64,000 bases of DNA from Streptomyces sp. NBC_01571 (GTDB lineage Bacteria; Actinomycetota; Actinomycetes; Streptomycetales; Streptomycetaceae). The DNA lies in assembly GCF_026339875.1 (NCBI RefSeq), contig NZ_JAPEPZ010000001.1:1798001-1862000 (forward strand). The letters run 5' to 3'. Under the pieces are notes generated by a model. It was not told where the DNA came from and made no database searches. It saw only the letters and a program-made list of their open reading frames with translations. Below are positions 1 through 64,000 of the stretch, piece by piece. Position 1 is the stretch's first letter, and every line of letters starts with the position of its first letter. Position numbers and translations under genes: made by a program.

Positions 1-2782
1 AGTCGACCTTATCGCTTCCGGTGCGCGGGAACGCCTCCACCGCGAGGAACCGGTGCGGCACCACCGAGCGTGGCAGCCGCTGCCGGGCGTGCTCCCAGAG
101 CTCGTCCACCGCCTCGGGCCGGTGCGGCACCTGTACGAAGGCGGCCAGGCTGCCGTCCGCGGCGGGGTCGCCGACCACCAGCACGGCGGCCGCCTCGACG
201 TCCGGATGATCGGACAGCACCGCCTCGATCTCGCCCAGCTCGATCCGGTTGCCGCGCAGCTTCACCTGCCGGTCAATGCGGCCTAACAGGTCGATGCGGC
301 CGTCCGGCAGCCAGCGCGCCACATCTCCCGAGCGATAGAAGCGTCCCCACGGGGAGTTCACCCCGAAGCGCTCGGCGGTGAGGCCGGGCCGTCCGTGGTA
401 GCCGGAGGCGACACCGACTCCGGCGACGCACAGCTCGCCGCGCAGGCCGATCGGCAACGGTTCCCCGTTCGGGCCGGCGATGAAGACCCGGGTGTTGGCG
501 ATCGGCGTCCCCACGTCCACTCGGTCGCCGAGATCCGTCGGTACCCGGCCCGCGGTCGCCCAGATCGTGCTCTCCGTCGGGCCGTAGACGTTCCACAGTT
601 CGGCGCCCGCCGCGGTCAGGGTCGCGGCCAGCCCACCGGGCAGGGGCTCACCACCGCTGAGCAGCGTGCGGCCAGCGACCAGATCGGTGATGCGGTCGGC
701 GACCAGTCGCCAGGTGGTCGGTGTCGCCTGGAGGAATCCGATGTCGTGGGCGCGTATCTCCTCGGCCAGCAGGGCTCCGTCGGTGCGGGCCTCGTCGGGC
801 AGCACGACCGTGTGGCCGCCGTGCAGCAGCGGCATCATCAGTTCCAGCGACGAGGTGTCGAAGCTGTATGTGCTGAGCCAGCCGGTGGGCCGCGCCGTCG
901 TGGCGACGCCGAAGCGCACCGCGTAGTCGGTGATGTGGTTGACCAGGCTCCGGTGCGTGATCGGGATGCCCTTCGGCCGTCCCGTCGATCCGGACGTGTA
1001 GATCACGTACGCGAGGGCGTCCGGCCCGGCCACGCCCGCCATGCCGGCGTCTACGGGGACGGTGGGGGCGGCGTCGACGTCAGGGGCCGGGATCGTGCGC
1101 CGGTCGCCGGGCGCGGTGAGCCCGTCGCCGGTCACCACCACCCGGGCGCCCGCGTCGTCGAGCTGGTAGGCGATCCGCTCCGCCGGGTGGTGCGGGTCCA
1201 GCGGCAGGTACGACGCTCCGGCAAGCCACGTGCCGAACACCGCGGCGGCCAGCGCCGCACCGCGCGGCACGAGCAGCGCGACGACGTTGCCAGGGCGGAC
1301 ACCGGCCGCCGTCAGTCGCTCGACGGTGTGCACGGCGGCGCACCACAGGCGGCCGTAGCTCACCAGCTGATCGCCGTCCCGCATCGCGATGGCGTCCGGC
1401 TCGGCCGCGGCGCGCTCGGCGAATCCGGCGAGCACCGACGTCAGGTCGATCGGCTGGTGGGTCGTGTTGGCGGCTTCGATGATCGCGTGGTCCTCGGGCG
1501 ACCAGATCGACAGCGAGCCGACCGGCGTGTCCAGGGCGGCGCCGACGGCGACCAGCAGCGCGTCATAGCGACGGACCATCAGCTCGACGTCTGCCCTGTC
1601 CAGGACTCCGGTGTAGAACGCCGCGCGCACGGTTGCGCTGTCACGGTCGGAGGTCACGAAGAATTCCAGGTCGAACTGGCTGAACCCGTTCTCGACCACG
1701 ACCAGTTCCGCTGCGGCGCCGGCCACCGTGAAGGTGCGCTGGTCGGCGGTGAACGGCACGTAGTTGAACACATGGCGGAACAACACGTTGCGCCAGCCGG
1801 AACCGTCGCGCTCGATCACGTCGAGCAGTTCGTCGGCGGGCATGTCCGCGTGGGCCATCGCCTCCATGAACACCCGGCGCGCCCGGCCGACTAGCTCCCG
1901 GAAACCGGCCGTGCGCTCGGTCAGCAGGCGCAGCGTGACCAGGTTGCTGTGGTAGCCGACCGCCCCGGCCGCCTCCCGGCCGCGCGAGTTGACCGGCGAT
2001 CCGATGGTCAGGTCGGGGCCGGCGCCGTGCCCGGCCAGCAGCACCGCGTACGCGGTGAGGAGGACGACCGACTCGGGCGCGCGCAGCTCGCGTTGCAGCC
2101 GCCGGACGACCTCGTGCGCCTCGGGCGACAGGACGTGGGTGACCTCGTCGCCCTCCAGCGTGGTGGTGGCCGGGGCCGGCTTCTCGCACCACAGCTCCAA
2201 GCCGGACGAGCGGAACCCGGCCATGGTGTCGCGCCAGAACGTCACGCTCTGCTCGGAGGGTTCGGGCTCGTGCCAGGCGGGCACCGGGGCCGGCTCGGGG
2301 GTCCGGCCGGCCAGCGCCGCCTCGTAGAACTCGACGAGCTGGGCGCGCAGGAGGGCGGTGGACTGCACGTCGGCGATGGCGTGGTGCAGTGCGAGACAGA
2401 AGACGTCTTCGTCGGGGCCGTGCAGCAGCAGGGCGCGCAGCAGCGGGCTCCCGTCGGCCCGGAACGGGCGGGCCACGAAAGCGGTCAGCGTGCCGCGCTC
2501 GTCACCGTGCCCGGCGGCCTGCTCCGGCTCGATGCCGATGCTGGGCAGGATGGTCCTGGTCAGGGCGTCGTCGGTGCGGTGGAAGACCGTGCGCAGCACC
2601 TCGTACCGGCGTGGCAGCAGGTCGAGTGCCGCGGCCAGGGCCGTCGGGTCGAGGCGGCCGGCGACACGGAAGGCCAGCGACAGATTGTTGGCACCGCTGC
2701 CGGGCACGAGGTCGTCGAGCAGCCACAGGGCGGTCTCCTTGCGCGAGGCGCGCATGTGGGCGTCCGCGGCTCCGGCCGTCAT
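1..2782 (-). CDS. NRPS condensation-adenylation protein, C-terminus beyond window edge
   Basis: NRPS chain-extension enzyme that should condense an amino acid onto the finished polyketide. A condensation domain (about residues 1-420) carries HHAIADV at 133-139. The catalytic second His and the Asp are kept, but the usual final Gly is Val. An adenylation domain follows (about 430-927), with TSGSTGRPKG near 596, NVYGPTE, YRSGDVARW and GRIDRQVKLRG; the A10 lysine lies at the window edge. The PCP and anything after it lie outside the window. The pocket residues read by eye are D-T-L-Q-L-G-V-I-W-K, close to glycine codes and keeping the Asp that binds an alpha-amino group. The ATG overlaps the stop of the upstream cyclase gene (ATGA), so the two are translationally coupled. 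A TTA leucine codon occurs at residue 833 (284-286). By position it corresponds to KirB of kirromycin, which adds beta-alanine. The substrate here (Gly or beta-Ala) is inferred. Confidence 0.93.
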   Translation of the reverse strand, partial: MTAGAADAHMRASRKETALWLLDDLVPGSGANNLSLAFRVAGRLDPTALAAALDLLPRRYEVLRTVFHRTDDALTRTILPSIGIEPEQAAGHGDERGTLTAFVARPFRADGSPLLRALLLHGPDEDVFCLALHHAIADVQSTALLRAQLVEFYEAALAGRTPEPAPVPAWHEPEPSEQSVTFWRDTMAGFRSSGLELWCEKPAPATTTLEGDEVTHVLSPEAHEVVRRLQRELRAPESVVLLTAYAVLLAGHGAGPDLTIGSPVNSRGREAAGAVGYHSNLVTLRLLTERTAGFRELVGRARRVFMEAMAHADMPADELLDVIERDGSGWRNVLFRHVFNYVPFTADQRTFTVAGAAAELVVVENGFSQFDLEFFVTSDRDSATVRAAFYTGVLDRADVELMVRRYDALLVAVGAALDTPVGSLSIWSPEDHAIIEAANTTHQPIDLTSVLAGFAERAAAEPDAIAMRDGDQLVSYGRLWCAAVHTVERLTAAGVRPGNVVALLVPRGAALAAAVFGTWLAGASYLPLDPHHPAERIAYQLDDAGARVVVTGDGLTAPGDRRTIPAPDVDAAPTVPVDAGMAGVAGPDALAYVIYTSGSTGRPKGIPITHRSLVNHITDYAVRFGVATTARPTGWLSTYSFDTSSLELMMPLLHGGHTVVLPDEARTDGALLAEEIRAHDIGFLQATPTTWRLVADRITDLVAGRTLLSGGEPLPGGLAATLTAAGAELWNVYGPTESTIWATAGRVPTDLGDRVDVGTPIANTRVFIAGPNGEPLPIGLRGELCVAGVGVASGYHGRPGLTAERFGVNSPWGRFYRSGDVARWLPDGRIDLLGRIDRQVKLRGNRIELGEIEAVLSDHPDVEAAAVLVVGDPAADGSLAAFVQVPHRPEAVDELWEHARQRLPRSVVPHRFLAVEAFPRTGSDKVD

Positions 2783-3627
2783 CGGCGGGCCTGCGAGCCG
2801 GCGCCGAGCAGGCCGGCCACGGTCGTGGCGACCTCCGGGGTGCGCAGCAGGTCGCGGTGCTCCACGTCGAACCGGACCTCGTCGGCGACTCCGATCGGTG
2901 CCAGGCCGGGGGTGGCGCGCATCCGGTTGAGTCCGCTGGCCGGGCTCGCCGAGGTGATGACGGTGGCCCGGGACCAGCCGGGCCGCGGGTCCAGTCCGGC
3001 GGCGACGCCGAGATAGGTCATGAACGAGCCGACCAGTGCCACCAGTTCACCGGCGTAGCCCTCGTCGAGGCCGGCGCGGCGCAGCGCGGCCGAGCCGATC
3101 GGCTCGAAGATCGCGTAGAGCTCGGCGGCGAACTCGGCCGGTGTGATGCCCGGCCGGGCGGCCAGGCGCTCCGCCGCGCCGGCCAGCTCGTCGGCCTCGG
3201 CCGGGGTCAGCACGGCGGTCATGTTGCCGATGACCCGGCCGAACTGCAGGTGGACGGTGGGCACGTCGACGAGTTCGGGGTCGAAGACCACCACCTGCGG
3301 GGCCGTCGGCTGCCGGGCGGCGATCCGCTCGGCCAGGGCACCGGCGAAGACCGATCCGGCGCAGTAGCCGAGGACCGCCCGGACCGTACGTCCGCTCGCG
3401 GCGACCTCGGCCAGCCAGGGCGCGAGGTACTCGTCCTGGTCGATGCCGGGGCCGGGGACCCGGGCCGGGGCGACGGTCTGCCACAGGGCGCAGTCCAGTT
3501 CCAGGCTGGGCGTCAGGTCGGTGAAACCGCCCTCGTTGCGGCCCGTCACCGGGAAGTCGGTGGCGAGCACGACGTCGGCGTCCGATGCTGCGTCGAGCAC
3601 CACATTCCACACGGCAGGGCTTGGCAT
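2779..3627 (-). CDS. Dieckmann cyclase-like alpha/beta hydrolase with Cys nucleophile
   Basis: A 282-residue thioesterase-like alpha/beta hydrolase whose nucleophile elbow is GYCAG (Cys89) instead of GxSxG. The other likely triad members are Asp116 (VVVFDPE) and His257 (VEHRDLL). A Cys-Asp-His triad in this fold is the hallmark of the TrdC/KirHI/NcmC family. Those enzymes release aminoacyl-beta-ketoacyl chains from a PCP by Dieckmann condensation to tetramates or pyridones. Its place between the last beta-keto PKS module and the terminal NRPS fits that job and matches my recollection of kirHI next to kirB. The start codon is ATG, with AGGAG at 3637-3641 (9-nt spacing). The stop overlaps the NRPS start. 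A type II editing thioesterase is the alternative, but Cys in place of Ser makes it less likely. Confidence 0.85.
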   Translation of the reverse strand: MPSPAVWNVVLDAASDADVVLATDFPVTGRNEGGFTDLTPSLELDCALWQTVAPARVPGPGIDQDEYLAPWLAEVAASGRTVRAVLGYCAGSVFAGALAERIAARQPTAPQVVVFDPELVDVPTVHLQFGRVIGNMTAVLTPAEADELAGAAERLAARPGITPAEFAAELYAIFEPIGSAALRRAGLDEGYAGELVALVGSFMTYLGVAAGLDPRPGWSRATVITSASPASGLNRMRATPGLAPIGVADEVRFDVEHRDLLRTPEVATTVAGLLGAGSQARR

Positions 3628-3834
3628 CTGGCAATTCTCCTGAATATCGAAAGGTCAATGCCGGGCAATTTTTCACGCATCGCCGGAGCCGTTCTTCGCC
3701 GATGCTATTAACCAATCGGGGCGTTGTCTACCTCGATTTTCTGGGCATTTTTCGAGCAATTTTTGGCATGCCCCAACAGGCAAGGCCCGGTGCGGACCTC
3801 GCCGAAATAAATGATTCGTCCGTCAGCCGACCGG
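3628..3834. promoter_or_regulatory. AT-richer intergenic gap before the release genes
   Basis: This 207-bp non-coding stretch is clearly richer in A+T than its surroundings. It is the only sizeable gap in the minus-strand operon, lying between the last PKS gene and the cyclase-NRPS pair. It could hold a second promoter for the release genes or an mRNA processing site. I see the cyclase Shine-Dalgarno at 3637-3641 but no convincing -35/-10 pair and no terminator hairpin with a U-run. Confidence 0.4.
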
Positions 3835-6800
3835 CTATTCCCCCTCACTCATTCGCGCAACCACGAGATCCGCGAGAGCCTGCGGAGTGGGGCATTCATA
3901 AAGCACATCCGCCGCCCATTCCAGACCGGTCAGCGTGCCCAGGTGATCACGCAGTTCCAGCGCGGTGACCGAGGACAGTCCCAGATCGAAGAACTCGTCG
4001 CCGGCGCCGATCTCGGCGCCCGAGTCGTGCCCCAGCACGGCCGCTGCCAGCTCCCGCACTCCGGTCAGGACCTCGGCGTCCCACCGGTCGCGGGGCAGCC
4101 GCGCCAGCGCCGCCCGCAATCCGCCGGACGGACCGGACCCGGCGGGCGCAACCGAGGGCTCGGCGCCCGCGGGTGGCTCGGGCGCCGCCTCGCTCAGGAG
4201 CGCCGGAGCAGACGGATCCTCGTCCCCGTACTCGGCGGCGAACACACCCTCCGGCCGGATCCGTGCCGCGGTGTACCCCTGCCCGATCACGGCGCACAGC
4301 CGGGCCCGGGCCCGGGCATCCATCTCCGGCGGAAGGTCGACGACGTGATCCGCGGCCGGCAGCGAGCCGTCCCGGGTGAGAACCCACAACGGCACCTCGG
4401 GCGTCCCGGCCGGTTCGGCACCGGGCAGGACGATCACCAGATCGGGCCGCTCGGCGGCGTCGACCGTCACCCGGGCGCCGTGTCTGGCCAGCGCGCCGGC
4501 GAGCGCATCGGTCAGGTCCTGGTCGTCCCCGGGCGGTGGCACCAGCGCTACGGTCATGTCCAGGACCGGGGGCACGCCGTCCGGGACCAGACGCCACCGC
4601 ACCGGTCGCCGGGTCGTACCGGCGCCGGGCCGCAACCGTGCCACGGCCGCGAGAACCTGGTGCGGTGTCTCGTCGCCGCGCAGGCCGAGCATGCTCAGCG
4701 CGGCTGCCGGGTCGCCGGAGTCCAGCACCGACCAGAGAGCGTCGGATGCCGGGGCCGGTGGTACCGGCTCGGGCCAGTACCGGCGGCCCTGGAACACATA
4801 CCGCGGCAAGGGGCAGCGCCGCGGCTCACGGCCCGCGTACACGGCTGGCCAGTCGACGCGCACCCCGTATGTGTGCAGGGCGCCGAGCGCGCCGAGGGCG
4901 ACCCGGGCGTCCGGGCGGTCCCGCCGGGCCAGCGCCACCGGGGGAACCGGCGCCGCGGGCAGGCAGGCGCGGACGGCCGGGGCGAGCACCGCGTCCGGGC
5001 CCAGCTCCAGGAACGCGGTACCACCCGCCCGGTCCGCCTCCTGCACCGCGTCGAGGAAGCGAACGGAGCCACGCAGCTGGTCCACCCAGTACGCCGGCGA
5101 GATCATCTTCTCGTCGGTCCGCACCGTGGAGACGATCGGAATCCGGGGCTGCTGGAACGTGACCGCCTCGGCGACCGCCCGGAACCCGGCGAGCGCCGGT
5201 TCTACCCGGGCCGAGTGGAACGCCGTCCCCACCCGCAGACGGCGGGTGCGATGCCCCCGATCGGACAGCACGCCGGCGATCTCCAGCACGGCGTCCTCGT
5301 CCCCGGAGAGCACGACCGCGTCCGGGCCGTTCACCGCGGCGATCGACACCCGGTCGGCGTACCCGGCCAGGAGCGGCAGGACCACCGCCTCGGCGGCACG
5401 GACGGACACCATCGCGCCACCAGCCGGCAACCCCGCCATGGCCCGCCCTCGGGCGGTGACGAGCGTGGCGGCGTCGTCGAGCGTGAGCATGCCCGCCAGG
5501 TACGCCGCGGACAGCTCGCCGATCGAGTGGCCGATCAGCATCTCCGGCCGCAATCCCCAGGCGCTGACCAGCCGGAACTGGGCCACCTGGAGCGCGAAGA
5601 GGGCGGGCTGCGTGTACTCCGTGCGGTCGAGCAGGCTGCCGTCGCCCCACACCACCTCACGCAGCGGGGTGTCCAGCGTGAAGTGCGCGCTCACCTCGTC
5701 GAAGGCCCGCGCGTACTCAGGGAATGTCTCGTACAGTCCGCGCCCCATCCCGGGCAGCTGGCTGCCCTGGCCGGTGAGGACCAGGACCAGCCGGTGCCGC
5801 GCGGCGGTGGCGCGCAGCACGGCCGGCCCGGTGTTCCCCTCGGCGAGGGCGGCCAGCCCGGTCCGCAGCGCGGTCTCGTCCGCGCCGGTGACCATCGCCC
5901 GGTGCTTGTGGACGGCGCGGGTGGTGGCCAGCGCGTACGCGACCGCCGACGGATCCGTGGCAGCGGTCGCCGCCAGGCGGGCGGCCTGCTCACGCAACGC
6001 CGCCTCGGACCGTGCCGACAGCAGCCACGGCACCCCGTCGAGGACCGGCCGTTCCTCCTCCGCGTCCGGCGCCGACGGCGCCTCCTCGATCACCACATGA
6101 GCGTTGGTGCCGCTGATGCCGAACGAGGACACCCCCATGCGCTGCGGCGCCTCGTGCCGTGGCCAGGGCTGCGCCGAGGCCAGCAGCGCCACGTCGCCGG
6201 CGGTCCAGTCCACGTGCGGAGACGGCTCGTCGATGTGCAGACTGCGCGGCAGCACGCCGTGCCGCAGCGCCAGCACCGCCTTGATCACCCCGGCCACACC
6301 GGCCGCGGCCTGGGTGTGCCCGAGGTTGGACTTGATCGAGCCCAGCCAGAGCGGTCGCGGGCGGTCGCCGCCGTACACCGCGAGCACCGCCTGCGCCTCG
6401 ATCGGATCGCCGAGGACGGTGCCCGTACCGTGCGCCTCGACCGCGTCGACGTCGGCCGGGCCCAGCCCGGCGGCGGTCAGCGCCGCCCGGATCACCCGCT
6501 CCTGGGCCGGGCCGTTCGGCGCGGTGAGCCCGTTGCTCGCCCCGTCGGAGTTGACCGCGCTGCCGCGCAGCACGGCCAGCACCTGGTGACCGTGCTCGCG
6601 GGCCCGCGACAGCCGCTCGACCAGGACCACGCCGACGCCCTCGCCCATGCCGGTGCCGTCGGCGGCCGCGGCAAACGGTTTGCACCGGCCGTCCGCGGCG
6701 AGCCCGCGCTGGCGGCTGAACTCCACGAACACCGCGGGCGTGGCGAGCACGGTCACCCCGCCGGCGAACGCAAGGTCGCACTCTCCGGCCCGGATCGCCT

Positions 6801-9800
6801 GTGCGGCCAGGTGCAACGCGACGAGCGACGACGAGCAGGCAGTGTCCACGGTGACGGTCGGCCCCTGCAGCCCGAAGGTGTACGCCACTCTTCCGGACAG
6901 CACGCCGCCGCCGACGCCCGGCGCGAGGAACCCCTCGGCCGCGGCGCCCTCCAGCAGCCGGCCGTAGTCCTGGTACATGGCGCCCATGAACACGCCGGTG
7001 CTGGTGCCGCGCAGCGTGTCCGGGTCGATGCCGGCGTCCTCGCACGTCTCCCAGACGGTCTCCAGCAGCAGCCGCTGCTGCGGGTCCATCGCCACGGCCT
7101 CCCGCGGCGACACCCCGAAGAAGGCGGCGTCGAACTCGGCCACACCGGAGACGAACCCGCCGGACCGGGCGTACGAGGTGCCGGGCGCGTCCGGGTCCGG
7201 GTCATGCAGCTCCGCGAGGGGCCAGCCGCGGTCGTCCGGAAACGGCACGATCGCGTCCCGTTCGGAGACCAGCAGGTCCCACAGGTCGTCCGGGCCGCGG
7301 ACGCCGCCGGGCAGCCGGCAGCCGATGCCGACCACCACCACCGGGTCGTCCGCGGTGCCCGCGGTCACCGGGGCGGCGCTCGGCTGCTCCGCGCCGGCCA
7401 GACGTTCGCCGAGGTGCCGGGCCAGCGCGGCCGGGTTGGGGTGGTCGAACACGAGCGTGACCGGCAGCCGCAGCCCGGTCGCACCGGAGAGCCGGTTGCG
7501 CAACTGAACCGCGCTGAGCGAGCCGAACCCGGCGTCCTTGAACGCCCGGTCCGGGTCGATCGTGTCGGGTGAGGCGTGCCCCAGCACGGCGGCGGCGTGC
7601 CCCAGCACCAGATCAAGCAGCACCCGGTGCCGGTCGGCCGGGCTCTTGCCGGCGAGCCGGGCCACCAACTCGGAGTCGGCGACACCGCCGCGGGTGGCCG
7701 TACGCCGCGCCGGCGTCCCGGCGAGGGCCCGCATGACCGGCGGCACGGCGTCGCCGGTGGCACGCAGCGCGGCCAGGTCGAGCCGGATCGGCACGAGTAC
7801 CGGCTCGGCGACGGTCAGGGCGGCGTCCAGCACGGCCAGGGCGGCGTCGCGCGGGAGCGGCGGGAACCCCGAGCGGCGGAATCGGGCCAGGTCGGCACCA
7901 TCGGTCATGGTGCTCTCGTCGGCCCACAGGCCCCAGGCCAGCGAGACACCCGGTAGCCCGGCGGCCTGGCGTACCCGGGCCAGCGCGTCCAGGGCGGCGT
8001 TGGCCGCGGCGTAGTTCGCCTGGCCGAGACTGCCGAGCACACCCACCGCGGAGGAGAACAGGACGAGCCGGGCCTGCGGGAGCAGTTCGTGCAGGAGCCA
8101 GGCCGCGTCGACCTTGGGGCGCAGCACCCGGGCCAGCCGCTCCGGCGTGAGGTCGGCGACCAGCCCGTCGTCGAGCACCCCGGCGGCGTGCACCACCGTG
8201 CCGACGTCGGTCGTGTCGAGCAGCGCGGTCAGCTCCGCCCGGTCCGCGACGTCGCACGCCACCACGGCGACGTGCGCGCCAGCGGCGGTCAGCTCCGCGG
8301 CCAGGGCTGCCGCCTCCGGGGCCTGCGGCCCCCGCCGGCTCGCCAGCACCAGGTCGCGGACGCCCAGGTCGTGCACCAGGTGCCGGGCGACGATCCCGCC
8401 GAGCGTGCCGGAGGCACCAGTCACCAGGACGGTGCCGAAGTCGCCGGCCGGTTCGCTCGCCGGGGACACCCGGACCAGCCGCAACTCCCGCGCGGCGCCG
8501 GCGGCGAGGCCCACCTGCGGCTCGCCGGCGGCCAGCGCGGCCGGCACCGCTGCGACGGTGGCGTCATCGCCGTCGGCGAGGTCGAGCACCGCGAAGCGGT
8601 CCGGATGTTCCAGCTGGGCACAGCGCACCAGCGCCGCGGTCGCGGCCTCGCCGGGATCGTCGAGCACCCGCCGGGTCACCACGACGAGAGTGGACGTGGC
8701 CCGGCGCTCGTCGGCCAGCCACTCCTGCACCAGGGCGAGCGCCCGCTCGGAAGCCGCGGCGGGCGGGCCAGACGGTGCCGGGACCAGGACGAACGGCGCG
8801 ACGTCGTCGCTCGGCGACACCCGCAGCAACCGGGCGAGGGCGGGATCGCGGACCGCGTACCCGGCGGCGGGACTGTCCGGCAGCGTCAGGGGCGCCCACT
8901 GCGGAAGCAGCAGGTCACCGCGGTCCGGCAGGCCGAGTGCGCCGTCCGGGAGTGGGCTGAGCACCAGGGACCGCACCGACGCGACCGGCGTCCCCGCCGG
9001 GTCGGTCAGCTCGATGCGGACGGCGCCGTCCCGGGCGCCGGTGAGCGTGGCCCGGACGGTGTCCGCGCCCACGGCGTGCACCTGGACCCCGGTCCACTCG
9101 AACGGCAGCGCGGGCCGGTCCTGCGCCCCGGTGCGAAGGTCGCTGAGCGCCAGCGGGTGCAGACAGGCGTCCAGCAGCGCGGGGTGAACGCCGAACCCGC
9201 CCGGCTCGGCGCCGGGCAGCGCGACCTCGGCGTACAGGTCCCCGGCCCGGTCGCGCCACAGTGCGCGGACGCCGCGGAACACCGGCCCGTACCGCAGTCC
9301 GGCACTGTCCAGCCGTTCGTACAGCTCGTCCACGTCGAGCGGCTCGGCGCCGGCCGGTGGCCAGGCGGTCGCCGCGGGCGGCGGCGGATCACCGCCGGGC
9401 GTGAGGACGGCGGTGGCGTGCAGGGTCCAGCCACCGGCGCCGACCCGGCCCTGCACGGTCACGTCCCGTGACCCGTCCGTACCGGGCTCGCCGGCCTCGA
9501 TCAGCAGCCGGACCTCGGCGCCTTCCGGCACCACGACCGGGACGAGCAGGGTCAGCTGGTCGATCACCGGGCAACCGGCCTCGTCACCGGCCCGGGACAC
9601 CAGGTCCACCATGGCGGCGCCGGGGAGCACGACATGCCCCTCGACGGTGTGGTCCGCCAGCCACGGGTGGGTCGCGGCCGACAGCCGTCCGGTCAGCACG
9701 AGCCGGTCGGCCCCGGGCACGGCGGCCCGCAGGACCGGATGCTCCACGGCGTCCAAGCCCAGGGCGGACGGGTCTCCGCCGCCGGCCGGCAGCCAGTACC

Positions 9801-12462
9801 GCTCGGTCACGAACGCGGTGGTGGGCAACTCGATCGGCCGGGCCCCGGGCCACACCGCGGACCAGTCCGGACGGACCCCCTGCACATGCAGCTGCGCCAG
9901 CGCCCGGACCAGCTGGTCCAGTCCGCCCTCGTCACGGCGCAGCGTGTGCAGGACGGCGACCTCGGCGCCGATCGCATCCACCGTCTCCTGGGCGCCGGTG
10001 GCCACCACAGGGTGCGGGCTGACCTCCAGCAGCGTGGTGCAGCCGTGGCCGGCGAGTGCGGTGACGGCCTCGTCGAAACGGACCGGCTCGCGCAGGTTGC
10101 GGTACCAGTAGTCGGCGTCGAACGTGTCGTCGCCGTCGATCCACCGGCCCTCGACCGAGGAGAAGAACGGTACGGCCGGCGGGCGCGGGACCACCGGGGC
10201 CAGCGCGGCGCGGACCCTCTCCTGTACGCGTTCCACGTGCGCGCTGTGCGAGGCGTAGTCCACGTCCACCCGACGGGCCCGTACCCCCGCGGCCTCCAGC
10301 TCGGCGAGCAGCTCGTCCAGGGCGTCACCGTCACCGGAGACCACGACCGAGGAGGTGCCGTTGACCGCGGCCAGCGACAGCCGCCCGCCCCAGGCGCGCA
10401 GGCGTTCGCGGACCTGCTCGGCGGGCAGCGCCACCGACATCATGCCGCCGAGGCCGGACAGCTCCACCAGCGCCTGGCTGCGCAGCGCCACCACCCGGGC
10501 GGCGTCCGGCAGGGTCAGCGCACCGGCGACGTACGCGGCGGCGATCTCCCCCTGGCTGTGGCCGGCGACCGCAGCCGGGGTCACGCCCACCGAACGCCAC
10601 ACCTCGGCCAGAGCCACCATCATCGCGAACAGCACCGGCTGCACGATGTCGACCCGGTCGTAGTCCTGCTCGCCGCGCAGTACGGCGGTCAGCTCGAAGT
10701 CGACGTACGGCGCGAGCGCGGCCTCGCACTCGGCGATCCGGTCCCGGAAGACCGTGTTGCTCCCCAGCAGCCGCACCGCCATATCCCGCCACTGCGATCC
10801 CTGGCCGGGGAAGAGGAAGGCCACCGGACCGGGCGCTCCGGTGACGCCCTCCACCACCGTCGGTGACGGCCGTCCGGCGGCGACGTCGGCGAGTCCGGCC
10901 AGCAGTCCGTCACGGTCGGCGGCGCAGACCACGGCCCGGTGCTCGTGCGCGGTCCGCGTCGTGACGAGGGACGACGCGACGTCCCGCGGGTCCTGGTCGG
11001 GCCGGGCGGCGAGATCGGCGGCGAGCGCGGCGGCCTGGGCGCGCAGCCCTGCGGGCGACCGGCCGGACACGGCCCAGGCACACGGCCATGACTCTGCGGG
11101 CTCGATGCCGGGTGCCGGGGTGGCCGCCGCGGGCTCCTCCAGGATGACGTGCGCGTTGGTGCCGCTGACGCCGAAGGACGAGACGGCCGCGCGGCGCGGT
11201 TCGTCGCCGGCCGGCCACGGCACCGGCTCGGCCAGCAGCTCGACCGCTCCGGCCGACCAGTCCACGTACGGCGTGGGCCGGTCCAGGTGCAGCGTGCGCG
11301 GCAGCACCCCGTGCCGCATGGCCAGCACCATCTTGATGATCCCGGCCACGCCCGCCGCGGCCTGGGTGTGCCCGAGGTTGGACTTGATCGAACCCAGCCA
11401 CAGCGGTCGCGGGCGGTCGCCGCCGTACACCGCGAGCACCGCCTGCGCCTCGACCGGGTCGCCCAGCGGGGTGCCGGTGCCGTGCGCCTCCACCGCCGCG
11501 ACCTGGGCCGGGGTGAGGCCGGCGTCGACCAGGGCGTCCTGGATCACGCGGCGCTGCGCGGGGCCGTTCGGGGCGGTCAGGCCGTTGCTGGCCCCATCGG
11601 AGTTGACGGCGACGCCGCGGACGATCGCGTGCACCCGGCGGCCGGCCGCCACCGCGGCGGAGTGCCGTTCCAGCACCAGCACGCCGACGCCCTCGGACCA
11701 GGCGGTGCCGTCGGCAGCCGCCGCGAAGGGCTTGCACCGCCCGTCCGGGGCGAGCCCGCGCTGCCGGCTGAACTCGACGAACGCGCTCGGCGTGGCCATC
11801 ACGGTGACCCCGCCGACCAGCGCCATGTCGCATTCGCCGCGTTGCAGGGCGCGGACCGCCTGGTGGAGCGCGACCAGCGACGACGAGCACGCGGTGTCCA
11901 CGGTGACGGCCGGGCCGCGCAGCCCGAGCTGGTACGCGACCCGCCCGGACACGACGCTGCCGCCGCCCTGGGCGCCGTGGTAGTCGTGGTGCATCACCCC
12001 GGTGAACACCCCGGTACGGGTGTCCCGCAGCACCGCCGGGTCGAGACCGGCCCGCTCCACCGCCTCCCACGAGGTCTGCAGGATCAGCCGCTGCTGCGGG
12101 TCGGTGTACAGCGCCTCCTTCGGCGAGATGCCGAAGAAGCCGGCGTCGAAGGCCGGGGCGTCGTGCAGGAATCCGCCGTCACGGACCGTGGAGGTGCCGG
12201 GGTGGTCGGGGTCGGGGTGGTACAGCCCGTCCACATCCCAGCCGCGGTCGCGGGGGAGTCCCGTGATGCCGTCGCGGCCCTCGGCAACCAGCGACCAGAG
12301 GTCCTCGGGCGACTCGACGCCGCCCGGGTAGTGGCAGGCCATGCCGACCAGGGCGATCGGCTCGGCGGACCGGCTCTCCGCCTCCCGCAGCCGCCGGCGG
12401 GTGACCTGCAACTCCGCAGTGACACGGCGCAGGTAGTCACGGAGTTTGTCCTCGCTGCTCAT
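3835..12462 (-). CDS. Cis-AT type I PKS, two modules: KS-AT-DH-KR-ACP / KS-AT-ACP
   Basis: A 2875-residue PKS catalysing the last two polyketide extensions. Residues 1-31 form a charged coiled-coil N-terminal docking helix. Module A: KS (Cys192); AT (Ser636 in GHSQGE, YASH at 736-739, methylmalonyl type); DH (His938 in HxxxGxxxxP, with DACLH); KR (GASGTLG near 1343, LDD motif, B-type); ACP Ser1648. Module B: KS (Cys1876); AT (Ser2313 in GHSIGE, TAFH at 2413-2416, malonyl type); a KR remnant without a nucleotide-binding motif (about 2550-2720); ACP Ser2831. The predicted output is C(CH3)=CH followed by an unreduced beta-ketone, as needed for Dieckmann release. Both ACPs lack the usual Asp before the active Ser (GFGS, GLSS). 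A strong SD (AGGAGG, 12467-12472) precedes the ATG, which overlaps the upstream stop. Corresponds to KirAVI of kirromycin by order. Confidence 0.96.
6303..6401. repeat. Near-identical 99-bp direct repeat, copy 2 (KS of last module)
   Basis: This stretch encodes the KS region just after EAHGTGT, including [15 protein letters not shown]. It matches 11,355-11,453 with only two mismatches by eye. The surrounding KS sequence is much less similar at DNA level, which suggests local gene conversion or recent module duplication. Confidence 0.8.
11355..11453. repeat. Near-identical 99-bp direct repeat, copy 1 (KS of first cis-AT module)
   Basis: Partner of the repeat at 6,303-6,401. Both copies lie in frame in the same part of the two cis-AT ketosynthase domains, about 5 kb apart in the same gene. 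Confidence 0.8.
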
Positions 12463-15400
12463 CGGTCCTCCTGACCCGGTATGGGGCTGCCGAGCTCGGC
12501 GTCGATCAGGGCGAACACCTCGTCGTCGGTCGCGGTGGCGAACACATCCAGGGGCGCCTCGGCGGTCTCCGGGCTCAGGGCCGTGAGCAGCTCACGCACC
12601 CGTTGCACCACCCGGCCGCGAAACACCTCGTCGGTGGCCGCCCCGGTCAGGCCGGCGGCGAGGCGGTCGAAGTCGGCGAACAGCGCCGGCAGGTCGTCGG
12701 CCCCACCGGTGTCGCCGTTGAACCGCCCGGCGAGGTGCTCCACCAGATCGCCGGGGGTGGGATGGTCGAAGACGAGGGTCGCCTCCAGCGTCAGGCCGAG
12801 CGCCGCGCCGAGGCGGTTGCGGAACTCCACCGAGCTCAGCGAGTCGAAACCCAGTTCCTGGAAGGAGCGCCCCGGGTCGATCGCGGCGGCACCGGCGTAG
12901 CCGAGCACGGCCGCGGCCTCGCCGCGGACCAGGCCGGAGAGGTGAGCGCGCAGCTCCGCGGATCCCAGCCCGGCCAGGCCCGGGTCGGCGACGACGGCCG
13001 GTGCGGCGCTCAGCAGGCCGCCCAGTATCGGGGGGACGACCGCCGGGGTGTCCGGGCCCCACCGCAGCGCGACCACCTCCGGTTCCGTACCGGCCAGGGC
13101 GGCGTCCAGCAGGCGCAGTCCCGCCTCGGCCGTCAGCGGTGCGAGACCCGCGCGGGCCAGGCGTTCGCGGTCGGCGGTCATACCGTCGTCGAGGTCCCAC
13201 GGCCCCCAGGCCACCGAGACCGCCCGGCCACCTGCCGCGACCCGGTGCCGGGCCAGCGCGTCCAGATACGCGTTGGCCGCGGCGTAGTTGCCCTGGCCGG
13301 GCCCGCCGAGCACGCCGGCCGCCGAGGAGAAGAGCACCAGCTCGGCCTCGGGCAACAGCTCGTGGAGGTGGTGGGCGCCATCGGCCTTGGCCCGCCACAC
13401 GGTCTCCAGCCGGCCGGTGTCCAGCGCGGTCACCACCCCGTCATCGAGCACCCCGGCGGCGTGCACCACGGTGCCGATCGTCCGGCCGGCCAGCAGCGCG
13501 GCCAGCGCGTCCCGGTCACCGACGTCGCAGACGACCGGCTCGATCCGCGCGTTCAGCCCGGAGAGGCCCGCGGGGACGCGCCCGCTGCGGCTGACCAGGA
13601 GCACGTCGGTGAATCCGTGTTCGGCGACCAGGTGATGTACCACCGGGGTGGCGAGGCCACCGCTGCCGCCGGTGACGAGCAGCGTGCCCGGCCGGCGCGG
13701 CGGCGGCGCCTCGGTGGCCGGAGCGCGCACCAGGCGCGCCGCCAGCACCCGCCCGTCGCGGACCGCCAACTGCGGCTCGCCGGTGGCCAGGGCACGCGGC
13801 AGAATCTGCGCCGCGTCCTTCCCGGACAGCTCGACGAGACCGAAGCGGCCGGGGTGCTCGGACTGCGCCGAGCGCAGCAGCCCCCATGCGGCGGCCGTGG
13901 CCGGGCCCGGATCGGTGGCGACGAAGACCAGGCGGGCGCCGCCGAAGCGGGTCTCGCCGAGCCAGTGCCGGGCCTGGGCGAGGACGTCACGGGTCAGCTC
14001 GAACGCGGCGGACGCCGACGTCCCCGTCGCGGTGACCGGCACGATCACCACCTCGGCGGGTTCGGTCAGCGCCGCCGGAGTGTCGGCTCGGGTCACGGTC
14101 ACGTCCGCGGCGGTGAGCGCGGCGCCGATGCCGTCCCGGTCCGGGCCCACGACGGCGTACCGGCCGGGCGAGCCGGGACCGATGTCGTCGAGAGGCACCC
14201 AGTCGACGCGGTAGAGCGGGTCGGCCGAAGCTCCGGCGGGGCGCAGGGTCACCGCGTCCACCGAGGCGACCAGCCCGCCGGCAGCATCGGTGAGCCGCAC
14301 CGAGACGACACCGGGCCGGACCGGGGCGACGCAGGCCCGCGCGGCGACCGCGCCGCTCGCCGCGACCCGGATCGCAGACCAGGCGAACGGCAGGTGGGCG
14401 CGGCCGCCGGGGACGAATCCGCCGAGAGCCACCGCGTGCAGCGCCGCGTCGAGAAGAACCGGGTGCACGGCGTACGGGCCGGCGTCACCGCCGGGCACGG
14501 TGACGTCCGCGTACACGGTGTCGCCGGCCCGCCAGGCGCAGCGCAGTCCCTGGAAGGCGGGACCGTAGCCGGGCAGCCGGTCGTAGAAGCCGGTGAGGTC
14601 GAGTTCCTCGGCGTCGCCGGGCAGCGGTGGCGGCTCGGTCGCGACGCCACCTGCGGGGGCGAGCGCGCCCGTGGCGTGCCGGGTCCAGGCCGGTTCTCCG
14701 GCGGCGCGGGCGTGCACCTCGAAGGCGCACCGCCCGTCGTCGCCGGGCCGGGCCGCGGTGAGCCGCAGGTCGGCGTCGCCGAACGGCAGCGGCGCCTCGA
14801 TCACCAGCTCGGCCACGACCGGCCGGCCGAGCCGGGCGCCGGCCTGCAGGGCCAGGTCGGCGAAGAACGTGCCGGGCACCAGCGTGTTCCCGTCGACGGC
14901 GTGGTCGGCCAGCCAGCCGTGGCCGTCCCGCGAGATCTGGGCCGACAGCACATGTCCGCCGGGCAGCTCCACCAGGTCGGCCCGCGCCCGGCCGGGGTCC
15001 GTGCCGGTGGTCACCCAGTGCCGGTCCCGGGCGAACGGGTAGCCGGGCAGCGACAGCCGGCGCGCTCGCGCCGGCATCGGCGGGGCGATCTCGGCCCCGG
15101 TGACCCAGGTGGCGGCGAGCGCGTCGAGGTCGTCACCGGTCACCGCGGCGGCCGGTTTCCGCCGGCGGCCGCGGTGGCAGCCGACCCCGGTGCGCAGCGC
15201 CGTCAGGAGTTCGGCGTTGGTCGTGGCCACGACGGCGAGCCGCTCGTCCAGGTGCTCACGCCCGGACCACAAGGTGTACGCCAGCGCCGCCGGGTCCACC
15301 GCAACGGCGGCCGTGGGCAGGGCGGCGGCCAGGCCCTCGGCGGTGGTCTCGCCGTCGATCGCCGGGCGGGTTCCGAACACCGCCTGAACGCGGTGGGCGA

Positions 15401-18400
15401 GGTCGGCCAGTTGCGGGAAGTCCAGGCCCAACTCGGCGAACGGCTCGTCGGGCCGTGCCGCGGTCGCACCGACCTCGGTCAGCAGCGCGGTCACGGCCGC
15501 GGCCACGTCCCCGCCGGTGCCCTCCAAGTGGGTCACCAGCCGGGCCACGCTCTCGTCGAGGCGGGCGGTGTCCCGGGCGGACACCACGAACAGCCGCGGC
15601 TCGGTCGGTTCCGGCACGGCCGGCGGCTTCGGCCACTCGGCGAGGACGACGTGCGCGTTGGCCCCGCCGGCACCGAAAGAGCTGATCGCCGCGGTCCGCG
15701 GCGCGTCCGCACGTCCCGGCCACGGCGCCCGTTCGCGCTGCACCCGGAACCGAGCGGTCTCCCACCGCACCGCGCTGGACAGCAGGTCGGCGTGCAGGGA
15801 CGGGACGAGTTCCCGATGACGCAGTTGGAGTACGACCTTGGTGAGCGCCGCGACGCCGGCCGCGGACTCCAGATGCCCGATGTTCGACTTGACCGACCCG
15901 ATCGGCCAGGGGCCCGGGCCGGCGCCGATCCGGTCGAAGGCGTCCTCCAGCGCGGCGACCTCGATCGGGTCGCCGAGGCTGGTGCCGGTGCCGTGCGCCT
16001 CCAGGTAGCCGAGGTGGTCGGGGTCTACCGCGGCGCGCCGCAGCGACCCGGCGATCAGGGCGGCCTGCGATGCCGGGTTCGGCACGGAGAATCCGGCGGT
16101 ACGGCCGCCGTGGTTGACCGCGGTACCACGGATGACGGCGTGCACATGGTCGCCGTCCCGCAGCGCGTCCCGCAGCGGGCGCAGCAGCAGCACGCCGACG
16201 CCCTCGCCGGGCACGTAGCCGTCCCCGCCCTCGCCGAAGGCGCGGCAACGCCCGTCGGTGGACAGGAAGGAGGACTGGCTCAGCAGCAGGTACTTGTTCG
16301 GGTGCACGGCCAGGTTGACGCCACCGGCCAGGGCCGCCTCGCACTCCCCCTGCCGGATGGCCTCGACGGCCAAGTGCAGCGCGGTCAGCGAGGACGAGCA
16401 CATGCTGTCCAGGGCGATGCTCGGTCCGCGGAGGTCCAGGAAGTACGACACCCGGTTGGCGATCGACGCGCTGAACGACGAGGGCACCGGGCCCGGCTCC
16501 GCGCCGACGCCGTACAGCTGGTACTGGTTGTACATCACCCCGGCGAACACGCCGACGGACCGGCCGCGCCAGGCCGACGGCGCATGGCCGGCCTCCTCGA
16601 ACGCGTGCCACGCCTCCTGCAGGAACAGCCGCTCCTGCGGGTCCAGCACGGCCGCCTCGTTCGGCGAGATGTGGAAGAACCCCGCGTCGAACTCATCCAC
16701 CCCCGAAATGAACCCGCCCCATTTGCCGTACGAGCGTCCCGGCGTGTGGCGGTCTTCGGAGTAGATCGCCGCGTGGTCCCAGCGGTCGGCCGGCACCGTG
16801 CTGATGCAGTCACGGCCGTCGCGCAGGTTTGCCCAGAACTCGTCGAGGTCACGGGCCATCGGGTAGCGGCCGCTGATGCCCACCACGGCGATCGCGTCGT
16901 CGTCGGTGCCGACCGGCTCGGGGTCCGCCTGCGGCGGGGTGAACTCGGCCGTGATCCGGGCCGGGTCCCCGTTCAGGACCACGACGTGGGAGCGGCCGCT
17001 GCCCACGGCGGCCAGCAGTACGTCGACGGCGGCCGGGGTCTCCAGCTCCCGCAGGCCCATCCGGCGCAGCGCGGCGTCATCGACCGGCATGCCGCCTTCC
17101 GCCCAGGCCGGCCAGCCCACCGACACGATGTCGCGGCGGGTGCCGGCGAGCAGGTCCAGGTACGCGTTCGCACACGCGTAGTCGGCCTGCCCCGGATTGC
17201 CCCAGGTGCCGGCAGTGGACGAGCAGAGCACCAGGAAGTCCAGGCTCAGGCGCCGGGTGGCTGCCTCGAGGTGACGGGCGCCGTCGACCTTGGGGGCGAG
17301 CACCGCCCGTATGTCATCGGCCTTCTTCCCTGCCAGCAACCCGTCACGCAGCACGCCGGCGGCGTGCACCACCCCGTGCAGCACTCCGAAGCGGTCCACC
17401 GCGGTGCGCACCGCGCGGTCCACATCGTCCGCGCGGGTCACGTCCATCACCACGGTGACCGCCTCGGCGCCGAGGGCTGTCAGCTCGGCGGTCACGGACG
17501 GATCGGCCGGGGTGCGGCCGCCCAGGACGAGCCGGGCGTGCACCGACCGGGCCAGATGCCGGGCCAGGGCCAGCCCGACCCCGCCGAGCCCTCCGGTGAT
17601 CAGGTAGACGCCGCGCTCTCGCAGGGACGCCCGGTCCGCCGGTGCCGGCATGGGCCGGGCGAGTCGGATCCGGCGGGTGCCGTGCGCGTAGCGCACCTCC
17701 ACGTCCGGTGCCCCGGCCGCCAGTTCGGCCAGCGCGTCGGCCCGGCGTGGCGAACGGACCACCGCGGCCCGTATGCCCGGGTTCTCCCGCACCGCGGTGC
17801 GGAACAGGCCCGCGACAGCGGTGACCGGCGCGTCGTCGTCCTCGACGTGGCAGACCAGCCGCAGGGTGCTCCGCCCCGCGCGGATCGCGGCTGCCAGGAA
17901 CTCGCTCAGCGCGACCGCCTCACCGGTGAGGTCGGCCGGATCGGCGGGCTGCCACAGCACACCGGCCGCGGCGGTGTCCGCGAGCGCGGACGGCCAGTCC
18001 GCCCGGTTGTGCGCGCCGGTGGTGACCCAGTGCGTCTCAGGCACTCCGGGCGGCGGCAGCGCGGCCGTGTGCCAGTGCGCCTCGAACCACACCACCTCGG
18101 CGGGCACCTCGGTGTCGGCGGTCGTCGTGGTCTCGGCGGTCGTCTCGGTCACCGGTTCCGCGGGCGGGGTCGCCACGACCTCGTACTGCTGTAGGTGGTC
18201 GGCCAGCAGGGTGAACGTGTTGTGCTCGAACAGCAGGGTCGGGGAGAAGTCGACGCCGAAGACCCGTTCCAGGTCGGCGGCGATCCCCAGCAGCGCCGTC
18301 GAGTCCAGGCCGAGCTCGTAGAACCCTGCCGTCTCGTCGAAGTCGGCGCGGCCGGTCCTCGCCTCGATCAGCTCACGGACGATCCGGTCGCCGTCCTGCG

Positions 18401-19259
18401 CCGCCGGGGGGCGTGCCTCAAGGCGGGTGATCGCCGCGGCGTCCCGGATCCGTTTGGAGGTCAGGCCGTGCAGCCAAGCGACGACGGTCCCGTCCGGGGC
18501 GTGGAACTCCAGGTCACACGTGGTCAGGTCGCCGTCGGGCCCGGCCGGGCGCGGCGGGGTGGCGTGCACCAGGGTCTGCGAGCCCAGCGGTCCTGCGGCC
18601 CGGACCGATTCGATCAGCATCGGGATGTACGGGCGTGCCTCGTCGCCCGGCACGGCCTCGGCGAACTGGGTGGGCAGCAGCGTCGAGGAGTCCAGCGCCG
18701 CGGGATGGAGGTGGAAGTACTCGGCGTACTCGGCGGCCTGGGCGCTCAGCGAGAGGTCCGCTAGCAGTTCGTCCGGCCCGGCGTGCAGGGTGCCGAGGGC
18801 CCGCATGAACTCGCCGTGCTCGATACCGGTCGCGCGGACCGTCGTGTACAGGTCGGCCATGTCGACGGTCTGCCGTGCGGCGGCGCGCAGGGCCTCCAGG
18901 TCCCGCCGGCGCTGCGGGAACGGCAGGCTCAGGTACAGCTGGCAGTCCAGGACCGGTTCGCTCTGCCCGGAGGGGCGGCGGGTGCCGGTGACCGACACCC
19001 GGAAGTGCCCGTCGTCGCGGGCGAAGCGCAGCGTCAGCTCGGTGTCGAAGTCCGGCCCGGCGGCGACCGGGTTGCGGAACAGCACACGGCGCAGCTCGAC
19101 ACCGCCGGGATCGGCGCCCCGGGCTCGCACCACCCGCAGGATGATGTCGAGAAACGACACCCCGGGCAGGATCCGGGTGCCGTGAACACGGTGGTCGCGC
19201 AACACGGGGTCGCTGCCCCGGATCACGACGGTACAGGTCAGCCCGTCTAAGGAGTCCAT
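12459..19259 (-). CDS. Trans-AT PKS: DH*-ACP-KR / KS-DH-KR-ACP, with C-terminal docking domain
   Basis: About 2266 residues and AT-less. The N-terminal DH-like domain has His23 in [10 protein letters not shown] and Asp190, but the position four after the Asp is Leu194 rather than Gln/His. ACP Ser320 and a KR (GGLGGVG near 550) follow, completing the module whose KS ends the upstream protein. Then a trans-AT KS (Cys954) carries an ACP-like, Ser-less insert (about 1245-1315), followed by DH (His1453, DAALH), KR (GGSGGLA near 1860, LDD, B-type), ACP Ser2140 and a helical C-terminal docking domain of the kind seen in cis-AT PKSs. That domain should meet the coiled coil of the next protein. I chose ATG 19259 because GGGGAAGAG lies 6 nt upstream. 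ATG 19280, overlapping the previous stop (TGATG), is the alternative. Codon 4 is a rare TTA (19,248-19,250). Corresponds to KirAV by order. Confidence 0.94.
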
Positions 19260-19279
19260 CAGGTTCTCTTCCCCGCGCA

Positions 19280-22200
19280 TCAGAACTGGATCTGGAAGAA
19301 CGGCGCCGGCGGCGTCGGGCCGCCGTGGCGCCCGTTGCCGTTGGCGGAGGCCGGCACCGGCACGTCGAACCAGAACCGGCGCCGCCGATACCGCGGCGGG
19401 TCCAGCGGTTCACGCCGCGGGACATAGCCGTCCGGGGCCTGGCGCACCACCATGTGGGCGTTCGTGCCGCCGAAGCCGAACGAGCTGACCCCGGCCCGGC
19501 GTACGCCGTCCCGCGCGGTCCACTCCCGCAGCTCGCGGACCGGGAACAGCGGCGACCGGTCGAACTCGAAGCGCCGGTTGAGCGTCGCGCAGTGCAGGGT
19601 CGGCGGCAGTTGCCCGTGGTGCACCGACAGCACCACCTTGATCAGGCCGGCGATCCCGGCCGCACTGAGCGTGTGCCCGATGTTGGTCTTCACGCTGCCC
19701 ACACCGCAGAACCCGACCTCGTCGGTGGCGCCGCGCAGGACCTCGGTGAGCGCCTTCAGCTCCATCGGGTCGCCGATCATGGTGCCGGTGCCGTGCGCCT
19801 CGACGTAACCGAGCTGCGCCGGCGACACCTCGGCCGCGGCAAGTGCGGACTCGATGACCTCGCTCTGCGCCCTTGGGTTCGGCGTGGTGATGCCCATGGT
19901 GCGGCCGTCGTTGTTGACGGCGCTGCCCTCGATCACCGCGTACACCCGGTCGCCGTCGCGGATCGCGTCCTCGACCCGCTTGAGCAGCAGGGCGCCGACG
20001 CCCTCGCCGAGGACGATGCCGTCGGCGCGCTCGTCGAAGGTGTGGCACCGGCCGCTGGGCGACAGTGCCCTGGCGCCGCTCATGCCGACGAACGGCACTT
20101 CGTCGAGCAGGATCTCGACGCCGCCGGCGATCACCAGGTCGGACTCGCCGGTGCGCAGGCTCTGCGCGGCCAGGTGCACCGCGACCAGCGCCGAGGAGCA
20201 GGCGCTGTCGACCACCACGGCGGGGCCGCGCACGTCGAGGTAGTGCGAGAGGTGGGCGGCGATGAAGTTCTGCGCCATGCCGCTGATCGAGTGGGTCGTC
20301 GCGGCGGCATGGTGCGCGCCGAAGTTCGCCGCCCGGGCGCCGGCGAAGACCCCGACCCGGCGACCGGCCACGTCGGCGGGCGTCAGGCCCGCGTCGGCCA
20401 GGCACTCCGCTCCGGCCTCGAGGAACTGCCGCACCAGCGGGTCGACGTGGGCGGCTCCGGCCGGGTCGAGCCGGAAGAAGTCCGGGTCGAAGTCCTCGAT
20501 GCCGTCCAGGAATCCGCCCCACTTGCTGACGGTCCTGCCGGGCTGCGGGGCGGGGTGCCAGAAGCGATCGGCATCCCAGCGCGACGGCGACACCTCGGTC
20601 ACCGAGTCCACGCCGCCGACCAGGTTGCGCCAGAACGTGGCGTGGTCGGGCGCTCCGGGGAAGTGGGCGGCGATGCCCACCACCGCGATGCCCCGCTCCG
20701 GCTCCCTCACCCGCGCGAGTTGCGGCTCCGGCGTGCGCACCGGCTCCGGCTTCTCGGGCACCGGCTGATCCGGTAGCCGATCATCGAGGGCGGCCGCCAG
20801 CTGGGCGATGGTCGGGTTCTCCAGCAGCGCCGAAGGTTCGGCGACCACCCCGAGGTCACGTTCCAGCGCGGCGAGCAGCTGGGCGATCATGATGGAGTCC
20901 ACACCGAGGTCGGCGAAGTCGGCGTCGGGCCGGATCTGCGCGGCGTCCAGGCGCAACGTCGCCGCGAAGACCTCGGTGAGCCTTCGCACGCCGTCACCGG
21001 TCCGCATCCCGTACGCAGTGGGCGTGTCCGCGGCGGCGACCGGCGCGGGGGTCTCGGGCGCGGCGACCGTCAGGAGGGCGCCGGCGTCGAACCGGGTGGT
21101 GTCCACCAGGCACGGCAGCACGACCGGGTCGGGCCCGGCCAGCGCCGCGTCCAGCAGCGCCACGCCGTCCTGCGGGCTGAGCGTCCGCAGCCCCAGCTCC
21201 CGGTACGCCGGGGTGTCCACCTCCGGCATGCCGGCCGCCTGCCAGCTCGGCCACTGCACCGACCGGAAGACCGGCGTGTCGGTGCCGGTGGCGCTCCGGT
21301 ACTCGGCCACCCGGTCCAGCACCGAGTTGGCCAGCGCGTAGTCGCTCATCCCGGCCGCCAGCGCGGGCACCTGGCCGGCCACCGACGAGTACAGCACCAC
21401 GAAGCGCAGCGGGTCGTCCGCGCACGCGTCCAGCAGCGCCTGCAGGCCGGTGGTCTTCGGTTCCAGCACCCGCCGCATGTCGGCGGTGCGTTTGCCGACG
21501 AAGGCCGGGTCGGTCATCACACCGAGACCGGCGCAGTGCACGATCCCGGCGATCGGTCCCCACTCCTGGCGGATCAGGTCCAGCACCTCCCGGGCGTGCT
21601 CCAGCGGGACGCTCTCGATCAGCAGGCGCACCCCGGGGCGTTCGAGCGCGGTGAGGTCGCGCAGCCGGGCCGCCAGCGCCGGATCGGTGTCGGGCGCTGT
21701 CAGCAACTCCGCCCAGTTCTCGCGGGCGGGCAGCGGGGACTGCCCGAGCAGGACCAGCTGGTCCGCTCCCCGCTCGACGAGCTCGGCGGCCAGCAGGCGG
21801 CCGAGCGCGCCGGTTCCGCCGGTGATCACCACCGGATGTCCGGCGAGATCGTCCGACCACCGGGCGGGCGCCGAGGCGTTGCCGGTGGGACGCAGCGTCG
21901 GCGTGTACCGGGCGCCGTCACGCACGCACACCTCGGTGACCGGGTCGGTCGCCGCCAGCTCCGCGGTGGCCACGTCCCGCAGCGCGTCCGGATCCATGAC
22001 GTCGACGTCGACGGTACGGGCGAACACCCCGCGGTACTCGGCGGAGAGCATCCGGACCAGCCCCGCGAACGCCGCTCCTCGGAGCGTCGGGCTGTGCGCG
22101 CGGAAGGACACCAGTCCCTGGGTCATGTGCAGATACGCGAAGCCGGCGGTCCGGTTCGCCGTGATCAGCTCGCGGGCCAGCACGATGCGGGCCCAGTCGA

Positions 22201-25200
22201 CGCGTACGTCGGACACCGGCACCGCGGACAGGTCGACGAGGTCGATCACGACCGGCGCCCGGCCGATCGACGCGGCGGCCCGCAGACCGGTCTCCTCGTC
22301 CGTGTTGTCCAGGCGGACCACCCGGGCCGCGTCCCCGAACGCCGCCGTCGCCAGCGCCTCGGTCTCGGCCCGGACCAGGACCACCGGTGCGTGCGGCGCC
22401 GGCCCGGACGGTGCCGGCGCCGGTTCCCATGCCTTGACCAGCAGGCGTCGCGCATCGTCCGGCGGCGGCGGTGCGGACGGGCTCGTCAGCCAGTGCCGTT
22501 CCCGTGCGAACGGGTATGTCGGCAGGGAGGTCAGGGCGGGCCGATCGGTGCGCAGCGCGGCCCAGTCCACGGCCGCACCGTCCTGCCAGAGCCGGGCGAT
22601 CCGGTCGAGCCGCCCCTCCCGGGCCAGCCGGCGCAGGTAGCTGACGCCCTCCGGCTCGGTGAGCCAGTCGTGGGCGCCGGTCACGGTGGTCGCCTCGATG
22701 TCGCTGGCCAGGAAGGCGGCCAGCCGGTCCCGTAATTCGGCTACGGATGTGACGACCAGCGCCAGGCGCACCGGCATCGGAACGCGGCCCACCTGCGAGG
22801 TGTGGGCGAGTGAGGTGAGCGCGGGCTGCTGGTCGCCGAGGAAGGTCCAGTATGCCCGGGCGTACCGGTGCAGGGCGGCCTCGTCCCGCGCCGACAGCAG
22901 GAAGATCTCCGGCCCGGCCGGCTCCACCGGCGCGGACGTTGCGGGCGGCTCCTCCAGGACGACATGGGCGTTGACCCCGCCGAAGCCGAACGAGCTGACC
23001 CCGGCGCGCAGCGGCACGGGCGTGCCGTCGGCGTCGTTCGGCGCCCACAGCCGGGTCGCGCGGACCGGCTCGAACGGTGTGCCGTCCAGCTCGATCAGCG
23101 GGTTGAGCCGGGACAGATGCAGAGTCGGCGGCAGCTGTCGGTGCCGCATGGCCAGCACTACCTTGATCACGCCGGCTATGCCCGCAGCGGGCTCCAGGTG
23201 CCCGATGTTGCTCTTGACCGTGCCGATGCCGCAGGTGACCGCGGGCCCGGCGGCCAGCGTGCGATGGGCACGGATCAGGCCGTCGATCTCGACCGGGTCG
23301 CCCAGGGCGGTGCCGGTGCCGTGCAGCTCGACGTAGGACACCGTCTCGATCGGCACATCCGCGTCCCGATATGCCTCGACCAGCAGCTCCGCCTGCGCGA
23401 GCGGGTTCGGTGAGGTGAGCGACGAGGCGCGGCCGCCGTGGTTGACCGCGCTGCCGCGGATGACCGCGTGCACCTGGTCGCCGTCGGCGAGGGCCCGCGA
23501 CAGCGTCTTGAGCACGACGACGCCGACACCCTCGCCCTTGACGTATCCGTCGGCCCGCTCGTCGAGCGCCTTGCACCGTCCGTCGGGCGCGAGCACGCCG
23601 AGCTGGTTGCCGGCGACCACGGTCTGCGGGGACAGCACGAGGCTCACCCCACCGGCGATGGCCAGGTCGCTCTCCCCCGCGCGCAGCGACCGCACGGCGC
23701 GGTGCAGGGCGACCAGCGAGCTGGAGCAGGCGGTGTCGACGCTCTCGCTCGGGCCACGCAGGTCGAGCAGGTACGAGATGCGGTTGGCCAGCATGGTGCG
23801 GGCCAGACCGGTGCCGGCGTGAGCGTTGACGTGCTCGCCGCGCAGCACCATCGACTCGTAGTCGGTGAACTGCACCCCGGCGAAGACACACACCCGGCCG
23901 CCCGCGAGCCGGTCCGGGCGGCACCCGGCGTCCTCCAGCGCGGCCCAGGTGTGCTCCAGGAAGAGGCGGTGCTGCGGGTCCATGGCCTGCGCCTCGGCCG
24001 GTGAGATGCGGAAGAACAGCGGATCGAAGAGGTCCACGCCGGTCAGGAAGCCACCCCAGCGCGCGGTGCCGCCGAAGCGGCGGGCAACCTCCCGCCAGTC
24101 CCATCGGTCGGCGGGCGTCTCGGTGATCAGGTCCCGGCCGTCGGCGAGGTGCCGCCAGAACGATTCGAGGTCGTCCGCGCCGGGCAGCCGCCCGGCCAGG
24201 CCGATGATCGCGATCGGCTCGTGACCGAACGGATCCGCGGACCGCGAGCCGCTCGCGGGCACGGACACGCCATGCGGCACGGACAGCGGTGCGGGCGTGG
24301 GCTCGGCCGGTGCGAGTGCGGGGACGGGTGCCGACTCGGACCACGCGGGGCCGGACTCGGCCGGCGCGGACGCGGGCTCGGACGACGCGGGCGCGGACTC
24401 GGCTTGCGGAGCGACCGGGGCCGCCGGGGGCAGCTCGTCCGCCAGGAACGCGGCGAGCTTGGTGATCGTGTTGGCACCGAACAGCGTCGTCGTCGGCACG
24501 GTCACGTCGTAGCGGGTGGCCAGCGCCGCGGCCAGGTTCTGCAGGCCGAAGGAGTCCAGACCGTACTCGCCGAAACCGGCGTCCGGGTCGAGAGCGGTCG
24601 GGGCGATCCCGAGGATCTCGCAGATCAGCTCCCGGACCTGTGTGGCCAGTTCCGGGGGGACGACGTCGGCCGGCGCGACAGGCCGCGGCGGCGCCGGGAG
24701 GGCCGGCACGCCGTCATCGCGCAGGCGCATCCCGGCGACCAGATCGCGCATCCGGGCCGGGTCACCGGGCAGGACGGCCACCTGCGGGCGGTCCAGGCGC
24801 AGCGCCAGGTCGAGCGCCTGCTCGCCCTCGGCCGTCTCCAGGTAGCGGAAGCCGGTGCCGGCCAGGTAGCGGCGCTCGTCCTCGGTGTTCACGTGCATGC
24901 CGCCGGCTCGCCACATCGGCCAGTCCACCGACACGGTACGGCCGTGCCGACGGCCGGCGAGACGCTCCCGCTCCCGGAAGTCCGCGAACCCATCGAGGTA
25001 GCGAGCGCCGACCGCGTAGTCCACCAGGCCGTAGTCACCGAGCTGCCCGGCCAGCGAGGAGTACAGTACGAACAGGTCCAGGGGCAGGTCGCGGGTGACC
25101 TCGTCGAGCACCCTGGTTCCGGTGATCCGGGCGCGCAGGTGCGCCCGGAGCTCGTCGACGTCCTTGCCGGGAAGCGGGTTGCGCGACGCGGTGCCGGCCA

Positions 25201-28200
25201 GGTGGAACACCCCGTCGAGGCTGCCCAGGTCGGCGATCACCTCGGCCACGACGCGGGTCATCGCGTCGCGGTCCTCCACAGCCGCCTGGTAGTACTCGAC
25301 GGTGCCGTACGCGCGCAGCTCCGCCAGCTGCTCGGCCCGCTCGGCAGCCGGCGAGCGGCCGGTCAGCGCCACCCGGGCGCCCCGTGACAGCAGCGTCCGG
25401 GCCAGCAGCACACCCAGCCCGCCGAGGCCGCCGGTGATCAGGTAGACGCCGCCGTCACGCAGCGGCGAGGGCAGCACCGGACGGGCGGGGATCTCGCTCA
25501 GCGTCCGCACCGTTCGGCCCGACGCCGACAGCCGCACGGCCGGGCCCGACAGCCGGTGCGCGGCGATCTCGGCGAGCAATGCGGAGGTGTCGCCCGCACC
25601 GTCGACCCGGACGACGCTGAACGTCGTGCCCGGCAGCGCGGCCCGCAACGACGCGTCGAACCCGCCCCACGCCTCGGCGAGCGCGTCCTCCTGCACCAGC
25701 ACCTGGATCCGGATCGGGGTACGGGCGCCGCCGGCCGTCAGCTCCTTCGCGATCCGGAACATCGCCTCGATCCCCAGGTCGTCGCGGCCGGGTGCGAGAA
25801 GCGGCCACTGGTGGACGATCCGGGCCGGCGTCTCGGCGAGCAGCCGCGTATAGTCGTCCTGCTCGCCGGGCCGGATGGTGATCACCGAGCCCTCGTCGCG
25901 GTACTCCGTGCCGACGCGGACGTGCACCGCGCCGGGCACCGGCAGATCGCCCAGGACCAGCACCCGGCCCGGGTGCTCGCCGGCCGCCGGGACCGGCTCG
26001 TCCTCCCAGGTCGCCGTGAAACAGCTGACCGGCCGGGCCGTCGTGCCCTCGGTGAACCAGTGCCGTTCCGGCGCGAACGGGTAGGTCGGCAGCGACCGCC
26101 GGCGCGGCGGGGCGGCCCACCGGCGATGCCAGTCCACCTGTGCGCCCCGGGCCCAGGCGGCTGCGGTCTCCTCGTCGCCGTGGCCGTCGTACGGAGTGCG
26201 GTCCGCGTCCCGCTCGACCCGCCCTGTGTGCATGCCGGCGGTGTCACCGGCGAGGAAACGTCGCAGCGTGGCGACGGCGTGTTCGGCGGAGTCGGTGACG
26301 AACGCCAGCCGCTCGGGGTAGGCCCCGCGCCCGGTCTGCAACGTGTAGGCGGTGTTCACCAGGTCGTGCGCCCAGCGGTCCGGCCGGTCGGCGAAGGACC
26401 GCACGTACGCCCGCAGCCGTTCGGGGTCTCGGGCGGACAGGACGAACACGACCGGTCCCGGCGCCGGAATCGGCTCTTCGGCCGGGTACTCCTCGAGTAC
26501 GACGTGTGCGTTGACTCCGCCGTACCCGAAGGCGCTCACCCCGGCCCGGCGCGGCACCCCGGGTGCGGGCGGCGCCCACTCCCGCGGCCCGGTCGCGAGT
26601 TCGAAGGGGGTGCCCTCCAGGCCCAGATGCGGGTTCGGCCGCGGCCCGTGCGGGTCGCCGCTGATCCGGCCGTGCCACATCGACAGCAGAACGCGCAGCA
26701 CCGCGGCGATGCCGGCGGCCGGTTCGAGATGGCCGATGGTGTTCTTCAGCGCGCCGAGCGCGCAGTGCGGCTTGTCGGGCGCGTCGTGACCCCAGTCCTG
26801 GTAGAGGTCGGCGAACGCCTCGCGCAGCCCGTTGGTCTCGGCGGGGTCGCCGATGACCGTGCCGGTGCCGTGCGTCTCCAGGTAGCCAATCGTCGCCGGG
26901 TCGACCGCCGCCTCCCGGTGGGCCTGCCGGATCACGTCGGCCTGTGCCCGCGGGTTCGGCGCGGTCAGCGAGTTGGCGCGGCCGCCGTGGTTGACCGCGG
27001 TGCCGCGCAGTACGGCCAGGATCGGGTTGCCGTCGGCGCGCGCCCGGCTGAGCCGCTTGAGGACGACGGCGCCGACCCCCTCGCCGCGTACGTAGCCGGT
27101 CGCGTCGGCGTCGAAGGCCCGGCCCACGCCGTCCGGGCTGAGCATCCCCGCGCGTTCCAGTGAGGCGAAGGTGACCGGGGACAGCATCAGGCTGACGCCG
27201 CCGACGATGACCGTGCCGCACCGTCCGAGGCGCAGCGCCTCCGCCGCCCGGTGCAGCGCGACGAGCGAGCTGGAGCAGGCGGTGTCCACGGGTTCGCTGG
27301 GACCGTGCAGGTCGAGCTGGTACGAGATGCGGTTGGCCAGCATCGACGGGGCCAGGCCGGTCGACGAGTAGGCGTCGGTGGCAGCGCCGGAGCGCTGGAT
27401 GAGTTCGGCGTACTCGGAGGAGCCGACGCCGACGAAGAGCCCGGTGTCGCTGCCGGCCAGATCACCTGGGTCCATGCCCGCGTCCTCCAGCGCGGCCCAC
27501 ACCGTACGCATCAGCAGCCGCTGCCGCGGGTCCATCCAGCGGGCTTCGCGCGGGGAGATGCCGAAGAACAGCGGGTCGAACTGGTCAATGCCGCCGATGA
27601 AGCCGGCCCGGGTCACCCGGGTGCGTTCCGGGTGCGCAGCCGGGTCGCCGTGATGCTCCCCCGCGACCCACCGGTCGGCCGGTAGCTCGGTGAACAGGTC
27701 GCCGCCGCGTTCCAGGGCGGCCCAGAACTCGTCCAGGTCGGTGGAGCCGGGCAGCATCCCGGCCATGCCGACGATGACCACCGGGTCGTCCGGTTCCGGC
27801 GTCCCGGGGTGCGCGGGCACGTCCTGCGGGTGTTCGCGGGCGAGCCAGTCGGCCAGGGACGCTGCCGTCGGGGTGGCCAGCAACTGGTCGGGGCCGACGG
27901 GAGCCTCGAACGCCGCGGCGACGTCACCGGCCAGCCTCAGCAACGCCAGCGAGTCCAAGCCGTGATCGTGGAACGAGGCGGCCGGGTCCAGGTCGGTCAC
28001 CGGGTAGCCGCTGACCCCGCTGACCAGCCGCAGCACGGTGGTCAGCGCGGAACCGGAGGAGCCGGGCGGCGGCGTGGCGGCCGGCGGCGCCGCTGCACGG
28101 ATCCAGCAGCGGACCGGCTCGAACGGGTACCCGGGCAGTGACAGCGGTTCCGGCGTGCTGCCGGGCGTGCCCGCCCAGTCGATCACCTCGCCGTGCACCC

Positions 28201-31200
28201 AGCGGCGGGCGGTGTCGTGCGGATCCGCGCTCGGCGCGACCGGGGCGCCCGGTTCCGTGGTCACCACACCGGTCCAGCCCGCGGGCCGCCCGGCGAGGAA
28301 TGCGTCGAGCTGGTCGATCAGCTCGTCCGTGCGGTGGGCGACCACGGCGAGCCGGTGTGCCATCGCCTCACGCCCTATCTGCAACGTGTAGGACAGGCGG
28401 CCGAGGTCGATGTCCGCCGCGTCCGGCAGGGCCGCGGCGAGCTGTCGCAGGGTCGATCCGCTGTGCACGGCACCGGGGTGCAGGGCGGTGTCCCGCCCGG
28501 CCAGCCGCATGATCGTGGCGGGGTCCAGGCCGAGCTCGTCGAGCGGCTCGTCGACGGCGCCGACCGGCACCCCGGCGGCCGCGGCGATCTCTGCCAGGCC
28601 GGTCGCGCCCGGCTCGCCGCGCAGACGGCTCAGCATCCGCTCGACGACCCGGCGCAGCGCCTGCGCGTCGCGCCCTGAGAACGGGAACACGGCTGGCACC
28701 GGCACGACGCCGGGCCGCGGCTCGGCCCGGTACTGCTCGACCACCAGGTGGGCGTTGGAGCCACCGGCGCCGAAGGCGCTGACACCGGCGCGCAAGGGTT
28801 GCGGGCCGGTCCACGGCGCCGTCTCCCGCTGGACACGGAACGGGACGTTCGCCCAGTCGACGGCCGGGTTCAGCTCCTCGGCGTGCAGTGACGGCGTCAG
28901 CTCCCCGGCGCGCATCTGCAGCAGCACCTTGGCCAGGGCGGCGATGCCGGCCGCCGACTCCAGGTGCCCGATGGACGACTTCACCGAGCCGATGGCGATC
29001 GAGCCGGCCGGACGGTCGCCGAACGCCCGGGCCAGTCCGGCGACCTCGGCCGGGTCACCCAGCGCCGTGCCGGTGCCGTGCGCCTCCACGTACGACACGC
29101 CGGCCGGTTCGACGCCGGCGGCCCGCAGCGCGCTCGTGATGACCTCGCTCTGGGCGCTGGGGCTGGGCACCGCGTACCCGCCGGTCTTGCCGCCGTGGTT
29201 GACCGCGCTGCCGAGGATCACGCCGAGGATGCGGTCACCGTCGCGCTCGGCCGCGGCCAACGGCTTGAGCAGGACCGCGCCGACGCCCTCGCCGGGAACC
29301 ATGCCGTCGCCGCCGGCCGCGAAGCTGCGGCACCGGCCGGTCTCGCCGGTGAAGCCGCCGGCCGCGAGCTGCCGGTACTTGCGGGGGTGCGGGGTGAGGT
29401 TGACGCCGCCAGCCAGCGCGTAGTCCGCGCTTCCGCCGGCCAGTGCCTCGCAGGCCAGATGGATGGCGGTCAGCGACGACGAGCACATGGTGTCGACCGC
29501 CAGGCTCGGGCCGTGCAGGTCGAGGGCGTACGAGACCCGGTTGGCGATCGACGCGTAGCCCATCCCGCCGGCCAGGCCGCGCTCGTCCTCGAAGAGCTGG
29601 TAGTGGCCGTACATGACGCCGACGTAGACCCCGACGCGGCTGCCCCGGAGCCGGATCCGCGGGTAGCCGGCGTCCTCAAGGGTGTGCCAGGCGGTCTGCA
29701 GGAACAGCCGCTCCTGCGGGTCGGTCCGCTCCGCCTCGTGCATCGACATCTGGAAGAACCGTGGGTCGAACTCGTCGATGCGGTCGAGGAAGCCACCCCA
29801 CCGGCTGACCGGTGTGCCGTTCACCTCGGGCGCCACCGGCGGATCCCAGCGCCCGGCCGGCACCTCGCGGATGCAGTCCCGCCCGGTTCGCAAATTGCTC
29901 CAGAACGCGTCGAGGTCGTCGGCGAGCGGGTACCGGCCGGCCACGCCGATGACGGCGATCCGGGTGTCCGCGGCGGGCGCCGTCTCCGCCGGCCGTCCGG
30001 CACGCTCGGTGACCACGGCCGGCGCGGGCCGGGGCTGGTCGGGTACGAGGGTCCGCACGCTGTCCGGATACCGCTCGACCAGGTAGTCGGCGACTTCACG
30101 GATGGTCGGGCGTTCGAACAGCAGAGTGGTCGGCAGATCGCCCATGCGTTCGGCGAGCAGGTCGGCGATCCGGGGCACGGTGAGCGAATCGACCCCGAAG
30201 TTCTCGTACGTCTCGTCCAGCCACAGCCGGTCCCGGGGCACCTGGAGCACCTGGACGAACGCGTCCTTAACATACTCACGGGCGGCCTCGACGAGCCGGT
30301 CCGCGCCGCCGGCGTGCGGCTCCGCCGTGGGTGCGGCGACGGGCGCCGGCCCGGCCGGGCCGGTCTCCGCGACGACGACGTGCTGGGTGAGCCCCTCGTC
30401 GGCGGGGAACGCCCGGCTGCGGGCGAATCCGGCCAGGTCGAGCGCGGTGCGCCAGCCGGGTGCGGACAGCAGCGGCGAACCGGGCAGGCGCAGGCCGGCG
30501 TCGCGGTGCAGCCACCAGCCGTCGAGCAGACCGAAGGTGAGCGTGGCGGTGACGACGTTGCTGGTGGCCTCGTTGAGCACCAGTTGCCCGCCGGGTTTGA
30601 GCAGCGTCGCGACCGCGCGCAGGGTGTGCGTCAGGTCCGGGGTGGCGTGCAGGACGTTCGCCGCGACCACGATGTCCGCGCCGCCGGGCGGGAAGCCCTG
30701 CGTGAGGGGGTCGCCGGAGATGTCAAGCTGCTGGAAGCGCACCATCGGGTAGCGCTCGGCGAACCTCTGCCGGCCGTGCTGCAGGAAGGCGGGCGAGATG
30801 TCGGTGTAGACGTACGTCAGTTCCGCGCCGGTGGCGGCCAAGGCGGGCAGCAGGCTCGCGGTGGTGCCGCCGGTTCCGGCGCCGACCTCGACGACCGTGA
30901 CCGGTCCGCCGAGCCGGCCCACCCGGTCCAGCAAGGCGGCGACCACGAGTTGGTTGGCGCGGTCGACCACCGGGCTGCCCCGGTACGCGCCCTCCACCAG
31001 CTCCGTGGATCCGCCGGGGAACATCACCTCGGTCGCGCGGACGGTGCCGCGGAGCACCCCGAACAGGTGGTGCATGCAGGGCCTGAGCAGCCGGTCGATG
31101 CGGTTCAGTGCGGGTTGCCCTTCGCAGAGCGCGACCAGCTCGTTCTCCGGGTCAGTGGGGGCCGGGCGGTCCGTGGCGGTCAGCGCGCTGCCGTCGTCGT

Positions 31201-34200
31201 CGTACAGGAAACCGGCGACGGTGAGCACGCGCAGCAGTTCGGCGAAGAGCCGGGACTGTCCGTCGGCGATCCGCAGACGCCGCCGCAGTTCGTCGGCGGT
31301 CCACCGTTCGCCGCCGGTCCGGAACACCCCTTCGCCCCGGAACAGTTCCCAGAGCCAGCCGAGCACGACCTTGTCCAGACGCGCCTGGTCGCTCTCGGTC
31401 AGCAGCCGGGCGACCGGCGGCAGCGCTGCCGCCGAAGGTGCCAGTTCGTCGCCGGCCTGCTCGGCGGCGGGCCGTTCGACTCCGGCGGCGGCGAGCACGG
31501 CGGCGGTCGCCTTGATCACCACGACCTGCCGATCGGTACGGCCCAGCACGTCGTGCACGGCTGCCATGCCCTCGGCCGGGGTGATGGAGTGGATCCCGGT
31601 CCGGGCCAGGCGCTCACGGTGCCGGTCGTCGGCGACGATGCCGACGGTGCCCCAGTAACCCCAGTTGATGACGGCCGAGCGGGCCGCCAGCACATCGTCG
31701 AGGTGGTGTGCGAACGCGTCCTCGAACGTCGATCCGGCGGCGTAGTTGGCCTGCCCGGCGCTGCCCGACAGGGCCACCGCCGAGGAGAAGAACAGGACGA
31801 AGTCGAGCCCGTCGGCGGCGCCCAGGGCGCAGTGCAGGGCCACCGACGTACGGGTCTTGGCGTCGAGAACGGCCCGGAAGGTGTCCTCGGTCATCGTGGC
31901 GACGGTCTGGTCGCGCAGCACAATCGTGGCGTGCACGACCCCGTGCAGCGCGCCATGCTCGGCCCGGACCGCCGCGACCACCTCGCCCAGCGCCGCCGGG
32001 TCGGTGGCGTCGGCCCGCCGGTACGAGACGAGCTCGCCGGCCGGGTCGAGGCGGCGCAGCCGGTCGCAGCGGTCGGCGTCGAGTTCACTGCGCCCCACCA
32101 GCACGACCTTGGCCCGGTAGCCGCGCACCAGCCACTCGGTGAGCTCCAGGCCGAGTCCTCCGGCACCGCCGAGGATCAAGTAGACCCCGCCCTGGCGTAT
32201 CGCCTCGCGCGTCGTCGTCGTGGTGGCGGGGACCAGGCTCCGCCGGTGCAGGACACCGGCGCGCAGGGCGTACGGGCCGCCGGCCGGCACGTCGAGGACA
32301 TCCGGGGAGATCGGGTCGGCCGAGGAGCGGTCGACCACGGCCACCCGCCAGCGCGGATGCTCCTGGGCCAGGGACAGGGCCAGCCCGTGCAGGCTCGCCG
32401 CGTACGGGTTGCGGACCGGTTCGGTGCCGGTGCTCAGCGCGTCCTCGGTGACCACCGTCAGCCGTACCGGTGCGCCGGACCGTTGCAGCGCCTTGGCGAC
32501 GCGGAACAGGGCCAGGACGCCACGCTTCTGCGCGAGGTCGAGGGCGGCGGGGTCGTCGGTGCGCCCTTGCGCCGGACCGGAGAGCACGATCACGTGGCCG
32601 GGGCGCCCGGCCGGTGCGACGAAGTGCTCGGGCTCGATCTCGGTGACGGAACCGCCGAGCCGGGTGGCGAGGGCGGCGGCGAGGGGCGCGGCGGCGGACG
32701 GACGGATTAGCCAGGTGTCCGAGCCGGGCGCGGTCAACGGCGCGGTGAACGGCTCGGCCGGCGCCGGGGACCAGCGGGGCAGGTACATCAGGTCGTCCAC
32801 CGGTCGCTCGGTGACGGCGGGGCCGGCGGTCACTGCAGGCCCGGTGGTCAAAGCAGGCCCGGTGCCGGATGTCCGCGGTGCGGGAGCCGGGCGCAGGGAC
32901 AGGTCGCGCAGCCGGACGTGAACGTTGCCGGCCAGGTCGGTCAGGGTCAGGTCGTACCGGTCCGGGCCGACGGCGCGCACATGGGCGTACACCTGCTCGG
33001 GCAGCGGCCCGAACACCTCGGCGGCGGCGAGCGCGAACGGCACCATCGGCGGGCCGCCGGCGCGGTCGCGCAGCACCGCGAAGGTGTGCAGGGCACCGTC
33101 GATCAGCGCGGGTGGCAGGGCGCAGCCGGCGAACCGGGCGGCTTCGGCGGGCACGCGCAGACTCGCCAGCGCCTCGTCGGCGCCGGAGGCGATCCACTCG
33201 ACGGCACGCAGCGCCGGTCCGTAGACCAGGCCGGCCCCGGCCAGGTCGGCGTAGAGGTCCGCGCCGTCGTGCCGGTGCGGCAGGGCGGCCCGAATCAGCT
33301 CGACCGGTACGGGCTCCGGCACATCGTCGGCCAACGCCTCGACAACGCCCTCGGCAAGCCGGTCGCCGGTGTCGCCGAGCAGCGTGAAGGCCAGGCCGGC
33401 GCCGTCGCGGCGCAGCCGGGTCCGGGCGGAGGCCGCGGCCTCGGTGACCACGAGCGGACGCAGCCACCGGACGTCGCGCAGCCGAGCCGGCACCGGGTAC
33501 CCGGCGTGCGCGGCGGCGGCCCGGGCCATCTCCAGGACCGCTGCGGCGGGAAGCAGGCGCAGGTCGCCGACGCGGTGCCCGTCGATCAGTGGGTGCGCGG
33601 GGGCGAAGGCGGTGCGGTAGGTCAGGCCGTCCACGCTGTCGGCCGGCTCGATCTCGTCCAGCAGCGGATGCGTGGCCGGGCCGGCCGGCGACGGCGCCCA
33701 CATCTGCTCGGTGAGCCAGCAGCGCAGCTCCTCGAACGGGTAGCCGGGCAGCGGCAGCCGCCGCCCGGTGCCCGGCCAGGCGACGGTCGCGCCGGAGGTC
33801 CAGGCGGCAGCCAGGCCGGCCGGGTCCGTGGCGGCCGGCGCGGCGGCGCGGGAGGCGGCACGGCTGCGGACGCTGCCCGTCCACACGCCGGTTCCGGTGC
33901 CCGCGCGCAGCCGACCGGCCAGCTCGTCCGCCGTGGAGGCGAGCACCACCATGCGGTCGGCCCAGGCCTCGCGGCCGTGCTGCAGCGTGTACGCCACGTC
34001 GGCGAGCCGGTCGGCGAGGCCGTTCTCCACTGCGTCGGCCAGCCGCTCGGCCAGCGCGCGCAGGCTCTCCGGGGTGCGGGCGGAGAGCGGGAAGAGCCAG
34101 GGGCCCGGTGCGGCGGCCGGCGCAGGCCCGGGAACGTACTCCTCGACGACCAGGTGGGCATTGGCTCCGCCCGCGCCGAACGAACTGATCCCGGCGCGGC

Positions 34201-37200
34201 GCGGCAGGCCGTCCCGGCGCGGCCACGGGGCCACCTCGGTCTGCACCCGCAGCGGCGTGGAGTCGAAGTCGATGTTCGGGTTGACCGGGTCGGCGTGCAG
34301 CGACGGCACCAGTTCCCCGTGCCGCATCTGCAGGAGCACCTTGCAGAGCCCGGCCATGCCTGAGGCCGATTCAAGGTGGCCGATGTTCGACTTCACCGAG
34401 CCGATCGGCAGGCTGCCCCGGGGCAGACCGGAGGCGCCCAGCGCACGGGCCAGGGCCCGGATCTCCACCGGGTCGCCCAGTGCGGTGCCGGTGCCGTGAG
34501 CCTCAAGGTAGCCGAGTGTGGCGGCGGACCCGGACTCGGCCAGTGCCCGCTCGACGAGGTCGCTCTGCGCGACCGGGTTGGGCACGGTGAAGCCATTGGT
34601 CTTGCCGCCGTGGTTGACGGAGCTGCCCAGGATGACGCCGTGGATGTGGTCGCCGTCGCGGACGGCGGCCAACAGGGGCTTGAGCAGCACCGCACCGACG
34701 CCCTCGCCGGGCACGTAGCCGTCGCCGTCCGCGCCGAAGCTGCGGCAACGGCCGTCGCTGGAGGTGAAGCTGCCCTGGCCGAGGAACCGGTACTTGTACG
34801 GGTGGACGTGCAGGTTGACACCCCCGGCGAGGGCCATTTCGGCCTCACCGGAACGCAGGTCGCGCACGGCGAGGTGGATGGCCGTCAACGACGAGGAGCA
34901 CATGGTGTCCACCCCCAGGCTGGGGCCGGTCACGCCCAGGGTGTACGAGACCCGGTTGGCGATGGACGCGTGCGACGATGCGCCGATACGGCCGTCGGCG
35001 GCCTCGTGGAGCTGGTAGAGGCCGTACATAGCGCCGGCGTACACACCGACGCGGCGGGCGCGCAGGTCGGCCCGGGTGAGGCCGGCGTCCTCCATGGCGT
35101 GCCAGGCGGTCTGCAGGAACAGCCGCTCCTGCGGGTCGATGATCTCCGCCTCTCGCGGGGAGATGCCAAAGAAGAGCGGGTCGAACCGGTCGATGCCGCG
35201 CAGAAAACTGCCCCACCGGCTGTACTCGGCGGCGCGGTCCGCCGGGGTGGCCTCGTCGTAGTCGCGCCAGTCCCAGCGGTCCGCCGGAATCTCGGTGATC
35301 AGGTCACGGCCGGCTCGCAGGTTCGCCCAGAACTCATCGAGGGTGTCGGACTCGGCGAACCGGGCCGCGACGCCGATGATCGCGATGGGCTCCGGGGCGT
35401 CCGTGGAGGGTGGCGTGGGACGGTCGCCGCTCGGGGCGGCTTCCGGTACGGCCGCCACGGCGGCCGGGACGACCGACCCCGGTGCCTGAGCCGGTGCCGA
35501 TTCCGGTGTTGATACCGGTGCCGATTCCGGTGCCGGTGTGAGTTCGGCGAGGCGGCCGCCGTGCTGCTCGGCGAACCAGCCGGCGAGCCCGCGCAGTTCC
35601 TGGTATTCGAAGAAGAGGGTCTTCGGCAGTGATCCGAAGTGGTCCTCCAGCCGCCGGGTCAAATCCATGATCAACAGCGAGTCGATGCCGTACTGCTCGA
35701 ACGCGGTGTCCGCGTCGATGTCCTCCGGCGGGTATTCGAGGACGTTGGCCAGCACGCCGCGCAGAAAGTCCTCGGCGGCCGCAGTGGCCGGCCCGGTGGC
35801 GGTCGCCGGTTCCGGCGCCGGTGCCGGAACCGGCGCTGAAGCCGCCGGCGCGTCGAGCAGGCCGCGGATGCGGTCCAGCTCGCCGTGCGCCACGAGCACG
35901 TGATCGCCGTCGTGGCCCAGCGCCCGGTCCCAGGCGCGCAGGGCGTCCGCGGTCGGCAGCGGCCGGAGCCCGGCGCGGCGGGCGGTGCGGGCCTGTGTGG
36001 CGTCGTCGGCGTCCATCCGGATGCCGCCGTCGGCCCACAGCGACCACAGCACGCTGAGGCTGCGGCCGGGCCGGTCGCTGCCGCGACGCCAGGCCGCGAA
36101 CGCGTCGAGGAAACGATTCGCGTACGCGTAGTCGGCCTGGCCCGGGCTGCCCGCGCCGGACATCGAGGAGAAGCAGACGAAGAAGTCGAGCGGGTCCGCA
36201 GCCGTGGCCCGGTCCAGTGCGAGGGTGCCGTCGACCTTCGGCCCCAGCACCGCGGCGATCTCCTCGTCGGTCTTGCGCAGCAGGAACGAGTCACGGGTGA
36301 CCCCAGCCAGGTGCAGCACCCCGCGCAACGGGCCGAACTTCTGGTGGACGCGCTCGACCAGCCGCTCGGCCGCGCCCAGTGCGCCCAGGTCGCAGGGCAG
36401 GTAGTGGACATCAAGCCCGGCGGCGCGCAGGGCGGTCAGGTCGGCGTCGGCGGACCGGCCGGTGAGCACGTAACGGGCCGACGGGCCCAGGTGGGTGACT
36501 AGGTGCCGGCCCAGCGCGCCGGCGCCGCCGGTGACCAGCACCGTCCCGACAGGCGTCAGCGGCGCCGGTACGGGGGCGGGGACGATCGGCTCCCAGCGGG
36601 CCACCTGCCGGCCGGCGGCGGTGTACCGGACCCGGAACTCGTGGTCCGCCGCAGCCTCGGCGTCCGCGACTGCCCGCAGGTCGGCGCCCTCGGTCGTGAT
36701 CACCGCGGCGCGGAAGTCCGGATGCTCGTTGGCGATACTGCGCGCCATGCCGTCCAGAGCCAGCAGACGGGCGTCGGCGGCCGCACCGGACGGGCGGAAC
36801 ACGTGCAGCACCCGGATCGGCTGCCGGTCCGGCTGCGCGGCCCAGGCCCGGAAGAGCCGGACCAGGCCGGGCAGCGGGTCGTCGTCGCCGAGGCGGACCA
36901 CCACGATCGGGCCGGAGCTCGGGAAGGGCCCGTCCTCGCCGGTCGCCAGGATCACCGTGCAGCCGGCGGGGGCGCCGCCGCGGGCGGGGGCGTCCTGCCA
37001 GCGCTGCGCCAGCAGGTGGGTGTCCACCGCGTCGGCCGGGTCCTTGACGGCGCGGGTGACCACACCGTGCAGCCGGACGGCGATGCGGCCGTCGGCGTCG
37101 GCGAGTGCGATGTCGTGGCCTGTCGCGGTGGCGACGGCATGGACGTACCCGTGTTCCGGCAGCGGCCCGAGGATCTCCACCCGGTCGATGGAGAAGGGCA

Positions 37201-38242
37201 GTTCGCGGGGCCGGGGCGCGGACGGGTCGGCGGCGGTCCAGAGCGCCGCCTGCAGCATGGCGTCCAGCAGGGACGGGTGCAGGGTGAAGTCGTCGAACGG
37301 CAGGTCCGCGGCGTCGGGCACGGCGACCTCGGCCAGCGCCTCGCCCTGGACGGAACGCATGGACCGCAGCCCGCGCAGGCTCGGTCCGTACCCACCGCCG
37401 AGCGCGGCGAAGACCGCGTAGCAGTCGTCGGCCGAGGCGGTCCGCGGCAGACGGGCGCGTACCGCGGCCAGGTCGAGGGGCGGGGCCGGCTCGGTGGCGC
37501 CAAAACGCAGGGTTCCGGTCGAGCACAGCTCCCCGTCCGGGCTGCCGTCGACGCGCCGCAGCTCGTAGGCGACGCCGTCGGTGGCGGGCGTGAACCGCAG
37601 CTGTACCCGGACCGGTTCGCCGGTGAACAGCACCGGCCGGGCCCAGAGGACGTTCTCGACGCCGGTGGCGCGACCGTGCCCGGCGCGGGCGGCGGCGTCG
37701 ACGGCGAACTCCAGGGCCGCGACGGCCGGCAGGATGCGCACCTGCCCCAGCGCGTGGTCACGCAGGAAGAACTCGTCGCCGGTGAGCAGCCGCTCGGCCG
37801 GCTCGGCGGTGAGGGCGGCGGGCGGTTTGATCCAGTACCGGCGGGTCACCGGCGGCGGCTGCGGCAGTGACAGCCGGGCCGGGCGCGGACCCGCCTGCTC
37901 CGGCCAGAGGACCGGGGTACCCGCGACCCAGAGCCGGGCGGCCTCGTGGAGATCCGAGGCCTGGACGGGCTCGCCGGTGGCCGGCACTGCGGTGCCGGTG
38001 ACCACCCCGGTGCCGTCGCGCAGCCGCTCGGTCAGCTCGGCGACGCTGGTCACGACCACGGTGAGGCGTTCGTCCAGTTCCTCGCGGCCGGTGCGCAGGG
38101 TGCTCTCGATCCGGTCGAGGGCCGCCTCCGGGTGCTCCTGCAGCCAGGTGACCAGCTCGGCCCGGTACCGGTCGAGCTGGTCGCGGCCGCCGGCCGACAG
38201 GACGATCAGCCGGGTGGCACGGTCCTCGGTGCTGTTACCCAT
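19280..38242 (-). CDS. Giant trans-AT PKS, 6320 residues, starting with the flanking subdomain of an upstream KS
   Basis: Residues 8-80 are the flanking subdomain that normally follows a KS core; that core ends the previous protein. Order: DH, KR (GGAGALG near 570), ACP Ser855; KS Cys1115, DH, KR (near 2022), C-methyltransferase (VEVGAGTGG near 2451), ACP Ser2686; KS Cys2920 with an ACP-like insert (about 3205-3280), ACP Ser3431; KS Cys3656, KR (near 4267), ACP Ser4564; KS Cys4839, KR (near 5468), ACP Ser5783; terminal KS Cys6015. No AT motif is present, so extender units must be loaded in trans. The DH motifs vary: HALGQVRILP and HRVGDLRLLP lack the Gly four after the His but keep DAMLQ and DGALH. 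The start is ATG 38242, overlapping the previous stop (TGATG). The open frame runs further upstream, but that part is a shadow of the previous gene. A TTA codon occurs at residue 5170. Corresponds to KirAIV by order. Confidence 0.95.
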   Translation of the reverse strand: MGNSTEDRATRLIVLSAGGRDQLDRYRAELVTWLQEHPEAALDRIESTLRTGREELDERLTVVVTSVAELTERLRDGTGVVTGTAVPATGEPVQASDLHEAARLWVAGTPVLWPEQAGPRPARLSLPQPPPVTRRYWIKPPAALTAEPAERLLTGDEFFLRDHALGQVRILPAVAALEFAVDAAARAGHGRATGVENVLWARPVLFTGEPVRVQLRFTPATDGVAYELRRVDGSPDGELCSTGTLRFGATEPAPPLDLAAVRARLPRTASADDCYAVFAALGGGYGPSLRGLRSMRSVQGEALAEVAVPDAADLPFDDFTLHPSLLDAMLQAALWTAADPSAPRPRELPFSIDRVEILGPLPEHGYVHAVATATGHDIALADADGRIAVRLHGVVTRAVKDPADAVDTHLLAQRWQDAPARGGAPAGCTVILATGEDGPFPSSGPIVVVRLGDDDPLPGLVRLFRAWAAQPDRQPIRVLHVFRPSGAAADARLLALDGMARSIANEHPDFRAAVITTEGADLRAVADAEAAADHEFRVRYTAAGRQVARWEPIVPAPVPAPLTPVGTVLVTGGAGALGRHLVTHLGPSARYVLTGRSADADLTALRAAGLDVHYLPCDLGALGAAERLVERVHQKFGPLRGVLHLAGVTRDSFLLRKTDEEIAAVLGPKVDGTLALDRATAADPLDFFVCFSSMSGAGSPGQADYAYANRFLDAFAAWRRGSDRPGRSLSVLWSLWADGGIRMDADDATQARTARRAGLRPLPTADALRAWDRALGHDGDHVLVAHGELDRIRGLLDAPAASAPVPAPAPEPATATGPATAAAEDFLRGVLANVLEYPPEDIDADTAFEQYGIDSLLIMDLTRRLEDHFGSLPKTLFFEYQELRGLAGWFAEQHGGRLAELTPAPESAPVSTPESAPAQAPGSVVPAAVAAVPEAAPSGDRPTPPSTDAPEPIAIIGVAARFAESDTLDEFWANLRAGRDLITEIPADRWDWRDYDEATPADRAAEYSRWGSFLRGIDRFDPLFFGISPREAEIIDPQERLFLQTAWHAMEDAGLTRADLRARRVGVYAGAMYGLYQLHEAADGRIGASSHASIANRVSYTLGVTGPSLGVDTMCSSSLTAIHLAVRDLRSGEAEMALAGGVNLHVHPYKYRFLGQGSFTSSDGRCRSFGADGDGYVPGEGVGAVLLKPLLAAVRDGDHIHGVILGSSVNHGGKTNGFTVPNPVAQSDLVERALAESGSAATLGYLEAHGTGTALGDPVEIRALARALGASGLPRGSLPIGSVKSNIGHLESASGMAGLCKVLLQMRHGELVPSLHADPVNPNIDFDSTPLRVQTEVAPWPRRDGLPRRAGISSFGAGGANAHLVVEEYVPGPAPAAAPGPWLFPLSARTPESLRALAERLADAVENGLADRLADVAYTLQHGREAWADRMVVLASTADELAGRLRAGTGTGVWTGSVRSRAASRAAAPAATDPAGLAAAWTSGATVAWPGTGRRLPLPGYPFEELRCWLTEQMWAPSPAGPATHPLLDEIEPADSVDGLTYRTAFAPAHPLIDGHRVGDLRLLPAAAVLEMARAAAAHAGYPVPARLRDVRWLRPLVVTEAAASARTRLRRDGAGLAFTLLGDTGDRLAEGVVEALADDVPEPVPVELIRAALPHRHDGADLYADLAGAGLVYGPALRAVEWIASGADEALASLRVPAEAARFAGCALPPALIDGALHTFAVLRDRAGGPPMVPFALAAAEVFGPLPEQVYAHVRAVGPDRYDLTLTDLAGNVHVRLRDLSLRPAPAPRTSGTGPALTTGPAVTAGPAVTERPVDDLMYLPRWSPAPAEPFTAPLTAPGSDTWLIRPSAAAPLAAALATRLGGSVTEIEPEHFVAPAGRPGHVIVLSGPAQGRTDDPAALDLAQKRGVLALFRVAKALQRSGAPVRLTVVTEDALSTGTEPVRNPYAASLHGLALSLAQEHPRWRVAVVDRSSADPISPDVLDVPAGGPYALRAGVLHRRSLVPATTTTTREAIRQGGVYLILGGAGGLGLELTEWLVRGYRAKVVLVGRSELDADRCDRLRRLDPAGELVSYRRADATDPAALGEVVAAVRAEHGALHGVVHATIVLRDQTVATMTEDTFRAVLDAKTRTSVALHCALGAADGLDFVLFFSSAVALSGSAGQANYAAGSTFEDAFAHHLDDVLAARSAVINWGYWGTVGIVADDRHRERLARTGIHSITPAEGMAAVHDVLGRTDRQVVVIKATAAVLAAAGVERPAAEQAGDELAPSAAALPPVARLLTESDQARLDKVVLGWLWELFRGEGVFRTGGERWTADELRRRLRIADGQSRLFAELLRVLTVAGFLYDDDGSALTATDRPAPTDPENELVALCEGQPALNRIDRLLRPCMHHLFGVLRGTVRATEVMFPGGSTELVEGAYRGSPVVDRANQLVVAALLDRVGRLGGPVTVVEVGAGTGGTTASLLPALAATGAELTYVYTDISPAFLQHGRQRFAERYPMVRFQQLDISGDPLTQGFPPGGADIVVAANVLHATPDLTHTLRAVATLLKPGGQLVLNEATSNVVTATLTFGLLDGWWLHRDAGLRLPGSPLLSAPGWRTALDLAGFARSRAFPADEGLTQHVVVAETGPAGPAPVAAPTAEPHAGGADRLVEAAREYVKDAFVQVLQVPRDRLWLDETYENFGVDSLTVPRIADLLAERMGDLPTTLLFERPTIREVADYLVERYPDSVRTLVPDQPRPAPAVVTERAGRPAETAPAADTRIAVIGVAGRYPLADDLDAFWSNLRTGRDCIREVPAGRWDPPVAPEVNGTPVSRWGGFLDRIDEFDPRFFQMSMHEAERTDPQERLFLQTAWHTLEDAGYPRIRLRGSRVGVYVGVMYGHYQLFEDERGLAGGMGYASIANRVSYALDLHGPSLAVDTMCSSSLTAIHLACEALAGGSADYALAGGVNLTPHPRKYRQLAAGGFTGETGRCRSFAAGGDGMVPGEGVGAVLLKPLAAAERDGDRILGVILGSAVNHGGKTGGYAVPSPSAQSEVITSALRAAGVEPAGVSYVEAHGTGTALGDPAEVAGLARAFGDRPAGSIAIGSVKSSIGHLESAAGIAALAKVLLQMRAGELTPSLHAEELNPAVDWANVPFRVQRETAPWTGPQPLRAGVSAFGAGGSNAHLVVEQYRAEPRPGVVPVPAVFPFSGRDAQALRRVVERMLSRLRGEPGATGLAEIAAAAGVPVGAVDEPLDELGLDPATIMRLAGRDTALHPGAVHSGSTLRQLAAALPDAADIDLGRLSYTLQIGREAMAHRLAVVAHRTDELIDQLDAFLAGRPAGWTGVVTTEPGAPVAPSADPHDTARRWVHGEVIDWAGTPGSTPEPLSLPGYPFEPVRCWIRAAAPPAATPPPGSSGSALTTVLRLVSGVSGYPVTDLDPAASFHDHGLDSLALLRLAGDVAAAFEAPVGPDQLLATPTAASLADWLAREHPQDVPAHPGTPEPDDPVVIVGMAGMLPGSTDLDEFWAALERGGDLFTELPADRWVAGEHHGDPAAHPERTRVTRAGFIGGIDQFDPLFFGISPREARWMDPRQRLLMRTVWAALEDAGMDPGDLAGSDTGLFVGVGSSEYAELIQRSGAATDAYSSTGLAPSMLANRISYQLDLHGPSEPVDTACSSSLVALHRAAEALRLGRCGTVIVGGVSLMLSPVTFASLERAGMLSPDGVGRAFDADATGYVRGEGVGAVVLKRLSRARADGNPILAVLRGTAVNHGGRANSLTAPNPRAQADVIRQAHREAAVDPATIGYLETHGTGTVIGDPAETNGLREAFADLYQDWGHDAPDKPHCALGALKNTIGHLEPAAGIAAVLRVLLSMWHGRISGDPHGPRPNPHLGLEGTPFELATGPREWAPPAPGVPRRAGVSAFGYGGVNAHVVLEEYPAEEPIPAPGPVVFVLSARDPERLRAYVRSFADRPDRWAHDLVNTAYTLQTGRGAYPERLAFVTDSAEHAVATLRRFLAGDTAGMHTGRVERDADRTPYDGHGDEETAAAWARGAQVDWHRRWAAPPRRRSLPTYPFAPERHWFTEGTTARPVSCFTATWEDEPVPAAGEHPGRVLVLGDLPVPGAVHVRVGTEYRDEGSVITIRPGEQDDYTRLLAETPARIVHQWPLLAPGRDDLGIEAMFRIAKELTAGGARTPIRIQVLVQEDALAEAWGGFDASLRAALPGTTFSVVRVDGAGDTSALLAEIAAHRLSGPAVRLSASGRTVRTLSEIPARPVLPSPLRDGGVYLITGGLGGLGVLLARTLLSRGARVALTGRSPAAERAEQLAELRAYGTVEYYQAAVEDRDAMTRVVAEVIADLGSLDGVFHLAGTASRNPLPGKDVDELRAHLRARITGTRVLDEVTRDLPLDLFVLYSSLAGQLGDYGLVDYAVGARYLDGFADFRERERLAGRRHGRTVSVDWPMWRAGGMHVNTEDERRYLAGTGFRYLETAEGEQALDLALRLDRPQVAVLPGDPARMRDLVAGMRLRDDGVPALPAPPRPVAPADVVPPELATQVRELICEILGIAPTALDPDAGFGEYGLDSFGLQNLAAALATRYDVTVPTTTLFGANTITKLAAFLADELPPAAPVAPQAESAPASSEPASAPAESGPAWSESAPVPALAPAEPTPAPLSVPHGVSVPASGSRSADPFGHEPIAIIGLAGRLPGADDLESFWRHLADGRDLITETPADRWDWREVARRFGGTARWGGFLTGVDLFDPLFFRISPAEAQAMDPQHRLFLEHTWAALEDAGCRPDRLAGGRVCVFAGVQFTDYESMVLRGEHVNAHAGTGLARTMLANRISYLLDLRGPSESVDTACSSSLVALHRAVRSLRAGESDLAIAGGVSLVLSPQTVVAGNQLGVLAPDGRCKALDERADGYVKGEGVGVVVLKTLSRALADGDQVHAVIRGSAVNHGGRASSLTSPNPLAQAELLVEAYRDADVPIETVSYVELHGTGTALGDPVEIDGLIRAHRTLAAGPAVTCGIGTVKSNIGHLEPAAGIAGVIKVVLAMRHRQLPPTLHLSRLNPLIELDGTPFEPVRATRLWAPNDADGTPVPLRAGVSSFGFGGVNAHVVLEEPPATSAPVEPAGPEIFLLSARDEAALHRYARAYWTFLGDQQPALTSLAHTSQVGRVPMPVRLALVVTSVAELRDRLAAFLASDIEATTVTGAHDWLTEPEGVSYLRRLAREGRLDRIARLWQDGAAVDWAALRTDRPALTSLPTYPFARERHWLTSPSAPPPPDDARRLLVKAWEPAPAPSGPAPHAPVVLVRAETEALATAAFGDAARVVRLDNTDEETGLRAAASIGRAPVVIDLVDLSAVPVSDVRVDWARIVLARELITANRTAGFAYLHMTQGLVSFRAHSPTLRGAAFAGLVRMLSAEYRGVFARTVDVDVMDPDALRDVATAELAATDPVTEVCVRDGARYTPTLRPTGNASAPARWSDDLAGHPVVITGGTGALGRLLAAELVERGADQLVLLGQSPLPARENWAELLTAPDTDPALAARLRDLTALERPGVRLLIESVPLEHAREVLDLIRQEWGPIAGIVHCAGLGVMTDPAFVGKRTADMRRVLEPKTTGLQALLDACADDPLRFVVLYSSVAGQVPALAAGMSDYALANSVLDRVAEYRSATGTDTPVFRSVQWPSWQAAGMPEVDTPAYRELGLRTLSPQDGVALLDAALAGPDPVVLPCLVDTTRFDAGALLTVAAPETPAPVAAADTPTAYGMRTGDGVRRLTEVFAATLRLDAAQIRPDADFADLGVDSIMIAQLLAALERDLGVVAEPSALLENPTIAQLAAALDDRLPDQPVPEKPEPVRTPEPQLARVREPERGIAVVGIAAHFPGAPDHATFWRNLVGGVDSVTEVSPSRWDADRFWHPAPQPGRTVSKWGGFLDGIEDFDPDFFRLDPAGAAHVDPLVRQFLEAGAECLADAGLTPADVAGRRVGVFAGARAANFGAHHAAATTHSISGMAQNFIAAHLSHYLDVRGPAVVVDSACSSALVAVHLAAQSLRTGESDLVIAGGVEILLDEVPFVGMSGARALSPSGRCHTFDERADGIVLGEGVGALLLKRVEDAIRDGDRVYAVIEGSAVNNDGRTMGITTPNPRAQSEVIESALAAAEVSPAQLGYVEAHGTGTMIGDPMELKALTEVLRGATDEVGFCGVGSVKTNIGHTLSAAGIAGLIKVVLSVHHGQLPPTLHCATLNRRFEFDRSPLFPVRELREWTARDGVRRAGVSSFGFGGTNAHMVVRQAPDGYVPRREPLDPPRYRRRRFWFDVPVPASANGNGRHGGPTPPAPFFQIQF

Positions 38243-41200
38243 CAGTGCTTCTCCGCTTCCGCCACGACGACGTGTACGTTGCTGCCACCCATGCCGAAGG
38301 AGCTGACGCCGGCGCGTGCCGGCACGCCGTCCGGCGGCTCCCAGGGCTGCGTCTCGGCCTGGAGCCGGAACGGGCTGCCGGCCAGGTCGATCATCGGGTT
38401 GGGGGTGCCCAGGCCGGCCAGGCCGGGCATCAGGCGGTGCCGCATGCTCAACAGCACCTTCACCACTCCGGCGACGCCGGCGGCGGCCTCCAGATGGCCG
38501 ATGTTGGACTTGACCGAGCCGAGCCCGGTGCGTCCCGCCACGACAGGCAGCCCCCAGTCGCGGTAGAGCTGCCCGAACGCCTCCCGCAGCGCGTCCACCT
38601 CGATCGGGTCGCCGAGTGGCGTCCCGGTGCCGTGCGCCTCGATGTAGCCGATGGTGTCGGGCGGCACCGCCGCCGCCCGGTGCGCCGTGAGCAGGACGTC
38701 GCGCTGGGCCTGCGGGTTGGGCACGGTCAGCGAGTGGGTGTGGCCGCCGTGGTTCTCGGCCGAGCCGATCAGGACGCCGTGCACCGGGTCGCCGTCGGCG
38801 ATCGCGCGCTCCAGCAGTTTGAGCGCCAGCAGGACCACGCCCTCGCCCCGGCCGTAGCCGTCGGCGCGCTCGTCGAAGGTCTTGCACCGCCCGTCGGGGC
38901 TGAGCATTCCGGCGCGGCTCAGGCCGGTGAAACCGTGCGGGGACAGCAGCAGGTTCGCGCCGCCGGCCAGGGCGAGTTCGCAGTCGCCGAGGTGCAAGGC
39001 GCGGGCCGCGCGGTGGATGGCCACCAGGGAGCTGGAGCAGGCGGTGTCGAAGACCGCGCTGGGGCCGTGCAGGTCGTACACGTAGGAGATGCGGTTGGCC
39101 GCGATCGAGGCGACGTTGCCAATCAGGAAGTGATCGCCCATCTCCGGCGAGCCCGGGCCCAGCAGGCTCAGGTAGTCGGCGCCGCTGAGACCGACGAACA
39201 CCCCGGTACGGCTGCCGACCAGTGCCGCGGGCACGAGCCCGGCGTCGAGCAGGGCCTCGTCCGCGGCGTGCAGCAGGAGCCGGTGCTGCGGATCCATCTG
39301 GGCCGCCTCGCGCGGCGAGATCCGGAACCGCCCCGCGTCGAAGGCGTCGACGTCGCGCACGAACGAGCCGCGGAAGCGTTCCGGGAACACCCGGGCGGAG
39401 AAGCCGCGCTCCAGCGGGTACGGCGCGGTGAGGTCGCGCCCCTCGGCGAGGTGGGTCCAGAACTCGTGCAGCGACCCGGAGGCCGGCAGCCGGCCGCCGA
39501 CGCCGATGATCGCCACGGGCGGGTAGCCGAGGGCCTCAGGAGGTACGGCGGGCCCGGAGGCCCGGACGGTGGCCGCCGCCCGGGCCCGCTCGGGCTCGGC
39601 TGCGGTCTCGGTGAAGGTGTCCAGGCCGCTGGCGCCGAGGTGCGCCGCGAGTGAGCTGAGCGCGGGGTGCGCGTAGAAGAGCGTGGGGCTGATCGGTACG
39701 CCGAAGCGGGTGCGGACCGCCATCGCGAGCCGGGTGAAACCGACCGAGTCGAAGCCCGCCTCGCCGAGCGGCCGGTCCACCGGGATGTCCTGCGGCGCCA
39801 CCCCGGCGACACCCGCGGTCAGCTCCCGCAGGGTGGCCAGCAACCGGCCGCTGTCGCTCGGCCGGGGCTCCCGCGGCCTCTCGGCGTGGCCGAACTCACG
39901 GATCAGTTCGTCCAGGGAGGCGGTGGCGAGCCGGACCGCGTCGATCTTGGCGTTCGGGGTCATCGGCAGGCCGGTCATCGGCACCGTCCGGGACGGGATC
40001 ATGTACGCCGGAAGCCACTCCTCGATTCGCCCGGCGATCGTCGCGACCGCCGCGGGCTCGGCGACGACGAAGGCGACCAGGCGCGGATGCCCGGGCCGCT
40101 CTTCGCGCAGGACCACCCGCGCCTCGCCGGTCGCACCGGTACGCCGGATCGCCGCCTCGATCTCGCCGAGCTCGATCCGGTGCCCGCGCAGCTTGATCTG
40201 CCGGTCGGCGCGACCGAGCAGCAGCAGCTCGCCGGTCTCGGTCCACCGGGCCAGATCTCCGGTGCGGTAGCGCCGCTGCCCGTCCTGCTCGACGAAACGC
40301 TCGGCGTTCAGTTCGGGGCGGCCGCGGTAGCCGCGGGCGACGCCGTCACCGCCGATCAGCAGTTCCCCGGTGGCGCCGAACGGGACCGGGCCGCCGTCCG
40401 GGCCCGCGAGGTGGAACGTCGTGTTCGCGATCGGCGTGCCGACCGTGATCGGCCGGTCGCGGCGTACCCGCAGCGCCGAGGACCAGATCGTGGTCTCGGT
40501 CGGTCCGTACATGTTCCATAACTCGCCGGAGCGGTCGAGCAGGTCGGCCGCCAGCTCGGCGCTCAGCGCCTCCCCGCCGCAGAGCAGCCGGGGTACCCGT
40601 CCGCTCCAGCCGGCGGCGAGCAGCATCTGCCAGGTGGCCGGTGTGGCCTGCACTATGGTCGCGCCGCTGCTGTCGAGCAGGCCGGCCAGCGCGAAGCCGT
40701 CCCGGGTGACCTCGGCCGGCGCGATGTGGACGGCCGCACCCTGGGTGAGCGGCAGCAGCAGTTCTAGGCCGGCGATGTCGAACCCGGCCGTGGTGACGGC
40801 CAGCAGCACGTCGTCGGCGGCGCACCCGGGCCGGTTCGCCATCGCGGTGAGGAAGTTGACCAGGTTGCCGTGGGTGACCTCGACGCCCTTGGGTCGGCCG
40901 GTGGATCCGGAGGTGTAGAGCACGTACGCGAGATCGTCGTCGTGGCAGGCGACCGGCGTGCCCGGGGCGGCGTCGCCCGAGTCACCGAGCGGGATGCGGG
41001 CGCCGGGTGTCCCGGCCGGCAGGCGGTCGGCGTACGCTGGGTCGACGAGGACCGCGGCGAGACCGGCGTCGGTGCAGATGTGCGCGAGGCGGGCGGCCGG
41101 GAAGCCCGGGTCGAGCGGTACGTAGGCCGCGCCTGCGGTGTGCGCCGCCAGCATCGCCACGATCATGGCGGCTCGCCGGCCGGACAGCACACCGACCAGG

Positions 41201-42830
41201 TCGCCGCGGCCCACGCCGGATTCGCCGAGGGTTCGCGCCAGTGCGTGCACCCGCCGGGCCAGTTCGCCGTAGCTGGTGGCACCGTCGGCGTCCACCACCG
41301 CGACGCGCTCCGGGGCCGATGCCGCGCGGGCCAGCACCAGGCCGGCCGCGGTCACGTCGCGCGGCCGGGCGACACGGGTGTCGTTGGCCCGGTCGACAAG
41401 GGCGCGTTCCGCCGCGGTGATGAGGGGCAGATCGCCGATCGGCCGGCGCGGATCGGCGGCCACGGTTTCCAGCAGCAGCCGGTAGTGCTCGGCCAGCCGG
41501 TCGGCCGTGGCCGGGTCGAACAGGTCACGGTCGTACTTGAGGTAGACCAACGCCTCCGACCCGCGCACCACCACCTCGACGACCAGCGGGTTCTCACCCT
41601 CCTGGGTCAGTTCGAGGGCGTCCTGGAAGACGGTCTGCCCGGCGGCCATGTCCTGGTCGCCGCCGACGCCCTGTTGCAGGTAGAAGCCGATGTCGAAGGA
41701 GACCGCGGCGCCGCTGGCGCGGCGCAGGTCACCGACCACGGCGGCGAACGGGTAGGAGCTGTGCTCCTCGGCCTGCGCCATGTGGTCGTGCACGGCGGTC
41801 ATCAGCTCGGCGAGGCTGCGCTGCGGGTCGCAGTCGATCCGTACCACCACCGCATTGATCAGGTACCCCACGGTGCGGTCGAACCGCTCGGAGATCCGGC
41901 CGTCGGTCGGCACCATGACGCTGATGTCGCGGTGGCCGGAGTGCCGGTGCAGCAGTGCGACGAAGGAACTCAGCAGCACGCTGAACGGGGTCAGCCCGGC
42001 CGCTCCTGCGACCTGGCGGAGGGCCGCCCAGGTCGCCTCCGGCAGCCGGAACTGCACCATCGCGCCGGTGTCGGTGGTGGGCGGCTCGACCCGGTGCCGA
42101 TCGGTGATCGCGTCGAGGACCGGACCGCTGGAGGCACCGGCCAGCTGGTCGAGCCACCAGCGGCGGTGCTTCTCGGCCTCCGGCCCGTCGAGCAGTTCCT
42201 GCTGGCGACGGACGAACTCGCGGTACGGGGTGGCCGGCTCGACCGGCGGCAGAACGCCTCGACCGGCCAGTGCGTCGTGGCAGGCCACGATGTCGCGCAG
42301 CAGCAGGTGGCTGGAGATCCCGTCGGTGATCATGTGGTGGAACACCAGGAGCAGCAGTGTCCGGCCACCGGGCGCCGCGATCAGCCACATCCGGTGCAGG
42401 GGGTCGTGCTCCAGGTCGAACGGGGTGTGCACCAGGCGCCGGATGCGCGCGGCGAATTCCCCGTCGGTGACATGCCCGAGGTCGAGCCGGACCACCTCGG
42501 CGGGGCGCTCGGTGATCTCCTGCACCGGCGTGGTCCCGTCCAGTCGGACGGCGATCCGCAGACCCGGCTGCCGCTCCACGACGGCGATCAGGGCCCGGGT
42601 GAGCACGTCCGGGTCGATCCCGTCGCCCAGCCACAGCCCCAGCGGCAGGTTATAGGAGGTGGTGCCGGGCCGGCTCGCGTGGATCGCCCAGAGCGCCGCC
42701 TGGCCGCGGCTGAGCGGGTACGGCCCCGGCTCCGGTGCCGGAGCGGTCAGGCCGCGCAGCAGCGACTCGGCGATCTCGTCCGGCAGCTCACCGGAGGCGA
42801 CCGCGGCGAGGACGTCGCGCAGTGCCGGGC

Positions 42831-42834
<4 letters not shown>
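38242..42834 (-). CDS. NRPS-PKS hybrid: C-A-PCP-KS (glycine-type A domain)
   Basis: A 1530-residue hybrid that should insert an amino acid in mid-chain. The C domain has HHMITDG at 166-172. The A domain (about 500-960) has YTSGSTGRPKG, NMYGPTE, YRTGDLARW and NAKID; by-eye pocket residues D-I-L-Q-L-G-M-I-W-K match known glycine codes. The PCP has Ser1030. The KS (Cys1266 in [26 protein letters not shown]) stops directly after the GGSNVHVVV strand, and its flanking subdomain begins the next protein. The start ATG overlaps the previous stop (ATGA). The open frame extends upstream only as a shadow of the previous gene. A TTA codon occurs at residue 772. The order C-A(Gly)-PCP-KS in mid-assembly line matches KirAIII, where glycine forms the amide linking the two elfamycin halves. 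Confidence 0.95.
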
Positions 42835-55922
<13,088 letters not shown>

Positions 55923-55948
55923 GTGTTCTCTCCCGGTGGTTTCGCAGC

Positions 55949-58900
55949 TCAGCGGTGGGAACGGTCGAGCGCGGCGGCCGCGACCGGCGTGACGGTGAGA
56001 TCGAGGCGCGCCGACCGGACCGGTGTCGCGGCGGGGCGGGCGGGTCTCGTGGGGATCTCGGCGCGGCGAGGCCAGTACCGGCGACGCCGGTACTCCGGTG
56101 CCGGGAGCGGAGCCCGGCCGGTCCCCTCGGGCGTGCCGGGGCCGAGTACGACGTGGGCGTTGGTTCCGCCGAATCCGAAGGCGCTGACCGCGACTCGGCT
56201 GCCGGCGGGCAGCTCGGTCGTCGTACGCGCGGGGAAGAACGGTGACTCGGCGAACGCGAACCGCGGATTGGGCCGCTCGCAGTGCAGGGTCGGGACGATC
56301 AGCCCGTGCCGGAGCGTCTGCACGGCCTTGATGAATCCGGCGATCCCGGCCGCGCTGAGCAGGTGTCCCATCGAACTCTTGACACTGCCGATCCCGCAGT
56401 ACTGCTGGTCGCCGGTGTGCTGCCGGTAGACGGCGGTCAGCGCCTGCAACTCGATCGGGTCGCCGATCATCGTGCCGGTGCCGTGCGCCTCGACGTAGCC
56501 GATGGTGCGGGCGTCGATGCCGCCGCGGGCGAGCACATCGGTGATCAGCGCCCGCTGGGCGTGCCCGTTCGGGGTGGTGTGGCCCATCGTGCGGCCGTCG
56601 TTGTTGACACCGGACGCTTCGATAACCGCGAGGATCCGGTCGCCGTCGCGTTCGGCGTCGTCGAGACGCTTCAGCATCACGAGCCCAGCGCCCTCACCGG
56701 GGACGAAGCCGTCGGCGGACTCGTCGAAGGTGCGGCAGCGTCCGGTGGGTGACAGCGCCTTGCCGGCGCTGAGCATCAGATACGGCTCCTCGTCCAGCAG
56801 CAGGTCCACGCCGCCGGCCAACGCCATCTCGGACTCGCCCAGCATCAGACTCTGCGCCGCCAGGTGCACGCTGACCAGCGCCGACGAGCACGCGCTGTCG
56901 ACCACGAGGTTCGGCCCGGCGAGGTCGAGGAAGTGCGACACGTGCGCCGCGATGTAGTTCTGGTTGATCCCGACGATGGACTCGCGGGTCAGCGGCCGCA
57001 GGTGTTCGCGGTGGTTGCCGGTCCGGCCACCAACGAAGACGCCGACTCGGCGGCCGCGCAACTCCTCGTCGGTGTACCCGGCGTCGCGGACGCACTCGAC
57101 GGCGACCTCCAGCGTCTTGCGCACCAGGGGGTCGAGCTGCCGTGCCGTCTCGTCGTCGAAGCCGAAGTAGTCCGGGTCGAACAGGGCGGCGTCGTCGAGG
57201 AAGCCGCCCCACCGGCTCTGGCTGAACCCGGGGCCGCCGTCCGGTCGGTAGAGCGCCGTGGTGTCCCACCGATCCGCCGGCACGTCGCCGACCATGTCCC
57301 GCCCGGCGAGCAGTGCCTGCCACAGCTGTCCCGGGTCGGCGGCGCCGGGCAGCCGGCAGCCCGTCCCGATGACCGCGATCCGCATCGGCGCGCCGTCAGG
57401 GGCGGGCGTGCGCGCCGGCGCGGCGGACGCCACCGGGCCGGTGGCCGAGGCGGGCACCCCTGCGGCGGTGAGCGCGGCGGCAAGCCGGGCCAGTGTCGGA
57501 TGCTCCTGGAGCAGGCTGGGATCCACGACGTCGCCGAGCGCCGCCTCCAGATCACGGACCAGCTCGGCCATCAGCAGCGAGTCCACGCCGAGGTCGACGA
57601 GGCGGGTGTCGGGCCGCAGCAGGGAACGTTCGGTGCGAGTAGTCCGGGCCACCACGTCGGCCAGCCAGTCGATGCCGGCCGGCTCCAGCTCATCCGCCGG
57701 GGCGACGACCGGCGCCGGAGCCGTCTCGGGGGCACGCCGCGGCGCCCGGAACAGCTCGTCGGCCGGTACTGCCATCCGGCCAGTCAGACAGGGCAGCAGA
57801 ATCGGTTCACCAGGCACCCGCAGCGCCAGGTCAAGCAGACGCAGCGCGTCGGCCTCCGCCAGGTCGGGGATGCCCAGCTCGTTCCCGGCGCTGGTGCGCC
57901 GCTCGCCCATCCCGACGTCCCGCCAGAGCGGCCACCGCAGCGACCGGACTACGCACCCGGGCTCTTCCGCGTGCGCCTCGGCGAAGTCGTCGAGGACGTT
58001 GTTGGCCGCGGCGTAGTCCAGATAGCCCCCGGCCAGCCGGGGCGACCCGGCCGCGATCGAGGAGAACAGCACCATGAGCCGCGGCAACCGGCTGCCGAAC
58101 GCCGCCCATAGTGTCTCGACGGCAAGTTTGGGGCGTAGCACGTCATCGATCTCGTCAGCCGTCTTGGCCAGGAACGACCGGGGTCGGCGCATGACCCCCG
58201 CGCAGTGGAAGACCGCCGCGATCCCGTCGGCGCGGCCTCGATGCCGGTTGATCAGCCGGCGCAGCGTAACCACGTCGTTCAGCGCATGGGTGTGGACGGA
58301 AAGCTTCACGTCCCGTTCGGCGAGGGCCAGCAGGGCGGTGAGGCGCGCGCGCAGCAGCGGGTCGGTCGACGGATCGGCGACCAGGGACGTCCAACGGTTG
58401 CGGGCAGGCAGCTCGGAGCGACCGATCAGGACGAGGTGCCGCGCGCCCCGGTCGACCAGGTGCTCGGCGAGGCGCAGGCCGATCCCGCCAACGCCCCCGG
58501 TGATCAGAACGGCGCCCCGGTCCAGACCGGTCAGCGGGTCGAAGTCGCCGGGCTGGGCGAACCCGGCCACGCGGCGCCGCCGCCGGGAGCTGGTGTACCG
58601 GATCTCGGTCTCCTGGTCGTCGGCCGTACTCTCGGCCGCGACCGCGGCGGCCAGGTCGGCCAAGTCACCGTCGACCCGGACGGTGCGGGAGATCACCGTG
58701 GGCAGTTCTCCGGAGACGGCACGGTAGAAGCAGGCCAGCGCCGAGCGGCGAGCGCCGCTGATGTGCAGACAGCGCAGGCCGGTACGCGGATACCGGCTGA
58801 GCACCTCGCGCAGTGCCTCAATCCGCTCGGTGACCAGCGCGCCCGGTTCTTTCCAGTCGACCAGATCGGCGACGCCGGTCAGGCCCTGCACGGCGGGCAG

Positions 58901-61900
58901 CGGATCACCGGGTCGATGCGCAACGGCGTCGTCGCCGAACAGCGTCGGCGCCAGGCTCGGGTCCGTCGTGAGGACCAGGAAGCGGCCGCGCTGAGCCGAC
59001 GCGGGTGGCGGCGCGTCCTGCCAGTCCGCAGTGAGGAACTGAGGGGCAGCGGTGGGCGCCGCCCAGTGCTGGTCCCGGCGGAACGGGTAGGTCGGCAGCG
59101 ACACGATGGGGGCGACCGGCACTGGGCCCTCGATCCCGGCGTCGCCGGTGAGCGGCTCGGCCTCGACGGCGGCGGCCAGCGCCTCCGCGAGCTCGCCGAG
59201 GTCGGCCGCCGTGACGGTGACGCGGCAGGCCAGCGTGGCCCGGCCGGTGCTCATCGTCCGAGCGATCGAGGCGAGCGGAGGCGCTTGCGGTGACCGCACC
59301 ACGTTCAACAGCGCGACGAGCGCGTCCCGCAGGGCCTGCGGGGTGCGAGCCGACACCGGCACCGCCACCCGGCCGGTCGGCAGCGCCTCGGCGGCGGGCG
59401 GTGCCTCCTCCAGGACCACGTGCGCGTTCGTGCCGCCCATGCCGAACGAGCTGACCCCGGCGCGGCGGGGGCCGCCTCCGGGCGGCGGCTCCCATGCGGC
59501 CTGTTCCAGCTGGAGCCGCAGCGGCGACCCGGACAGGTTGATCATGCGGTTCGTCCGGCGCACATTGCGGGTGGCCGGCAGGGTCCGGTGGCGCATCGCG
59601 AGAATGACTTTGATCATTCCGGCGATACCGGCGGCGGCCTCCAGATGACCGATGTTGGTCTTGAGGGATCCGATGCCGCAGTGCGGCGCGTCCGGCATCG
59701 GGTGCCGGCTCCGGTCGTACAGCCGGCGGAACGCCGCCACCATGGCCGACACCTCGATCGGGTCGCCCAGCCGGGTACCGGTGCCGTGCGCCTCAATGTA
59801 GCCGACGGTGGTGGGGTCGACTCCCGCCGTGGTGTACGCGCTGACCAGCAGGTCGGCCTGGGCTTCCGGGTTGGGCGCGGTGAACGACTGCGCCTGCCCG
59901 CCGTGGTTGACCGCCACCTCGCGGATGACCGCGTGCACCTGGTCGCCGTCGGCGAGCGCCCGGTCGAGGGGTTTGAGCAGCAACGCGCACGCCCCCTCGC
60001 CGCGGACGTAGCCGTCGGCGCCGTCGTCGAACGTGTGGCAGCGGCCGCGTGGGCTCAGCACGCCGGCCCGCTGGTACGCCGCGTGCCGTCCCGGGTCGCA
60101 CAGCACGTTCACGCCGCCCGCGAAGGCCTGGTCGCATTCTCCGGCCCGCAGCGCCGCGATGGCCTGGGCGACCGCGACCAGCGACGACGAGCAGAGGGTG
60201 TCCACGGTGACGCTCGGGCCGCGCAGGCCCAGGGCGTACGAGACCCGGTTGGCCACCAGCGACGGGGAGACCGCGACGCTCAAGTGCGGTTCGTCGCGAC
60301 CGGCGTGCTCGGCCAGAACGGTGGCGTAGTCGGAGTGGCACACCCCGGTGAAGACGCCGGTCAGGCTGCCCGCCAGCGTGGTGGGATCCTGTCCGGCATC
60401 CTCGGCCGTCGCCCACGCCACCTCGAGCATGAGTCGCTGCTGGGGATCCATCAGCGCAGCCTCGCGGGGACTGATGGTGAAGAATTCGTGGTCGAAGCGG
60501 CGGATATCGTCGAGCAGCGCCGCTCGGCCCACCAGATCCGGGTGCGCGGCGGTGTCCCAGCGGTCGACCGGGATGTCGCGGATCGCGTCCTCGTCGCGGC
60601 CGAGCAGGTCCCACAGCTCACCCACGCTGTCCGCCCCGGGGAAACGTCCGGCCATGCCGATCACCGCGATCGGCGCCGCGGCGTCCGGCTTCGGTACGGC
60701 CGTGGCGGCGACCGGCGAGGGCTCGTGGCCCTCGCCGCGGATCACCCGCGCCATGGCGGCGGTGGTGAAGGCCTGGAACATGGCGCTGGGATCGATCTGC
60801 CGGCCGTGTTCGTCGTGGGCCAGCGCCACGACCTCGGCCAGCGCGACGCTGTCCAGGCCGTACCGGCGCAGGTCGTCGTCGGCGGTCAGGGAGCCGGCGG
60901 GCCGGCCCAGCGCCCGTTCCAGCAGAGGCAGCAGCACCGCGTCCAGGTCGTCGGTCGCGGGCGCCGGGTCCGGCGGGGCCGTCGCGGCGCGGGTGGTGAC
61001 GGCGTCACCCCAGAGTCCGCCGAACACGCTGGGCCCGCGCAGTGCCTTGACCGTCTCGATCCGGGCCAGCGGCCTGTTGTCATCCTCGCGCAGCAACGTC
61101 GAGGTCAGCACCGCCCGGTGACCGTCCTCCAGGCGCAGGTCGTCGAGCCGGTATCGCACGGTGTCCTCGGCGCCGCAGTTCGCCAGATACACGACGTCGC
61201 GGCTGACGGCGGCGGCCGCGGTGGCCCACTCGCCGCCTGGCGCCAGCGAGTGCAGGTACCGGCGCTCGCCGTGGTCGTTGATGTGCGGGTAGGAGGCGAA
61301 GTAGAGCAGGCCGAGGGCGTTGACGTCGACGACCGGGTTGAGTTCGTAACGCTCGGTGTGCAACCCGGGGCCGTCCGGGTGGTGCCTGCTCCGCGCCTGG
61401 AAGTCGTGCAGGAAGGCCAGTTGGTCGGCGTCCGGCTCACGGGCCGGCAGGCGGCCGGGGAACTGGGGCACGCCAGGGACCAGCCAGTTGCGGTCCGAGC
61501 GGCGGACGAAGACGGTGAGCAGCCGGACGTCGACGTGTGCCGTACCGGTGGCGAACCGGATGTCGGACAGGAACCGCCGGTCGTCCAGTCTGGTCAGTTC
61601 ACCGCTCATCTTGCCTTCGTCGAGCTCGGCGAAGGAGGCGAGCGAGGCACTCGCGGTGTGCCGGACCCGAACGAAGGCCGGCAGTAACCGGGTGCCGTCG
61701 GCGTCGGCAAGTTTGTTGACCGAGGTGCCGAAATACTCACCGATCAACGACCAGTGCAGGTCGCCGGACTCACGTAACAGCCAGTTCTCGGAGAGGCCAC
61801 CGGTGGCGAGCGTCGGCAGCCCCAGAACGACGCGCCGGGCGGTCACGAGGCAGAACCAGAGGCGTGGTGACCGGGGAGCTGCACGTAGCCGTGCTGCCAC
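55949..61900 (-). CDS. Trans-AT PKS loading protein: LnmK-like AT/DC-ACP / KS-KR-ACP / KS
   Basis: First PKS of the line, 1983 residues. Residues 19-310 resemble the LnmK/Pnap_2097 double hot-dog family (VVLGLPTLATGGLSENWLL and following). In leinamycin biosynthesis LnmK transfers methylmalonyl from CoA to an ACP and decarboxylates it to propionyl-ACP. Here the domain is fused to loading ACP Ser351. Then KS (Cys570, DTLCSSS), KR (GGVGGIG near 1131), ACP Ser1441 and KS Cys1671 (DSACSSA), whose module continues on the next protein. The terminal KS has DPLVR where most have DPQQR, as does the KS ending the 6320-residue protein. The start is GTG 61900, which has a stop just upstream and only a weak SD. 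GTG 61846 fits the family N-terminus better but has no SD. TTA codons occur at residues 42 and 72. Corresponds to KirAI by order. Confidence 0.93.
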   Translation of the reverse strand: MAARLRAAPRSPRLWFCLVTARRVVLGLPTLATGGLSENWLLRESGDLHWSLIGEYFGTSVNKLADADGTRLLPAFVRVRHTASASLASFAELDEGKMSGELTRLDDRRFLSDIRFATGTAHVDVRLLTVFVRRSDRNWLVPGVPQFPGRLPAREPDADQLAFLHDFQARSRHHPDGPGLHTERYELNPVVDVNALGLLYFASYPHINDHGERRYLHSLAPGGEWATAAAAVSRDVVYLANCGAEDTVRYRLDDLRLEDGHRAVLTSTLLREDDNRPLARIETVKALRGPSVFGGLWGDAVTTRAATAPPDPAPATDDLDAVLLPLLERALGRPAGSLTADDDLRRYGLDSVALAEVVALAHDEHGRQIDPSAMFQAFTTAAMARVIRGEGHEPSPVAATAVPKPDAAAPIAVIGMAGRFPGADSVGELWDLLGRDEDAIRDIPVDRWDTAAHPDLVGRAALLDDIRRFDHEFFTISPREAALMDPQQRLMLEVAWATAEDAGQDPTTLAGSLTGVFTGVCHSDYATVLAEHAGRDEPHLSVAVSPSLVANRVSYALGLRGPSVTVDTLCSSSLVAVAQAIAALRAGECDQAFAGGVNVLCDPGRHAAYQRAGVLSPRGRCHTFDDGADGYVRGEGACALLLKPLDRALADGDQVHAVIREVAVNHGGQAQSFTAPNPEAQADLLVSAYTTAGVDPTTVGYIEAHGTGTRLGDPIEVSAMVAAFRRLYDRSRHPMPDAPHCGIGSLKTNIGHLEAAAGIAGMIKVILAMRHRTLPATRNVRRTNRMINLSGSPLRLQLEQAAWEPPPGGGPRRAGVSSFGMGGTNAHVVLEEAPPAAEALPTGRVAVPVSARTPQALRDALVALLNVVRSPQAPPLASIARTMSTGRATLACRVTVTAADLGELAEALAAAVEAEPLTGDAGIEGPVPVAPIVSLPTYPFRRDQHWAAPTAAPQFLTADWQDAPPPASAQRGRFLVLTTDPSLAPTLFGDDAVAHRPGDPLPAVQGLTGVADLVDWKEPGALVTERIEALREVLSRYPRTGLRCLHISGARRSALACFYRAVSGELPTVISRTVRVDGDLADLAAAVAAESTADDQETEIRYTSSRRRRRVAGFAQPGDFDPLTGLDRGAVLITGGVGGIGLRLAEHLVDRGARHLVLIGRSELPARNRWTSLVADPSTDPLLRARLTALLALAERDVKLSVHTHALNDVVTLRRLINRHRGRADGIAAVFHCAGVMRRPRSFLAKTADEIDDVLRPKLAVETLWAAFGSRLPRLMVLFSSIAAGSPRLAGGYLDYAAANNVLDDFAEAHAEEPGCVVRSLRWPLWRDVGMGERRTSAGNELGIPDLAEADALRLLDLALRVPGEPILLPCLTGRMAVPADELFRAPRRAPETAPAPVVAPADELEPAGIDWLADVVARTTRTERSLLRPDTRLVDLGVDSLLMAELVRDLEAALGDVVDPSLLQEHPTLARLAAALTAAGVPASATGPVASAAPARTPAPDGAPMRIAVIGTGCRLPGAADPGQLWQALLAGRDMVGDVPADRWDTTALYRPDGGPGFSQSRWGGFLDDAALFDPDYFGFDDETARQLDPLVRKTLEVAVECVRDAGYTDEELRGRRVGVFVGGRTGNHREHLRPLTRESIVGINQNYIAAHVSHFLDLAGPNLVVDSACSSALVSVHLAAQSLMLGESEMALAGGVDLLLDEEPYLMLSAGKALSPTGRCRTFDESADGFVPGEGAGLVMLKRLDDAERDGDRILAVIEASGVNNDGRTMGHTTPNGHAQRALITDVLARGGIDARTIGYVEAHGTGTMIGDPIELQALTAVYRQHTGDQQYCGIGSVKSSMGHLLSAAGIAGFIKAVQTLRHGLIVPTLHCERPNPRFAFAESPFFPARTTTELPAGSRVAVSAFGFGGTNAHVVLGPGTPEGTGRAPLPAPEYRRRRYWPRRAEIPTRPARPAATPVRSARLDLTVTPVAAAALDRSHR

Positions 61901-61903
61901 CTA

Positions 61904-61938
61904 TCTGGCCCCGATATTCGGTGATATAACGGGCCAGA
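61904..61938. promoter_or_regulatory. 35-bp imperfect palindrome upstream of the PKS operon
   Basis: Perfect 8-bp arms (TCTGGCCC at 61904-61911, GGGCCAGA at 61931-61938) flank an AT-rich, partly symmetrical core. It lies immediately before the first possible PKS start. It could be a repressor operator or an mRNA hairpin covering the ribosome site. No regulator gene is in the window. Confidence 0.45.
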
Positions 61939-62152
61939 ACTCACACTCATCTGCATCAGTAAACTCCCGCGTGTCATCCGTTGCATACAGAACGTAACCC
62001 AGTGGATCACTCCCGTCTACAGCGCCTTGCGATCATTTTTCGCCTTACCGAGCGTGACCAACTGCCACTGAGGGAACGGGCAAGACGGTCATTCGTGCAG
62101 CACACACCGAAGAATGCCGGGACCCCCACTACCCACCTCGTGAGTCGAATTT

Positions 62153-62157
62153 GGAGG
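62153..62157 (+). promoter_or_regulatory. Shine-Dalgarno GGAGG for the leader ORF
   Basis: GGAGG lies five bases before GTG 62163. It is the only strong ribosome site ahead of the PPTase gene, which itself starts 50 bases further on with a weak site. Confidence 0.6.
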
Positions 62158-62162
62158 ATGCA

Positions 62163-62216
62163 GTGGACAAGACTTGCGACATTCGTCATACCGAGCAAGC
62201 GGGTGGTCACCCGTGA
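62163..62216 (+). CDS. 17-residue leader ORF overlapping the PPTase start
   Basis: GTG-initiated ORF encoding VDKTCDIRHTEQAGGHP. It has a good SD (GGAGG, 5-nt spacing), and its TGA (62214-62216) overlaps the GTG of the PPTase gene in a GTGA junction. Ribosomes finishing this ORF could restart on the PPTase. It may be a genuine leader peptide or the remnant of an upstream gene cut by a deletion. No function is recognised. Confidence 0.45.
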   Translation: MDKTCDIRHTEQAGGHP

Positions 62217-62908
62217 TCGCCGGAGCCGACGGCACCGGATTGCTGAACGCCCTCCTTCCATCCGGTGTCGCCGTTTCCGAGCTGTTCACCGACCCACTGC
62301 ACATCCACCTGCACCCACAGGAGGCGGCCGTCGTGGCCCGCGCAGTCGACAAGCGCCGCCGCGAGTTCGCCGCCGTCCGTCTCTGCGCACGCACCGCGCT
62401 GAGACGGATTGGAGTGACCCCCGGACCGATCCTGCCGGGGCCCAAGGGTGCACCGCAGTGGCCGGACGGAGTGATCGGCAGCATGACGCACTGTGACGGC
62501 TACCGGGCGGCAGCGGTAGCTCATCGCGCCACGTTCGCCTCGATCGGGATCGACGCCGAGCCGCACGCCGCTCTGCCCGACGGCGTGGAAAAGCTGACTG
62601 CGCTGCCCGAGGAGCGAGTGGCCCTGACCCGGCTGGCCGTCACCCACCCTCGTATCCACTGGGACCGGCTGCTGTTCAGCGCGAAAGAGAGTGTTTACAA
62701 AGCGTGGTTCCCATTGACCGGCCGCTGGCTGGACTTCACGGAATGCATCATCACGCCCGATCCGGAACGTCACACCTTCACGGCCGACCTGACCGTGCCC
62801 GGACCAGTCGTCGCCGGAAACCGGATCAGCCGGTTCACCGGACGCTGGCACGCCGGGGGTGACGCTCGACACGTCGTTACCGTTGTCACCGTGCCGTGGC
62901 CCGCATGA
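62213..62908 (+). CDS. Sfp/EntD-type 4'-phosphopantetheinyl transferase
   Basis: A 231-residue PPTase that should convert the ACPs and PCPs of the assembly line to holo form by moving phosphopantetheine from CoA to the conserved Ser. It has the family motifs SMTHC (90-94), GIDAEP (112-117, Mg-binding acids) and FSAKESVYKAW (155-165). GTG 62213 is chosen because the homologous N-terminus begins around here and because it overlaps the leader stop (GTGA). An upstream TTG at 62174 would add 13 unlikely residues. It is transcribed away from the PKS operon. A dedicated PPTase next to the loading PKS matches KirP of kirromycin. Being a broad Sfp type, it could also serve other clusters. Confidence 0.93.
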   Translation: MIAGADGTGLLNALLPSGVAVSELFTDPLHIHLHPQEAAVVARAVDKRRREFAAVRLCARTALRRIGVTPGPILPGPKGAPQWPDGVIGSMTHCDGYRAAAVAHRATFASIGIDAEPHAALPDGVEKLTALPEERVALTRLAVTHPRIHWDRLLFSAKESVYKAWFPLTGRWLDFTECIITPDPERHTFTADLTVPGPVVAGNRISRFTGRWHAGGDARHVVTVVTVPWPA

Positions 62909-62959
62909 CGGACCCCACCGGCCACGCCGGAAAACCCCCGACGTGATCGCTCGCGACCC

Positions 62960-63460
62960 TCAGTCGTGTCGGCCAGGGCGGGTACGTGCTCGGCCGGTTG
63001 ATCCGCTCCAGCGGGTTCGTCGACTGGATCAGCCAAGGTGGTCTGGTCGTCCTTGGCTTCCAGCAGCATCTGTTTGCCCGTGGGGAACTGGCTGCCGAGC
63101 ATGTCGGTGACGGTATCGACCTGGGCCCTCACCGCGCTCTGGCTGAGCTGGGTGATCGTGCGGATCGTCGCGGCGACCATCTCACCGGCGTCCTTCAGGA
63201 CCACGCCGAGGACCTCCCGGCCGCCGTCCTCGGTGATGCCGGTCGCGAAAACCACGGCCCGGGAGGCGATCTGGTGGTGGCCCCGAGCCTTGCAGTAGGT
63301 GACGCCGAGGTAGCTGTAGGGGAAACGGGTGCGGAACGCGGTCAACGGCTCGTCCGGGGCAGCGCAGATCCGGGAGACCTCGCTCTTGGACATCCCCGTG
63401 TCCAACCCCAGAACTTTGACCAGGTCGTTGACTCTGCTGCGCAATTCGCTGCGGGGGTGA
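62960..63460 (-). pseudogene. Decayed IS256-family transposase
   Basis: Reading leftwards, the frame contains LGLDTGMSKSEVSRICA, then a region related to the catalytic core, then VAATIRTI and DMLGSQFPTGKQMLLEAKDD. The line STNPLERINR follows only after a shift to another frame near 63,030. The N-terminal part is missing, the centre is deleted between LGVVLKD and VAATIRTI, and the first catalytic Asp of YLDATY is Gly (YLGVTY). It is therefore an inactive remnant. No inverted repeats were identified. Confidence 0.8.
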
Positions 63461-63527
63461 GGGCGGGGCGGCGATGATCGTTCCAGAGGCCGCTTCCTCT
63501 GTCGTGCGGCCGTGGAGGCGGTAGGAC

Positions 63528-64000
63528 GTGTCGATGCGGCCGGTGGGGCTGTCGGAGGTCCCGGAGCAGACCGTGATGGTGGCCCGGGCGGCGTTCCCGA
63601 AGGGGAGCCTGGCGATACGGGTGCGGGACCGCCTCGCGGAGGTCTTCGCTGATGAGCCGTTCGCGGAGGCGTTCGGGGTGCGCGGGGCGCCGGGACTTCG
63701 CCGGGGGCGTTGTCGCTGGTGACGGTGTTGCAGTTCACGGAGGATCTGACGGACCGGCAAGCCGCGGCGATGGCGGTGCGGGCGATCGACTGGAAGTACG
63801 CGCTCGGGATGGAACTGACGGACATCGGCTTCGACGCCAGTGTGCTGTGCCGGTTCCGGGCACGGCTCGCGGACAACGGCATGGAACGGGTGGTCTTCGA
63901 CCGGCTCCTGGAGCACTGTAAGGACGCCGGTCTGGTGGCGGCCGGGGGTAAGCAGCGAACCGACTCCACCCATGTGATCAGCGCGGTGCGGGACTTGAAC
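63528..64000 (+). pseudogene. IS1182-family transposase N-terminal part, frameshifted, open at right edge
   Basis: Starts MSMRPVGLSEVPEQT and continues AFPKGSLAIRVRDRLAEVF, typical of IS1182-type transposase N-termini. At about 63,695-63,700 one base appears to be missing (CTTCGCCGG for an expected CTTTCGCCG), which brings a TGA at 63,719. In the next frame the family sequence resumes (LVTVLQFTEDLTDRQAA, IDWKYALG, then RTDSTHV with the first catalytic Asp) and runs to the window end. It is either inactivated, expressed by programmed frameshifting, or affected by a sequencing error. Confidence 0.75.

Follow-up and report, generated by a model that had tools for sequence, protein, structure and literature searches.

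Two type B dehydrating bimodules, most likely of one ancient origin, in a kirromycin-type assembly line of Streptomyces sp. NBC_01571

Results

The window, that is, the whole stretch of 64,000 nucleotides of Streptomyces sp. NBC_01571 analysed here, belongs to a genome of 11.5 Mb and contains a PKS/NRPS line with 14 KS domains, all genes of which lie on the minus strand. The line consists of protein A (61900-55949, 1983 aa), protein B (55922-42831, 4363 aa), protein C (42834-38242, 1530 aa, C-A-T-KS), protein D (38242-19280, 6320 aa), protein E (19259-12459, 2266 aa), protein F (12462-3835, 2875 aa), and an NRPS C-A protein from 2782 on. Two integrated AT domains were found, both in protein F, and none was among the Pfam families listed for proteins A to E. 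Residues 23-281 of protein A (61058-61834) matched the LnmK-family acyltransferase/decarboxylase model (TIGR04098, 189.5 bits; cut-off 100); this domain, fused to the start of the first PKS, is a probable loading domain. Upstream of the first PKS gene, at 62770-63969, a Mutator-family transposase fragment (PF00872, frame residues 179-267) was observed.

The genomic neighbours downstream of the line were PhyH, an ADH/CCR-like gene, two P450s, an AT, a methyltransferase, and a tandem AT. The kirromycin cluster is described with these downstream gene types in the available part of PMC5818483, and the accessible text of the aurodox paper (PMC9361827) names matching tailoring gene types. Because the gene types downstream are those of the kirromycin cluster, we assigned the window to a kirromycin-type cluster, the agreement being one at the family level and not with the kir proteins themselves. 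The organization of the line pointed in the same direction: as in the kirromycin PKS of Streptomyces collinus Tu 365 and the aurodox PKS of S. goldiniensis, the genes are in the order AI-AVI plus NRPS, an NRPS module follows the fifth KS, and cis-AT domains are confined to the last PKS protein, AVI. Over the 760 residues searched, protein E shared 97% identity with a protein of Streptomyces anulatus and 92% with one of S. collinus. Two extra DH domains, present in the kirromycin line too, are already remarked on in the excerpt of the aurodox paper (PMC9361827).

The original prediction held that one cassette occurs twice in this line and spans a protein boundary each time. Indeed, the same domain order and break point were found at both junctions, in the form KS-KR-ACP-KS // DH*-ACP-KR-KS; all features of the two copies given below are on the minus strand. 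In copy 1, KR-ACP-KS2 ends the 1983-aa protein and DH*-ACP-KR-KS3 starts the 4363-aa protein. The copy is opened by KS1 of module 1 (59153..60688; KS HMM, Pfam PF00109), which is followed by the first-half KR of this module (57869..58780), showing LPARNRW...STDPLLRARL in the alignment and having 5ktk_A (PksJ) as its best PDB match (E 4.2e-34), and by the ACP of module 1 (57464..57682, located by HMM). The KS2 core (56153..57397) carries DPLVR and keeps Cys-His-His, and a tail of 67 aa (55952..56152) leads to the protein end. On the next protein lie DH* (55077..55922; HRVHGVRTLP and HPALLDGSTM), the ACP of module 2 (54807..55028), placed before the KR of this module (53643..54422), and the KS3 core (52053..53411; DPQER), which would receive the copy-1 product. 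The flanking region of KS3 contains a Ser-less ACP-like insert (51843..52037) without a Pfam PP-binding match. At 56363-56380 of KS2, KS(S/T)MGH was observed beside the catalytic His in 12 of the 13 copy-1 orthologues, most other KSs having Asn there (KTNIGH-like); the exception was Saccharopolyspora NFXS83 (L028), in which Asn is retained.

In copy 2, KR-ACP-KS11 ends the 6320-aa protein and DH*-ACP-KR-KS12 starts the 2266-aa protein. KS10 (22697..24232) opens this copy, followed by the first-half KR of module 10 (21182..22105; LPARENW...DTDPALAARL in the alignment; best PDB match 5ktk_A, E 1.8e-54), the ACP of module 10 (20780..20998), and the KS11 core (19454..20707), again with DPLVR and with Cys-His-His kept, after which a tail of 57 aa (19283..19453) remains. 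Beyond the break are DH* (18432..19259), the best PDB sequence match of which was 5kku_A (E 5.6e-36), the ACP of module 11 (18186..18398), again before the KR (17052..17858), and the KS12 core (15540..16910; DPQER), the candidate receiver of the copy-2 product. The Ser-less ACP-like insert in the flanking region of KS12 (15312..15512) reached 16.2 bits with Pfam PP-binding, below the cut-off of 20.8.

The peculiarities that had been predicted for both copies were confirmed in the window; throughout, a pattern match rather than a curated alignment was used to read the DPxxR motif, the D+4 residue, and the Ser position. Of the 14 KSs, just two, KS2 and KS11, have DPLVR in place of DPQQR, and both retain CSS, HGTGT, and the His of KSSMGH/KTNIGH. 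Neither DH* has Gln or His at D+4 (residue 194 of copy 2), where copy 1 has Met and copy 2 has Leu; Gln or His was read there in three of the four other DHs of the line, the fourth being unreadable by motif. The ACP precedes the KR in the second half of both copies, and by alignment the stretch LPAR..W...TDP.L.ARL occurs in the KRs of modules 1 and 10 among the 11 KRs. The Ser-less insert, which had been predicted for the next KS, was present in KS3 and KS12 but is not confined to them: a third one, outside both bimodules, was found in KS8 (28421..28606, minus strand; Pfam PP-binding 20.4 bits, just below the cut-off of 20.8). Cognate domains of the two copies clearly outscored the remaining domains of the line (for DH*, 153 versus 42 bits).

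A type B dehydrating bimodule is defined, in the part of PMC8456789 that was available, as KS-KR-ACP-KS//DH-ACP-KR with two elongating KSs and a DH removing two waters to yield a 2E,4Z diene, and kirromycin is counted there among the PKSs having dehydrating bimodules. Both copies show this domain order and the protein break between the second KS and DH, and the retained Cys-His-His suggests that KS2 and KS11 are elongating. The DHs grouped with type B DHs and retain the catalytic His and Asp. In the PDB, DH* and the first-half KRs were closest to 5kku_A and 5ktk_A, respectively; 5kku_A was the closest solved DH by sequence, and the KRs scored 121.6 and 188.5 bits with 5ktk_A (PksJ) versus 54.9 and 80.4 bits with the next-best chain. 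We take these two chains to be the DH and KR of Wagner et al. 2017, in which the type B dehydrating bimodule was reportedly described, 5kku presumably being the difficidin DH and the KR of 5ktk_A presumably coming from a type A unit. In the alignments, 5ktk also has the LPxR..W stretch, as LPPREEW. The copies thus share with the type A bimodule (hangtaimycin HtmA1; bacillaene) a first-half KR with LPxR..W and a KS/DH split; they differ from it in retaining the catalytic His of the second KS and in having a separate KR in the second half, and type A was rejected on these grounds. Unlike the usual type B case, two such units stand within one assembly line, and an ACP-like insert, missing from many other members of this class, is present in the downstream KSs. 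Both units are of a known type in a known kind of cluster.

The tails before the break, 67 aa after KS2 and 57 aa after KS11, lack a flanking subdomain and resemble the DHD docking tails at KS/DH junctions, which the accessible part of PMC9113145 describes as roughly 70 aa after the KS. The position after the KS and the absence of the flanking subdomain are shared with the DHD tail of gladiolin GbnD4/GbnD5 (same source). Unlike the gladiolin tails, those of the window are somewhat under ~70 aa, and their binding to DH is putative.

We also examined how far these features spread in the class, using 80 loci taken from named genomes together with the two window copies, with DH* obtained in 80 of the 82. 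These loci span several phyla, mostly Actinomycetota, and lean towards the kin of the window because the DH patterns were built from the window, P0047, and P0042. The break between KS and DH* was present at 66 of the 69 loci with an upstream KS. None of these 69 KSs had DPQQR; the motif was DPLVR in 24, DPLQR in 16, DPLAR in 9, DPAVR in 7, DPAIR in 6, and another or none in 7. Gln or His was absent from D+4 in all 76 readable DH* (4 unreadable), the downstream KS had DPQER in 72/72, and both ACP and KR followed DH* at 69/80. Of the 65 first-half KRs, 29 contained exact LPxRxxW, compared with none of the 72 second-half KRs and 3 of the 104 remaining KRs. Since the peculiarities are class-wide, they mark the type of unit and are no evidence for copying within the line, as which the original prediction had taken them.

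As for the inserts, their four-helix carrier fold agrees with an acyl carrier protein, and the phosphopantetheine Ser is absent. Among the fetched loci, a long insert was seen at the same place in 51 of the 208 KSs with a flanking subdomain (this subdomain was located by HMM, and none was found in 72 of 280 KSs), and no Ser was present in the 46 readable inserts, one of which has Thr (5 of 51 unreadable). With an ACP HMM built without the inserts, those of KS8, KS3, and KS12 gave 6.2, 5.9, and 14.5 bits in searches of whole proteins, and the cut-out inserts of KS3 and KS12 gave 13.4 and 21.3 bits. The Ser-less insert resembles an ACP fold in degenerate form, set within the KS flanking region. 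A literature search for a Ser-less carrier domain in a ketosynthase found none in the portions of the sources available, which is not proof of absence.

The relationship of the copies was then judged from seven domains, namely the first-half KR, its ACP, the second KS, DH*, its ACP, the second-half KR, and the downstream KS. In this order, the copies are 41, 47, 53, 38, 32, 55, and 57% identical to each other, and the best of 20 unrelated loci gave 38, 43, 58, 38, 45, 49, and 59% with copy 1 and 44, 49, 57, 38, 45, 51, and 58% with copy 2. Only the second-half KR is clearly closer between the copies than to strangers; for copy 1, the first-half KR and its ACP are also slightly closer to copy 2. 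The first-half KR of copy 2 matched the PksJ KR better (188 bits) than it matched that of copy 1 (129 bits). Both copies were present in 12 fetched genomes of Streptomyces, Micromonospora, and Saccharopolyspora, and each window copy was 76-78% identical to its own Micromonospora rubida orthologue over the concatenated domains. In three others (L013-L015) the copy-2 type alone was fetched, which says nothing on an absence of copy 1.

In the tree of the seven concatenated domains (34 rows drawn from the 60 loci having all seven, window copies included; near-duplicates and cut contigs were excluded from the trees), the two copy clades were sisters with a support of 97/98 and a short stem of 0.099. 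When the sampling was widened to 43 rows, including 13 homologous proteins without the pre-break half and omitting the short ACPs, the support was 97 by SH-aLRT. The six sampled pairs branched in the same order in each clade, and therefore the copies separated before the sampled elfamycin clusters did. The original prediction had proposed trees of KS2/KS11, DH*, KR, and the post-DH KS as a check; of these, the second KS (89/79; 40 rows from loci or the window, with 6 further KSs of the window added), the downstream KS (84/90), and the first-half KR (48/88) paired the copies, weakly, and the trees of DH* and the second-half KR did not resolve them as sisters, nor had a first DH-only tree. The support was 90 for the pre-break half and 55 for the post-break half. 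In AU tests on DH, a clade of copies 1 and 2 alone was rejected (p 0.0001), whereas it stood with p 0.53 when the homologous proteins P0154 and P0157 were counted into it; for the second-half KR, the two copies as a clade without these proteins gave p 0.0685. P0154 and P0157 group with copy 1 and have the domain order of the 4363-aa protein, exactly in P0154 and with one extra MT in P0157. They branch outside the named copy-1 orthologues, a placement hinting at a wider elfamycin-like family.

Discussion

We conclude, with a probability of about three in four for the whole explanation including the products and the shared ancestry, that the line is a kirromycin-type (elfamycin) trans-AT PKS/NRPS in which two dehydrating bimodules of type B occur. 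The KS that closes the upstream protein, KS2 or KS11, would extend the chain once more and pass it on via its DHD-like tail. On the following protein, DH*-ACP-KR would reduce the new keto group and DH* would eliminate two waters, so that an alpha,beta-E, gamma,delta-Z diene results. Copy 1 would thereby make the dienyl end of the molecule and copy 2 C12=C13 and C14=C15, the latter probably being spent when a KirOII-type P450 closes the tetrahydrofuran ring. The double dehydration and its geometry are assigned to these two units by analogy with the class. The prediction of E,Z-diene makers is consistent with the type B assignment and its 2E,4Z product (available text of PMC8456789), and less so with the accessible part of PMC3940840, according to which type B bimodules are able to give E or Z bonds; the geometry is therefore uncertain even by class.

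The products were placed by counting 14 KS modules on what we take to be the kirromycin skeleton. Its terminal dienyl unit is presumably a 1E,3Z-pentadienyl made by modules 1 and 2, i.e., copy 1, and the Z bond nearer the starter would fit what a type B unit should make. By the same count, modules 10 and 11 lead to C12=C13 and, provided that two waters are lost, also to C14=C15, and modules 12 and 13, each with its own DH and KR, lead to C10=C11 and C8=C9, respectively. The original prediction, in which both sites correspond to an E,Z-diene of kirromycin, was thus off register, copy 2 falling on C12=C13/C14=C15, the latter of which is absent from mature kirromycin. This register requires module 8 (KS8-ACP) to extend the chain. 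Module 8 (27836-29977; protein D residues 2756-3469) was observed to have KS8 and an ACP and no KR or methyltransferase; the skeleton, as we assume it, needs an OMe-bearing carbon and a methyl at this position, and these functions may be borrowed or act in trans.

According to the available part of PMC5818483, kirromycin carries a 15-OH, and the kirOII-deficient product is without 15-OH and 16-OH. In this region mature kirromycin has its tetrahydrofuran ring, along with 15-OH and 16-OH, so that C14=C15 has to be consumed. In the delta-kirOII product of S. collinus the tetrahydrofuran ring is missing, the number of oxygen-bearing carbons is lower by three, and NMR shows a new tetraene; the authors ascribe ring closure to C14/C16 hydroxylation and, in this text, say nothing of where the fourth alkene comes from (same text). 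This tetraene agrees with what double dehydration by copy 2 predicts, the link to copy 2 being our own. Alternatively, copy 2 may dehydrate only once, with its first-half hydroxyl staying as the 15-OH and the tetraene arising as a shunt dehydrated off the line; the 15-OH reported for kirromycin (PMC5818483, as available) could be supplied by the KR of module 10, and the activity of DH* is itself a prediction from sequence. We regard this as rather improbable because copy 2 has the full domain architecture of type B, together with the features typical of DH* in this class, and in view of the NMR-assigned tetraene lacking 15-OH (same partial text). That copy 2 directly makes an E,Z pair inside the mature triene, as the original prediction, with an E,Z-diene at both sites, would have it, is very improbable, because C10=C11 falls to module 12 and C8=C9 to module 13, and copy 2 reaches only C12-C15. 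We more tentatively entertain the combined idea that copy 2 of elfamycin lines makes a sacrificial Z C14=C15 for tetrahydrofuran oxidation and that the Ser-less domain gates or docks the transfer of the 2,4-dienoyl chain into the receiving KSs; taken as a whole, it is less likely than not.

With regard to origin, the predicted copying of one unit is upheld in part. The copies look like distant sisters (97/98 and 97), and one ancient duplication is most likely the better reading, though not a proven one; it is not recent, as the identities of 32-57% indicate, and alternatives stand in the AU tests. Any duplication is older than the sampled elfamycin clusters, and the copies have evolved apart since. 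The two bimodules might instead have been recruited independently from a pool of trans-AT module blocks and not be closest kin, block exchange being frequent in trans-AT PKSs (PMC7930024, available part). Joining either copy to the Nocardia/Paenibacillus-type group was rejected neither for copy 2 (p 0.233) nor for copy 1 (p 0.203), these tests and the half trees having also been run without the short ACPs; furthermore, the second-half KR tree places copy 2 with a Nocardia/Pyxidicoccus group (86/76), and the identity between the copies is mostly no higher than that to unrelated lines. We nevertheless consider two separate acquisitions unlikely, if a serious competitor, since the concatenated trees unite the copies, both KS trees and the first-half KR tree pair them, if weakly, and the second-half KRs are 55% alike versus at most 51% and 49% to the 20 unrelated loci. 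A recent duplication in this line or its near relatives, with the likeness kept by gene conversion, would explain the matching domain order, break point, and motifs. It is scarcely credible, as the motifs are class-wide, each copy is far closer to its M. rubida orthologue (76-78%) than to the other copy, and the clusters branch in the same order in each copy's clade; it was dropped, the domain identities showing no near-identity tracts.

Taken together, a single ancient duplication of a type B unit remains the preferred reading, and the motifs that split bimodules have in common point to the class they belong to, not to copying within a line. The carbons assigned to the second unit are corrected, and a published but unassigned tetraene is tied, as proposed above, to one particular pair of enzymes. 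Both the proposed double dehydration and the way in which the tetrahydrofuran ring originates thereby become directly testable in a laboratory Streptomyces.
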